The notes under the pieces are model-generated. The model was not told the DNA's origin and did not search any database. It saw only the letters and a list, made by a program, of their open reading frames with translations. From Amphibalanus amphitrite (taxonomy: Eukaryota > Arthropoda > Thecostraca > Balanomorpha > Balanidae): a stretch of DNA of 64,000 nucleotides. The translations under genes and the position numbers were made by a program. Within the stretch, counting starts at the first letter, position 1; every line of letters starts with the position of its first letter. This document shows positions 1 through 64,000 of this stretch, piece after piece. The stretch covers positions 31,387 to 95,386 of the forward strand of contig NW_024883389.1 of NCBI RefSeq assembly GCF_019059575.1, in the 5' to 3' direction.

Positions 1-164
1 GTACATGTTTTTAGTAGTTCGTGATGAGAGCTTTCGATTGGCGTTTGAATTTTCCAAATCGGACCATTAGTTCGGGAGATAACAGGGGGGGGGGGGGGTA
101 AAATTTACCCCCCCCCCCCCAGCCCCGCGCGTTCGGCTGGAGACCCCAGCCCCGCGCGGGTTAA
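1..164. mobile_element. Right end of a TTAA-flanked G/C-hairpin element
   Basis: A run of about 14 G, a short AT-rich near-palindromic loop (TAAAATTTA) and about 13 C form a subterminal hairpin at 87-121. It is followed by CCCCGCGCGGG and TTAA at 161-164. The same layout ends the other TTAA-flanked elements in the window. The left end lies before base 1, so this copy is partial. Assignment to the group is by structure, not by a database match. Confidence 0.55.
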
Positions 165-353
165 AAGTACCGCGCAAAGTGACGGTGGATCCATCAAGCC
201 TGACCGAGGAAGGGCCTGCTATAATTTGAAAGTCACCGAACCAATGGAGCTGGGGAATGGACGAGGATGTCCATTGCTTCGGTGACTCAAATTTGGCAGT
301 CCTTCATCGGTCAGGCTTGATGGATCCACCGTCACTTTGCGCGGTACTTTTAA
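161..353. mobile_element. Small TTAA-flanked foldback element
   Basis: TTAA at 161-164 and 350-353 bound two arms that are reverse complements over about 48 bp (161-208 against about 305-353; key part AAGTACCGCGCAAAGTGACG). A second inverted pair lies inside (about 222-247 against 273-298, sharing GTCACCGAA and CCAATGGA), so the piece folds into a double hairpin. It sits exactly on the terminal TTAA of the preceding element, as if that TTAA was reused as target. No coding capacity. Confidence 0.65.
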
Positions 354-692
354 GACAGACTGTACAGCTAATGATGTCCAAGACGTGCCTCATGTATGTC
401 CGCGAGTCATTTACTCTCAGCTGTCGGCTTTTACAGGGTGCTGCTTACCCAACACCAAGGTAAATGGCGAGAATGCACAATGCAAGCCTTACATTTTACG
501 ATAGCTTGCCAAATATTTCCCAAATCACCGCTAGCCCGCCTGACTAGCCCAGGTATTCGTCAATTTGAAGCCGATAAGGTATATTGGAGTTGGCACTAGG
601 TTTGGTTGAACTGGTTACACTGGTTTTAAGCTTTCTCACTACCGTATCCACTGTTTGCGCGTTCACCGTCGCCACTGCAAAAGAAATCTCAC
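354..692. other. Intron or downstream sequence, nothing recognised
   Basis: Non-repetitive sequence downstream (on the minus strand) of the resilin-like exon. It begins, on that strand, with the donor GTGAGA at 687-692. No acceptor or further exon could be supported. Confidence 0.4.
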
Positions 693-929
693 CTCCACTA
701 GAGGGCGCCCCGTAGTCGTTGCTGGGCTTAGAGGGCGCCCCGTACCCGCTGCTAGGCCTAGAGGGCGCCCCGTGCCCGCTGCTGGGCCTAGAGGGCGCCC
801 CGTACCCGCTGCTGGGCCTAGAGGGCGCCCCGTACCCGCTGCTGGGCCTAGAGGGCGCCCCGTACCCGCTGCTGGGCCTAGAGGGCGCCCCGTAGGTGGT
901 CGAAGGCCGGACGGAGATGTGCCCGCCAC
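693..929 (-). CDS. Resilin-like repeat exon (third visible exon of a Gly/His-rich cuticle-type gene)
   Basis: On the minus strand an acceptor CTCTCCACAG ends at 930 and a strong donor GGAG|GTGAGA follows base 693, giving a 237-nt exon of 79 codons. It enters and leaves in phase 1, matching exon 2360-2235 upstream. The product starts GGGHISVRPSTT and then runs through about six copies of a 10-residue repeat, YGAPSRPSSG, with H and K/ND variants, ending YGAPSSGG. YGAP with Ser/Gly/Pro linkers is the hallmark of the elastic repeats of arthropod pro-resilin and related cuticle proteins, so an extracellular elastomeric or cuticular role is the natural inference. The encoding DNA is a 30-bp minisatellite, so copy number is probably polymorphic. 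The open frame runs past both splice sites, but the flanks lose the composition. A chitin-binding domain, if present, would be on an exon not seen here. Confidence 0.65.
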
Positions 930-1226
930 CTGTGGAGAGCGGCGGTAACCCTGGTTTCAGTGTTTGCCGATAGATGGCGGACCAGGCGCGGACCAAGTCA
1001 CCGAGGGTAAACGGCATGGAGCAGGTGAACACTCGTCACACCAGGAATAGCAGACGAGGCAGCGTCTCATATGGTTTCGATTTATCGATAGCATATGTAA
1101 TGACGGCATAGTGTACAACCAGAAATGAGGCTTTTAAGACAATAATAATTCAAAAACAAATATATTACCCTTGCTTCCAATCATAACTATTATTGTAACA
1201 GAAATTTAACGTGTAGGTATGTGATG
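930..1226. other. Intronic sequence, nothing else recognised
   Basis: Lies between the acceptor of the resilin-like exon and the TTAA element inserted in the same intron. No motif or repeat stands out. Confidence 0.4.
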
Positions 1227-2179
1227 TTAACCCTCGCCCATGTAGGGGGGGGGGTTGGTGCAACCCCCCCCCCTGAGGTTTTTCGGAAATAGTGCAAAAA
1301 CGGCGGCGCGCAGCGCCGCCAAATTTTGGGTACCTTATGGGGCAAACCTTGCGCATCTTTTGATAAAAAAAATTGACCGGGTCATGTCAGGTCACGGAGT
1401 TATGACGTCACAAAGGGAACAGCCTCCGGCCGGATTTTCACAAACTGAGTGCCAACGCCCGAGGTTTCCTGCCGGTGGTACGGACATCGGTTGATGGATC
1501 GTGATGAAACTTCCCATGCATGTTGGGGCAAGTATTGGCTATCATATGGTATAAGAAACTTGACCGGGTCAGGTCAGGTCACGGAGCTATGACGTCACAA
1601 GAGGAACAGCGTCCGGTACTATTTTTGAAAAGCGCCCGAACCACTATTTTGCTAATTCTTGTCACCTCAATGGGAATATGCAGCAATATTAGCTTCTATA
1701 GGGAGCAAATGGACATCCCAAATCCAAAAATACAATCAGATTTCAAAAATTTAAATTTTGATTTTTCGAATTTCTGCCGCCGACTGTGACCTTGCCGACT
1801 TCCGGCGCTCCCAACGCGCCATTTTTAGAGCTAGGGAAACGAAATACATACCAAACGATAGAGAATTGATCAAGGAACACGATAGTGAAGGTTTCAAGTC
1901 GATATCTCCAACCGTTTTGCCGCAATCGCCGCGGAAAATTCGAAAAAGTCTATTTTTCCGAAAATTTGACCTTTGACCGGTCAAAAGTAGGTCAAATGTT
2001 GACCTAGGACCAAAAAATATACCACCAATCGCGAGATCTCGGCGAGAGCAATCCGTTGGTCTTTTCCGCTAAGCTCTACGACGCTCCGTTTTCAAACGCC
2101 AAGGGGGGGGGGGTCGCACCAACCCCCCCCCCCCTGCATGGGCGAAGGTGGCAGATCGCCGTTTACGGGCGAGGGTTAA
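1227..2179. mobile_element. TTAA-flanked element, family A copy 1 (intronic)
   Basis: TTAA (1227-1230) is followed by CCCTCGCCC and the other end reads GGGCGAGGG then TTAA (2176-2179), a perfect 9-bp terminal inverted repeat. Both ends carry a G-tract/C-tract hairpin (1245-1273 and 2103-2133) with the same near-palindromic loop, GGTTGGTGCAACC, in inverted orientation. The interior holds two TGACGTCA palindromes and many AGGTCA half-sites. It is clearly homologous to 58053-59006 over most of its length. No transposase reading frame is present. Structure suggests a piggyBac-type non-autonomous element; superfamily is inference from TTAA plus CCC...GGG ends. Confidence 0.8.
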
Positions 2180-2234
2180 GTTTGCATGCAATAACATAAG
2201 AGTCAATAAAGCGTAATGTCACGCTCGGGCTCAC

Positions 2235-2360
2235 CGGCTCCGCCGTATCCACCGCTGTGGCCTCCACTGTACCCGCCGTGCCCTCCGCCCTTGTTGAACT
2301 TGCTGGTCAGCTTGTTGGCCAAACTGGTGAGGAACCGTCCCTTGGTAGTAAGCAGGCGAC
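2235..2360 (-). CDS. Lys/Gly/His-rich exon (second visible exon of the cuticle-type gene)
   Basis: Minus-strand acceptor CGTTTCCCAG ends at 2361 and donor GCCG|GTGAGC follows base 2235, giving 126 nt. Entry and exit are both phase 1, matching the donor of exon 5049-4800 and the acceptor of exon 929-693. The product has a basic amphipathic stretch (GRFLTSLANKLTSKFNKG) that closely echoes the KKGRLFSGIKHKI-type stretch of the upstream exon, followed by a GGGHGGYSGGHSGGYGGA tail. The pairing of a Lys/Leu helix-like module with a Gly/His/Tyr module in two successive exons suggests exon duplication. The gene function is inferred only from composition (secreted structural or cuticular protein). Confidence 0.6.
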
Positions 2361-2600
2361 CTGGGAAACGTTAGGGGCACTTCACGTGAGCTCTATTACA
2401 GGACTTGTCCCCCAGTGGTAAGCAGACGGTAAAAAGCGATAAAGAACATTTCACATTGGGCATAAGTCTTATTACAGGGACCTTCCCTTGGTGGTTGGTA
2501 GATGGTATGGAGCAGTAAAGAACACTTAACATGGGTTCTATTAGAGGAGCATTCCCTTGCTGGTTTTCAGACGACCTGGGATCTAAACAGTCCAGATCAG
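2328..2600. repeat. About 3.5 tandem copies of a ~72-76 bp unit overlapping an exon edge
   Basis: Units share CTTCCCTTGGT..GTA, AAAGAACA, and a TCTATTAGA/TCTTATTACAG-like end (near 2391, 2469, 2537). The first unit overlaps the 5' end of the minus-strand exon 2360-2235, including its acceptor, so the duplication copied an exon-intron boundary into the intron. Confidence 0.5.
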
Positions 2601-2644
2601 GTCAGCAAAACGTTCGGAGCATTAGTGCTCAACTTTACCGGCTC

Positions 2645-4755
2645 GTGCCGCGTGTGCCGCATGAAGTTGTGTGTGCGGTGTGCGCCGTGTGTGCCGCTTG
2701 TAGTTATGTGTGCGCTGTGTGCGGTGTGTGCCGTCTGTAGTTATGTGTGCCGTCTGTAGTTATGTGTGCCGTCTGTAGTTATGTGTGCCGTCTGTAGTTC
2801 TGTGTGCCGTGTGTGCCGTGTGTGCCGTGTGTGCTCTGTATGCCGCCTGTAGTGTGTGCGGTGTGTGCGGTATGTGCGGTGTGTGCGGTGTGTGCGGTGT
2901 GTGCGGTGTGTGCGCCGTGCGGTATGTGCGGTGTGTGCGGTGTGTGCGGTGTGTGCGGTGTGTGCGGTGTGTCGTCTGTAGTTGTGTACCCTGTGTGCCG
3001 TGTGTGCCGTGTGTGCGATGTGTGCCGTGTGTGCCGTGTGTGCTCTGTGTGCCGCCTGTAGTGTGTGCGGTGTGTGTGGTGTGTGCGGTGTGTGCTGTGT
3101 GTGCTCTGTGTGCCGCCTGTAGTGTGTGCGGTGTGTGCGGTGTGTGCCGCCTGTAGTGTGTGCGCCGTGCGGTGTGTGCGGTGTGTGCGGTGTTTGCGGT
3201 GTGTGCGGTGTGCCGTCTGTAGTTGTGTGTGCCCTGTGTGCCGTGTGTGCGGTGTGCGCCGTGAGTACCCTGTGTGCCGTGTGTGCCGTGTGTGCTCTGT
3301 GTGCCGCCTGTAGTGTGTGCCGTGTGTGCTCTGTGTGCCGCCTGTAGTGTGTGCGGTGTGCGTGGTGTATGCAGTGTGTGCGGTGTGTACCCTGTGTGCC
3401 GTGTGTGTCGTGTGTGCGGTGTGTGCCGCCTGTAGTTGTGTGTGTGTGTGCCGTGTGTGCCGTGTGTGCTTTGTGTGCCGCCTGTAGTGTGTGCGGTGTG
3501 CCGTCTGTAGTTGTGTGTGCCCTGTGTGCCGTGTGTGCGGTGTGCGCCGTGAGTACCCTGTGTGCCGTGTGTGCGATGTGTGCCGTCTGGAGTTGTGCGT
3601 GCGGTGTGTGCCGCCTGTAGTTGTGTGTGGTGCAGTGTGTGCGGTGTGTGCGGTGTGTGCCGTGTGTGCTCTGTGTGCCGCCTGTAGTGTGTGCGGTGTG
3701 TGCGGTGTGTGCTTTGTGTGCGGTGTGTGTGGTGTTTGCGGTGTGCGCGGTGTGTACCCTGTGTGCGGTATGTGCGGTGTGTGTGGTGTGTGCGGTGTGT
3801 GCGGTGTGTGCGGTGTTACCCTGTGTGCCGTGTGTGCTCTGTGTGCCGCCTGTAGTGTGTGCGTTGTGTGCGGTGTGTACCCTGTGTGCCGTGTGTGCCG
3901 TGTGTGCCGTGTGTGCCGCCTGTAGTGTGTGCGGTGTGTGGTGTGTGTGGCGTGTGCGGTGTGTACCCTGTGTGCGGTGTGTACCCTGTGTGCCGTGTGT
4001 GCGGTGTGTGCCGCCTGTAGTGTGTGCGGTGTGCGCGGTGTGTACCCTGTGTGCCGTGTGTGCTCTGTGTGCCGCCTGTAGTGTGTGCGGTGTGTGCCGT
4101 GTGTGCGGTGTGTGCGGTGTGTGCGGTGTGTGCCGCCTGTAGTTGTGTGTGCGGTGTGTGCGGTGTGTGCCGTGTGTGCTCTGTGTGCCGCCTGTAGTGT
4201 GTGCGGTGCGTGTGGTGTGTGCTTTGTGTGCGGTGTGTGTGGTGTGCCGTCTGTAGTTGTGTGTGCCCTGTGTGCCGTGTGTGCGGTGCGTGTGGTGTGT
4301 GCTTTGTGTGCGGTGTGTGCTCTGTGTGCGGTATGTGCGGTGTGTGTGGTGTGTGCGGTGTGTGCGGTGTGTGTGGTGTGTGCGGTGTTACCCTGTGTGC
4401 CGTGTGTGCTCTGTGTGCCGCCTCTAGTGTGTGCGGTGTGTGCGGTGTGTACCCTGTGTGCCGTGTGTGCCGTGTGTGCTCTGTGTGCCGCCTGTAGTGT
4501 GTGCGCCGTGCGGTGTGTGGTGTGTGCGGTGTGTGCGGTGTGTACCCTGTGTGCCGTGTGTGCCGTGTGTGCCGCCTGTAGTGTGTGCGGTGTGTGCGGT
4601 GTGTACCCTGTGTGCCGCCTGTAGTGTGTGCGGTGTGTGCGGTGTGTGCGGTGTGTACCGTGTGTGCCGTGTGTGCTCTGTGTGCCGCCTGCGGTGTGTG
4701 CGGTGTGCGCGGTGTGTGCGGTGTGTGCGGTGTGTGCGGTGTGTACCCTGAGTGC
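2645..4755. repeat. 2.1 kb minisatellite, 9-bp unit GGTGTGTGC with variants
   Basis: Near-continuous 9-mers (GGTGTGTGC, CGTGTGTGC, CTGTGTGCC) punctuated by a recurring CCGCCTGTAGTGTGTG block that gives a higher-order pattern. Because the unit is three codons long, all frames stay open on both strands (Cys/Val-rich on plus, His/Thr-rich on minus), but nothing supports translation. It lies in the intron between exons 5049-4800 and 2360-2235. Confidence 0.9.
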
Positions 4756-4799
4756 CCGGTACACCTGTGTGTCACCCCCGGGACGCGGCGGCCGCTCAC

Positions 4800-5049
4800 C
4801 TCCTTTGCGCAGCAGCTTTCCCTTGATTAGCACCAGCGGCGCCTTCACGGCGCCTACGAGGCCGCCCAGCTTCTGCTTGAGGCCGCTGAACTTGTGCGTG
4901 ATGCCGCTGATCTTGTGCTTGATGCCGCTGAACAGGCGGCCCTTCTTGGAGAACAGCGAGCCGATGTTGAACTTGCCGCCCTTGCCGCGACCTTTGCCGT
5001 AGCTGTGCCCTCCGCCGTGACCTCCGTGACCTCCGCCGTGACCTCCGCC
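4800..5049 (-). CDS. Gly/His-rich plus basic amphipathic exon (first visible exon of the cuticle-type gene)
   Basis: Minus-strand acceptor (pyrimidine-rich, ending CTGCCGCCAG at 5050) and donor AAAGGAG|GTGAGC after base 4800 define 250 nt. It reads from phase 0 and exits in phase 1, matching the next exon at 2360. The product begins with GGGHGGGHGGHGGGHSYGKG, then GRGKGGKFNIGS, then a basic, heptad-like region rich in Lys/Leu/Ile/Phe (for example KKGRLFSGIKHKISG), and ends KAPLVLIKGKLLRKGG. Gly-His repeats occur in arthropod cuticle and silk-like proteins; the Lys-rich amphipathic segment is not a domain I recognise. The first coding exon and a signal peptide would lie upstream (above 5049) and were not identified. 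Order and phase with the other two exons argue for one gene. Confidence 0.6.
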
Positions 5050-5129
5050 CTGGCGGCAGGCGAACAGGTCAGAGGGTGGTCGTCAGTAGCCACACTGCCG
5101 CCAGCGTGGTCATAGGCGCAGCCCAGTGG

Positions 5130-5625
5130 ACCACCCGGCCGCCCAACAGCACACCCGGGAACCAGCCCAGCAGCACATCCGGGAACCAGTCCAACAGCAC
5201 ACCCGGAAATCAGCCCAACAGAACACCCGGGAACCGGCCCAACAGCACACCCGGGAACCAGTCCAACAGCACACCCGGGAACCAGTCCAACAGCACACCC
5301 GGGAACCGGCCCAACAGCACACCCGGGAACCAGTCCAACAGCACACCCGGGAACCAGTCCAACAGCACACCCGGGAACCGGCCCAACAGCACACCCAGGG
5401 ACCAGCCCAACAGCACACCCGGGAACCAGCCCAGCAGCACACCCGGGAACCAGTCCAACAGCACACCCGGGAACCAGTACAACAGCACACCCGGGAACTG
5501 CAGTCCAACAGCACACCCGTGGACCAGTCCAACAGCACACCCGTGGACCAGTCCAACAGCACACCCGGGAACCAGTCCAACAGCACACCCGTGGACCAGC
5601 CCATCAGCACACCCGGGAACTGGGT
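5130..5625. repeat. 24-bp minisatellite (CAGTCCAACAGCACACCCGGGAAC-like unit), about 20 copies
   Basis: Regular 24-bp units, core AACAGCACACCCGGGAACC, with CAGTCC/CGGCCC/CAGCCC alternation and a CCCGTGGACC variant near the right end. The period is a multiple of three, so long open frames occur on both strands; none has coding support. It lies upstream of the minus-strand exon 5049-4800, probably in an intron. Confidence 0.9.
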
Positions 5626-5870
5626 CTCAAAGGAGACCCGCTCGCTGGGTCAGATATGTAGATGGGGTTAGGTCAGATATGATGTACGGGACTGGGTTAG
5701 ATATAGACGGGACTGGGTCTGATATGTACCTACAGGTCAGATATACATAGACGGCCTGTGGGCATTAAATATGTCAAGTTCATGAAAGCTTAAATTGTGT
5801 AAAATGCGTGAAATGTGTAATGTGTAAAACGTGTAAAAGCAGGTAAATGTGACTTTACAATACGAGTATG

Positions 5871-6915
5871 TTAACCCTCGCCCTGGCAGGGCATTTTTCA
5901 TAACACGGCCTGGCAGGGGGGGGGGGGGTCGATGCGACCCCCCCTCGCGATTGGCTCCTATGGCACCTAGAAACACCAAATTTGGTAGGTAGGTGGGCCC
6001 CCTGGAGTTCTCGCCCCTGTGCAAATTTGGTTGCTCTAGGTCAATATTTAGGGGGGTTTTGGGGGGTATAAATGCAAAAATTTCGCTAAAAACAGGTCAA
6101 AAGTTTTTCGCTTATAACTTTTGATCTAATTAAGATACAGCAAAAAGAAAAGCACCAGTGAACTCAGCACGTCAAGGCGCGTCGCATGATATACTTTTTA
6201 GGTTGCTTAAGTGTACTTAAAGTTTTTCTTAAATTTTAAGTAAACTTAAATTAATAAATTAAGTTAAAGTTAACCAAATTGCATCATATCGCATATCATT
6301 CGATTCGGCTGATCACCAGGAACACAATGATACCATTTTTTAAGCTCTAGCGTCATTATGTGCCAAGTTATTGGCAAAAACGTCATTTGACCTCAGTTGA
6401 CCTCATTTGACCTGACCCATGGATAAGTACACCAAACAAAGAAGCACCAAGTGACCTGCTGTTAATTACTGTGGTTTCAAAGCACAAAAGTGATAGAACG
6501 AAGCGGATATCTCCAGTATTTTCCGAATTTAGTATTTTCCCATAGGCTTAACATTACGACGTAATGACCTCTAACTGACCTCAGGTCAGTGACCTCAAAA
6601 AACCCGAACTATATGTTATACAACTCGGTGAACTTAGCACATCCTGAAAGTTTGAAGGAAATCAGTGCAAAACTGTGAGTTGGACAGGTGCAAAAAGAAA
6701 ATTGAAATTTGACCATGACCTTGTACCGGTTTTTCTGACCTGGTGACCTGACCCAAGGTCACCCGGACCTGAAATTTTCAGGTCATATGTAAAAAGGTTG
6801 CCCCATAAGCTGTGCCAAATTTGGCGGCGCTGCGCGCCGCCGTTTTTACGCTATCTTCGAAAAACCTTAGGGGGGGGTCGCATCGACCCCCCCCCCCTGC
6901 CAGGGCGAGGGTTAA
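5871..6915. mobile_element. TTAA-flanked element, family B
   Basis: TTAA at 5871-5874 then CCCTCGCCCTGGCAGGG; the far end reads CCTGCCAGGGCGAGGG then TTAA at 6912-6915, a 16-bp matching terminal inverted repeat. Subterminal G-tract/C-tract hairpins have the loop TCGATGCGA on the left (about 5917-5945) and its reverse complement TCGCATCGA on the right (about 6871-6898). Interior is AT-rich with TGACCT/AGGTCA motifs. No open reading frame of note. Confidence 0.8.
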
Positions 6916-7685
6916 GACTGCTGTAGGTTCTCGGCTGCTGCGGCGGTGCGCGGTGCGCGGACGTCCCTGTTCCCTGACACTGTGCCTGCTGTCCTCGGCT
7001 GCGGCGGCGGCGGCGCGTGCACGCGTTACAACACCCGCCGCCACCGGGAGAAATGGCCGGCCGGTGGTCACTGTTAGTGTTCAGCAGCGTAAAAACGGCT
7101 CCTCCGATCACGCCAGGAGGAGGTTTCCCCGCCACCAGCACTGTCGTCAGCGGTGTCGTCTTCAACGCAGTCGCCGCCGCTACCGCACGTCCCATCCCGC
7201 CCCACCACCGCCGCTGCCACCGCTGTTACCGCCGCTGACCACTGGACGGCAGCTGGCACTGCTGTCATTGCTATCGCTGCCGCCTCTGTCGGCGGTACCA
7301 CTGGCTCAGCCTACACACGCTGCCACCGGCCAGTTGCAGCGGTGTGCCGATAAACCAGCTCAGGGGCGCTGGATGCGCCGTGCAGCGGGCAATGCGGCGT
7401 CGAGCGTAAGTCAAGCTTTTGGTGCTCCGAGATCGATTCAATATAGCAATTATGTGAACATTAGTCAACTGTATGTATTGTTGGACCCACAAAGCTTTCG
7501 GCGTGCAATTTGAAAACGTGAATGCTGCACACCTAGGCGGGAAGGAGGTCGGAAAACAATTGGTTTTGCAGCGTTCTTCTTGTTACGAATGCCTTTAACA
7601 GTGACCAAGACATTTTCATCGGTGCACGCCATCCGGCTGGTAATTTACGAGCTAAAGAGCCGATGATGCACGCGCGCGCTAGCGG
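6916..7685. other. GC-rich sequence with no supported gene
   Basis: CCG/GCC-rich DNA at 6940-7400 keeps several overlapping frames open in all directions. The translated products are low-complexity Ala/Arg/Pro/Thr with no recognisable domain, and no splice context supports any one of them. 7400-7685 shows nothing. Confidence 0.4.
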
Positions 7686-7689
7686 CTAA

Positions 7690-8145
7690 CCAGACGGAAA
7701 TACGCGCGCTAACCAGCCGGTAAAACCCGCGCTAACCAGCCGGTAACAGGCCGGTAACACCCGCGCTAACCAGCCGGTAACAGGCCGGTAACACCCGCGC
7801 TAACCAGCCGGTAACAGGCCGGTAACACCCGCGCTAACCAGCCGGTAACAGGCCGGTAACACCCGCGCTAACCAGCCGGTAACAGGCCGGTAACACCCGC
7901 GCTAACCAGCCGGTAACAGGCCGGTAACACCCGCGCTAACCAGCCGGTAACAGGCCGGTAACACCCGCGCTAACCAGCCGGTAACAGGCCGGTAACACCC
8001 GCGCTAACCAGCCGGTAACAGGCCGGTAACACCCGCGCTAACCAGCCGGTAACAGGCCGGTAACACCCGCGCTAACCAGCCGGTAACAGGCCGGTAACAC
8101 CCGCGCTAACCAGCCGGTAACAGGCCGGTAACACCCGCGCTAACC
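7690..8145. repeat. 34-bp satellite, about 13 nearly identical copies
   Basis: Unit begins GCTAACCAGCCGGTAACAGG and continues CCGGTAACACCCGC. Copies are almost perfectly homogeneous, unlike most arrays in the window, which points to recent amplification or active gene conversion. Confidence 0.95.
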
Positions 8146-8564
8146 GCGGCGCCGGACGGCGGCTTTTCGTAATGCGGCGCGTGAGCCGCGACTTTCTCCC
8201 CGCGGCGACGGCGGCATCCGGCGGCGGCGGGCACTTAGTGGAGATCAACACCGCCGAGTGGCGCGTCAGCAGCCGCCGCCGACCCCCACACGGCGTCAGC
8301 TGACCGCGTGTGTGACGTCATCGGTCCCACTACGTCACAGGAACGGCAGCAGCAGCACGGCGAGAGACCGCCCCCAGGGAGGAGAAGCCGGGCCGGGGGC
8401 TGGGCTTGTCTGGGTGAGGAAGGAGCAGTACAGATGCATCCGAACGCCACCCAACAATTGTTTCGGTGGTATATAGTGCCGCTATTCTCCCTGTCGAATA
8501 CCGCTGGACAATGTCCAGTGGACATATCTGATATTGCACGGACTCACGGAGAAAGTTAGAGTCT
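8146..8564. other. GC-rich unique sequence, nothing recognised
   Basis: Contains one TGACGTCA at 8314-8321 and a nearby CTACGTCA at 8330, but no exon, RNA or mobile element I can support. Confidence 0.4.
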
Positions 8565-8765
8565 GGGGACAGACACTGTGCGCAGGACGCTGAGACAGAT
8601 TCGGTCGGAGGACGGACACTGTGCAGTGTGCACAGGACGCTGAGACATATTCGGTCGGAGTTGGAGGACGGAGACTTTGTGCACAGGACGCTGAGACAGA
8701 TTCGGTCGGAGGACGGAGACTGTGCAGTGTGCACAGGACGCTGATACAGATTCGGTCGCAGCCGC
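8565..8765. repeat. ~55-bp tandem repeat, about four copies
   Basis: Units share GACGCTGAGACAGATTCGG, TCGGAGGACGGA and CTGTGCAGTGTGCACAGGAC with indels between copies. Confidence 0.8.
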
Positions 8766-8924
8766 AGCGGCATGGTAATGGGAACGGGGGGTGCTGAGTT
8801 GAATGGGGATACGGGAGGACGGGAGGTCTATCGACACCGGATAAATGCCTTTCGACATTACTGGGTGCTGCTGCAGAACTGCCAGCTCGTGTGTGCTATG
8901 AGGGTCCGACAGTCGGGTCAGTCC

Positions 8925-8986
8925 CGTTAGGTCAGTCCCGTCAGGTCAGTCCCGTCAGGTCAGTCCCGTCAGGTCAGTCCCGTCAG
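8925..8986. repeat. 14-bp tandem repeat CAGGTCAGTCCCGT
   Basis: Four to five near-perfect copies; each contains the half-site AGGTCA. Confidence 0.85.
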
Positions 8987-8987
8987 C

Positions 8988-9241
8988 CAGGGCTGCGGAG
9001 TCGGAGTCGGAGTCGGAGTCGGAGTCGATTTTAGAAACCCGAGCCGGAGTCGGAGTCGGAGTCACCGAAAATCTGTCGACTCCGCAGCCCTGCTAGGTCT
9101 GCGGAGTCGGAGTCGGGAGTTGGAGTCGGTCGGAGTCGACGATTCTGCCCGGAGTCGGAGTCGGAGTCGGAGCTGGTTTTTGAAAGCCGGAGTCGGAGTC
9201 GGAGTCGGAGTCGCCGAAAATCCATCGACTCCGCAGCCCTG
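8988..9241. mobile_element. Two adjacent CAGGGCTGCGGAGTCGG-type foldback elements
   Basis: CAGGGCTGCGGAGTCGG at 8988 and its reverse complement ending CGCAGCCCTG at 9092 enclose (GGAGTC)n runs. A second unit with the same layout follows to 9241, ending in the same CGCAGCCCTG. Dispersed elements with CAGGGCTG.GGAGTCGG ends and GGAGTC hexamer interiors are widespread in animal genomes and are usually taken as hAT-like non-autonomous elements. No clean 8-bp duplication is visible here. Confidence 0.55.
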
Positions 9242-9760
9242 CGGCGTCAGCCGCCGGCTGTCGTGTACAGGCTCACCGGCCGACACCCGTGTCGTGTCCC
9301 GTGTGGTCCCTTTGAGACCGTTTCCCCCCGTGTCCGCTGTGTTCCTGGTGTCAGTTCCGCCGGGCCGCTCTGAGGTCCGGATCAGCCGGATCATCCCCGC
9401 AGGATCAGCCGGATCATCCCGCAGCTGGTCCGCTCAGCATTGTCACACCGACAAGGCTCGCTGGATTCGCCCTAATTTCGGACCCCCGGTCCCCGACGCC
9501 AGCAAACGAACCAAGCAACGCCGGCCGGAGGGTCTCCAAAGTCCAACATCCGGCCACTGGCCCATACTAATCAGCATGGTACTGTCACGACAGAGAGCGC
9601 TTCTTAGATGAAAAAAATAGTCAAACAATCATAGAAAGAACATTTTCGATGGCCCGTTTCTTAGGTAGATATAATTAGGGACAGCATACTCGTAAATTTA
9701 GAAGGAACAATTTTAGGCAGTAGGTATAATTATGATTGATCAGGTCTGAGACAAGTTGTA
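9242..9760. other. Unique sequence, nothing recognised
   Basis: A short GGATCAGCCGGATCATCCC duplication near 9378-9422 is the only structure seen. Confidence 0.35.
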
Positions 9761-9999
9761 TTATAATGGGATAGACAATGGGAACAATTTTGAGTTATAT
9801 TCTTTTGAATTGGCTTCACATGTGTTTCGACAAAATGCCTTTTTCAAGCCTAACATCCCAAATGACAACAAATGGGCCAGTGTTTTGAATTGTTGTCATT
9901 TGGGATGTCAGGCTTGAAAAGACATTTTGTCGAAACACATGTGCAGCCAATCCAAAAGAATGTAACTCAGAACAATTCCCATTGTCTATCCCATTATAA
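9761..9999. mobile_element. Foldback element with 110-bp arms
   Basis: The left arm 9761-9871 (starting TTATAATGGGATAGACAATG) is the reverse complement of 9890-9999 with only a few mismatches or indels; the spacer is 18 bp. Transcription would give a long hairpin RNA. No coding capacity; superfamily undetermined. Confidence 0.75.
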
Positions 10000-11237
10000 A
10001 AGGTGTAATCATCGAAAGCACGGTGCTAGTTGGGTACTAGTAAGAAAACTCCTTTTTGGAAACATCTTAACCCGCGACCTGGTGGGGGGGGGGCTATTTT
10101 TTGCCCCCCCCCCCTCCAGACTTTTCGATATATCTCCAGAACCGCTGCGCCGATCGTCACCAAACTTTCAGTACCCTCCCGGACATCAATTTTACACATT
10201 CTGACTAAAAAAAATTTCCAAAGGCTATGATAGGTTGGCCGGAAATGACGTCAGAGTGACGTCATGTTCTGCCGTTTTCGACCCAAAAAAGGGTTTCGCG
10301 GGAAGAGCTGTCAGGCCTATAGCTTTGCAAACACAGAAAAATCATAAAAACATAAAAGCTGTAGAATGAACAGGGCTACAAAACTGCTATCTCAGATTTT
10401 TGAAATTGTTGGATTTTGACCCCCAAAAATCAAAAAATATTTTTTTTGGATATAATAATCGAAAAATCCAAAAAAAAAATTGAATTTCGCAAAAACCGGA
10501 ATATATGTGATAGTCCTTACCACCTGCCATCCACATACCAAATTTGAGATTGATACCTCTTTTTTTGGCGAAGTTATAGCGAAAAAACTGTTCAAAATTG
10601 ATGACGTCAAATTTTCAAACTCAATTTTTAGCAATTCTAGACCCCGTAGTGCAAAACAAAGACCACCATTAGACTCCCCGTGACGAGTTGCATCGAATCA
10701 ATACCCATTTTATGCAAATCTATCAACTTTAAAATTTGGCCTTTTTGGCCTGACCTTGACCTGCACCTAAGCCGTACCTGATAGTCTTATAACCAACACC
10801 ATTGAGTTGGAAATGAAAAATTGGCCATAAAACATGCATCACACATCCTTAGTAAAGTTGGGCTCATGTGACCTGACCCGTGACCCTTGGTGACCTGACC
10901 TGTGACCTGACCTGGTATTGTCAGTGACCTCTAATAGCAACATATCTACTAGGCAACTGACGCCCTATCGCTGATTCTCGACAAAATGCGTTTTCCTCGG
11001 TGTTATAGCGCATTCCCTAGAAGACCCGTGAACGGTGAAACATTTCATCTTTGACCTGACCTGTGATGTCATCGGTGACCCCGAGGTCAATGAAATTTGG
11101 TTTCCTTCAACAAATTTGACAGGCCTTTCGAACGCCGTTTGAATTTTGCGGATCCGTCCAGTAGTTTCGGAGATACGAGGGGGGGGGCAAAAAATAGCCC
11201 CCCCCACCAGGTCGCGTTATAAACAGACCCTACCAGG

Positions 11238-12892
11238 GCCCGATTTCACCAAGTGAATATATTCCATTACGGCGGCGTACATATTCACTTTTGGCATATT
11301 ATGACATATTCAGTTTCACTAAACTCCGTACAGGGATACTTATTCAAGACAAAGACAAAGTATGACTGCATAAGTCCGTTGTTTTTTGGCATGCTATTAC
11401 ATTTGAGGTACTTCTGGTACGCCGATCTGCTTTTTCAACAGCTGTTTGCCGAGTTTGCTGGCATTGAAAGTATGCTACTTTTTGTGGCATACTTTGAGAA
11501 ACAGCTTGGCATACATCAATTTTTTTGTATGATAATGTTACAAATTTAATGACTTCGTCGATGCAACGTATGATAAAAACATGCCACAGGCTACGCAAAA
11601 AGTTTTTGATGTCATAATGGTTATTTCTTGCTGGATATATAGGGTATCGTGTGTCAGGGCTTATATTGAAATTAAACCCCAGAACAGCTATTTTTATAAG
11701 GCTTATCTCATCGTGGCATCACTGCGATTAAAATCACCCCATCATGCAGAAACACAAAAGGGAATTCCTTTTTTCATTCGCATTCCCGATTACATTGAGT
11801 TTTCCACTTTAAAAAACGACAGTTCACATTGTATTTTGATAACACAAAAGGCCAAAAGCGTTACAAATCTATCTCACCGTGATTATTACACCGTGCTCTT
11901 TATACAGCGTTTTACCGAAGAGGAAGTAAATAACTGGCGAGGGCGAGAGGAAGGACTGAAGTCCAGTCCACCAACGCCTTGTTGACATGCCCAGCATGTT
12001 GCATCACAAGTCACAACGCATTCGTTTACATTCGTTTTCATCGCCCACTTTTGCTATTTCTTTGCAGTACCCATATGCTGTCCAATGTCCATATTTTTGT
12101 GTGTGTGTTGTGGCCAAATGATTCAATTTATCACCGGCTTCCCGCTTCCGTTCAGGTTCAGTCTGCCGAATGATTCCGAAATATTCTCCATATTTGAAGT
12201 CGTCGGTAGACCCTTCGATTATTTAAAAACTTGATTCAAGTAATATTTCAGATAACTTGTCGGCTAGTCGGCCGTGCTCCTTGCTATCGTCAGTGATGGG
12301 TAGTTAGATAGGTATAAGATAGGTGCCTCAAGTAATGCCATTTCTTGTTCGACTTTATTTATATTTGCTTTGAACCACTCCAGAATTGCGTAGAAGATGT
12401 GAACAAATATTGAAGCAATATCTAATGAGAAGTAACTTGGAAGAAAAAATTAATATCAATTCAAAATCCAATAAAACCCACACACGCCAGTAACGTCAAC
12501 TGTGCTGCGCGGCTTGCTGCCGATTGTTTACATTTTTGGCTTTGGAATGTCATGCTCCCAGCAAAAATCAAGAGCATTATTAGCAATATTTGTTTAGGTA
12601 CTTCCTCTTGTATGATCAGCAAATTTAATTCTTATTAGCGTAGCTAGAAATTTTTTCCATAATATTGTATATCTGAGCATTTAAGCTCGTCGACTTTAAA
12701 TACGGAAAAATATAGTGACTGCATGTCCCCGACAAGAAAAGATATATGCATGCGCGCCGGTGGCTCCCAAAGTACGTAAAGCGGGCGTATTGAATATATT
12801 CCTGTGGCGAAACCGAATAGTATTATCGTCGTACTTTGTCGGTGTACTTTTCCAAAGTACACCAAGAATATATTCACTTGGTGAAATCGGGC
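11238..12892. mobile_element. 1.65 kb DNA element with 27-bp perfect terminal inverted repeats, nested in a family C element
   Basis: Begins GCCCGATTTCACCAAGTG and ends with the exact reverse complement; the match continues for 27 bp into AATATATTC. CCAGG at 11233-11237 and 12893-12897 is the target duplication (six bases if CCAGGG is counted). The undisrupted target is visible in the related copy at 46046-46058, which confirms the junctions. The interior is AT-rich. Superfamily is undetermined, since a 5-6 bp duplication with GCCCGATTT ends does not point to one I can name. Confidence 0.85.
11581..11985 (+). CDS. Unrecognised open reading frame inside the nested element
   Basis: 134 codons within the 1.65 kb TIR element. 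The product has mixed, non-repetitive composition (for example KSVTNLSHRDYYTVLFIQRF) but no motif I recognise and no DDE-type signature. It could be a fragment of an element-encoded protein or chance. No poly(A) or splice evidence was found. Confidence 0.2.
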   Translation: MPQATQKVFDVIMVISCWIYRVSCVRAYIEIKPQNSYFYKAYLIVASLRLKSPHHAETQKGIPFFIRIPDYIEFSTLKNDSSHCILITQKAKSVTNLSHRDYYTVLFIQRFTEEEVNNWRGREEGLKSSPPTPC

Positions 12893-13059
12893 CCAGGGCG
12901 CGGGTAAGACTACGCACACCTGAGTGTTGCAAATGCTTTGCTACCATCCCTCAGGGGTTTCAAGACAGTACAGTCACAGTTCTCCCTGAGCACTTAGCCA
13001 GTCTCAACAATGCAGCCCTGCAATGATCGGTTACTGACATCGTGACAGCCAGTTGCGCT

Positions 13060-13205
13060 GCAAAGCCGGGTCGGAGACCCGGTAACCCGCCGACCGGAGA
13101 CCCGGTAACCCGCGGGTCGGAGCCGCCGTAACCCGCCGGCCGGAGCCGCGGTAACCCGCCGGCCGGAGACCCGGTAACCCGGGCCGGAGCCGCCGTAACC
13201 CTATT
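13060..13205. repeat. GC-rich minisatellite with GGTAACCCG units
   Basis: About six irregular 18-24 bp units combining CCGGAGACCCGGTAACCCG and CGGAGCCGCGGTAACCCG. Confidence 0.75.
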
Positions 13206-13662
13206 GGGTAACGCCACTGCAACTCTGCCGGGCTGCGGGCCGCGCTCACAGCTGTGACCCGGCGCGGCGCGAGACGCGCCCCCGGCGACCTCAGCTCACC
13301 CTCGGTGACCTCAGCTCACCCCGGGGCGACTGCAACCGCCCCGGCGCGCCGGCAAGGTCGACATTGCCTCGTTAGATCGGCGGCGAATGGCCCGTATCGG
13401 CGGGCGCCGCGCGCTGTTGGCAGTTGTTTTTAGGGCCCGTCGGTCAGAGGTGGGTGGGATCTGCAGCCCGCGGCGCGGCGCTGTGGGAGCAGCTCCGTAC
13501 AGACGCCGCGGCTGCACTCGGCACTGTCGTGCGAGCCGTGTTTCTCAATGGGAGCCGCTCCTCGCGTGGAGGGGGGGGGGGGGGCTAAATAGACGCAGTC
13601 GGTGGGAATATGGAAACACACCACACGCAATGAACGGTAGGCGCCCCGGTACGACGTCTGCC
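13206..13662. other. GC-rich sequence, nothing recognised
   Basis: Includes a short CCTCAGCTCACCC duplication (13289-13322) and a G16 run at 13570-13585. The open frames here are low-complexity and unsupported. Confidence 0.35.
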
Positions 13663-13843
13663 CGGCCGGGTACGGACGGATGGCTCCGGTGACCAACGGC
13701 AGCACACAGGCTGCCGACGTGTGTTGCCGTTGGTCACCGGAGCCGTCTGTCCGTACCCGGCCGCAGTGGTCGCCGGAGCTAACGTCGGGATAAGACCCAC
13801 CTCTCCCTGACCGTCAGGGAGAGATGGGTCTTATCCCGACGTG
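13663..13843. repeat. Two consecutive long hairpins
   Basis: Hairpin 1: a ~42-bp arm ending CAACGGCAGCACAC pairs with GTGTGTTGCCGTTG and onward to 13762, with an 11-bp loop. Hairpin 2: ACGTCGGGATAAGACCCA at about 13783 pairs with TGGGTCTTATCCCGACGT ending 13842, with almost no loop. Both arms are nearly exact; this may be two foldback elements side by side. Confidence 0.75.
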
Positions 13844-13949
13844 ACCTGACCTCAGATCAGCGGTGTGGAGACGGAGCGGCATTGAACACTGCGGGGTAGA
13901 GTCAGACGGCGACGGACTACACATGTTTTTAAAATTTAAATTTAGATAG

Positions 13950-14262
13950 AAATAGGATGTTTGAACGAACGGATTGACAGAGCCGGAGCCCACGCTAAGC
14001 AGAGCTTGTTGCGCAGATCCAACCCCTACCGCCCGATCGTGCAATTCCGGGTAACGGGAGAATTTAGATGGCCAGAGTTTAACGTGCCCTTCAAAGCCGG
14101 ACACGGTTGTCCAACTCAACTGACTTCAACTGGCTGCGGCTGCTCCCACCAACCGCAGACCATCCCCGTCAGGAGTCTCAAATAGCGCGCGTAGGAGCGA
14201 CTCGAACCCGGGCTCTCACCACCGGAAGTCCAATGCTATACCAACTGAGATATGGGACAGAC
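13950..14262 (-). mobile_element. tRNA-derived SINE-like element
   Basis: On the minus strand from about 14258, ATATCTCAGTTGGTATAGCA resembles a tRNA D-arm/box A. About 30 nt later CCCGGGTTCGAGTCG matches the pol III box B consensus GGTTCGANTCC at 10 of 11 positions. The region between resembles an Arg-type anticodon arm (TTGGACTTCCGG), but stems do not pair well, so it is not a functional tRNA. Downstream sequence with GGGCACGTTAAA is reminiscent of SINE bodies. The 3' end is not defined. Confidence 0.4.
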
Positions 14263-14454
14263 AGGGAGATGGATAGAAGTAGAACCCAGGTCCTATTTCA
14301 CCGACGCTGCCAGCGCATTTCGCGAGCTGACGCCATACTTTGCGCCTTTGCGGTAATGCTGAAGATACAAGTTTTTTTATGTCTCCATTGAAACCCAATT
14401 TGACAGGTGCGTTGGCAGCGAGCGTGAAAGAGGGTCGGGAGCCCGAGCACTGCC

Positions 14455-14730
14455 GTGACGTCACTGGTGGGTCTGCAGTGTGACGTCACCGTCACGCCGT
14501 CCGTGACGGCGGAGTGTGAGGCTGCAGTGTGACGTCACCGTCACGCCGTCCGTGACGGCGGAGTGTGAGGCTGCAGTGTGACGTCACCGTCACGCCGTCA
14601 GTCGGCCGTGACGGCGGAGTGTGAGGCTGCAGTGTGACGTCACCGTCACGCCGTCCGTGACGGCGGAGTGTGAGGCTGCAGTGTGACGTCACCGTCACGC
14701 CGTCCGTGACGGCGGAGTGTGAGGCTGCTG
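14455..14730. repeat. 49-bp tandem array, five units, each with TGACGTCA
   Basis: Each unit carries CTGCAGTGTGACGTCACC, then GTCACGCCGTCCGTGACGGC (an internal hairpin), then GGAGTGTGAGG. One unit has a short insertion (CAGTCGG). TGACGTCA is the CREB/ATF site; here it is repeated at regular spacing. Confidence 0.85.
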
Positions 14731-15079
14731 TTTGTACCGTGACGGTCACACGGCTGACCCATTGTCCTCCCTCGACCCCCGGCTCCGGACTGGAACTTAG
14801 TTACGTACACGGAGGTACGTTACACGGAGGTTAGTTACATACCTACACGGAGGAGAGAATATGGGGTGCTCTCGGACGGCGATCCTCTCTCTGAAACACC
14901 GCACAGTGCACATGCTGACTTGGCTGGGGCCCGACTGCTTTATTCCACCACCAGGGGCAGCGGGACAGCGCTCATTTCGCCCCCAGGGCAAGGTCAGGCC
15001 AGACTGCGGACAACGGTCACCAATAACGGAACGGCTGACCCAGCAACCGACAATAACAGAACGCTTCAGAATAATACAG
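14731..15079. other. Unique sequence, nothing recognised
   Basis: Contains three TACGTTACACGGAGG-like short repeats at 14805-14850, otherwise featureless. Confidence 0.35.
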
Positions 15080-15990
15080 CGAGGACAGCGAGAGGAAGGG
15101 GGCAGGAGTAGAGCAGCGCGAGGAAGGGGGCAGGAGTAGAGCAGCGAGAGGAAGGGGGCAGGAGTAGGGCAGGGAGAGGAAGGGGGGCAGGAGTAGAGCA
15201 GCGAGAGGAAGGGGGCAGGAGTAGAGCAGCGAGAGGAAGGGGGCAGGAGTAGGGCAGGGAGAGGAAGGGGGGCAGGAGTAGAGCAGCGAGAGGAAGGGGG
15301 CAGGAGTAGAGCAGCGAGAGGAAGGGGGCAGGAGTAGAGTAGCGAGAGGAAGGGGGCAGGAGTAGAGCAGCGAGAGGAAGGGGGCAGGAGTAGAGCAGCG
15401 AGAGGAAGGGGGCAGGAGTAGAGTAGCGAGAGGAAGGGGGCAGGAGTAGAGCAGCGAGAGGAAGGAGGCAGGAGTAGAGCAGCGAGAGGAAGGGGGCAGG
15501 AGTAGAGTAGCGAGAGGAAGGGGGCAGGAGTAGAGCAGCGAGAGGAAGGGGGCAGGAGTAGAGCAGCGAGAGGAAGGGGGCAGGAGTAGAGTAGCGAGAG
15601 GAAGGGGGCAGGAGTAGAGCAGCGAGAGGAAGGGGGCAGGAGTAGAGCAGCGAGAGGAAGGGGGCAGGAGTAGAGCAGCGAGAGGAAGGGGGCAGGAGTA
15701 GGGCAGGGAGAGGAAGGGGGGCAGGAGTAGAGCAGCGAGAGGAAGGGGGCAGGAGTAGAGTAGCGAGAGGAAGGGGGCAGGAGTAGGGCAGGGAGAGGAA
15801 GGATGCAGGTGTAGAGCAGGGAGAGGAAGGGGGCAGGAGTAGAGTAGCGAGAGGAAGGGGGCAGGAGTAGGGCAGCGAGAGGAAGGGGGCAGGAGTAGAG
15901 CAGCGAGAGGAAGGGGGCAGGAGTAGGGCAGCGAGAGGAAGGGTGCAGGAGTAGAGCAGCGAGAGGAAGGGGGCAGGAGTAGGACAGGGA
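15080..15990. repeat. 28-bp purine-rich minisatellite, about 32 copies
   Basis: Unit reads GCAGCGAGAGGAAGGGGGCA then GGAGTAGA. Variants GTAGCG and GGCAGGGAG recur. The plus strand is almost pure purine with a G5 run in every unit, so it could form triplex or G-rich structures. The open frames on the minus strand (Leu/Pro/Ser-rich) are period artefacts. Confidence 0.95.
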
Positions 15991-16728
15991 TATTGTCGCT
16001 GCATAATTGTTAGATATATTTCCGAACACATCCCGGCACAACTGTGCCAAATGCCGTTGGTTTTTAAAATTTGGTAGCAATGGCCAAACTTCGAAAAACA
16101 ACTAATTCAAAAAAGTTTTCGCAAAATTCAGTCCATCGTATATTGATGTTAACAGGTAATGACTCGTAACTACCCCTCCCTAGTCCCTCTTAAAAATAGA
16201 CTTGGCAAATGCCAAAATGCCAATGTGAAAATACAAAATGCCAAAATAACAAAATGCCAAAATAACAATGTACATTAGTTTATAGGTACAAAGTGCTGGA
16301 AATGTGTAAATTACGTCAGTGAACGGTATGGCAATCGAAAAACATCGGCTGCTTAGCTATAAGGGCGTTAGTTGCTAAGGTGCCACAACAATTTTTTCCA
16401 GTGCTGCGGGGAATGGTACAGGGAGACGAGCATTCAACATTTGCTCGGAAAACCGTTGATGGTGCTTATCTGAGCATTGGGTGTATCGTAGTCGTCGGCA
16501 CATCAAACATATGAGACACCGACATTTGTGCACTCGTCAGAAATCAAAGGACGCAAAATTGACGCGGCCTTAACTTGTAAGTTAGGCTTTGTATCTATGG
16601 CCAATGACCGCTTTAAATGTCCACTAATTTCCATCGAACCTAGCGGCATTGCGCGGTGAAACCCCCGCAGTCCGCGGTTTGAGGCGATTGACAAACACTG
16701 GCGCCTCCGCCCGCACACCGCTGCCAGT
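15991..16728. other. AT-leaning unique sequence, nothing recognised
   Basis: A few AAAATGCCAAAATAACA short repeats at 16208-16270; no gene, RNA or element ends seen. Confidence 0.35.
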
Positions 16729-18045
16729 GTAAGTGGGGGCCGTCCCCGATATATCTACACACCGCTGCCAGTATAAGTGGGGGCCGTCCCCGATATCGAC
16801 ACACCGCTGTCAGTATAAGTGGGGGCCGTCCCCGATATCGACACACCGCTGCCAGTGTAAGTGGGGGCCGTCCCCGATATCGACACACCGCTGCCAGTGT
16901 AAGTGGGGGCCGTCCCCGATATCGACAGATCTCTGTCAGTGTAAATGGGGACCGTCCCCGATATCGACAGATCTCTGTCAGTGTAAATGGGGACCGTCCC
17001 CGATATCGACACACCGCTGCCAGTGTAAGTGGGGGCCGTCCCCGATATCGACAGATCTCTGTCAGTGTAAGTGGGGACCGTCCCCGATATCGACACACCG
17101 CTGCCAGTGTAAGTGGGGGCCGTCCCCGATATCGACACACCGCTGTCAGTGTAAGTGGGGGCCGTCCCCGATATCGACACACCGCTGTCAGTGTAAGGGA
17201 GGGCGGTCCCCGATATCGACACACCGCTGTCAGTGTAAGTGGGGGCCGTCCCCGATATCGACACACCGCTGCCAGTGTATGTAAGTGGGGGCCGTCTCCG
17301 ATATATCGATACACCGCTGCCAGTGTATGTAAGTGGGGGCCGTCCCCGATATCGACAGATCTCTGTCAGTGTAAGTGGGGACCGTCCCCGATATCGACAC
17401 ACCGCTGCCAGTGTAAGTGGGGGCCGTCCCCGATATCGACACACCGCTGTCAGTGTAAGTGGGGGCCGTCCCCGATATCGACACACCGCTGTCAGTGTAA
17501 GGGAGGGCGGTCCCCGATATCGACACACCGCTGCCAGTGTAAGTGGGGGCCGTCCCCGATATCGACACACCGCTGCCAGTGTAAGTGGGGGCCGTCCCCG
17601 ATATCGACAGATCTCTGTCAGTGTAAATGGGGACCGTCCCCGATATCGACAGATCTCTGTCAGTGTAAATGGGGACCGTCCCCGATATCGACACACCGCT
17701 GCCAGTGTAAGTGGGGACCGTCCCCGATATCGACAGATCTCTGTCAGTGTAAATGGGGACCGTCCCCGATATCGACACACCGCTGCCAGTGTAAGTGGGG
17801 GCCGTCCCCGATATCGACAGACCGCTGCCAGTGTAAGTGGGGGCCGTCCCCGATATCGACAGACCGCTGTCAGTATAAGTGGGGGCCGTCCCCGATATCG
17901 ACAGATCTCTGTCAGTGTAAATGGGGACCGTCCCCGATATCGACACACCGCTGTCAGTATAAGTGGGGGCCGTCCCCGATATATCGACACACCGCTGCCA
18001 GTGTAAGTGGGGGCCGTCCCCGATATATCGACAGACCGCTGCCGA
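16729..18045. repeat. 42-bp satellite with two interspersed unit types, about 31 copies
   Basis: Core GCCGTCCCCGATATCGACA is constant. Type 1 continues CACCGCTGCCAGTGTAAGTG; type 2 continues GATCTCTGTCAGTGTAAATG. The types are interspersed in short runs. Each unit contains a GGGGGCCGTCCCC hairpin and a CGATATCG palindrome. The period is 14 codons, hence long open frames on both strands without coding evidence. Confidence 0.95.
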
Positions 18046-18394
18046 TGCCAGCGCGGTCGCGACCCTTCACACCCCGGCGCATTAATTAATGGATAATCTG
18101 AATTTCAGCCGGCCGATGGGACAGCGTTTCGTCATTGTATGTACCGTCTGCGCTTTCGCGGAGAGTCGTGCCGTCGTGCGTGTTCGGGGAGCCTCCGACA
18201 CCGGTTATAATGTAAATGGCATTCAGTCAATCAGAGGGGGCGGGCCAAATGACGTCACAGCCGTGCCCAGGGCGGAACAGCCGGTACGAGGCGGGGGACG
18301 CAGACGAACCAGGGCCCAATCTTACCAACTGGCGTGAATGCGCATTCACAGCATTTGGTAAGATTCATGAGTACCTATTCAATATTCCGTTCAT
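18046..18394. other. Unique sequence with a short imperfect inverted repeat
   Basis: AATCTTACCAA at 18319 and TTGGTAAGATT at 18355 form a small inverted pair around GTGAATGCGCATTCAC. No gene recognised. Confidence 0.4.
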
Positions 18395-18442
18395 CCAATC
18401 ATTCATTCATTCATTATTCATTCATTCATTATCTATTCAGGC
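18395..18442. repeat. (ATTC)n microsatellite
   Basis: About nine ATTC units. The same motif ends the LINE fragment at 36814-36834, so this might be another 3' tail, but no LINE sequence was recognised upstream. Confidence 0.7.
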
Positions 18443-18589
18443 AGCAATAATAATCATTCTCGCCATTAGACACATTCGGAGATATTGGCTGGACATAAAC
18501 AAAAATAACACATTGCAGATTATTGCCGGTTATTCCGGCCAGTGCTGCCAAATCCTATTCACGGCATTGCGATAAGAAGTAAGATTGAG

Positions 18590-18720
18590 CCCTGGCGCCG
18601 ACCGACCCCCCGCCGTGGGGGGGGGGAGGACTGGAGACACAGCGCCTGACAGCGACCCGCCGTGGGGAGGGTCGCTCAGGCAGCGACCCTCCGTGGCAGG
18701 CAGCACCCGCCGTGTACCAG
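18590..18720. repeat. GC-rich segment with repeated CCCGCCGTGGGG / GCGACCC
   Basis: CCGCCGTGGGG and AGCGACCC recur three times and partly pair with each other; a G10 run is at 18617-18626. Confidence 0.45.
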
Positions 18721-19454
18721 AATATAGCTCGGCAACGGGAGACAGTCCGCTTTTTCAGATTGGTAGTTGAGCTCAAATATAGAAAACAGTACAAATTATA
18801 TCAATTTAAAAGACGTTTAAAAATCGAACAAAATATGAAATATAAATTGACGCTTCAGACTCTTACCTTAGTTTCATGAAAATCAATAAAATCAATCGAC
18901 AAGGCGTGTCCTAAAGAATTATTATAATCAAAACAACACTTAGGGTGCTAATTAAAAATTGAAACAATTGGGAAACTGATCCTTGGAGCGTCTGTAATGT
19001 ATTAGCTTAGAGACCGCGACGCCTGTGAGTGTCATGCCCACAATCACCAAAGGTTTCAGAGGGGCCGCATTTAGTGTTGTGTAATGTGGAGCAATTGCTC
19101 TGCGACCGTTTGTAAACGTTATCAGCTGCTCTGCGACTGTTTGTAAGCGTTATCAACAGGCTGCGACCGTTTGCAAGCGATATCGGTAGTAAATGTCGTT
19201 GATAGGGTACGACATGTCTGCAGATGATTACATTTAGTGGTTGAATAGCACTTTTAAATATTGTCGATAATTTTCGGTTAAATCAGCACCTGTGCACCGG
19301 GCGCGGGCAAGGTCGGGTGGTGGGTACTTTGTATAATTCGCAACAAGCACCGCATAGTGTGGCAACCGGGTCCAAAGCCACCCATTCATACATACATAAG
19401 GACAACATTTCTGGAAAAAAATGACGCAAGAAGTAAGAACAAAGATGTTCCTTT
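18721..19454. other. AT-rich unique sequence with a small tandem repeat
   Basis: Three ~40-bp units containing CTGCGACCGTTTGTAAACG lie at 19095-19185. No gene recognised. Confidence 0.45.
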
Positions 19455-20405
19455 TTAACCCGCGCCGGGCCGGTGCTCTGAGATTCCGCCCCGGGCCGGG
19501 GGGGGGGGTGTCTGAACACCCCCTTCTAACTCGGCTCCTGCGCCACGTAGCGACACGCGGTAAGCGGCAATCGAAAGAACGTCCAAAATAAGGACGAAAA
19601 CACTTCGGTCATTTTTGGGTCAGGTCAAAGGTCAGGTCATCAGAGGTCACCAAAGGTAAAATGTTAATTATTTCAACATTTTGGAAACTGCCAACGGCTA
19701 TCTCAGGAACCGATAGAGCTAGAGCGCCGCAGAAAAGCGCATTCGATGGCCTTTTTACATACTTTCTGAGTAATGTTCTCAGATTTGACCTCAGGTCAAC
19801 GGTTTAGCCTCCAGAGGGCAAAAACTCCAAAAATAGCAGATTTTACGAAAAACGTTTTTTCGGCAATAACTTTTGACTCAAAAGAGCCATGACATTACTT
19901 TTGCCACCATCGTGTTCCTCTCGTCGAGACGCGTCGAATGAACTATAATTTGACCCTGAAGAGTCAACTTGAAAATTTGACCTCAGGTCAAGGTCTTGAA
20001 CTGACCGGAAAAGGTCATGTTGCATATCAGTCGATCCGCAACGTCGAGCCGAACACATCTAAGGCGTTATCAGCGCTCTAGCACGCATCTATCCGAAGTT
20101 ATTAGCGAAAAACTGTTAGATTTTGTTCGTGACCTGAGTCCTGAGATGACCTTGGGGACATAACGATGTAGCTATATCGGTGTAGCTATAACGAGCATTC
20201 TTATTTTTTCTGGGGTGAGGTCACTTGGCGTGACCTGGTGACCTGACCTAAGGCGACCTGGGTCTGAAATTTTCACAACATGTGCGGAAAAGATGCACAA
20301 ACAGGTGTGCCAAAAACCGCGGCGCTCCGCGCCGCCATTTTTGAGATATCTGCGAAAAACCGCAAGGGGGGGGTGTTCAAACACCCCCGTCCCGGCGCGG
20401 GTTAA
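19455..20405. mobile_element. TTAA-flanked element, family D copy 1
   Basis: TTAA (19455-19458) then CCCGCGCCGGG; the other end reads CCCGGCGCGGG then TTAA (20402-20405). The left hairpin at 19499-19525 has the loop TGTCTGAACA and the right at 20366-20388 the loop TGTTCAAACA. Contains dense AGGTCA/TGACCT. Relative to 39111-40269 it lacks about 200 bp internally, so length variants arise by internal deletion. Confidence 0.8.
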
Positions 20406-20439
20406 GTTATTTATATAATGAACCGCATCGGTTACCAGT

Positions 20440-20765
20440 TTTCCTCAGTGAGGCTTATTATTCCCTTACTCCGCCAGTGAGTCCAGTTACCCCCTATCCC
20501 CCCAGTGAGTCCAGTTATCCCCCTATTCCCCCAGTGAGTCCAGTTATCCCCCTATCCCCCCAGTGAGTCCAGTTATCCCCCTATTCCCCCAGTGAGTCCA
20601 GTTATCCCCTTATTCCCCCAGTGAGTCCAGTTATCCCCCTATTCCCCCAGTGAGTTCAGTTATCCCCCTATTCCCCCAGTGAGTCCAGTTATCCCCCTAT
20701 TCCCCCAGTGAGTCCAGTTATTCCCCTATTCCCCCAGTGAGTTCAGTTATCCCCCGATTCCCCTG
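20440..20765. repeat. 29-bp minisatellite, about ten copies
   Basis: Unit: CCCCCAGTGAGTCCAGTTAT then CCCCCTATT; C-rich plus strand. Confidence 0.9.
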
Positions 20766-20814
20766 GAGACGTCACTCACCGATCGGTAGCCTCTGGCTGA
20801 GACGGCGGTTACCG

Positions 20815-22552
<1,738 letters not shown>

Positions 22553-22599
22553 CAGTCACACAAAGAGACGGCCAACTGTCTGCGGACTGACAGAGATAC

Positions 22600-23034
22600 G
22601 GTAATACAACTTATTATAACTTAATATCTTATATAATTTATAAATATACAAATGAATTAGTATTAATTTATGTGGTTCGCAAATGTACGGAATAAATTGG
22701 AATGGATTCCCACCGAAAGAAAGCCTAACAAATGAAGACTAGGAAATGCTTGAAACCAGTAATTGATTGTAATGCTTTCTGTACTCAACCATGCGGAATC
22801 AAAGTAAAAAGACACTCGCACCATGGTTCGAAGGTCCCAGGGGAACGTTTTCTACCCCCTCCCCTTCGATCCGCCACTGGTCCAGAGCTAATGCTGGGTT
22901 TCTACCCCCTCCCCTTCGATCCAAGGTCCAGGGGCCAGACTAACGCTGAGGAAGGTAAAATCTGTGCGCGAATTAGGTCCTTCTGAATTCAGAAAGTCGC
23001 CACATGTAGTCGTTATTCCAGCCGTCCTGTTATA
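22600..23034. other. AT-rich sequence, nothing recognised
   Basis: TTTCTACCCCCTCCCCTTCG occurs twice (22850 and 22899), a local ~50-bp duplication. No gene seen. Confidence 0.4.
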
Positions 23035-23039
23035 CAGTC

Positions 23040-23411
23040 TGTTGCCGCCTCATCACGTTATTCCGATACGGTATTGTACATATTTGTAAATAGTCTGTCA
23101 TGTGGCGGCGCCGTTAGTTATATTCGCGTGCGATGCCCGCGAGATTTAATTTAAATTTCCAGGTCATCGAAAAAGGCTAAAATTGGTGGGTTTTCGATTG
23201 CTGTATTACGATGCGTAGTTTTGTGTATACTAATTGATTTAGCTCTGAGCCGTAAGATGCATAAAGCTTTAACGACATGACATGACATGACATAGAGATG
23301 AACTAAGATTTGAATAAATCATTAGCTGAAGTTTCGCATTTCACCAAAGGCATCTCACCCAACGAATCGAAAATAATGTCCGTTACAGCGAACAGCGGCT
23401 CGGCGGCTACA
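23040..23411 (+). repeat. 5' LTR of the BEL/Pao element
   Basis: Starts TGTTGCCGCC and ends GGCGGCTACA. Includes a (CATGA)-type short repeat and AATAAA at 23313-23318 that could serve polyadenylation. No mismatch to the 3' LTR was found when read base by base. Confidence 0.95.
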
Positions 23412-23922
23412 GTTAAAGCTGATGGATTAAAGTAAAGGCTTAAAGTTAAGGCTTTGTTCGAAGTCGAAGCTTGCATTTAGTTTAAAGGCTTTGCATTTAA
23501 AACCTTTGCACAGTTAAGTTTAAGCTGATGCATTCAAGCTAAAGCATTTAGTTAAAGCCAATGCATTCAAGTAAAAGCTTTAAGATAAAGCTTTGTGCGA
23601 AGTTAAAGCCAAACGAGAAGGTAAAGCGTAGAAATATGCAAGAACAATGACATATTTGGATGTAAGCGAGATTAAGTTGGCAAGACTGCAATAGCATGCG
23701 AGATGAGGCCTAAGAATGATTGCAAGATGTGAAAAGCTCTTGTATTTCCAAGAAAACGACGGCTTTAGTGAAACGACGGACTTGCGTGACAGATTGACTG
23801 CACCAATTGAAAACGTCTGAAGGCGAGTTCATACGCGCTTCACGGCTGACGTCTCGTCTCGTCCTGGCCTGACGTGAGAGACGATCGCATTCAACGCATC
23901 ACAGCAGATCAATCGGTCCACT
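23412..23922 (+). other. BEL/Pao leader region
   Basis: AT-rich leader with many degenerate TTAAAGCTTT/GCATTTA repeats up to about 23625. I could not assign the tRNA primer-binding site with confidence. Confidence 0.5.
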
Positions 23923-23970
23923 GTGCTGCATTTGATTCGGTTAATCGGACGCAACTCGCGAAGTCACAAA

Positions 23971-26784
23971 ATGGACAAGCTTGACAGACTTACCGTGAGT
24001 GAGTTGAAAGAGCGACTGAGGAAGAGACACGCAAATATTAAGGGCACGAAGGCCGTTCTAGTTCGACGTTTGCAAGAGCTTATGAGATATGAAAAGGACG
24101 ATGGTTCTAGCAGGAACCGAGAAGACGCCGATTACAACAACGGACAAGATAACGACTCCATAACTGAGGTGGCGTTGAATGACCAATCCGTGTGTGGCGA
24201 GTCAGTTGTCTCTTGTCACACTTCCGCCTCTGCCGCCTCAGTGCGCTCACTGCGAGCTATTGAAGCGACAAAAAGAGCTGCATTGCTGGCACGAGCCTCG
24301 TTTCTGCAGGAGAAACGTAAAATCGAATTGGAGGAGCTGAATCTTCGGCTTCGTAAAGAGGAACTAATGATAAGAACCGAGCTTGCAGAATCGGAGGCAA
24401 GAGAGAAGATCCTGGCGGAAGCTGATCAGCCAGAGGGTATGGCGGCCACGGCACGACCAGTCACATCCTTCTCCGACCGACAAAACCAGCCGTCCTCTCA
24501 GTCTCTGACTTCCGGGAATGCTGAGCCAGAAACAGGGCTCAGGAACCCTACTCAAGAGCGTCGCTGTTCTGATGGACCGTCTGGGAGATCGCAGGAGCCC
24601 ACCACGCACGAGGCTAGGAGCATAGACGACTCGGAGGCAGCAGGAGCAGCGACAGAGCAGAGGGGTCATACAGAGCCTCAGCAGTCACAGCAGGCAGACT
24701 ACTCAAGGGTGCTGCTCACTCAGCTTCAGAAGGGCCAGTTGCCTAAGCTGGAGATACCGGTCTTCGACGGCGATGTAACGAAGTATCGCAGTTTTGTTAG
24801 AGCTTTCGACTCCAGAGTCGCCAGTAAAACTGATGATCCCGACGAGAGGCTTTATTATCTTCAGACCTATTTGCGCGGGAAGCCTCTTGATATCGTACGT
24901 GGATGCGCGCATATGTCAGATGGGTCGGGTTATCTGGAGGCCAGGCGCCTGCTCAACAGGCGATATGGAGACCCCGATTCGGTGTCATCAGCATTTGTCG
25001 ACATTCTGACTGATTGGAATTCTATCAAGCCGGGTGATGTGGACAGCCTGGACAAGTTCTCCATCGCGCTCACGTCGTGTCTCAACGTGATGAAAGATAT
25101 ACCTCCAGGGTCGAGAGAGACCGACCATCCAAGAACGATGCGCAAGATAGTGGAAAAGCTTCCCTATCACTGCCAGGACAGGTGGCGCAATAGAGTGATA
25201 CAAATAAAGGAAGAAGCAAACAGGAAGGTGACATTTGAAGACATCGTAGTTTTCGTTGACAGAGAAGTGAGAAAAATCACAGATCCCACCTTCGGGAAGC
25301 TGACCAAGCCAGATGGAAGCGGTAAGAAGCCTCACATCGTGTCTGCAACAGGTGTCAATAAGGACGCATCTCCTCGGGTGATGACGTGCCTGTACTGTGC
25401 CGAGCAGCATTCAACGGATTCCTGTGAGAGGCTGAATCATGAGCCCTATGAAAAGAGAAGAACGTTCATCGTTGAACAAAGACTTTGTTTCGGGTGCCTT
25501 CGGCAGCGGCATCAGATCAGTGTGTGCACAAAAAGGCTGTCCTGCAAGATCTGCAAGGGTCGCCATCCGACTCCGCTGCACAACGACAAGCAGGCATCTC
25601 CTTCCGAATTTTCTGCTACAAGCAAGCAAAGCAGTGGTAGCAGTGCAGGGCCGGCAGCCGTCGTAAGAAACGGACGATTGGAAATAGACGGCGCAGAAGT
25701 GGCGGCTGGTGCTCGCGGAGACTCGTCCACAATGATGGCAGTGATTCCCGTGTTAGTTCGATCACCTGACGGCTCACGATCGGTCGTCACTCATGCGTTC
25801 CTGGACCTCGGGTCAAGTGCAACATTCTGCACGGATCTTCTGCTTAAAAGGCTGAACGTCAAGGGAAAAGCGACAAGGCTGACGATGATGACTGCTGCTT
25901 CTGAAAATCAGTCCGTACAATGTCAAGTAGTCGAGGGCTTATCTATTACAGGCCTTCATTCTTCAACTGCTGTTCAGCTGCCACCCACCTACACACTTGA
26001 AAGGATACCAGTTAAACACGAGGACATCGCAACCCCAGCCGACATCGGTAAATGGATGCATCTCGAGGGAATTCCTCTGACACAAGTAGACGCTGAGATC
26101 GGCCTCATGATTGGCGGAAACTGTCCCGAGGCTTTGTGTCCACTTGAGGTCAGGAGAGGCGGTGAAGGCCAGCCATTTGCGTTCCGTTCAGAGCTGGGCT
26201 GGGCTGTGTATGGACCCCGAGAACTCCGATCCACCAGAGATCATGGAGCGGCAAGAGTAAACAGAGTCAGTGTACTCAGAGGTGATTCTGATATTCATGA
26301 GAAGTTCGTCTCGCTATATAATAAGGAATTCGAAGACAACGGCAGCTCCACCGACGTGGGACTGTCAGTGGAGGACAGAGTGTGGTTGAAAACGGTCGAA
26401 GCGGGAACACGCTATATCGATGGACATTACGAGATTCCCTTGTCTCTGAAAGAAGACGCGCCATTTCCAGACAATAAGCAACAGGAATTGCTTAGAGCTG
26501 AGCACCTGAAAAGGAAAATGAACAAAAATGACAAGTACATGGAAGATTACAAGAAATTTGTTAATGACTTGATCGAGAAGAACTATGCCGAGAGAGTCAA
26601 AGACAGTCACCTCAAAACCGCTGGGCAAACCTGGTACATTCCACATCATGGAGTGTACCACCCCGTCAAGCCGGACAAGATTCGTGTAGTGTACGACTGT
26701 TCCGCAAAGTTTCGAAACGCCTCACTGAACGATCGTGTCTTATGCAGGGCCCAAACCTCACCAGTTCTCTCCTCGGCGTTCTGA
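23971..26784 (+). pseudogene. BEL/Pao gag-protease and start of reverse transcriptase, frame broken
   Basis: The frame is open from 23923; I take the second Met at 23971 (MDKLDRLTVSELKERLRK) because a SAP-like helix module starts there. Counting from 23923: residues about 24-53 resemble SAP; about 120-165 is charged coiled coil; about 270-450 is the Pao gag region (LPKLEIPVFDGDVTKYRSF, the DUF1759 hallmark); 489-560 has CCHC-type zinc knuckles (CLYC..., CFGCLRQRH, CKICKGRH). The retroviral-like protease is marked by AFLDLGSSATF near 626, where D-L-G replaces the usual D-S/T-G, a variation known in this group. RSELGWAVYGP near 756 is typical of Pao. The RT opening WYIPHHGVYHPVKP is near 904. 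Soon after LNDRV the Pao RT pattern leaves this frame near 26745 and continues in another, consistent with a 1-nt deletion; the frame stops at 26784. Confidence 0.92.
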
Positions 26785-26933
26785 TGAGATTCAGAGAACG
26801 GCCATTCGCAGTCATGGCCGACATCGAAAAAATGTTTTACCAAGTGCGCGTTCCATCAAGGCAAAGAAGTCTACTACGCTTCCTGTGGTGGCCTGACGGT
26901 GACGTAAGAAAGGATCTGCAGGAATATCAGGGT
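26742..26933 (+). pseudogene. BEL/Pao reverse transcriptase fragment in the shifted frame
   Basis: Reads QGPNLTSSLLGVL then VMADIEKMFYQVRVP and LLRFLWWPDGD, which is the Pao RT region containing motif A (the Asp in MADIEKMF is catalytic in active relatives). The palm motif with YVDD and everything after it are missing: after LQEYQ the sequence runs directly into the C-terminal pol domain. The fragment cannot make an active enzyme. Confidence 0.9.
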
Positions 26934-27110
26934 TAATGACGTAGTGCTTGTCATGGATACGAGCACACCACGCTCCAGGTGGCCTCTGGGCCGAATCAAA
27001 GAGACTTTCCCGGACCGGAAAGGCTTCGTCCGATCTGCAATGGTACAGACCGAGACGTCAGTTCTGAAGAGGCCGATATCGAAGCTCGTTCTCATCTTGG
27101 AGGCAGAATA
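26931..27110 (+). pseudogene. BEL/Pao pol C-terminal domain remnant (DUF5641-like)
   Basis: The frame beginning VNDVVLVMDTSTPRSRWPLG, then RIKETFPDRKGFVRS and ending LKRPISKLVLILEAE before a stop at 27108-27110, is the tail that follows integrase in Pao elements. Its junction with the RT fragment near 26930 marks a deletion of RNase H, integrase and most of RT. Confidence 0.88.
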
Positions 27111-27455
27111 GTGAGAACACAAAGATATAGCATCTCTGTAAGGTGCTACTCGTCAGAGCACCATGCCGCACCGATCGCGATGGTGACCAGAAATAGTTGA
27201 GACAATTGATGGATCGGTGATGAGCCTTGTGTTGGTGCTTGTCATGCTGACGTTCTAACAGTTGAATAGTGCTTGTTTAGCGCGGTAGTATTTAGGACCT
27301 GTTATTGAACCAAATAGGGCTCAAATGTGGCAGGCGCTCATTTGCATGGCGCGTTAGAAAGTTGATGCCACAAAGGTGACGTAAGTGTATGCTGTACAGT
27401 GGTCAGCTTTAATGGCATGTGCAGTTGTGTAGTGAGTGTTGAGCCCTGATCGGGT

Positions 27456-27467
27456 CAAGGTGGGGAG
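27456..27467 (+). promoter_or_regulatory. Polypurine tract of the BEL/Pao element
   Basis: AAGGTGGGGAG lies directly before the 3' LTR, the expected position for plus-strand priming. Confidence 0.7.
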
Positions 27468-27839
27468 TGTTGCCGCCTCATCACGTTATTCCGATACGGT
27501 ATTGTACATATTTGTAAATAGTCTGTCATGTGGCGGCGCCGTTAGTTATATTCGCGTGCGATGCCCGCGAGATTTAATTTAAATTTCCAGGTCATCGAAA
27601 AAGGCTAAAATTGGTGGGTTTTCGATTGCTGTATTACGATGCGTAGTTTTGTGTATACTAATTGATTTAGCTCTGAGCCGTAAGATGCATAAAGCTTTAA
27701 CGACATGACATGACATGACATAGAGATGAACTAAGATTTGAATAAATCATTAGCTGAAGTTTCGCATTTCACCAAAGGCATCTCACCCAACGAATCGAAA
27801 ATAATGTCCGTTACAGCGAACAGCGGCTCGGCGGCTACA
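27468..27839 (+). repeat. 3' LTR of the BEL/Pao element
   Basis: 372 bp, identical to 23040-23411. AATAAA at 27741-27746. Followed by the CAGTC duplication. Confidence 0.95.
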
Positions 27840-27865
27840 CAGTCATTTGGAGGTGCATGCAACAC

Positions 27866-28702
27866 ATTCGCCCGCACATGCCATTTTCCCAATCTAGAAC
27901 GCACATAGGAGGGGGGGGCATGCCACTCCCCCCCGCACTATTTCGTTCCTGCTGGAGATAGAGCTTCGCAGCAAAGACCAACAGATTCTTTGGGAAGAGA
28001 CAAATCCAGTGGTACCCAATTTTGCCTCATTAGGTCAATAATTGACCTTCCAGGTCAGGTTCAAGCTAAAAATGTTGCTTGTTGTGGCCACCGTTGGAAT
28101 ATCACGTGCTGTGCCCAGCCCATCATATACCGATGGCGTTGCCCTTTGTGGTGCCAGGCCAGCTAGAACAGCTCTTTGTCACACTATCCGACTAGGTTTT
28201 TACCGGCTGTGGTCATTTCAGGTCAAGCTAGGTCAAGGTCAATGATATGTGTTTGTATGTGTGTGTGTGTGTGTCTGCGTGTATACTGATGTGTGCACCG
28301 ATTGGTTTGTGTGTCCCTTTTACATGAGATCATGATCTGAGAAGCTTTTACCAAAAATGCAGTAAAAAAACTTCACTAAAAGCAAATTCAGCAAGCCTAA
28401 AATGTAATGTTTTTAGATGACCTAGGCGCCTAGGCTGACTTTGACCCTGACCCTGACATCTGCACATCGTCGAATAGCATGTTCCGTGATAGGTGGGAGG
28501 TAGGACTAGCAAGAACATACCGAACTCAAGGTGTTAAAAGCTCACAACTGTCACAAGACCCATATGTGACGCAAGATACGCATGACATGACTTGAAAAAC
28601 AAGGTCATATCTCCGAAACAAAAAACCACAGAAACTTGAAATTTTCAGTGGACGCTGAGAAAGGATAGAGGAGCAGCTATACGAAACATCAGGCTCCTAG
28701 CT
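27866..28702. mobile_element. Degenerate TTAA-type element, left end preserved
   Basis: TCGCCCGCACATGCCATTTT with a G8...C8 hairpin (27911-27938) matches the left end of the element at 40270. The terminal TTAACCC has decayed. The interior has TGACC/GGTCA motifs. The right end was not found before the next element at 28703. A (GT)n run sits at 28245-28275. Confidence 0.5.
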
Positions 28703-29566
28703 TTAACCCTCGCCGGTACAGGGGGGGGGGCGAATATCTCGCGTAAAAAGCGGCCGATCGCAACGAAACTTTCAGCACCCTGGCATTGATCAATTTTACA
28801 CCTACCCTGAAAATTTCATCACCCTGACCCAAATGACCTTTGACCTGTGACCTCTCTTCCGAGACCATGTTTGGCCGGAATCGCGATTCGGCGTATGTCG
28901 GCTCGTATTAGCCGCGCGTTTGCAAGCTTTTTGTGGTTTCAAACGTTCAAACATGTGATTTGATGTTGCTCCCTAAGCATTAGGGTGGGTGTCAAGGTCA
29001 CCTGAAGGTCAGGTCAGGTCATTGACCTTTGGTGACCTCGGTTCACAATTTCGAGTTTTACATTTTTCTAGGCTAGTTTTTGGAGCTGAATTCGAATTTA
29101 GCAACCATTTGAACATTTACCAAGTAGTTTTGGTGCCTTCGTAACATGTTACGAAGCTGTCAGAGGCGGATGACAGGTACTACGAATACCCGTCACGACT
29201 CCTACCGGTTGACCTGACCTGAACTGGCCCGACCTGGTCTAAGCGCTTAACGACATCATCGGTGATCAAAACTAACACGATATTCGTGATCAGCACCCCG
29301 GAAAACCCCTTAGCACTAGCAGCCGCACTTTACGACTTTCTAACAGGTCCCGATATTCCCGATTTTTGGGTCATTGACCTGACCTGGAAGGCCAACCGAT
29401 GACCTAGGACCTTAAAATTGGGTATCATTGGCTTCCTCTCGTGATGGGCAACACGCTCATTTTTCCGCGAAGCTCTAGCTCCATCAGGGGCCAAACGCGA
29501 GGGGGGGTCGTACCCCCCAATTGTGCCGTCGAAGGACTCAAAATGGCCTGTGCCGGCGAGGGTTAA
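28703..29566. mobile_element. TTAA-flanked element, family F
   Basis: TTAA (28703-28706), CCCTCGCCGGTACAGGGGG at the left; TGTGCCGGCGAGGG, TTAA (29563-29566) at the right. The right hairpin is GGGGGGGTCGTACCCCCC; the left C-arm is lost. AGGTCA motifs occur in clusters (28995-29030, 29205-29235). Confidence 0.75.
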
Positions 29567-29646
29567 AAATGTTCAGTGCAGAACGCAAAACTACCGAGGG
29601 GGGGGGGGGTAGGAACCACCCTCCATGTGCGGACGAGCGCTAACCC
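29567..29646. mobile_element. Fragment: right end of another TTAA-type element
   Basis: A G13 tract, TAGGAACC, a C-poor arm and TGCGGACGAGCGCTAACCC resemble a decayed right terminus (G-tract hairpin then GAGNG.TAA). Confidence 0.35.
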
Positions 29647-30119
29647 TAGTGAAGGAATTACCAGCAAATGCACTCCCCTTGCATACTGCATGAGAGTGAA
29701 TGGCGGCTGGCGGCCGTCTCCGTTTGTGCGTCTTTGAACTGCCAGCTTTACAGAGCACCCTGCAGGTAACCATGGCAACACATCGCCGTGGCGATGCTCC
29801 ATCACATGGCAACGGCCGCCGCCGCCACCGACTGCCGGCGTGGTACTTCAACAGCGGGCGCGCTCTGTTGTAAGCCGAGGTCGTACGTCGCGGGCCAGCG
29901 CGGCGGCGACCTGGACTGACCCGGGCTGACCCGGCGCACCCCCGGGCTGTTTGGAGCGCCGCACCGCCTCAGGGTCAGGGCGGCGGTGTCGTCACACCCT
30001 CGCTGGGTCGGTGGGTCGGGGGGAGGGGGGGGGGGGTGGCCGCCGCTGACAGAGAACCGCGGCTCGCTGCTGATATTCAGAGACAATGGCTGACAGTTCC
30101 CGTCCGTGTCACCACCAGT
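29647..30119. other. GC-rich unique sequence, nothing recognised
   Basis: Includes a G11 tract at 30026-30036. No supported gene. Confidence 0.35.
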
Positions 30120-30280
30120 CAGCTGGTGGCCGTACAGTCCCTCCTCCGGTCCGTACAGTCCCTCCTCCGGTCCGTACAGTCCCTCCTCCGGTCCGTACAG
30201 TCCGTCCTCCGGTCCGTACCGTACAGTCCCTCCTCCGGTCCGGTCCGTACAGTCCCTCCTCCGGTCCGTACGGGGACCCG
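30120..30280. repeat. 21-bp minisatellite, about seven copies
   Basis: Unit CAGTCCCTCCTCCGGTCCGT plus A, with minor indels. Confidence 0.9.
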
Positions 30281-31058
30281 CAGTTGCTACTGTACAGCGA
30301 CCCTGAGTAAATTGTCCCAACACCCTCACAGGGAACAACGATATAAGCTGTCGGAGGGCACGCACAGAAAACCTCAGCTGCTCTTGTACAGGGACCGGCA
30401 GTCGATATCGATGTTATCGGTTGTTACTGGACAGGACAGACAGCTAGAGTTGGGGTTCGTGTACAGAAGCAACTGCGGGTCCCCGTACCGTCGCCTGTGG
30501 GACCGAACCCACCGTCTCGGAGGAAGGGCGCCTATACTGGGGTCACACCCAGATGACCCGATACGTTACCCCGCATAGTGTGTAGGTTCGCGGTCAGGGA
30601 TGGCACAACGAGCGGTCTCCTGAACACATTCTGGCAGTTTATGCTCTATTTGTTCCGGCTGGACTTTCTATCACTTCTGGGTGTTGCAGGTGATCAGGTC
30701 TCTACATCAGATGATAGAGTTGGGTGGCCTGTCGAATGCAGCCCGGACGGAATAGCCATCGCCCAGTCCAAATGGTGAGCTGAAAGTCGCCGACAATCGC
30801 CGATGGCCTACCTACATATGTATTAACTGCGCATTTTCCGCGACTCATGTCGATGGGAACGGTATAGGTGGACAATGGTATCGACGAAATCGGCGGCGGC
30901 GCCCGGGGCCGCGCCGCTCATACAAATGACCGGAAACCTCTGCAAATTGGCGATCATAGCGAATGGAACCGCCGGGATCCGGCGGTCGCCAGTCTGATCC
31001 ATTGTTGGCCTGGGAGCGCCCTCGAATTCGCCAGGTTTCCATGGGAACGGCCGCCGAC
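30281..31058. other. Unique sequence, nothing recognised
   Basis: Short open frames only; no domain, RNA gene or element termini could be supported. Confidence 0.35.
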
Positions 31059-31180
31059 GCCGGCGGTCGCAGGTCCGTGTCAGGCGGTCTCAGGTCCGTG
31101 TCAGGCGGTCGTAGGTCCGTGTCAGGCGGTCGCAGGTCCGTGTCAGCCGGTCGCAGGTCCGTGTCAGGCGGTCGGCGCTC
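31059..31180. repeat. 21-bp minisatellite, about six copies
   Basis: Unit GGTCCGTGTCAGGCGGTCGC plus A. Confidence 0.9.
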
Positions 31181-31912
31181 CACTGACACATTGAGACGGG
31201 CTCGGAGAGTGGTGTAGGGCGCCACTGCGACAGCTCAGGACTCCTGGACTGCGCAGTCCAGGACTCCGGACTCCGGGACTGCACAGTCAGGACTCCGGAG
31301 TCCGGGAGCGCGGCACGGAGACACTGGACCTCGCCGAGGATGGGCGAGGCGCTGCTCTGTTCCGACACAATGGGCCGGGACACAGTGTCCTTTGACCGAC
31401 ACAGTGTGTGCAGGGCTTTAGCGGGGGCCCCGTGTCGCAAAGGACCGTTTATATGACTCAACAGGCCGCCTTCTGGCACCCAGATGGCCTAATCCGTTAC
31501 ACTACTGTAATCTAATGTGTCCCGAAACTGATCACCTCAAACTGCACCAAGTGTCCCAAAGGGTGGTACCTAGTAACGGGACAATTTATCTGGCGAAAAT
31601 GCACCAAACCTGACCAATTCTAACCAAATCCCTTTTACAACAAACATACTCGTGTTAATTTATTTCCATGTTTTAACCGAAAATAACATATCACAGTTGA
31701 GTAAATCAGGTAGGTATACAATTACATGTAAGTAACTAGTGCAGCCTGAGAAAAAAAATTCAAAAAATCAATTGTGTACCTCATGAATCGCACCTAATGT
31801 CACCGAATGTGTGCAGATAACTGTCGTGAAAACGGCTATTGTCTACCTAAAAGTGACTGATTTGTGAAACTAAGGCATGAACACTGGGCGACAGTTAAAA
31901 TCTCAGCTCTCA
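31181..31912. other. Unique sequence, nothing recognised
   Basis: A short CAGGACTCCGGACTCCGGGA cluster lies at 31228-31305, otherwise featureless. Confidence 0.35.
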
Positions 31913-32990
31913 TTAACCCGGCAGGCGGTGGGACTCCCGGCCACCTTCCGCGCGGTGGGGGGAGGGGGGGCATTTTTTGCCCCCCCCGTATCTCCGAAGC
32001 TACTTCACGGATCAGAAACATTCAAACGGTGTTCGATGGGGAGAGCGCTATAACATCGAGCACCATCGAGCAAAACGCATTTTGTCGAAAATCAGCGATA
32101 GGGCGTCGGTTGTCTAGCACATATGTTGCTATTAGAGGTTACTGGTCATACCAGGTCAGGTCACAGGTCAGGTCATCAAGGGTCACCACATAAACCCAAC
32201 TTAACTAAGGTTGTGCGATGCATGTTTTATGGCCAATTTTTCATTCCCAACTCAATGGTGTTGGTTATAAGACCATCAGGTACGGTTTAGGTCACTTTCT
32301 GGTGGAGGTCAGGTCAAGGTCAGGTAAAAAAAGGTCAAATTTCAAAGTTGCTAGATTTGCATGTAATGGGTATTGATTCGATGCAACTTGTCACAGGGAG
32401 TCTAATGGTGGTCTATGTTTTGCGCTACGAAGTCTTGAATTGCTAAAAATTGAGTTTGAAAATTTGACATCATCAATTTTGAACAGTTTTTTCGCTATAA
32501 CTTGGCCAAAAAGATGTATCGATCTCAAAATTGGTATGTAGATAGAAGGTGGTAGGAACTATCACATATATTCCGGTTTTTTCGAATTTCATTTTTTTTT
32601 TGGCTATTATATTCAAAAAATTTATTTATGGATTTTTTTTTGGTCAAAATCCAAAAATTTCACAAATCTGAGATAGCAGTTTTGTAGCCCTGTCAATTTT
32701 ACCCCTTTTATGTGTGAAACATTTTTCTGTATCTCCAAAGCTGTAGGCCTGACAGCTCTTCCCGCGAAACCATTTTTAGGTCGAAAATGGCAGAAATGAC
32801 GTCACTCTGACGTCATTAGCGGCCAACCTATCACAGCCTTTGGAAAATTTCTTAGTCACAATGTGCAATAGCTATTCACGGGAGGGTACTGAAAGTTTGG
32901 TGACGATCGGCGCAGCGGTTCTGGAGATATATAAAAAAAAACTAAAGGGGGGGGGGCAAAAAATGTCCCCCCCACCGCCTGGAAGGTTAA
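31913..32990 (-). mobile_element. TTAA-flanked element, family C copy in reverse orientation
   Basis: TTAA at 31913-31916 and 32987-32990. The interior (31990-32940) is the reverse complement of the family C copies at 10067 and 44867, including the paired TGACGTCA sites near 32797 and 32812. Hairpin loop CATTTTTTGC / GCAAAAAATG at both ends. Around 32150-32190 AGGTCA half-sites are packed as tandem GGTCA pentamers. Confidence 0.8.
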
Positions 32991-33025
32991 GAGCGGAATA
33001 GAATACGGACAAGTCAGCAACCATG

Positions 33026-33640
33026 CTAACCGCGTCCCGCTGGAGATCCTGGATTTCTACGCTCCGCTGGGGGTCCTGGATTTCTACGCCCTGGGTATTT
33101 GAAAACCCCCCTTCTATCTCGGCTCATAGGCGGCGTAGCGATACGCGGAAGGCGTCGCACGAAAGAGCGCCAAAAAATTATGACGAAATCACTTCGGTCA
33201 TTTTTTGGACAGGTTAAAGGTGAGGTCACCAATGGTCAATGAAGGCAAAATTTCGTCGATTTTAAGTCGAATGTCGACAATTTCCCAGAAGCCAAAGCAT
33301 AACTCGGGAACCAATAGAGCTACAGCGCCGGGGAAAAACGCATTCGATAGCTCTATTATCATTCTTTCTGATTAATGCTCTTAGATTTGATTTTTGTCAA
33401 CGGTTTATCCCGCGGGGGAATGCCAAAATAGCCGATTTTTTTCGACAGCAGTTTTTCTGCCATAAGTTTTGACTCAAGCCTTGCAGGAGCTTCATTTTAC
33501 CGGCATCGTGTTCGTCTCATCAAGACCCATCGAAAGATCTATACATTGACCTTGAAAGGTCAACTTGAAAATTTGATATTCGGGAAAAACTACAGGAAGG
33601 GGGGGTGTTCAAACATATCCCAGCAGGGCGCAGGGGTTAA
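33026..33640. mobile_element. TTAA-flanked element, short family D copy
   Basis: CTAACCGCG at 33026 (decayed TTAACCCGCG) and GGGCGCAGGGG, TTAA at 33637-33640. The interior shares CTTCTATCTCGGCTC and CACTTCGGTCATTTTT with the 19455 copy. The left hairpin has been replaced by a CCGCTGG...TGGATTTCTACGC duplication. GAATAGAATACG occurs on both flanks. Confidence 0.65.
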
Positions 33641-33677
33641 CAGCAGAATAGAATACGAATACAAATCAACGAAATCG

Positions 33678-33763
33678 CCAGGGAAGGGAGGTCGTAACAA
33701 CCACCCCTCCCCCGTGGTGGGTGTCCGCGTTGTGAAAAAGGCCCTGGTCTGGCGGGGGTTTTA
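33678..33763. mobile_element. Fragment: right end of a family A-like TTAA element
   Basis: GGAGGTCGTAACAACCACCC and the following AAAAAGGCCCTGGTC track the right terminus of the copy ending at 59006. Confidence 0.4.
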
Positions 33764-33934
33764 GTAGGGACCCAGGAGTAGCATACATATGGCAGTTGTT
33801 GCTGGCATTTGCCTGACATCAAATTATTGTGTATTATTTTTTTAGCACACTCTGGCGCATGACAAACACTTCTTGAATTTGGCATCGGTAATCCTTTATA
33901 TTCGAAATGTTATATTTGTTTGCTTTTGGTATAC

Positions 33935-34705
33935 ATATAGTTCGTTTTATCTTTGACCCCCACTGTAAACATCTCTTCGAACACAGCACGAGATCTGCTA
34001 GCTGAATTACTGAGAAATATTATAGTGCATGTATGGCCTAAACTTTTGAATTCATTTTAAAAGGAAAAAAACACAAGAAATTACCCAACGTTTCGCATTT
34101 ATTGCTTAGTCTAAACTTTTGAATTCATTTTAAAAGGGGAAAAAACGCAAGAAATTACCCAACGTTTCGCATTTATTGCTTAGTCATGACTAAGCAATAA
34201 ATGCGAAACGTTGGGTAATTTCTTGCGTTTTTCCCCTTTTAAAATGAATTCAAAAGTTTAGGCCATACATGCACTATAATATGTCACACCTGTCTATTGA
34301 TAATCCTCATTACTGAGAAAACTGGTTGGCGCACATTGAATTTCACTGACGATCAACTGTACCAAAAAAATTTCTTCCTGGCTCCTATTTTTCACAGTGT
34401 ATATAGATACTATTTCCCAGACCCTCAGCTCAAATTTGCCCACATTTAGAACCCCCCAGGGATAGACAACTTGTCAGAAATTACAACTGAACTAATCATT
34501 GGTTATTTAAATCACACGGCGTTTAACAGATCGGTATATCATTGGTGTTAAAAACTAATTTGGAAAATATTATTCATATCCCCATTACGATGTGCGCTAA
34601 CCAGTTTTCTCAGTAATTTAGCTAGTACCTAATTCTCGTGCTATTTTCAAAAGGTGTTTACAGTGAGGGTCAAACTTAAAAAGCGAACTATAAATAGCAA
34701 GTGCT
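33935..34705. mobile_element. Element with long inverted ends containing a perfect palindrome
   Basis: ATATAGTTCGTTTTATCTTTGACCC.. through CTGAATTACTGAGAAA at 33936-34016 is the inverted match of about 34600-34700 (CTCAGTAATTTAGCTAG...GAACTATAAATAG), with about 20% divergence. The middle holds a second inverted pair whose core is the palindrome 34112-34260. Exact boundaries and any target duplication are uncertain. Confidence 0.5.
34112..34260. repeat. 149-bp near-perfect palindrome with a direct third copy
   Basis: Arms 34112-34186 and 34187-34260 are reverse complements with a single A-run length difference and no spacer (centre AGTCA|TGACT). A direct copy of the arm lies immediately upstream at about 34040-34111, and flanking GTGCATGTATGGCC / GGCCATACATGCAC extends the symmetry. 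Confidence 0.95.
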
Positions 34706-35466
34706 GTTTAATCTATTTAGATATTATTGAAAACAGGCCATCTTCGATCCCTAGCGTGCAAATAAGTAGATTTGTTCTTGATCCCTGATTTTAACGATTG
34801 CTGCTACACTAGATGGACTTGATAAGACGCATAAGAACATTTATTTCTCGATTCTAGAACGTAAACATTTTTTTCTTTTACATAAACTAGGTATTGTTGG
34901 AAAAGTAGAATATGAAAATTGATAAAAGAAAATGAAACTAAGGTACATAATATTAAAATGAAGTTTCTGCATTAGCTGATGTGTAAACTACATGATTTAC
35001 ATAAAATGATTACCTATACGATAAGGTGATTTAGGTAATCTGTGACTTTTCATAGATTTTGTGCAAATTTCGTGATACAATCAATGGTAGGTATGTTCAA
35101 TCAATTCAATTCGATACAATTCAATACCAAATTCGAAATGCAAGTTATAAAATGCAACATGCTTATGTTTATTGTTTTCTATTATTATTGTTTCATGTTA
35201 TTGCTGTCATTAAGCAAAATATATCAAATACACTTTTATACGGACATATCCTTAGAAAGGTTTTTGCATAGGGAGGTAAAACATTAGGTTTAATCGGAAA
35301 ATATCGTGCCGTGTGTATACGCGCTGCACACAATTCCAGCACTGACTTGGTGCGTAAAAGTTGCGGCGCTGTGCAGGATACCGTGCGTATTATCTCAGCG
35401 TAGCGCGCGTAAGTTACTAGCGCGCGTAAGTTACGCAGACGTGCCGTGGGTTCGGCCAGCACGTAC
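34706..35466. other. AT-rich sequence, nothing recognised
   Basis: No gene, RNA or element ends were seen. Sequence becomes GC-rich after 35300. A local GCGCGTAAGTTAC duplication lies at 35405-35434. Confidence 0.35.
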
Positions 35467-35582
35467 CTTCATGTCGTGGCCGTCTGAGCGCGTGTCTCCG
35501 TCTCCGTCTCCGTCTCCGTCTCCCGGTGGCAGGCGGTCGCTGCTGCTCTCGTCCAGTCGGCCGACGCTTCTCGGTCCGGGCA
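35467..35582 (-). CDS. Possible acidic GD-repeat exon
   Basis: Minus strand: acceptor CTCTCTACTGCAG ends at 35583 and donor ATGAAG|GTACGT follows base 35467, both good matches to consensus. The 116-nt exon enters in phase 1 and leaves in phase 0. It reads PGPRSVGRLDESSSDRLP, then (GD)5, then TRSDGHDMK. No domain is recognisable. The GAGACG hexamer run behind (GD)5 could equally be a microsatellite, so this rests on splice signals and one open frame only. Its acidic GD run resembles the right-edge candidate exon 63739-63855. Confidence 0.35.
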
Positions 35583-35616
35583 CTGCAGTAGAGAGTGGAT
35601 CCGTCCTCCGGCAGAC

Positions 35617-35642
35617 CCGCAGAGAGAGAGAGAGAGAGAGAG
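35617..35642. repeat. Short (GA)n
   Basis: About 13 GA dinucleotides. Confidence 0.9.
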
Positions 35643-35754
35643 AATCCCTTCCCTCCGGCAGCCGCGTTAAGAGTCGCCGCCGCCGGCCGCCCGCGCCGGT
35701 TTTGTTCGGCAGCACGGCCTCCGCGGCGGAGGGAGGGGGACGGAGGCGGGAAGG

Positions 35755-36215
35755 ACGACAGGCTGGAGGACAGGGGTGGAGGACAGGGGTGGAGGACAGG
35801 GGTGGGGGACAGGGGTGGGGGACAGGAGGGAGGACGGGGAGGACGACATGAGGGAGGCGGGGAGGGAGGCGGGGAGGACGACAGGAGGGAGGACAGAAGG
35901 GAGGACGGGGAGGACGACCTGAGGGAGGCGGGGAGGGAGGCGGGGAGGACGACAGGAGGGAGGACAGGAGGGAGGCGAGGAGGACGACAGGAGGGAGGCG
36001 GGGAGGACGACAGGAGGGAGGCGGGGAGGACGGCAGGAGGGAGGGGGAGGGAGGCGGGGAGGACGACAGGAGGGAGCGGGAGGGAGGCGGGGAGGACGAC
36101 AGGAGGGAGGACAGGAGGGAGACAGGAGGGAGGACAGGGGTGGGGGACAGGAGGGAGGACAGGGGTGAAGGACAGGAGGGAGGACAGGGGTGGGGGACAG
36201 GGGTGGGGGACAGCA
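35755..36215. repeat. G-rich minisatellite, GGAGGACAGGAGG / GGAGGCGGGGAGG units
   Basis: Irregular 13-20 bp units built of GGAGGACRG, GGAGGCGGGG and GGGTGGGGGACA. Strand asymmetry is extreme (G on plus), with many GGG/GGGG runs. Confidence 0.9.
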
Positions 36216-36229
36216 CTACAGGTTAGAGT

Positions 36230-36637
36230 GTGGACTGGAGGGTGCGAGGATGTCAGATGACGCAAACTAATGTCACTAATGCACGGTACCGCGATCGAGT
36301 GACACCTCTGCTGAGTGAGCTGCGATGGCTGCGAGTGGACGACATGATCCGCGAGCGCGATGCAATGGTGGTCAGAAGCATTCTGTCAGCCGAACATGTT
36401 GCAGAGGAGCTTCAAAGGAATGTCGTTCGCCGCTCCGATGTATCGAACCGCGTCACTCGGTCATCCGCGGACGACCTGCTGCAGCTGCCGCAGGTTCGAA
36501 CTGAGTTCAGTCGCCGCTCCTTCCTGTTTCGGGCAATTAAGACATGGAATAGTCTGCCTTCGGCGGTGCGAGCGTCGGCAGGAGATGGTGTTCATGGCTT
36601 TAGATCTGAGCTGGTTTCTTATTTGTCACACAAGTGA
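36230..36637 (+). pseudogene. LINE ORF2 C-terminal fragment
   Basis: 135 codons, uninterrupted, of which residues from about 10 onward are element-derived. It contains none of the catalytic RT motifs; only the post-RT tail is left. The first codons come from the adjacent minisatellite flank. It has no independent function that I can infer. Confidence 0.7.
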
Positions 36638-36834
36638 GCAGTGCATCAGGATCTTTCCGCCCTGCGCTTAGGTTTCTTTATTCGTGGTTTTAACCAGTGC
36701 CTACTCGTATATTTTACAGTGTTCATTGTGTCATGCTTTTAAGTTATGTATTTTTATTCACATGTTCATCGACGTGGCTGCTGGAACACCCACTTTGTGG
36801 AAGCACCGAAATACATCATTCATTCATTCATTCA
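36250..36834 (+). mobile_element. 5'-truncated CR1/L2-like LINE, 3' end
   Basis: The frame from 36230 to 36637 ends the RT-bearing ORF. RDRVTPLLSELRWLRVDDMI matches the region after the RT thumb, and FLFRAIKTWNSLPSAVRA plus the following FRSELVSYL is the typical C-terminus of chordate/arthropod CR1-, L2- and Jockey-related ORF2. A 3' UTR follows and the copy ends in (ATTC)n at 36814-36834, a tail type usual for CR1/L2 elements. All upstream parts are missing, as expected for target-primed insertion. Left boundary (about 36250) is approximate. Confidence 0.75.
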
Positions 36835-36989
36835 AACTGGCATTTTTACCGCATCGATTTTGCACTTCGCTTGTGTAGTTAAGCACATGACACTGAAAGA
36901 CTGGTTATCAGTTCAATGTTCCACGGAAATTTTTTGCGATCGTGTCCATGCTATATCTAGTTTATCCTGCACCCCGGAGGATCATTGCC

Positions 36990-38375
36990 GCCCCTGTCCA
37001 GTGTCCACCGCTGTCCAGTTCCACCGCTGTCCCGCTGTCCAGTTCCACCGCTGTTACGCTGTCCAGTGTCCACCGCTGTCCCGCTGTCCAGTGTCCACCC
37101 TGCTACGCTGTCAAGTGTCCACCGCTGTCCCGCTGTCCAGTTCCACCGCTGTCCCGCTGTCCAGTGTCCACCGCTGTCCCACTGTCCAGTTCCACCGCTG
37201 TCCCGCTGTCCAGTGTCCACCGCTGTCCCGCTGTCCAGTGTCCACCGCTGTCCTGCTGTCCAGTGTCCACCCTGTTACGCTGTCCAGTGTCCACCCTGTC
37301 CCGCCGTCCAGTTCCACCGCTGTCCAGTGTCCACCGCTGTCCCGCTGTCCAGTGTCCACCGCTGTCCCGCTGTCCAGTGTCCACCGCTGTCCTGCTGTCC
37401 AGTGTCCACCCTGTTACGCTGTCCAGTGTCCACCCTGTCCCGCCGTCCAGTTCCACCGCTGTCCCGCTGTCCCGCTGTCCAGTGTCCACCGCTGTCCCGC
37501 TGTCCAGTGTCTACCCTGTCCCGCTGTCCAGTGTCCACCGCTGTCCCGCTGTCCAGTTCCACCGCTGTCCCGCTGTCCAGTTCCACCCTGTCCCGCTGTC
37601 CAGTGTCCACCCTGTTACGCTGTCCAATGTCCACCGCTGTCCCGCTGTCCAGTGTCCACCACTGTCCCGCTGTCCAGTGTCTACCCTGTCCCGCTGTCCA
37701 GTGTCCACCGCTGTCCCGCTGTCCAGTTCCACCGCTGTCCCGCTGTCCAGTTCCACCGCTGTCCCGCTGTCCAGTTCCACCGCTGTCCCGCTGTCCAGTT
37801 CCACCGCTGTCCCGCTGTCCAGTGTCCACCCTGTTACGCTGTCCAATGTCCACCCTGCTACGCTGTCCAGTGTCCACCGCTGTCCCGCTGTCCAGTGTCC
37901 ACCGCTGTCCCGCTGTCCAGTGTCCACCCTGTTACGCTGTCCAATGTCCACCCTGCTACGCTGTCCAGTGTCCACCGCTGTCCCGCTGTCCAGTGTCCAC
38001 CGCTGTCCCGCTGTCCAGTGTCTACCCTGTCCCGCTGTCCAGTTCCACCGCTGTTACGCTGTCCAGTGTCCACCCTGTTACGCCGTCCAGTGTCTGCACC
38101 GCTGTCCCGCTGTCCAGTGTCCACCCTGTCCCGCTGTCCAGTTCCACCGCTGTCCCGCTGTCCAGTTCCACCGCTGTCCCACTGTCCGGTGTCTACCCTG
38201 TCCCGCTGTCCAGTGTCCACCCTGTTACGCTGTCCAGTGTCCACTCTGTTACGCTGTTCAGTGTCCACCCTGTTACGCTGTCCAGTGCCCACCCTGTTAC
38301 GCTGTCCAGTGTCCACTCTGTTACGCTGTCCAGTGTCCACCCTGTTACGCTGTCCAGTGTCCACCCTGTTACGTT
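36990..38375. repeat. 25-bp minisatellite open in all three plus frames
   Basis: Unit GTCCACCGCTGTCCCGCTGT then CCAGT, with subtypes carrying CCCTGTTACG, CCCTGTCCCG or TTCCACCG. Because 25 is not a multiple of three each frame cycles through all three codings every 75 bp, and none contains a stop. About 50 copies; subtypes form local runs, more uniform (CCCTGTTACG) at the right. Confidence 0.95.
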
Positions 38376-38459
38376 GTCATTAAGCACTGGGGGTGGAAGG
38401 GAGGGATATTTTTCGTGAATCTTTAGTGAATCAGAACAACAATCGTTTGTAATTCAAAC

Positions 38460-38550
38460 CAGGGCTGTGGAGTCGATATATTTTTGTGACTCCGACTTCT
38501 GCTTCAAAAATGGACCCCGATTCCGACTACAGCTTCGACTTCTACATTTA
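38460..38550. mobile_element. Partial CAGGGCTGTGGAGTCG-type element
   Basis: Starts CAGGGCTGTGGAGTCGAT and continues with GACTCCGACTTC and ATTCCGACTAC; same family as 8988-9241. Confidence 0.5.
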
Positions 38551-39110
38551 TCTTTAACCCGTGTCCTGAGGAGTGAGGGGATCTCGACCAGCTTAGTCAT
38601 GGTGGTGGGCGGGAGGGTATTTGAGTATTTGGCCAATCCGATTCTCTCGAAATATAAAAGGCTGAGCAGGCGTGGAAAACGCAAAACAATCGCAATAAGA
38701 TCCTAGGATTTAGAATTTTAGGTCATTCTTTCCAACATAAACTGTCGAAGTCATTGGAGGTCAGTAAAGATACATAAGTTCATCAGGAAAATATCCCCGA
38801 TTGTGACTTTCTTTGTCACAAAAGGGTGCGTAAATCGAGACCCAAAAGAGCTAAAAATTCGCAGAAAGGCGCATTCGATAGCTCTGTCAATGCTCTTTTG
38901 CTAACGTTTCCTCAGATTTGACATACGGTCAAACCCCAACCGGTTGTCCCACAGAGGGCGAAGACTACCAATATGCACGGATTTTTCCAAAGCACTTCCC
39001 CCACAATTTTTACAAAGCATTTGGAGGTTATCGGGCCAAAGCACAACTAACAAATTTTTACCGCATCCCGAAGTTGAACAGGGGACACTACTACGGCAGC
39101 GACAGGGCAC
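38551..39110. other. Decayed sequence, partly family D-like
   Basis: 38870-38950 (GCGCATTCGATAGCTCTGTC, then TTTGACATACGGTCAA) resembles family D interiors; ends are not visible. The rest shows nothing. Confidence 0.35.
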
Positions 39111-40269
39111 CTAACCCGCGCCGGTTTAAACTCCCCCTGCGGTTTTTCGCAGATATCTCAAAAAACGGCCTTGCGGAGTGGCGCTGTTTTTGGTACACCT
39201 GTTTGTGCATCTTTTCCGCACATGTTGTGAAAATTTCAGACCCAGGTCCCCTTAGGTCAAGTCACCAGGTCACGCTAAGTGACCTCACCTCAGAAAAATA
39301 AGAATGCTCGTCATAGCTACACCGAATGATGCCTTGAAACTTTCAACGATTGATTAGAGCAACATGATCTATAAAATGTATATCTCGGAATTTTGATATC
39401 GGTGACCTAAGGTGAGGTCAATTTTGCGGCCTCTCAATTATAAGTCAATGGGAGAAAATAGAAAAGCGTCTGTTTTGCACGAACGCTATTCTATACACTC
39501 TCAAACATCGACATGTAGGTAAAATTGACACACTGAACAAAAAAATGGCAACTCTGACCCCTGGTTATGTCCCCGAGGTCATCTCAGGTCATGAACAGAA
39601 TCTAACAGCTTTTTCGCTAATAACTTCTGATAGAGGCGTGCTAGAGCGATGAGAACGCCTTAGATGTGTTCGGCGCGACGTTGCAGATCGACTGATATGC
39701 AACATTACCTTTTCCAGTCAGGTCATGACCTTGACCTGAGGTCAATTTTCCAAGTTGATCCTTCAAGGTCAAATTATAGTTCATTCGACGCGTCTCGACG
39801 AGAGGAACACGATGCTGGCAAAAGTAATGTCATGTTTTTTTTTAGTCAAAAGTTATTACCGACAAAACGTTTTTCGTAAAAACGGCTATTTTTGGAGTTT
39901 TTGCACTCTGGAGGCTAAACCGTTGACCTGAGGTCAAATCTGAGAACAATACTCAGAAAGGTCTGTAAAAGGGCTATCGAATGAATGCGCTTTTCCGCGG
40001 CGCTGTAGCTCTGTCGGTTCCCGAGATAGCCGTTGGTAGTTTCCAAAATGTTGAAATAGTCAACATTTTACCATTGGTGACCATTGGTGAACTGCCCTTT
40101 GACCTGACCCCAAAAATGACCGAAGTGTTTTTGTCCTTATTTTAGACGTTCTTTCGATTGCCGCTTACCACGTGTCGCTACGTGGCCCAGGAGCCGAGTT
40201 TGAAGGGGGGGGTCAGACACCCCCGGCCCGGCGCGGAATCTCGAAGCACCGGCCCGGCGCGGGTTTTAA
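39111..40269 (-). mobile_element. TTAA-flanked element, family D copy in reverse orientation
   Basis: CTAACCCGCGCCGG at 39111 (one base off TTAA) and CGGCCCGGCGCGGGTT, TTAA at 40266-40269. Over most of its length it is the reverse complement of 19455-20405 and keeps about 200 bp missing there. The 5' G/C hairpin is reduced to CTCCCCCTG; the other (40205-40229) keeps the loop. Confidence 0.8.
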
Positions 40270-40716
40270 TTAACCCTCGCCCGCACATGCCATTTTCCCA
40301 TCCTAGAACGCACATGGGGGGGGGGGTTGCCACCCCCCCCCCCGCGCCATTTCGTTCCTGTTGGAGATAGAGCTCTTGACCTTTCGAGGTCAACATATAT
40401 ATCATTCGATGCGGATTGACGAGAGGATCACGATGATGCCCTTAGTTTGTTCCTATCTTGACTAATTCGAAAGTTATTCGAGAAAAACTCTCTCCATATC
40501 TAGCGCCGCCATTTTGACTTTTTCGACCCCTGTGACGTCATCTTTGACCTGACCTGAAAATGACCTTAGTAAAAATTGTAGATCTTGACCGTGCGTATCC
40601 GATGCCGTTTACCGTTTGTCGCTGCGATGTGTAGTTTTTGAGATCTGAAGGGGGGGCCGAATCGGCCCCCCCCGCCAGTTTCTTGTCCCGGCGGAGCCCG
40701 CCAGGAATAGGGTTAA
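40270..40716. mobile_element. Short chimeric TTAA-flanked element (family F'/E)
   Basis: TTAA at 40270-40273 follows the previous element's TTAA immediately. The left end CCCTCGCCCGCACATGCC matches 27866. From 40376 on it is instead the reverse complement of the 43714-44056 part of a family E element, ending CGCCAGGAATAGGG, TTAA at 40713-40716. Two element types therefore share one pair of ends. Confidence 0.7.
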
Positions 40717-41843
40717 GGCACCTAAAGCAATCTCACTTCAGGATGCAGCCCCTCGCCTTGGGACGGAGCGCCTGCGAAGTTGACCCACTGCGTCGCTGCC
40801 CTGTGCCCTGCCCAGTGCCCGCCCTGTGCCCTGCCTTGTGTCCTGCCCAGTGCCCTGTCCTGTACAGTAGGTCTATTAAACAAGTCCCCAGCACCAGTGG
40901 GCGCTGCCTTCACTGAGCCGAACCCCCGTCTGCCTGTCCCATATCGCGCCGGGCTCAGGTCAGGTAGGGTCAGCGGGACCGCTCGGTCCGGCCCGCGGGC
41001 GGTGGACGGGCGGCCGGTAACGCTTTCCGCCAGCCAGCTGTAGAATCCAACAAACGGGACGGCCACCGCTCAGCGCAGCGAAACCGGTGTTAAAGAATGG
41101 CAGTAGATGTTCATGGCTGCAATGATTATGAGATAGTTATTGTTAGCCCGTGCCCCACAGGCAGGGGCGGATCCAGAAAATCTCCAAGGGAGGGGCCATT
41201 AGAAACCAGGAGGCTCCCCCCCCATAATCCCACCTGTTGGAGGCCCCATCTTCCCACTTGTTGGCCCCCCCCCCCCCCAAAAAAAAAAACTGCGTCTATT
41301 GAGCTTATCTAGCTGTTCAGGCAACATCTCAACATCTGTGCAGGCTTGGAGGCCCTCTGTGCAGGTTAGGAGGCCCTGTAAAAGTGGTCATCTCTGTGAG
41401 TATAAGAGACCTCCAAGTTATGAAAAGCTTTACCAATCTTCTAACAAAGAAGTCTTCTCAGCTAGTCTTCTAAGAAATAACTAAGTGGGTAGGTAAAAAA
41501 AAACTCATCGGATTTCGGCCACTGTATTTTCAGGAGGCCCCCTTTTCAGCTTTTTAACTTTTTAACTTTTTATTTTATTTTTGAAAAAAATCGGCCAAGG
41601 GGGGGCCATGGCCCCCATGGCCCCCCCCCTTGTATCCGCGCCTGCCCACAGGAATGCCTAGACTCTCACGCTCTGTTGGAGGGGAAATGGGGATTGAGCA
41701 TCATTCTTATAACTCAGCTTTGGGCATTTAAGTGGTATTCGAAGTAGCGTCAAAAGTAGCAGAAAGAAGAAAAAATACTTCAGCCAATTTTGGATCGAGT
41801 CACAGCCAGAAGTCATGTCACTAGAGGTCATCGATGGTAAAAT
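40376..41843 (+). repeat. Left arm of a ~1 kb inverted duplication
   Basis: Reverse complement of 43070-44056 at very high identity, covering part of a TTAA element, its flank with a CCCTGCCCAGTGCC minisatellite, and unique DNA. It is interrupted only by the hAT-type insertion 41162-41644. A 114-codon frame (minus 41066-40722; plus 43364-43708) is open in both arms with about six amino-acid changes, but no domain is recognisable. Confidence 0.9.
41162..41644. mobile_element. hAT-type non-autonomous element in one arm of the inverted duplication
   Basis: Starts CAGGGGCGGATCCAGA; the end reads TTGTATCCGCGCCTG, an imperfect inverted match. The 8-bp duplication CCCACAGG is perfect (41154-41161, 41645-41652). 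The other arm has one uninterrupted CCCACAGG-type site (CCTGTGGGG near 43268), giving the empty-site allele. 483 bp, no coding capacity. Eight-bp duplication and CAGGGG ends indicate hAT. Confidence 0.93.
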
Positions 41844-42215
41844 ACAACAACAACATACAACATACACCCAGCTTACATATGAGCCATGTAATTATTATTT
41901 TTGATAGACATGCTTAAGTTACGAAATCATCTGAAGTGTTTGTAAAGTTCCACGATACGGATCTAATATCCTGCAATGCATTATGCCCATTTCTGGTCAG
42001 GTCATGTCTTTGAACGTAGGCCAAATTTTCAAATGACCTTTAAGATCAACTTTTGATTCATTCGAAGCGTTTTGATAAGAGGAACACGATGCTGGTAAAA
42101 TTAATTTCATGCAAGTTTTAAGCTAAAAACTTTTAAGTGTTTGTGGAAAAGCAATTGGTTTTCTCATAATACCGATGGTGGCAGTTGTTGTTATTTACAT
42201 GCTAAGCGGTTGACC
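41844..42215. other. Spacer of the inverted duplication, decayed TTAA-element interior
   Basis: TTTGATTCATTCGAAGCG followed by GAGGAACACGATGCTGG near 42050-42095 is family D interior sequence. No ends seen. Confidence 0.4.
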
Positions 42216-42690
42216 TTAAAGGGACCCTCCCACCTTAACATTAGTTTTGAGTTGAGATAGCCAAGTTTGCGGCCAGGCTCAGAAACCACCATTTATCCTG
42301 GTCGCAACCCCCGCAGCTTTATGGTGTTCAAGAAATTTCTTCCCTTTACTTGCAGGGTGGGACCAGCGTGGTCCCTATCTCTTAACCATTACGGGAATCT
42401 GATGACGTCATCAGGCTTTCGAACGTCCGTTAAATGTTTGACTAAAACGTTTTGTAGCACGCGGTGGTATATGCTGCTTTGCGCGCAACAAATGCCGCAC
42501 TTTCAAATAAAGTCGCTAGGAACAGCGGAGATCCCAAAAAGTAAACAAAAGTAAAAGTCTAATATCTTGAAAACCGGTGAATATTTGTCGATGAAATTTG
42601 GTAGATATTCGTTTTTGCTCTTTCTGAACCGAGCGACATCACTTTCATGCCAATTCATTAACTTTTTTGAAGGTGGGAGGGTCCCTTTAA
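42216..42690. mobile_element. TTAA-flanked element of a separate type (GGGACCCTCCC ends)
   Basis: TTAA at 42216-42219 and 42687-42690 flank AGGGACCCTCCCACCTT and its exact reverse complement. It lacks the G/C hairpins and AGGTCA clusters of the other TTAA elements. No coding capacity. Confidence 0.8.
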
Positions 42691-43069
42691 TTAAATTTGA
42701 CAATATTATTCAGACAGCGGTAAACGAGCTGATTGTTGTATTAGGTCAGGCTCTTTCGGTCGCGATTTGAGAGTGGGAAGGACGATAGGAATTAGGGGGA
42801 GACAGGGGGCCTGGGCGGGAGTCCTGGACCTCATGCTCCGCTGGGGCCGAGCCCATCACGTGGGTTGGATTGCCCTGACACATGGATAGCCCAAGGCGGT
42901 GTTTCACGGCACCGCGCTGCAGCACGCTGCGCTGCGCTGCTGCATTGTTGCGGCGGTTGATATGAATTCGGCTCCACGCTAGCGTTGCGAGCTTCCGAGT
43001 CTGTTGCTGTTCCCATGGAAATTGGAAACCTAATGCACCGGTGCGCGCAACGCACCCTGTCTAAGCAAA
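42691..43069. other. Spacer of the inverted duplication, nothing recognised
   Basis: Unique sequence with a short GCGCTGCAGCACGCTGCGCTGCG-like run at 42911-42940. Confidence 0.35.
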
Positions 43070-44056
43070 ATTTTACCATCGATGACCTCTAGTGACATGA
43101 CTTCTGGCTGTGACTTGATCCAAAATTGGCTGAAGTATTTTTTCTTCTTTCTGCTACTTTTGACGCTACTTCGAATACCACTTAAATAGTTAAATGCTCA
43201 AAGCTGAGTTATAAGAATGATGCTCAATCCCCATTTCCCCTCCAACAGAGCGTGAGAGTCTAGGCATTCCTGTGGGGCACGGGCTAACAATAACTATCTC
43301 ATAATCATTGCAGCCATGAACATCTACTGCCATTCTTTAACACCGGTTTCGCTGCGCTGAGCGGTGGCCGTCCCGTTTGTTGGATTCTACAGCTGGCTGG
43401 CGGAAAGCGTTACCGGCCGCCCGTCCACCGCCCGCGGGCCGGACCGAGCGGTCCCGCTGACCCTACCTGACCTGAGCCCGGCGCGATATGGGACAGGCAG
43501 ACGGGGGTTCGGCTCAGCGAAGGCAGCGCCCACTGGTGCTGGGGACTTTTTTAATAGACCTACTGTACATGACAGGGCACTGGGCAGGACACAAGGCAGG
43601 GCACAGGGCGGGCACTGGGCAGGGCACAGGGCAGCGACGCAGTGGGTCAACTTCGCAGGGACTCCGTCCCAAGGCGAGGGGCTGCATCCTGAAGTGAGAT
43701 TGCTTTAGGTGCCTTAACCCTATTCCTGGCGGGCTCCGCCGGGACAAGAAACTGGCGGGGGGGGCCGATTCGGCCCCCCCTTCAGATCTCAAAAACTACA
43801 CATCGCAGCGACAAACGGTAAACGGCATCGGACACGCACGGTCAAGATCTACAATTTTTACTAAGGTCATTTTCAGGTCAGGTCAAAGATGACGTCACAG
43901 GGGTCGAAAAAGTCAAAATGGCGGCGCTAGATATGGAGAGAGTTTTTCTCGAATAACTTTCGAATTAGTCAAGATAGGAACAAACTAAGGGCATCATCGT
44001 GATCCTCTCGTCAATCCGCATCGAATGATATATATATGTTGACCTCGAAAGGTCAA
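43070..44056 (-). repeat. Right arm of the ~1 kb inverted duplication
   Basis: Inverted counterpart of 40376-41843, without the hAT insertion. Overlaps the left part of the TTAA element 43714-44705. Confidence 0.9.
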
Positions 44057-44705
44057 GGTCAAAGGTTGACCTCAGGTCACGTGACCTCGAGGTCATCATG
44101 TATATCATTCGATGCGTCTTGACGAGCTGAACACAATGAGACCATCCACGCGTCTGTATCTTGTTCCTGTACGGAGTTATTGGCCAAAAACCTTTGGTGA
44201 CCTTTGATGACGTCACATGACCTCACAGCTGCCCAACAGCAAAACAGACCTCAAGGTAGTGAAGTTTGATCGTATATGAAGTCATGTATGGTATATGGGG
44301 CCATTCCGACCCGTTTTAGTCGTAAAAACAGGGAGTTGATTTTTCCCCCATTGACTTATAATGGGGAGATCGCGAAACTGACCTGACCTTAGGTCACCGA
44401 TATCAAAATTCCGAGATATACAAATTGCACATACTGGTACCCTAACTAAACCCTGAAGAGAAGAAATTGATCGGTCAAAAACTCTAGCTCTGGCGTGATT
44501 GCAAACTTTTCTGAGGTAGGGTCACCAAACCGCCTCTGGTGACCTGACCTGAGGTCAGATCAACTCAAAATTTTCAGACATGTTGCGTAGAAGCCTTTTA
44601 GGAAAAGTCAGAAAATTTGAGCTTCCTAGCTCAACGCGTTTGGGAGAAATAACCAAACAACCTCAGGGGGGCTCCTGAGGCCCCCCCCGCCAGGAATTGG
44701 GTTAA
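43714..44705. mobile_element. TTAA-flanked element, family E
   Basis: TTAA (43714-43717) then CCCTATTCCTGGCGGG; the right end CCCGCCAGGAATTGGG then TTAA (44702-44705). Left hairpin GGGGGGGCCGATTCGGCCCC; right hairpin GGGGGGCTCCTGAGGCCCCC, so the two loops differ. Several AGGTCA clusters (44050-44100, 44540-44560) and TGACGTCA at 43892 and 44209. Confidence 0.8.
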
Positions 44706-44866
44706 AATATGTCCTAACATCAATATCTAATTGCATCACTTATTTTGCCACTATCGTGATTCTCTCGTAGAGATGCTTCGATTGGACGATGATTTGGTCT
44801 CAAAAAGGGCAACTTCAAATTTTGTCCTTAGGATTAGGTTATCACCAGAAAAAGTCCTTTTGCATG

Positions 44867-46062
44867 TTAACCCGCGCCCTGGTGGGGGGGGGGGGCTATT
44901 TTTTGCCCCCCCTCCAGACTTTTCGATAGATCTCCAGAACCACTGCGCCGATCGTCACCAAACTTTCAGTACCCTCCCGGACATCAATTTTACACATTGT
45001 GACCAAAAATTTTTTTCCAAAGGCTATGATAGGTTGGCCGGAAATGACGTCAGAGTGACGTCATGTTCTGCCGTTTTCGACCCAAAAAAGGGTTTCGCGG
45101 GAAGAGCTGTCAGGCCTATAGCTTTGCAAATACAGAAAAATGATACAGACATAAAAGCTGTAGAATGAACAGGGCTACAAAACTGCTATCTCGGATTTTT
45201 GAAATTTTTGGAATTTGACCCCCAAAAATAAAAAATAGATTTTTTTAATATAATAGCCAAAAAATCCAAAAAGTTTTTTGAATTTCGAAAAAAACCGGAA
45301 TATATGTGATAGTCCCTACCGTCTTCCATCTACATACCAAATTTGAGATCGATACCTCTTTTTTTGGCCAAGTTATAGCGAAAAAACTGTTCAAAATTGA
45401 TGACGTCAAATTTTCAAACTCAATTTTCAGCAATTATAGACCTCGTAGCGCAAAACAAAGACCACCATTAGACTCCCCGTGACGAGCTGCATCGAATCAA
45501 TACCCATTTTATGCAAAAATATCAACTTTGAAATTTGACCTTTTTTGACCTGACCTTGACCTGACCTCCACCAGAAAGTGACCTAAACCGTACCTGATGG
45601 TCTTATAACCAACACCATTGAGTTGGAAATGAAAAACTGGCCATAAAACATGCATCGCACAACCTTAGTAAAGTTGGGTTCATGTGGTGACCCTCGGTGA
45701 CCTTTGGTGACCTGACCTGTGACCTGACCTGGTATGACCAGTGACCTCTAACAGCAACATATCTACTAGGCAACTGACGCCCTATCGCTGATTCCCGACA
45801 AAATGTGTTTTCCTCGGTGTTATAGCGCATTCCCTAGAAGACCCGTGAACGGTGAAACATTTCATCTTTGACCTGACCTGTGACGTCATCGGTGACCCCG
45901 AGGTCAATAAAATTTGGTTTCCTTCGACAAATTTGACAGGCCTTTCGAACGCCGTTTGAATTTTGCGGATCCGTCCAGTAGTTTCGGAGATACGAGGGGG
46001 GGCAAAAAATAGCCCCCCCACCAGGTCGCGTTATAAACAGACCCCACCAGGGCGCGGGTTAA
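44867..46062. mobile_element. TTAA-flanked element, family C copy 2 (intact ends)
   Basis: TTAA (44867-44870), CCCGCGCCCTGGTGGGGG; right ACCAGGGCGCGGG, TTAA (46059-46062). Hairpins at 44882-44911 and 45996-46020 share the loop CTATTTTTTG in inverted form. About 90% or more identical by eye to the split copy at 10067 and shows that copy's uninterrupted right end. An older end-like CACCAGGTCGCG lies 30 bp inside the right terminus. Confidence 0.88.
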
Positions 46063-46174
46063 TCGACCCTTTTGATGACCTGAAACAAATTCATGTGATA
46101 TCATTTCTCTACCACGTCTCTATCAAAAAATTATTGTCTGAACCTGTTTGTGAACTTTTAGGACCTAGTATGAT

Positions 46175-47095
46175 GTTTCGAGTGACCGCGTGCGGTCCCA
46201 TCCCCACTCCTGTGGTGAGTGCAGACTGCAGTGACCGCGTGCGGTCCCATCCCCACTCACTCCTGTGGTGATTGTAGACTGCAGTGACCGCGTGTGGTCC
46301 CATGCCCAGTGCCCACTCACTCCTGTGGTGAGTGCAGTCTGCAGTGACCGCGTGCAGTCCCATCCCCACTCCTGTGGTGAGTGCAGACTGCAGTGACCGC
46401 GTGCGGTCCCATCACCACTCCTGTGGTGATTGCAGACGGCAGTGACCGCGTGCGGTCCCATCACCACTCCTGTGGTGAGTGCAGACGGCAGTGACCGCGT
46501 GCGTTCCCATCCCCACTCCTGTGGCGAGTGCAGACTGCAGTGACCGCGTGCGGTCCCATCCCCTCTCACTCCTGTGGCGAGTGCAGACTGCAGTGACCGC
46601 GTGCGGTCCCATCCCCACTCACTCCTGTGGTGAGTGCAGACGGCAGTGACCGCGTGCGGTCCCATGCCCACTCACTCCTGTGGTGAGTGCCGACTGCAGT
46701 GACCGCGTGCGGTCCCATCCCCACTCCTGTGGTGAGTGCAGACTGCAGTGACCGCGTGGGGTCCCATCACCACTCCTGTGGTGAGTGCAGACGGCAGTGA
46801 CCGCGTGCGTTCCCATCCCCACTCCTGTGGCGAGTGCAGACTGCAGTGACCGCGTGCGGTCCCATCCCCTCTCACTCCTGTGGCGAGTGCAGACTGCAGT
46901 GACCGCGTGCGGTCCCATCCCCACTCACTCCTGTGGTGAGTGCAGACGGCAGTGACCGCGTGCGGTCCCATCCCCACTCCTGTGGTGAGTGCAGACTGCA
47001 GTGACCGCGTGCGGTCCCATCCCCACTCACTCCTGTGGTGATTGCAGACTGCAGTGACCGCGTGCAGTCCCATGCCCACTCACTCCTGTGGTGAG
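46175..47095. repeat. 49/53-bp tandem array
   Basis: Unit GTGACCGCGTGCGGTCCCAT, CCCCACTCCTGTGGTGAGTG, CAGACTGCA; a CACT duplication gives the 53-bp form. About 18 units with short- and long-form runs. Confidence 0.93.
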
Positions 47096-47640
47096 TGCAG
47101 ACTGCAGTGACCGCGTCTGTGGTGAGTGCAGACTGCAGTGACCGCGTCTGTGGTGAGTGCAGACTGCAGTGACCGCGTCTGTGGTGAGTGTAGACTGCAG
47201 TGACCGCGTCTGTGGTGAGTGCAGACTGCAGTGACTGCGTCTGTGGTGAGTGCAGACTGCAGTGACCGCGTCTGTGGCGAGTGCAGACTGCAGTGACCGC
47301 GTCTGTGGCGAGTGCAGACTGCAGTGACCGCGTCTGTGGTGAGTGCAGACTGCAGTGACCGCGTCTGTGGTGAGTGCAGACTGCAGTGACCGCGTCTGTG
47401 GTGAGTGTAGACTGCAGTGACCGCGTCTGTGGTGAGTGTAGACTGCAGTGACCGCGTCTGTGGTGAGTGTAGACTGCAGTGACTGCGTCTGTGGTGAGTG
47501 CAGACTGCAGTGACCGCGTCTGTGGTGAGTGCAGACTGCAGTGACCGCGTCTGTGGTGAGTGCAGACTGCAGTGACCGCGTCTGTGGTGAGTGCAGACTG
47601 CAGTGACCGCGTCTGTGGTGAGTGCAGACTGCGGAGGTGA
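47096..47640. repeat. 31-bp tandem array derived from the preceding 49-bp unit
   Basis: Unit GTGACCGCGTCTGTGGTGAG then TGCAGACTGCA is the 49-bp unit minus 18 bp (the CGGTCCCATCCCCACTCC segment). About 17 copies in one uninterrupted block directly following the 49-bp block. Confidence 0.95.
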
Positions 47641-48104
47641 GTGGGCTGAGTGATTGCTGAGTGCGATGAGTGTGGGGGTGAGTGTCGTGATTGCGGGTGC
47701 TCCCAGCTCCTGTGCTCAGTGCGAGTGATCCTGTGTTCAGTGCGGGTGCTCCCAGCTCCTGTGTTCAGTGCTCCGGTGTTCAGTGCGGCTCGGGGGCCTC
47801 TCGGGCGATATTCCGGTCTAATGGGAACTGCACACGTCCGGTGTGTGCTCGGCCCTGGCTCTGTGTCTGTGTGTCTGTGTGTCTGTGGATGTGGGAGCGG
47901 ATATTCGATCAGGTCAAGGCTGGAGGGGGAGGGGGAGGGGGAGGGGGCAGGGAGTCGGTCACGACGGCGGGCGTCTAACAGGCGAGATAAACACTCGGAC
48001 CGCCGCGGGGGTCGCCGCGGGGTCACCGCGGGTCACACGGGACCGCTGAGACAATGGGACGCCAGTGACGGACAGCCGAGGCACGGACCGTCGACGCGCC
48101 GTGA
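47641..48104. other. Unique sequence with short local repeats
   Basis: GGGTGCTCCCAGCTCCTGTG occurs twice (47695, 47743); GTGTCTGTGTGTCTGTG at 47870 and a GGGGGA run at 47930. No gene recognised. Confidence 0.4.
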
Positions 48105-49557
48105 GACAGGCGGGGGAGGCAGTGAGACAGAGGGGCAGGCAGTGAGACAGAGGGGCAGGCAGTGAGACAGAGGGGCAGGCAGTGAGACAGGCGGGGGAGG
48201 CAGTGAGACAGAGGGGCAGGCAGTGAGACAGAGGGGCAGGCAGTGAGACAGGCGGGGGAGGCTGTGAGACAGAGGGGCAGGCAGTGAGACAGAGGGGCAG
48301 GCAGTGAGACAGGCGGGGGAGGCTGTGAGACAGAGGGGCAGGCAGTGAGACAGGCGGGGGAGGCTGTGAGACAGAGGGGCAGGCAGTGAGACAGAGGGGC
48401 AGGCAGTGAGACAGGCGGGGGAGGCTGTGAGACAGAGGGGCAGGCAGTAAGACAGAGGGGCAGGCAGTGAGACAGGCGGGGGAGGCTGTGAGACAGAGGG
48501 GCAGGCAGTGAGACAGAGGGGCAGGCAGTGAGACAGGCGGGGGAGGCTGTGAGACAGAGGGGCAGGCAGTGAGACAGGCGGGGGAGGCAGAGAGGCAGAG
48601 GGGCAGGCAGTGAGACAGAGAGACAGGCAGAGAGGCAGAGGGGCAGGTAGTGAGACAGAGGGGCAGGCAGTGAGGCAGGCGGAGGAGGCAGTGAGACAGA
48701 GAGGCAGGCAGGGAGACAGGCGGAGGAGGCAGTGAGACAGAGAGGCAGGCAGTGAGACAGAGGGGCAGGCAGTGAGACAGAGGGGCAGGCAGTGAGACAG
48801 AGGGGCAGGCCGTGAGACAGGCGGGGGAGGCTGTGAGACAGAGGGGCAGGCAGTGAGACAGAGGGGCAGGCAGTGAGACAGGCGGGGGAGGCTGTGAGAC
48901 AGAGAGACAGGCAGAGAGGCAGAGGGGCAGGTAGTGAGACAGAGGGGCAGGCAGTGAGGCAGGCGGAGGAGGCAGTGAGACAGAGAGGCAGGCAGGGAGA
49001 CAGGCGGAGGAGGCAGTGAGACAGAGAGGCAGGCAGTGAGACAGAGGGGCAGGCAGTGAGACAGAGGGGCAGGCAGTGAGACAGAGGGGCAGGCAGTGAG
49101 ACAGGCGGGGGAGGCTGTGAGACAGAGGGGCAGGCAGTGAGACAGAGGGGCAGGCAGTGAGACAGGCGGGGGAGGCTGTGAGACAGAGGGGCAGGCAGTA
49201 AGACAGAGGGGCAGGCAGTGAGACAGAGGGGCAGGCAGTGAGACAGGCGGGGGAGGCAGAGAGGCAGAGGGGCAGGCAGTGAGACAGGCGGGGGAGGCAG
49301 TGAGACAGAGGGGCAGGCAGTGAGACAGAGAGACAGGCAGAGAGGCAGAGGGGCAGGTAGTGAGACAGAGGGGGAGGCAGTGAGACAGGCGGGGGAGGCA
49401 GAGAGGCAGAGGGGCAGGCAGTGAGACAGGCGGGGGAGGCAGTGAGACAAAGGGGCAGGCAGTGAGACAGAGAGACAGGCAGAGAGGCAGAGGGGCAGGC
49501 AGTGAGACAGAGGGGCAGACAGTGAGACGGGCGGGGGAGGCAGTGAGACAGGCGGAG
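48105..49557. repeat. 20/21-bp purine-rich array, about 70 units
   Basis: GCAGTGAGACAGAGGGGCAG alternates with GCAGTGAGACAGGCGGGGGA-type units and others (GCAGAGAGGCAGAGGGGC, AGGCGGAGGAGGC). Blocks of several units recur (for example 48590-48760 and 48898-49080 are near copies), a higher-order duplication. The Leu/Pro/Cys-rich minus frames are not credible genes. Confidence 0.93.
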
Positions 49558-49610
49558 CACAGCCGTAATCTAATCACCACGCTGTAGGTGATGGCTTGTG
49601 ATGTTATTGC

Positions 49611-49695
49611 ATACATACATGCATACATTCATACATACATACATACATACATACATACATACATACATACATACATACATACAAGCATACATATG
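49611..49695. repeat. (CATA)n microsatellite
   Basis: About 20 tetranucleotides with a few variant units. Confidence 0.95.
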
Positions 49696-50485
49696 TAGCC
49701 ATGGCCAAGAAAAGTATGAAGAACTCAACCTTTAAGAATAAAAACGATATATTAGATAAACCAAACTGCATTGTAAATCAGGCGAATCAGAGTGAAATAA
49801 AATAGTGCTCGTTGCATAAAAGTTCGTTCGATTCTGTCTTTGAACAAAAATAAACACATTTATAAATTCTCGTGAAAAATCATGCGCCACAATAAATACA
49901 GAACACTTCTAATGAAATGAAAAAGTAAGTATCTGCGTTAAGCACTCCCTACACCACATCCTTCTTCAAAATAGTGCCCTCTCTGCAGCCAGTCCATCGA
50001 GTAAACACCCGTCAACCGCTTCACTCGTGACGCTAAGTCGCACCCGACACATCACGATACGCTTAAGACATACCCCGGCATGTAGGAAATGTGCATTGTG
50101 CATGCGGCTCGCAAAATATTGTTTCTTTTCTACCTTTGGGTACCTGTGCGGTGTCAATAATTTTAACCCATTCATTTTTGACGGGCTGGGCCGGGCTGGG
50201 CTTTGACGCTTTTACCATGAATGGGCTCGGGCTGGGCCGGGCTGTGAACCCATGGGCCTGGGTTGGGCTGGACTAGGATTTTGCGGCCCGTGGCGAACAC
50301 TGCCTGGGGGTCCTACGACCCCCCTGGAGCCTAGACAAAAAAGTGTTTTTTTTATAACACGGAAAAAATGAAATGTCTTCAAGGGCTCTTTTGACCACAT
50401 CCCATTTTATTCGCAAAAAGAAAAAGTATTGTAGAACTCTTTTAGGGACCCTTTGAGGACTATTAGAGGACACCTTTAGGCCGAT
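49696..50485. other. Mostly unique sequence
   Basis: GGGCTGGGCCGGGCTGGGC-type short repeats at 50180-50280; otherwise AT-rich with no gene recognised. Confidence 0.4.
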
Positions 50486-52080
50486 GAGAGACCTTGTGAA
50501 GTAAACAGAGGGCCCTCTCAGGTACACAGAGGGCCCTCTCAGGTACACAGTGGGCCCTCTCAGGCACACAGAGGGCCCTCTCAGGCTCACAGAGGGCCCT
50601 CTCAGGCCTACAGAAGCAGACTGGTTTTTGATCACCTTTTTTGGATCGATTCAATCATTGATTCATTTGATTTTTGTTTGATTCAATCACCGTTTGATGC
50701 CTTCAAAAAATTTGGTGAATTAATTGCTTTTGATTCAGAGAATCAAAAAACAATAAAAGGAATGATTCACGTTTGATTCAGCCACAATTTTTTTGAATGA
50801 GCCCTTTGATTTAATTAAAAAATAAGATATACAAAATATCAGGGATAGTATTGTATTTGTTGTGTTCTTTTTGTTGTCATGTAATGGCAGTAGTGTTAAT
50901 ATTTGTTGATAATGAACTATGTTCGTTCACTTCATTTTTTTTTTAAGTTCATGAATCATTAATTTTTTGATTCAATCAACCCTGATTCCCAATGCGTTTG
51001 ATTCAACCATGGCTTGTAAATCAAACAATCCTGACGGTGAATCAAACCTTTTTGATTCAACAAATTTTGTTTGATTCAATCCAATCGATTCAATCACAGA
51101 TGAATCAAACACCAGTCTGCACAGAGGGCCCTCTCAGGCAAACAGAGGGCCCTTTCAGGTACACAGAGGGCCCTCTCAGGCACACAGGGCCCTCTCAGGT
51201 ACACAGAGGGACCTCTCAGTCTTACAGAGGGTCCTTTCAGACACACAGAGGGCCCTCTCAAACACACATAGGGCCCTCTCAGGTACACAGGGGGGCCTCC
51301 CAGTCACACAAAGGGCCCGCTAAGACCAGCAGAGGGCCCCTTAAGACGAACAGAAGGCCCTCTGAGGTACGAGGGTCAATTTCAGGCCACAAGGTATCCT
51401 ATGAGGTCACCAGACGGCCCTCTTAGATCAAAAATGGTCCCTGGAGGTCACCAGAGGGCCCTCTGAGGTGAACAAAGGACCCTCTCAGCCACCTCTCAAA
51501 GAGGGCCCTCGCTGATAGAAGAGATCAAAGATATCAAAGAGGGCCCTCTAAGGCGAATGGAGGGCCTTCAAAGGCCACAAATTGCCCTCTGAGGCCACTG
51601 GAGGGCCTTCTGAGGTGATATAAGGCTATAGCAGGCCACTATGGGCTCTATGAGGTCATCAGGCACTCTGAGGAAAAAGATGGCCCTCTGAGGCGAACAA
51701 AGGGCCCTTTAGGACAATCAGAGGACTTTTTTGGCCAACTACGGGTCTTATGAGGCCAACAAATTGGGCCCTTTGGGACACAAACAGGGCCTCTCAGGCA
51801 CCCGGAGAGACCTCTTTTCTAAGGCAAACAGGGGGTCACCTTACATGATATGAGGGCTACTTTAGGGAACCAGGGGCCTTATGTATAGACCAACATACGG
51901 CCACCTGAAGTAAAAGAGGACCTTTTGAGGTAAAAAGGGCCCCTAGAGAGAAAACAGAGGGCCCTTTCAGGTACGCAGAAGGCCCATGGGGCCACTAGAG
52001 GGCCCTTTGATACCAGTGATGGTCTTCAGAGGTCATCAGAGGGTCACTCTGACTTTTGACTTTTGAGGGTAACAGAGGGT
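50486..52080. repeat. Diverged minisatellite, GAGGGCCCTCTCAGGTACACA core
   Basis: Regular 21-bp units at 50500-50615 and 51115-51300, decaying to irregular AGAGGGCCCTCTRAGGYNA motifs through 52080. Each unit contains the palindrome AGAGGGCCCTCT. The interval 50640-51110 is instead rich in TTTGATTCAATC motifs. Confidence 0.75.
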
Positions 52081-52499
52081 AATAGGGCTGACGTGTTCTG
52101 AGCTGTCGCAAAAAAAAAATCGATGTGGTGGCACCCACGCCACCCTCGGCCGGCCAGGGTCCTTCTAACCAGGGATGCGGAGCCGTGGAAATTTCAAACG
52201 GCTCGTTAGGCGGCACGGGTGGACATCGATAGCAGCGCCTCTATCGGTCACTAGGGAAAGCTGGGCTGTAGGCGACGAAATACCGGCTGAGTTGTTACAC
52301 GTTGAATAGGTTTATAGACAGCCGTCTTGTAAAAAAGTTGAACTTTTGCCTTCAATATTTCTAGAGGCAATTTTAGAAGTGATCTTCACATCTTGCAAAA
52401 CCGTTTAGATTATTGTATTCACTTCAAGCCTTCCTTATTGTTCTTGACGATGATGCTGGAACTACTTATAATTAGTGTTTCTAACTTAGTAAAATAATG
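52081..52499. other. Unique sequence, nothing recognised
   Basis: No gene, RNA or element recognised. Ends with AAATAATG, the target site of the following element. Confidence 0.4.
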
Positions 52500-54020
52500 C
52501 AGGGCCTCGGCTAAGGAATTTTGACTACTGGGGCAAATCGTCAAAGTGTGTTGGCGCCCTGCTGGGGGGGGGGGGGTTGAACACCAGCGGTTTTTTCCTG
52601 CGGTGTTTCGCGGATATCTCAAAAAACGGCGGTGCTCCATCATCCATCAATTCTACACGTGTTGTAAAAATTTCAGACCAAAGTCATTCAAGATCAGGTC
52701 ACCAGGTCACTTCAAGTGACGTCACCTCATAAAATGTTTCAATGTAGGTATGCCGTAGCTACACCGAGTGACCGATCGCTTTGAAACTTTCAGCGATTGA
52801 TAAGATAAGGGCAACAGCATGTACACAATTTTTATCTCGGAATTTTCATATCGGTGACCTAAGGTTAGCTCAATTTTGCGACCTCTATTTTAAGTCAATG
52901 GGAGAAAATTCAAAACCACCTCTTTTGGACGAAAGTCATTCTAAACACTATAAAACACTGTACGTGACTTTGACACACTGAACATGAAAATAGCACCCGT
53001 GACCCTTGTTTATGCCCCTGAGGTCATCTCAGTTCACGAATGGTATCTACAATTTTTCGCGAATAACTTTTGTATTTGTATTTGTATTTGACAATAGCAG
53101 ACACTCTACAGCAACGCGTAGCTTTTACGTGTCCTTAGTCAGAGATGAATAAAAGAGCAAGGCAATGATGTTGCATAAACACACACACAATGACACACAC
53201 GCACACACAGTACACACAGTCACGCACGTCGTCGCCACTGGCCCGACGATGCAGATCGACTGATATGCAACATGACAATTTCTGGTCAGATCATGACCTT
53301 GACCTGAGGTCGAATTTTCAAGTTGACCTTCAAGGTCAAATTGTATCTAATTTGATGCGTCTTGACGAGAGGAACACGATGTCGGTAAAAGAAAGCTCAT
53401 GCAACTGCAAGGCATGAGTCAAAAGTTATTGCAGAAGAACTGTTCCCGAAAAAAATCATCTATTTTGGTAGTTTTTGCCCCTTCCAGGCAAAACCGTTGA
53501 CGTTAGGTCAAATCTAAGAGAAATAACCAGAAAGCATGCTAATATGGCTATCAAATGCGCTTTTTCGCGGTGCTGTAGCTCTAATTGGTTCCCAAGTTAT
53601 GCGTCGGACGTCGGCATCTTGTAAACTGTCGATATTCGACCTGAAAATCGGCGAAATTTGGCCATCACCATGACCTGACCTTTGACCTGACCATAAAAGT
53701 TGCTGAAGTAATTTCGTCATTATTTTTGACGCTCTTTCGAACGAAGATGGATTATGGGGTGCAAAAAGATATGTTTGCCAATGAACGCCTATGTTTTTGG
53801 ATGGAAATTGAGGGTGCAGCTGCACACCGTGCACTCCCTCTTCCACCGCCCCTGATTTCTTGCCACAAACGTCTTCAACCGCTCCCGAATGAAAGAATGT
53901 ACGTTAATACGGATATATTCTCTTTTTGTGGAGGTTGGGCAAAGCCTGACCACTACTGGGGCATTCCTCGACTCTACTGGGGCATTTGCCCCAGAAGTTA
54001 ACATGTTAGCCGAGGCCCTG
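52500..54020. mobile_element. hAT-type element with an internal family D piece
   Basis: CAGGGCCTCGGCTAA at 52500 and its reverse complement ending CGAGGCCCTG at 54020, with a further ACTACTGGGGCAAAT / ATTTGCCCCAG match inside. The 8-bp duplication AAATAATG is exact (52492-52499, 54021-54028). Within it 52550-53740 is a reverse-orientation family D copy. No transposase frame. Confidence 0.88.
52550..53740 (-). mobile_element. Truncated family D element inside the hAT element
   Basis: GGCGCCCTGCTGG, a G13 tract and TTGAACACC mark the decayed terminus. The interior parallels 39140-40150 (for example TATCGGTGACCTAAGG, TAAGTCAATGGGAGAAAA). It stops at GCTCTTTCGAACG near 53740 without reaching the other end. 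(TTTGTA)n at 53068-53090 and a CACACACA tract at 53180-53220 interrupt it. Confidence 0.7.
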
Positions 54021-54138
54021 AAATAATGTATTGTGCAAACGATGGAAAAACATAAAAGGAAGATTTTAAATGCAGTTTTATCTAACAATTAATGATAGAA
54101 TCTTTACACAGCAAGGAAAAGTTGCATGCTAACTGATA

Positions 54139-55036
54139 GGGGAGAGTGGGGCAAAGCGGCCACCCTAACGCTTCTCTCGATGCCAACGCTTGATTTTTAA
54201 TCTTGGAAAGGTTCTTTCTATACCAATGTGATCCCTGTTAAGTTCCCTATTATTTCAACTGCGTTTTATTTCCAAAGGCGTTCACATATGGAAGATATTG
54301 ACAAAACTTTAAACCTATGCATATTGGCCACTTTGCCCCATACCCTGGGGCAAAGCGGCCACCGGCGTCTTCTCAAGTCCTGATATGAGAAGCAAAATAG
54401 TTGCCTCATGTACGACTAGGGTATTTGATGGTGACAAGGTTTAAGCGAGGATGGATGTTTACTTTATCATCTTCCACCTGTAGGTAAACAGAGAAAGGAT
54501 TTTCATGAAAAAAAAACATTTAATTGCATTATTTGGTAACTCATGCAACTGAAAAGTGGCCAAAATCAATGCATGACGATTTATTTGAACATAAATAATG
54601 TTTTTTATCCAGATGGAAACAACTTATGGCCAATAGGGGGGTGGCCACTTTGCCCCGGCCACTATGCCCCGCGCATACCGTCCGAGACAAAAATATTCCA
54701 GCTTAGCTATGAGTGGGGTAAAAAGCATTAAAATTGGCAGAATACATGTACGATAACCATGCAATGCATGGACAAGAACGTTTATAAAAATTCCAAACGG
54801 TTATGGAATAACATAAATTTTAAAAATTGTTAACATAGTTGGTAACCTGGCAAGAAATGCTTTTTCGTGTTTCACAGAACAATGGTGATGGACCTGAAAC
54901 CCCGGTCTGGCTCATTCGAACGACCGTGAAGAGAAGTATAAATGGAAACCATAAATTGGAACTGACGCCAGCTATGAAGGGCTAAAACGATGGGTGGCCG
55001 CTTTGCCCCGGGTGGCCGCTTTGCCCCACTCTCCCC
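54139..55036. mobile_element. TA-flanked element with GGGGAGAGTGGGGCAAAG ends
   Basis: Left GGGGAGAGTGGGGCAAAG then CGGCCACC; the right end is the exact reverse complement, with TA at 54137-54138 and 55037-55038. GTGGCC.CTTTGCCCC motifs repeat inside (54325-54362, 54640-54670, 54990-55030). AT-rich centre. Similar ends are widespread in invertebrates; a TA duplication suggests Tc1/mariner or a relative, but this is tentative. Confidence 0.85.
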
Positions 55037-55124
55037 TAATTCAAAGCTCTTGGGGCCAGATGTTTTTTTTTTGCCTTACGTCGCCCCAATGGCCGCGAAT
55101 ACACTTGTGATAACGCCTATCGTC

Positions 55125-55217
55125 CAACTCCGGCTCCGGAGGAAAAATCGGATCCGGCTCCGGCTCCGGCTCCGAGTAAAATGGTCCGGCTCCGGCGGCT
55201 CGGCTCCGGTTCCGGCT
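55125..55217. repeat. GGCTCC hexamer foldback, related to GGAGTC-type elements
   Basis: (CCGGCT)n runs interrupted by GGAAAAATCGGAT and GAGTAAAATGGT, in the same layout as 8988-9241. Confidence 0.5.
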
Positions 55218-55249
55218 CCAGTACTCAGTACATCCTTTATACAAGTAAA

Positions 55250-55880
55250 ACGCCTTTTGGGCGAAGAACGAGCAAGCGAGATAGTGAGCCCTGCACGTGC
55301 GGAAGGGCGAGAGGGTACTTCCAACGGGCTTGTGCAAAGCACCCTTCTAACCGGTCGCTAGCGGTGTGCCACATTTGAACGCAATCTGCCCAGCCGTTCC
55401 TGAGATCTGGAAGCGGCATTCTGCACGTGCGCACGTGCAAACGGGGTCCAAACTAACTTTTGCACGGCACCCTACTAACCGGTCCCCAACCGTGTACCAA
55501 AGTTGAGCGCAATCGGCCCAGCCGTTCTCGAGATCTGGAAGCGCCCCCTGCACGTGCGCACGTGCAGTAGCACCCTAACCACAACATATGGGAATGCATA
55601 ATCTGGTGGGCGCCTGCCTGTATGCAAAGTTTCAGCGAAATCGACCCATTTATTACCGAGTTATTGAAATGGGAACAAATTTGGCACCTCTTCTTTTTGC
55701 ATTTTGCACATGCAGTGGGGGTCACTCACATAGATCAAAAGTATCCGACTTCTGGTAGAAGGGATGCAGCTACCCTACAAAAATTACCGCAAGACAATCG
55801 CCCAAGCGGCTGCTGAGATATGAGCCTCTCAAAATCACTACTTTTGAAAAACAGCTTGAACACCCTTGACTTATCACAAG
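55250..55880. repeat. Dispersed repeat with TGCACGTGCGCACGTGCA palindromes, copy 1
   Basis: Two units contain GATCTGGAAGCG followed by CTGCACGTGCGCACGTGCA and GCACCCTACTAACCGGTCCC. The same family appears in inverted orientation at 60255-60885. TGAGATATGAGCCTCTCAAA near 55812 recurs at 57702, beyond the hAT insertion. Internal TGCCACATTTGA and CAATC(T/G)GCCCAGCCGTT are conserved between units. Nature unknown. Confidence 0.65.
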
Positions 55881-55949
55881 GCACATGCCACGACCGTCAC
55901 TGAGATGTATCAAAAGTAGTCAATTACGGGGTAGAAGGGATGGGGATAC

Positions 55950-57655
55950 TAGAGTTCTGCACGGCTGCAATTTTCCACAGCCTAGCCGCCCCGCAGCCGT
56001 GGCTCCACAGCCACAGCCGCCCACAGCCGTGGCAAACTGTGGGCAGCCAGCCGTCAGCCGGCCGTGATGAAATGCAACCAAATAGTATATAATAAGTTGT
56101 TTTTAGTTGAAACATATAGCCAAAAGCACATTGCAATGGGCTATAGATTCTCAAGCTCATGAAGCATCATAGGCTAAGTGGTTGTGTATCTGGCTTTAGG
56201 CCGAAGGCCTGAAGCCTGATGCGCATCGCATGCCTACACAAGCCCTTGCAAGGGGTTAAGAAAGATGGGTAGGTTAGGTAAGGTAGGTACCTACATCAAC
56301 AGAAAACATAAACAACGAACCAGAATAGAAGCACTAGCAGTGTAGAATAGACATCTAATGCCAAATCCTGAAGCATGGTTGTGGGACAGAACAACAGACC
56401 CTGATGCTTTTCATTATCAATGTTAGGTATGGAAAATGAAACTGAAGTTGATGGACAAACAGTGATTGTCTAGTCAAAACTCTTGCTTCTTTCTTACCCT
56501 GCATATTTTCTGGGGTGTGATATGCCAGGCTTGAAGCAACCTTCTGAGCAAGTCTCCAACTAATTTGATATGCAAGGCATCAAAACACTAGTGAGCATCC
56601 AAGAAAGAAAAACATTCATCTATTTTGATTTTTCCAAATAATGATCTTCGCTCAAATCCCCAAGGACGTGCGATTGCTCTTTCAATCAAAAATTTTACTT
56701 GAGTCAAATGACGTAAAAAGCAAAGAAGTGGCAATAAATTGTTTTGTGTCACCATAAACAGCCATAGAAATCATAATTAATCAATAATAATGCTATACAG
56801 TTAAAAATTTGCTCTCAAACAAATATCAATTATCAAATTTTTACATTTTTAGAGGAAGACGTCATTATATTAGTAAAATCAACAGCTCGCGTAAGAAATA
56901 TTGTGTTCAGGGTTTTCACCGTCATGTGAATTACGTGTTCAGGGTTTCCACCATCATGTGAATTAACCGTAAATAAGGTTCATACTCACTTATAATCTAA
57001 TTCCATTGGCTTCGTTGATCAGCATTTTCTGTTAGCGGTCACTCACACGCCAGTTAGAACATAAAGCGCCAGTTTTATATTATGTAATTGGACTTGCCGA
57101 AAATCCAGAAGTACATCTAAGAGTTATTTTAGATAATATTTTATGAAGCCTTTACCTGCCTTTACCTAGGCGTGATTTCTTTTTCTATTACCTGAAAGAA
57201 TTATTGAACGCTCATCTTCAATAGCTGTAAGGTGCTCTCCTAATGACCAGGTAAGATTGAGATTGATTTGAGGGGGATGTGACAGCAACATGTTGCATTT
57301 TCTGAAACTGTCAAGCTATTGATGATGAAGGAACAATTGGTGCCTATAATTAGTATTCTGTACCAGAGTGCAAACTCTTCTACAGCAAATGGTAAAACCA
57401 TTACAGGTTTTCAAAGGCTTCACCACTTTCAATATTGCTGGGCATCCTTTGCATGATTTTTACAGGCTAGGCTGCTTATCAGAATGTAAGATTAAGGATT
57501 TAAAATTTTATATTTGAGTACTTAAGATTGAGCTTGAAATCTCACAGCCGTGGCCACAGCCGTAGCCGTGTTCTTGGAGATATTTGCAGCCGCCCCGGCC
57601 CACAGCCGTGGGGCTGCAGCCAGCCGCGGCTGCAGCCGGCCGGTGCAGACCTCTA
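55950..57655. mobile_element. hAT-type element with GCCGTGGC subterminal repeats
   Basis: TAGAGTTCTGCACGGC at the left and GCCGGTGCAGACCTCTA at the right, with the perfect 8-bp duplication GGGGATAC (55942-55949, 57656-57663). Both ends carry clusters of CACAGCCGTGGC (55978-56070, 57543-57640), the arrangement typical of hAT transposase-binding repeats. The 1.4 kb interior is AT-rich and lacks a transposase frame. Confidence 0.93.
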
Positions 57656-57663
57656 GGGGATAC

Positions 57664-58052
57664 CCAGCAAAAAAGACCGCAGGCCAATCGGTCCAGCGGA
57701 TGCTGAGATATAAGCCTCTCAAAGCGTTACAGGACGGGCCGGGCCGGGCGGGGCCGCTTATACTGAGATTTTATAACGACAACTCAAGAAACTCATGATT
57801 ACCAAACGATATCTATTTTTAAATTACTTTTAAATACACAAAGCTTTCGGTCACATACGTGATACGACCTTGATCACTGTGTTTCACAATGTTTCACAAT
57901 TATACAAACTTCGCAAAAATGATACAAAAAAAAAAACCGTCTAAAATTCTTAATGTGAAGCGCATGAAAATTTCCTAGCCTACTTTTGCCAAATTGTCAG
58001 GGAACTCAAATTTGTTTTTCAATAGAAAAACACAATTCTAAAGAATAGTGTT
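57664..58052. other. Flank of the hAT insertion, otherwise nothing recognised
   Basis: The first ~60 bp continue the repeat interrupted by the hAT element (GATGCTGAGATATAAGCC). The rest is AT-rich and featureless. Confidence 0.4.
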
Positions 58053-59006
58053 TTAACCCTAGAACGCCTAGGGGGGGGGGGGGTTGTATCACCCCCCCCC
58101 CCCTGAGGTTTTTTCGAAGTGCACGCTAAACGGCTTGTCGTAGCGGGCTGAAATTTTCAATACCCTCTGGGGCAACCTTTGCGCATCTTTTGCCAAAAAA
58201 AATTGATCGGGTCATGTCAGGTCACGGAGTTATGACGTCATAAGTGGTACAGCCTCCGGCCGACAGTTACCAAACGTGTGCGCCGAATCCCTAGGTTTTC
58301 TGCCGATGATACCCACATTGTTTGATGGATCATGATGAAACTTCCAATGCATGTTGGGGCAAGCATTGGCTATCGTGTGGTGCAAGAAAATTGACCGGGT
58401 CAGGTCAGGTCACGGAGTTATGACGTCACAAGAGGAACAGCGTCCGGTACTATTTTTGAAAAGCGCCCGAACCACTATTTTGCTAATTCTTGTCACCTCA
58501 ATGGGAATATGCAGCAATATTAGCTTCTATAGGGAGCAAATGGACCTTCCAAATCCAAAAATACAATCAGATTTCAAAAACTTAAATTTTGATTTTTCGA
58601 ATTTCTGCCGCCGACTGTGACCTTGCCGACTTCCGGCGCTCCCAACGCGCCATTTTTAGAGCTAGGGAAACGAAATACATACCAAACGATAGAGAATTGA
58701 TCAAGGAACACGATAGTGAAGGTTTCAAGTCGATATCTCCCACCGTTTTGCCGCAATCACCGCGGAAAGTTGAAAAAGTTTGATTTTTTCGGAAAATTTG
58801 ACCTTTGACCGGTCATAAGTAGGTCAAATGTTGACCTAGGACCAAAAAATATACCACCAATCGCGAGATCTCGTTGAGAGCAATCCGTTGGTTTTTCCTT
58901 CTAAGCTCTACGACCTTCCGTTTCGAAACGCCAGGGGGGGTCGTAACAACCCCCCCCCCCCTGGTCGTTCGTGTTATGAGAAATGGCCTGGTCGTGCGAG
59001 GGTTAA
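58053..59006. mobile_element. TTAA-flanked element, family A copy 2
   Basis: TTAA (58053-58056), CCCTAGAACGCCTAGGGGG; right end GGTCGTGCGAGGG, TTAA (59003-59006). Homologous to 1227-2179, nearly identical over 58430-58760. Left loop GTTGTATCAC, right loop TCGTAACAAC. Two TGACGTCA-like sites (58236 as TGACGTCATAAG, 58420). Confidence 0.85.
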
Positions 59007-59046
59007 CTATTGACAACAAACCTTCGGTTACCGCCAGTTTTGCTGC

Positions 59047-59637
59047 CTAGGATGATAATGAAATGAACCCACTTCTCGAGTTGAACACCGATGCCGTCAG
59101 GATAAGTGCCAAAAAATCGCCGACAATTGGCTTGATTACCATAACAAAGAGCGCGTTTGGCGAAAGACCGACCACCCGCCGAATGGAACGTTTGGACAAG
59201 TACAGTGACGCAATCATGGGCAGATCGGTTACAAATGAGCACCCCAGTGTCAAACACGGGTCACCAGACCTGCCCAAAACGCGACACCCGCGCACCACCA
59301 TCGCCAGCGCGTGCGAAAGGACCGCAGTCGGCTCAACGTTCTGTTTTGTCATGGCTCCCAAAGAATAACGCCCAGCCGTCATACCACGACTATAAGTTAC
59401 AGATGGTTCCGGCAATATTTCAAAACCAGCTAGGTCAGGACACGAAGCAGCCCAGCGGGACACGGGCCTCAAAGGGATCGACACGAAAAAAGCCGACCGA
59501 TGCCTTTTTGCAGCCCATGCTTTGATAGCTATTGTCAAAAGTTGTATGACCTGCCGGCCATAAGCCACCGATCGGATTTTGTCGAAAAATACCTTTAACG
59601 ATAACAAAAAACGGTCGTGTGTTTGAGTCATTTTCAC
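59047..59637 (-). CDS. Unrecognised 196-codon open frame
   Basis: Opens MKMTQTHDRFLLSLKVFFDK and ends ...SVFNSRSGFISLSS. Composition is mixed and non-repetitive with several hydrophobic stretches (MIASLYLSK, ALFVMVIKPIVGDFLALILT) that could be membrane segments, and Cys residues in RGCRVLGRSGDPCLTLGCS. I recognise no family. It lies next to, but outside, a TTAA element. An overlapping plus frame (59157-59525) is also open, so this may be chance. No promoter, splice or poly(A) signal decides it. Confidence 0.25.
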   Translation of the reverse strand: MKMTQTHDRFLLSLKVFFDKIRSVAYGRQVIQLLTIAIKAWAAKRHRSAFFVSIPLRPVSRWAASCPDLAGFEILPEPSVTYSRGMTAGRYSLGAMTKQNVEPTAVLSHALAMVVRGCRVLGRSGDPCLTLGCSFVTDLPMIASLYLSKRSIRRVVGLSPNALFVMVIKPIVGDFLALILTASVFNSRSGFISLSS

Positions 59638-59639
59638 GA

Positions 59640-60130
59640 AATTTATTGACTTTTCGGTAATATTTTGGGTGGATATTAGTCAGAAAAGAATGCGCTTTCC
59701 GAATATGTAGGTTTCATAGCGATTGATCAGCGTTTTCAATACGTTTTCATGTTCTTGGAGGTAAGCTAATATGGTATTTCTGAGCATGATTAATAATGTA
59801 GATAGAGTGAATAACCTTATGCTCATGTCATATGTTGCAAATTGATATAATTAAAACTAAATTGAGTGCACTACAGCTCAGCTCAGCCCATGCAGTGTAA
59901 GCGATCCGTCCTGTATTCACAGCTTCTACGCGCTAAACGTCTGGGATCTGACAAGGCGGCACAAAAGCGGGTTATGCCTAAGATCGAAACGCTGTTCCGG
60001 CATAACGGGTACCCCAACAAACTCATTCAGAGAACTAAGCATCGGGTTCTATTTAGTAGTGAGCAAAACGGCAGAAATAGAGCAAAAAACAGAACAAAAA
60101 CGAGCCTACATATATCACACTCCCATACAT
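59640..60130. other. Unique sequence, nothing recognised
   Basis: No gene, RNA or element termini seen. Confidence 0.35.
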
Positions 60131-60255
60131 GGGCGCCGCCACCGGGGGGGGGGGGGGACGGGGGGGACGCGTCCCCCCACTCTCAGAATGGAAGGGGGAC
60201 GTCCCCCCCAAACTCATTACGGAGCGAGCGAAGCGAGCGTAGTCTTTGGTAGGTT
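60128..60255. mobile_element. Possible end of a GGGCGCCGCCA-type element
   Basis: ATGGGCGCCGCCACCGGGGG is followed by G-tract/C-tract pairs (GGGGGGACGCGTCCCCCC) and GGAGCGAGCGAAGCGAGCG. A related GGCGGCGCCCCTG terminus in opposite orientation is at 62524-62541. Boundaries are not established. Confidence 0.4.
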
Positions 60256-60885
60256 AAAGGAAATTTCTGAGTATGCCATGGTCACGCTTTTGCTAGGCTT
60301 ATATCTCAGCAACCACTTGACCGATTTACATGCGGTTATTTTTGTAGGGTAGCACTAGATTCATTCCTTCCAACGAGCATCGGACTATTCCCGATGCATG
60401 TGAGTGACCCCATATGCACGTGTCACGTGAAAACGAAGATGAGGTGTCAGTTTTGTTACAATTTCAATATCTCGGCAACTACTGGGCCGATTGCGCTGAA
60501 AGCTGGCATGTAGGTAGGTATACCCACTAGGCAATGCATATCCGTGTGCCACAGTTGGGGTGCTGCTGCACGTGCGCACATGCAGGGGTCCGGGGTCGAT
60601 TCCAGATCTCGAGAACGGCTGAACCGATTGTGCTGAAATCTGATACATGGTTAGGGACCGGTTAGTTGGGTGCCGTGCAAAAGTCAGTTGGGACCCATTT
60701 TGCACGTGCGCACGTGCAGGGTGCCGCTTCCAGATCTCGAGAACGGCTGGGCCGATTGCGCTCAAATTTGGCACATCGTTAGGGACCGGTTAGAAGGGTG
60801 CAGTGCATAAGTTAGTTGGAGGTATCCCCTCGCAATTTTGCACGTGCAAGGCCCACCCCACCCTCTCGCTCGCTCCGTTGGTCGC
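60255..60885 (-). repeat. Dispersed repeat with TGCACGTGCGCACGTGCA palindromes, copy 2 (inverted)
   Basis: Reverse-orientation relative of 55250-55880: GCACGTGCGCACATGCAG (60567), TTGCACGTGCGCACGTGCAG (60699), AGATCTCGAGAACGGCTG twice, GGGACCGGTTAG twice. Confidence 0.65.
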
Positions 60886-61429
60886 CCCAAAAGGCGCTTT
60901 ACTGGTTGTTATCCTACTTGAAATTGGATTAGGCCCTTCGGTCCAATGAGACCATTTCAGAGCCGCAAGTATGAAAGAATTAGTGGGAGACATTGGTCGG
61001 GGCAGCCACCCCAGTGAGCCACTTGGGATGAACCCGACCAATTGAACGGGCAGCCCAGCCCACTGGCAATCACTGCACCCGGCAAAGAACTATAGCTCCA
61101 GTGGAGCCATTCCCGCATGGGATAGAGTTGCCCGTCCAGCCCGGAGCAGGGGGTTGCGGCGTGGAGGAGAAGGATTTGACCGTCCTGAGGATGGAAGAGA
61201 TGGAACGATCGGTGCCGAATCTGAGAGGGTCCAGGAGGTTTAGATGCTCAGTATATGGGGTGTGGGCCTACATGCATTGGTCTGACCCCTGCCACCTCGG
61301 CCAACAAAATCTCCAGCTCTTATCCGACCTGTCATCGCGGAACTGCCGATTTTTTATATCGTGATCAACGTGTATAACACGACTGGCCGAACACGGGCCT
61401 AATATATTTCGTCTAACCAGCCAAGACTT
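60886..61429. other. Unique sequence, nothing recognised
   Basis: An 87-codon plus frame at 61101-61364 exists but shows no recognisable motif. Confidence 0.3.
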
Positions 61430-61560
61430 TACACCAATCCGACCTCGAAGTCAAAATCCGAACATTTTCGAAGACTTCAACTCCGACTCTGGCCAAAACT
61501 GGCCAAAACAGTCAACTCCGACTGATTCCGGCTCCGATCCCACACTTCTGCAGTCACGCT
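61430..61560. mobile_element. Decayed GGAGTC-type element
   Basis: AACTCCGACTCTGG, CAACTCCGACTGATTCCGGC and TCCGATCC echo the hexamer elements at 8988 and 38460. Confidence 0.4.
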
Positions 61561-62714
61561 GCACTAAATTTCCTTCCAGCTTCTAAGAAATAAGCTATAC
61601 GGTTGACAGGACCACAAAACTTTGAGGCGACTTGACAGTACTTGACTTGGTTTTCCTGACCTAAGGTTTTCTGGTATCAAGCTTGTCACACGGGCTGCAA
61701 AATTTGTATTTTGGAGCAGTTTTGCCTAATGTTTTTTGCCAATTTTCGCGGCGCTTCGCGCCGATTCATGCACAAACCAAAAAGAGAGATTGGTGACTAT
61801 AATACAACGCCCCCTCCCCCACGCGGGTATGCAATATGCAATATGCATTATCGATCAAATTAGTGGCATACATCAGCAATTATACCGTGATAGAACACGA
61901 GGCTTTGCCGTGTCAAACTGAATCGGACATCAGATGTTTATATAGGTAGGTACTCGGTGGGAATGCGGTCTATAAATACCTAATCCTAAACTATACTTTC
62001 CTCAAACCAGTTGTTTGGCCACAGTTTTAGGAGTTTTTAAAATTAAAATGGTCAGGAAATAATGAAGAGTTCCAACAGGAATTTTATATTTATTTTTACA
62101 TCACTCTTTTCCATCTTTCGTAGAAGCTACTTACCTATATTGCAGCGGAAGCTGATTACGCGTTGACCAAGCATAGTACGTAGTTCAAACCAGCTGAATG
62201 CTGATTGGCTAGCATTTTTCCGTAAGGTAATGGATTCCTCGGTAAGGGAATGACAAAGTGTCATCAATGGGAATGACTTCAGTCTTCAAACCTAAAATCG
62301 ATACCGATATATTTGTCTAGGGTGATCGTTGGGCCATAAAAGCTCCTGATTTGTTCTCGTCTCAGCTCAAGCTACAAAACGGTTACTTCAGATCAAAACC
62401 CTATGTTAAAAGTGGCACATTTGCTTTAAACGTTGAATGCATCCGACCGAAAAAGCCACGGTAAAAACGTCTACTTTTGGGTTTTCAGTCCGGGTCAGTC
62501 CGTCCCCCCCAGTCGAAAATCCGTGGCGGCGCCCCTGTCGGCTTGCAGTTCCACAAATGAAAAGCGCGGACATTTCATGTATTTTATTTTAAATCATTTG
62601 AAGGGTTTGATAACAATGATTAAGTACCGGTCACATTCATTCCCTCATATCACAGCTATCCCTGAATCTCTTTGGCTCAGGTCCTACGATCGGCGGCGGA
62701 TTATCATATCAATC
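61561..62714. other. Mostly unique sequence, nothing recognised
   Basis: Only 62500-62541 (CGTCCCCCCAGTCGAAAATC then GTGGCGGCGCCCCTG) looks like a dispersed-element end. No gene seen. Confidence 0.35.
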
Positions 62715-62870
62715 GCTGACGCCCCGCCCCTCGCGACGTCCTGTCCCTCCTGCCGCCCCGCCCCCGCGACGTCCTGTCCCTCCTGCCGCCCCGCCCCCCG
62801 CGACGTCCTGTCCCTCCTGCCGCCCCGCCCCCCGCGACGTCCTGTCCCTCCTGCCGCCCCCCCCCCCCTG
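62715..62870. repeat. 33-bp GC-rich minisatellite, about 4.5 copies
   Basis: Unit CGCGACGTCCTGTCCCTCCT then GCCGCCCCGCCCC. Confidence 0.9.
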
Positions 62871-63429
62871 GCGACTGTGTGGGGTGGGTGACACAAGACT
62901 GTAGCCGCCTGACCTCTCCCGTCCCTCGTGCTAACATGTACCCCAAATTGCCGCGTGTCCTCAGTGGTGGATCAGTGGGCCGCGGCGGTATACGAAGCGA
63001 CTCACACTAACCCTGATCTTACCAGTATACTACAGGTATACATCAATAGCAGGTGCAGACTCACCCAGCACGGTGCCTTGCGTTATTCCCTTCAGCCAAG
63101 CGTACAGCGTCGCAATTGATCAGCATCCGTCCACATGGCACCTCAGATGATACAGTCGGCCGTATCACATTGGTTATCACGATAGTGCAGCCGTGTAAAT
63201 GCACGTCATACTAGGCCGGGGTGCACTTCAATCAGCCAGCAGCATATCGTGATTTACATGAAATCCACCTGATCATTTCAGTAGTGATGCGGTCACTAGA
63301 CTCAGGGCAGCTCGGTTCAGCACAGTAAAATCACGGAGTCGCCTTCGGCCACGGACGCTGGAGCTATTTCGCCGGCCATCAGTCCCTATCGAGCAGCCAC
63401 TGCACTGAGGGCCCCTCCCTCCCATCCCG
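62871..63429. other. Unique sequence, nothing recognised
   Basis: No supported gene, RNA or element. Confidence 0.35.
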
Positions 63430-63605
63430 GTACGCAGCAGCGTGTCAGCGGCAGGGGCGCACGCCGTGTCAGCGGCACGGGCGCACACCGTGTCAGCGGC
63501 AGGCGCGCACACCGTGTCAGCCGTGGGGCGCACGCCGTGTCAGCGGCAGGGGCGCACACCGTGTCAGCGGCAGGCGCGCACACCGTGTCAGCGGCGACTG
63601 CACGC
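63430..63605. repeat. 27-bp minisatellite, about six copies
   Basis: Unit GTGTCAGCGGCAGGGGCGCA then CACC, with small length variants. Confidence 0.85.
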
Positions 63606-63738
63606 CCAGCGGTACACGCTACAGGCGCTCATCGCTCTCGTCCCCGGAGGCAGTCGGCCCGTCCCCCCCGCCCTCCGTCTCTTTCCGTCGTCTCCGTCTC
63701 CGTCCTCGTCTCCGTCGTCTCCGTCGTCATCGTCCACC

Positions 63739-63855
63739 TGCTGGACGTCGGCCGCCTCCACGGGGGTGACGCACAACACCGTGTCCTTGAAGCCCACCGA
63801 CTTGGCGCGAGTCGGGCCGCGGCTCGGCCGGAGGCGCCGCCCCTCCGTCCCCATT
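63739..63855 (-). CDS. Possible first coding exon with acidic continuation
   Basis: On the minus strand an ATG at 63854-63852 opens MGTEGRRLRPSRGPTRAKSV, then GFKDTVLCVTPVEAADVQQ. A donor-like CAG|GTGGAC lies after base 63739. If not spliced there, the frame continues into an acidic run (VDDDDGDDGDEDGDGDDGK) and stops at 63588. The KSVGFKDTVLCVTP segment is the most protein-like stretch in the right half of the window, but I do not recognise a family. Two CCAAT boxes just upstream support a 5' end here. Confidence 0.35.
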
Positions 63856-63900
63856 GGCTGAGCCGCCGCGCCAGCGCCGCTGATTGGCTGAGCCGCCGCG
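63852..63900 (-). promoter_or_regulatory. Paired CCAAT boxes in GC-rich DNA
   Basis: Minus strand reads GGCTCAGCCAAT twice, about 30 bp apart (plus-strand ATTGGCTGAGCC at 63853 and 63882), immediately upstream of the candidate ATG. NF-Y-type spacing of about three helical turns is common in vertebrate and invertebrate promoters. Confidence 0.4.
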
Positions 63901-63917
63901 CTGACGGCGGGTGCCGG

Positions 63918-64000
63918 CAGGGGCGGATACAGGGAACTCTCCGCGGGAGGCGATTTTGCAGTTCCTCTGGAATTCTCGCCAGCTCGGCCGGCTGCGGACG
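63918..64000. mobile_element. Left end of a hAT-type element (CAGGGGCGGATACAG)
   Basis: CAGGGGCGGATACAG closely matches the start of the 41162 element (CAGGGGCGGATCCAG). The rest lies beyond the window. Confidence 0.5.

Follow-up and report, generated by a model that had tools for sequence, protein, structure and literature searches.

The G-run/C-run hairpins lying just inside transposon tips in the acorn barnacle Amphibalanus amphitrite are best explained, with a probability of roughly 0.8, as the subterminal palindromes of a piggyBac clade and of its short non-autonomous derivatives, each palindrome being a duplex site for a dimer of the transposase zinc domain and each core the address of its family. 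According to this proposal, the transposase would cut and join at the TTAA tip, and its C-terminal cysteine-rich zinc domains would bind as a dimer to the double-stranded palindrome immediately inside that tip. At the short (left) end the site would adjoin the tip, and at the long (right) end both the palindrome and the motif preceding it would be shifted 26–28 bp inwards, a displacement by which the transposase could distinguish the ends and build an asymmetric synapse. The core between the G-run and the C-run would be each family's own address, and the runs would be the clade's form of the outer half-sites, drifting in length through replication slippage.

Hairpins and elements in the window

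The window, the whole 64-kb stretch of DNA that was analysed, contains 17 hairpins of the form G7+/3–14 nt/C7+, compared with none in 50 dinucleotide shuffles. Fifteen of them lie within 56 nt of a TTAACC/GGTTAA transposon tip, as do 2.7% of random places, and the tips of the other two (at 11179 and 27911) look decayed by eye. The positions at which an earlier note on this DNA had placed such hairpins were borne out. The elements and ends are collected in Table 1; TTAACCC at 28703 may be the short tip matching the decayed long end at 29501..29566.

Table 1. Elements, ends and palindromes in the window.
Feature	Position	Strand	Remarks
Long end, family with core TAAATTTTA	85..164	-	element extends past the window's left edge
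Family A non-autonomous element, 953 bp	1227..2179	+	bounded by TTAA; short end on the left, long end on the right
A short-end palindrome, G10-TTGGTGCAA-C10	1245..1273	+	
A long-end palindrome, from tip G12-TTGGTGCGA-C11	2103..2134	-	
Family B element, 1045 bp	5871..6915	-	long end left, short end right
Family B palindromes	long 5916-5944, short 6870-6897		core TCGATGCGA at both ends
Family C element, copy 1	10067..11248	+	palindromes: short-end 10084-10114, long-end 11179-11205; outermost long tip decayed, right end (11248) estimated from copy 2
Family D element, 951 bp	19455..20405	-	left end long (hairpin from 19498), right end short (from 20366); cores TGTCTGAACA / TGTTTGAACA
Decayed long-end palindrome, probably CACAT family	27911..27934	+	by eye
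Decayed long end	29501..29566	-	tip at 29566
Family C-related element, 1078 bp	31913..32990	-	palindromes 31964-31987, 32947-32973; core (A)CATTTTTTG
Long end, further family, tip CCCTCGCCCGCACAT...	40270..40343	+	palindrome 40316-40343
Inverted 767-bp copy with F long end	40395..41161	.	palindrome 40650-40673; partner 43269-44035
Family F element, 992 bp	43714..44705	-	long-end core CCGATTCGG (43757-43780), short-end core CCTCAGGAG (44666-44688)
Family C element, copy 2, 1196 bp	44867..46062	+	palindromes 44884-44912, 45996-46019; core CTATTTTTTG in both
Family E element, 954 bp	58053..59006	+	
E short-end palindrome, G13-TTGTATCA-C12	58071..58103	+	
E long-end palindrome, from tip G12-TTGTTACGA-C7	58934..58961	-	

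The loops at the two ends of families A, B, C and D had been described as inverted copies of each other. Read from the tip inwards, they are identical in B and C, with a single-base difference in A (TTGGTGCAA / TTGGTGCGA) and in D (TGTCTGAACA / TGTTTGAACA). The further statement that loops differ completely between families does not hold, T-Y-G-N-N-N-C-R-A fitting every end of A, B and E (one family E end without the last A). The ends of family E do differ (TTGTATCA(A) / TTGTTACGA), as had been remarked, but this is no oddity of a single copy, the same ends being found on two transposase-bearing elements (L068 and L071).

Short and long ends across the genome

A short end was paired with a long end in 29 of 31 cases of facing neighbour ends, 20 of the 31 being family A; of the two non-conforming pairs, one is a copy whose G-run is interrupted and the other a chance pairing of neighbours next to an inverted duplication. 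The distance from TTAA to the G-run is 13–14 nt at short ends and 39–42 nt at long ends, and the long tip exceeds the short one by 26–28 in all 18 families tabulated for tip length. The nine bases before the palindrome are repeated at the long end (7.28 of 9 alike, against 3.63 with families shuffled). On the plus strand of the genome, exact patterns found 11,327 short ends (reversed-pattern control 0), 15,905 long ends (control 2) and 240 ends at an intermediate distance (control 1); minus-strand counts, in which one site was counted several times, were left out. The family with core TAAATTTTA, seen at the window's left edge, is also among these short- and long-end matches. TTAA was present at both ends of the paired elements, the parse allowing TTAT/ATAA, and nearly all listed families have CCCT, CCCG or CCTT tips under search patterns that required CC. 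Viral contigs gave 5 pattern matches, none of which resembled barnacle ends by eye.

Transposases joined to hairpin ends

Elements of 4723 and 4732 bp (L064 and L067) have hairpin ends and a 666-aa transposase frame, and in transposase-bearing elements the short end lies 5' and the long end 3' of the transposase. The family E ends in the window align with those of a 3975-bp transposase-bearing element over 395 columns at 97.5% and 317 columns at 91.8%; by this alignment, window family E is a relative of that element that has lost internal sequence. The transposases match PF13843 (DDE_Tnp_1_7) with 203–231 bits. The proteins P0002 (from L064) and P0001 (from L071) align to the piggyBac structure 6x67 almost to the C-terminus (E values of 1.3e-56 and 9e-79, respectively), with the Cys/His residues of the zinc domain in register, and 6x67 is also the top match of the predicted fold of P0001 (Foldseek E 8.7e-37). 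Across 41 aligned proteins D243, D324 and D424 are invariant; from the alignment to 6x67, we take them to be the catalytic Asp residues. At least 90% of the 41 conserve C533, C536, C560, C563, C568, H571, C579 and C582, and the barnacle transposases carry the C-terminal pattern C-x2-C...C-x2-C...C..H...C-x2-C of T. ni-type piggyBac. The zinc-domain piece alone gave no match against PDB.

A handful of transposases could be tied to their ends: those of family E and L064, with both ends, and with less certainty L076, L069 and, at C702, a broken copy whose TTAA sites are mutated. The transposase fragment L076 (C552) has a hairpin short end and no long end in view. L069 was considered as the autonomous partner of family F and rejected, the hairpin in question pointing away from the transposase and belonging to a neighbouring F element; another hairpin short end, with core CCAATTTG, faces this transposase 1667 nt upstream (L075:182). 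Hairpin tips near L059, L063, L065 and L070 were likewise rejected as the ends of those loci, their orientation assigning them to neighbours. No short end was recognised at the expected place in L066, a further copy (the third) of the L064 frame, and a transposase of the same clade (C778, 60% identical to P0001) showed no hairpin in the flanks examined.

For families A, B, C, D and F no transposase was found among those examined (at least 116 PF13843 matches, with the flanks of a part), and their membership of piggyBac would follow from the shared end architecture. That the elements are instead another TTAA-targeting group is barely credible. It could draw on the lack of a transposase frame in the window elements, where PF13843 was not matched in the 10 of 155 listed window frames scanned, but PF13843 transposases are encoded by longer copies that share these ends, and for family E the idea is already contradicted.

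Among seven piggyBac families of this genome that lack the hairpin, five have ordinary short palindromes, centred 23–24 bp from the 5' tip; two of the five are weak AT repeats. G/C tracts were seen here in one transposase clade and not in eight other families.

Cores and tracts

At least 34 distinct cores in at least 22 families of this one genome were found among the matches listed and the loci. The table of 22 families was compiled by hand from these, the short- and long-end matches listed coming from contig C1 alone; both ends were seen on one copy in ten families (A, B, C, D, E, F, the 31913 element, L048, L064 and the C702 copy with mutated TTAA), and in the others ends were paired by tip likeness. 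Over the 34 cores, the outer three positions are Watson-Crick paired in 85 of 102 cases (shuffled mean 37.7; none of 20,000 shuffles as high). In 18 of 21 families the two ends share the outer triplet (shuffled mean 1.9), and in three, including F, they do not; CTGAT was left out because its core equals that of CCCGTT. The whole core is identical at both ends in 8 of 22 families, and changes in the core centre (13/46) were not in significant excess over those in the arms (11/84, p = 0.057). The long-end core is in some families nearer the reverse complement of the short-end core, as in L064 (8 vs 5 of 9), the CCGTATA family (8 vs 5) and the CCCCGTA family (9 vs 6); a dimer site could tolerate this likeness, which is a weak sign since the cores are palindromic.

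Among 30 family A tips examined, 26 short and 25 long hairpins were parsed, with the standard core in 24 and 23; unparsed or odd hairpins include interrupted or rearranged tracts (e.g., L001, L003, L019 and L026). Loops that vary independently between the ends of most copies, the outcome named in the earlier note as refuting its view, were not seen in family A, the sole family sampled in depth. By exact patterns, family A short ends carry the standard core 731 + 819 times and the inverted core 0 + 0 times, and core inversion driven by a hairpin or cruciform was rejected on this count. The 24 copies with both ends aligned, including the one at 1227..2179, differ by about 1.5% outside the tracts. 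In hairpins with a nine-base core (25 short, 23 long) the G-runs measure 7–16 and the C-runs 5–13, none being shorter, under a parse that needed four C. G and C arm lengths are uncorrelated (rank correlation −0.02 and −0.14), and concerted evolution of the two arms was rejected in family A, lengths being uncorrelated within either end and between ends (25, 23 and 22 cases).

It is improbable that the hairpin or cruciform itself is recognised, with single strands at the ends folding into a stem-loop that is read by the transposase or by a host factor, the loop sequence being of minor importance. Inverted repeats of G- and C-runs do stand at both ends, and piggyBac-like inverted repeats have been proposed to form hairpins or cruciforms (excerpts from PMC12324416). 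However, pairing alone would then matter, whereas the family A core is kept in sequence and orientation, the arms are unmatched in length, the outer triplets agree between ends beyond mere complementarity, and most of the non-hairpin families have ordinary short palindromes. Less probable still are G-quadruplexes or i-motifs insulating or marking the element, as the earlier note had offered beside its idea of a recognition module. G-runs do reach 16, but many arms have just 7 G and lengths of 7–9 are common, each end has one G-run per strand with a C-run able to pair with it, the arms are uncorrelated in length while the core is kept in sequence and orientation, and such structures would explain neither the fixed 26–28 bp offset nor the matching cores. 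The recognition module is supported by the piggyBac position of the internal palindrome, the piggyBac transposases and the family-specific cores usually common to both ends.

The tracts may possibly be neutral by-products, slippage having grown the runs in a small ancestral palindrome of which the core and a few G/C matter. Tract lengths vary strongly and without correlation among copies otherwise about 1.5% different, and some copies have interrupted or rearranged tracts; against this, no family A run fell below the lengths given above, and tracts were seen in one transposase clade and not in the eight other families. This possibility, which is compatible with the zinc-domain reading, concerns the role of tract length only. 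Homopolymer assembly error may add to the variation in tract length.

Comparison with known systems and significance

To our knowledge, palindrome choice by piggyBac-type zinc domains is known only from piggyBac and piggyBat. The barnacle elements resemble piggyBac (Ifp2) of Trichoplusia ni in the TTAA target, the short left and long right end, the offset of about 27 bp, the duplicated pre-palindrome segment, the internal palindrome near bp 25, the presence of a palindrome at each end, the transposase fold and the Cys/His pattern of the zinc domain. Excerpts from PMC7351741 describe the T. ni RE63 as differing from LE35 by a 17-bp insertion and a duplication, RE bp 34–63 resembling LE bp 7–35, with a zinc-domain dimer on the palindromic repeat at LE bp 17–33 and activity about halved by a 5-bp insertion in the right end. 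In piggyBac the palindrome is a compact repeat of 19 bp with the same sequence at each end (PMC11707139), whereas the barnacle ones have long, length-variable G/C arms around a 9–10 bp core that often differs slightly between ends. The zinc domain of piggyBat (Myotis lucifugus) binds as a dimer to an imperfect palindrome directly behind the tip, as would, by analogy, that of the barnacle proteins; however, the piggyBat palindromes are on the left end only and its zinc domain has another fold (PMC11707139), and by sequence and predicted-fold matches the barnacle proteins are closer to piggyBac. The barnacle core stands at no fixed phase from the tip because the G-run inserts a variable 5–16 bp between the tip segment and the core; this counts against the zinc-domain reading, engineered piggyBat ends being spacing-dependent (PMC13405395) and piggyBac losing activity on the 5-bp insertion mentioned above.

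CMITE elements of Acropora corals were noted for conserved interiors (PMC2872659), the main text of which contains no "palindrom", "hairpin" or "GGGG"; the CCCG tips of barnacle ends deviate from its CC(C/T)T motif. The PiggyBac-n_Aamp elements (PMC10813416) belong to the piggyBac superfamily and come from the same host, A. amphitrite; that study left out MITEs, and neither "palindrom" nor "subterminal" appears in its main text. The papers searched yielded no description of the G/C-tract form, which here comprises more than 30 cores in a single genome, and to that extent the view that no described family has this signature stands; the layout is that of piggyBac.

Co-evolution of ends and transposases is plausible. 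More tentatively, the palindrome may be modular, a generic, extendable G-run/C-run scaffold holding a swappable 3–4 bp address; since the scaffold is the same everywhere, a few compensatory core changes could alter the address, and at least 20 mutually separate transposase-end pairs may have arisen and coexisted in this genome. One barnacle genome offers a natural series of more than 20 end families and at least 34 cores, with very many copies and some open transposase frames, which would let the recognition code be read and orthogonal piggyBac pairs be tested.

Anatomy and Abundance of the Hairpin Ends

The G/C hairpins that an earlier note, made from the sequence alone, had reported with family-specific, end-matched loops were found in the window. 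Each comprises a G-run, a short core and a C-run inside the tip of a piggyBac-type element. The window has 17 hairpins whose G-run and C-run are each 7 or longer around a core of 3–14 bases; 15 of them lay at most 56 nt from a TTAACC tip, and 50 shuffles of the window sequence gave none of this form. Paired elements are bounded by TTAA on both sides. One end is short and the other long, with TTAA-to-G-run distances of 13–14 nt and 39–42 nt, respectively; one long end measured 47 nt because its G-run is interrupted. Short/long pairing was observed in 29 of the 31 facing neighbour ends from the window and the fetched loci (20 of the 31 being family A copies), the remaining two being a family A copy whose G-run is broken and two ends that happen to be neighbours next to an inverted duplication. 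The long tip exceeded the short tip by 26–28 nt in 18 of 18 tabulated families, and the nine bases preceding the palindrome were found again at the long end. No transposase was tied to the family F ends, which have clearly unlike cores, and the 767-nt inverted repeat is an inverted duplication that copied an end of this transposon.

On the + strand of the 807.55-Mb assembly, exact patterns matched 11,327 short ends (0 for the reversed pattern) and 15,905 long ends (2 for the reversed pattern). Ends at intermediate distance numbered only 240, with 1 match for the reversed pattern. The minus strand should carry about as many, and therefore some tens of thousands of elements would be expected. 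The family A tip alone matched 926 and 1008 times on the two strands.

Features of the window and of the fetched loci (L-numbers)
Feature	Window position	Strand	Description
Subfamily A1, window copy (further example: L002)	1227–2179		
Subfamily A2, example L008			
Long tandem arrays	2640–4760, 16625–18110, 46181–49600		e.g., GTGTGCGGT-type satellite; 42-, 31- and 20-nt repeats
953-aa open frame	23923–26784	+	SAP and DUF1759 domains; we take it to be perhaps a piece of a BEL/Pao-type retroelement
767-nt inverted repeat	40395–41161 / 43269–44035		99% complementary; takes in the family F long end
Family F element	43714–44705		Cores CCGATTCGG and CCTCAGGAG at the two ends, each palindromic or nearly so
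L064 and L067			4723 and 4732 bp; hairpins at both ends around a 666-aa transposase frame
L068			3975 bp; window family E ends; transposase frame shifted before the zinc domain
L071			Window family E ends; 590-aa transposase frame including the zinc domain
L029, non-hairpin palindrome			Perfect 20-mer
L055, non-hairpin palindrome			18-mer
L060, non-hairpin palindrome			16-mer with spacer
L035 and L042, non-hairpin palindromes			Weak AT repeats

Conservation of the Cores

Among 30 family A tips examined, the short-end core was TTGGTGCAA in 24 of 26 parsed ends and the long-end core TTGGTGCGA in 23 of 25. Genome-wide, the short-end core was found 731 + 819 times in its usual orientation and 0 + 0 times inverted. 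The G- and C-runs ranged from 5 to 16 in length, with no correlation either within an end or between ends. The 19 copies of subfamily A1 presented a mean difference of 1.5% (gaps left out); the five copies of A2 share the A1 ends but differ by 30% over the element, and the same ends thus enclose two unlike interiors.

Among 34 distinct cores, 85 of the 102 outer-three positions were paired (94, 82 and 74% from the outside in, then 29%), compared with 37.7 when core halves were shuffled among cores, and 85 was never reached in 20,000 shuffles; many different triplets therefore keep their complement. In 18 of 21 families the two ends had the same outer triplet, against 1.9 after shuffling. This identity exceeds what a hairpin needs and matches the needs of a sequence-specific dimer, although shared descent of the two ends could add to it. 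The predicted excess of change at the core centre did not reach significance (p = 0.057).

Transposases Associated with the Hairpin Ends

A PF13843 search of the genome gave 116 matches. A third copy of the 666-aa frame (L066) has a visible long end and no recognisable short end. In the hairpin elements that carry a transposase frame at their centre (L064, L067, L068 and L071), the short end lies 5' of the transposase and the long end 3' of it, an arrangement shared with piggyBac. The transposases from L071 (P0001) and L064 (P0002) matched the piggyBac structure 6x67 (E = 9e-79 and 1.3e-56, respectively) and their zinc-binding Cys/His aligned with it. For P0001, which is 98% identical to an A. 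amphitrite protein, the AlphaFold2 model (mean pLDDT 85) had 6x67 as its top Foldseek match (TM 0.66/0.81). Window family E is a 954-bp relative of the transposase-bearing L068/L071-type element. The aligned identity was 97.5% (395 columns) at one end and 91.8% (317 columns) at the other, and the intervening ~230 bp had no in-order match. Family A, about 81–86% alike at the ends, is a sister family. Another piggyBac family, with tip TTAACCCATTAGTGCC (L042–L052), presented a common 604-aa open frame and near-equal scores in eleven fetched copies and looks recently active; one copy (L048) is nested within a hairpin-type element.

Among 19 transposases of the A. amphitrite genome placed in a tree, a fully supported branch separated the labelled G/C-tract transposases (L064, L071 and L076, the last labelled by its short end only) from eight families without such ends. 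The hairpin side also held two unlabelled members: L069, with a hairpin short end facing the transposase 1667 nt upstream, and L056 (contig C778), with no hairpin in the fetched flanks. A transposase copy on contig C702, in two pieces and 54–58% identical to P0001, had hairpin ends on both sides, one short and one long, with mutated TTAA. Among the non-hairpin families, seven had a readable 5' tip; five of these have an ordinary palindrome centred 23–24 bp from that tip, and L030 and L039 have none. In four hairpin elements the 5' centre lay at 25.5–30.5 bp, displaced by the G-run length. The G/C-tract form therefore seems to be a locally elaborated version of the standard site.

Comparison with piggyBac

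Judged by title and abstract opening, none of the papers found concerns G/C-tract palindromes at piggyBac ends; a description may exist in Repbase or the subscription journals, the former and most of the latter lying outside the search. A transposon-mining paper on A. amphitrite left out MITEs, and the word "palindrome" is absent from its main text (PMC10813416). For T. ni piggyBac, the right end is described as differing from the left by a 17-bp insertion and a duplicated segment, its bp 34–63 nearly equalling left-end bp 7–35, and a C-terminal zinc-domain dimer as binding a palindromic repeat at left-end bp 17–33 (PMC7351741). The hairpin end is best explained as a piggyBac end in which the zinc-domain palindrome has been remodelled to include long arms of G and C. 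The zinc domain would bind the palindrome, whose placement would serve end discrimination, and the run lengths would change by slippage. The remaining puzzle is that the distance from tip to core shifts with tract length, by up to about ten bases; spacing is described as mattering in engineered piggyBat ends (PMC13405395) and in piggyBac ends (PMC7351741). A flexible zinc-domain linker, or use of only the innermost parts of the runs, would allow such variable tract length to be tolerated.
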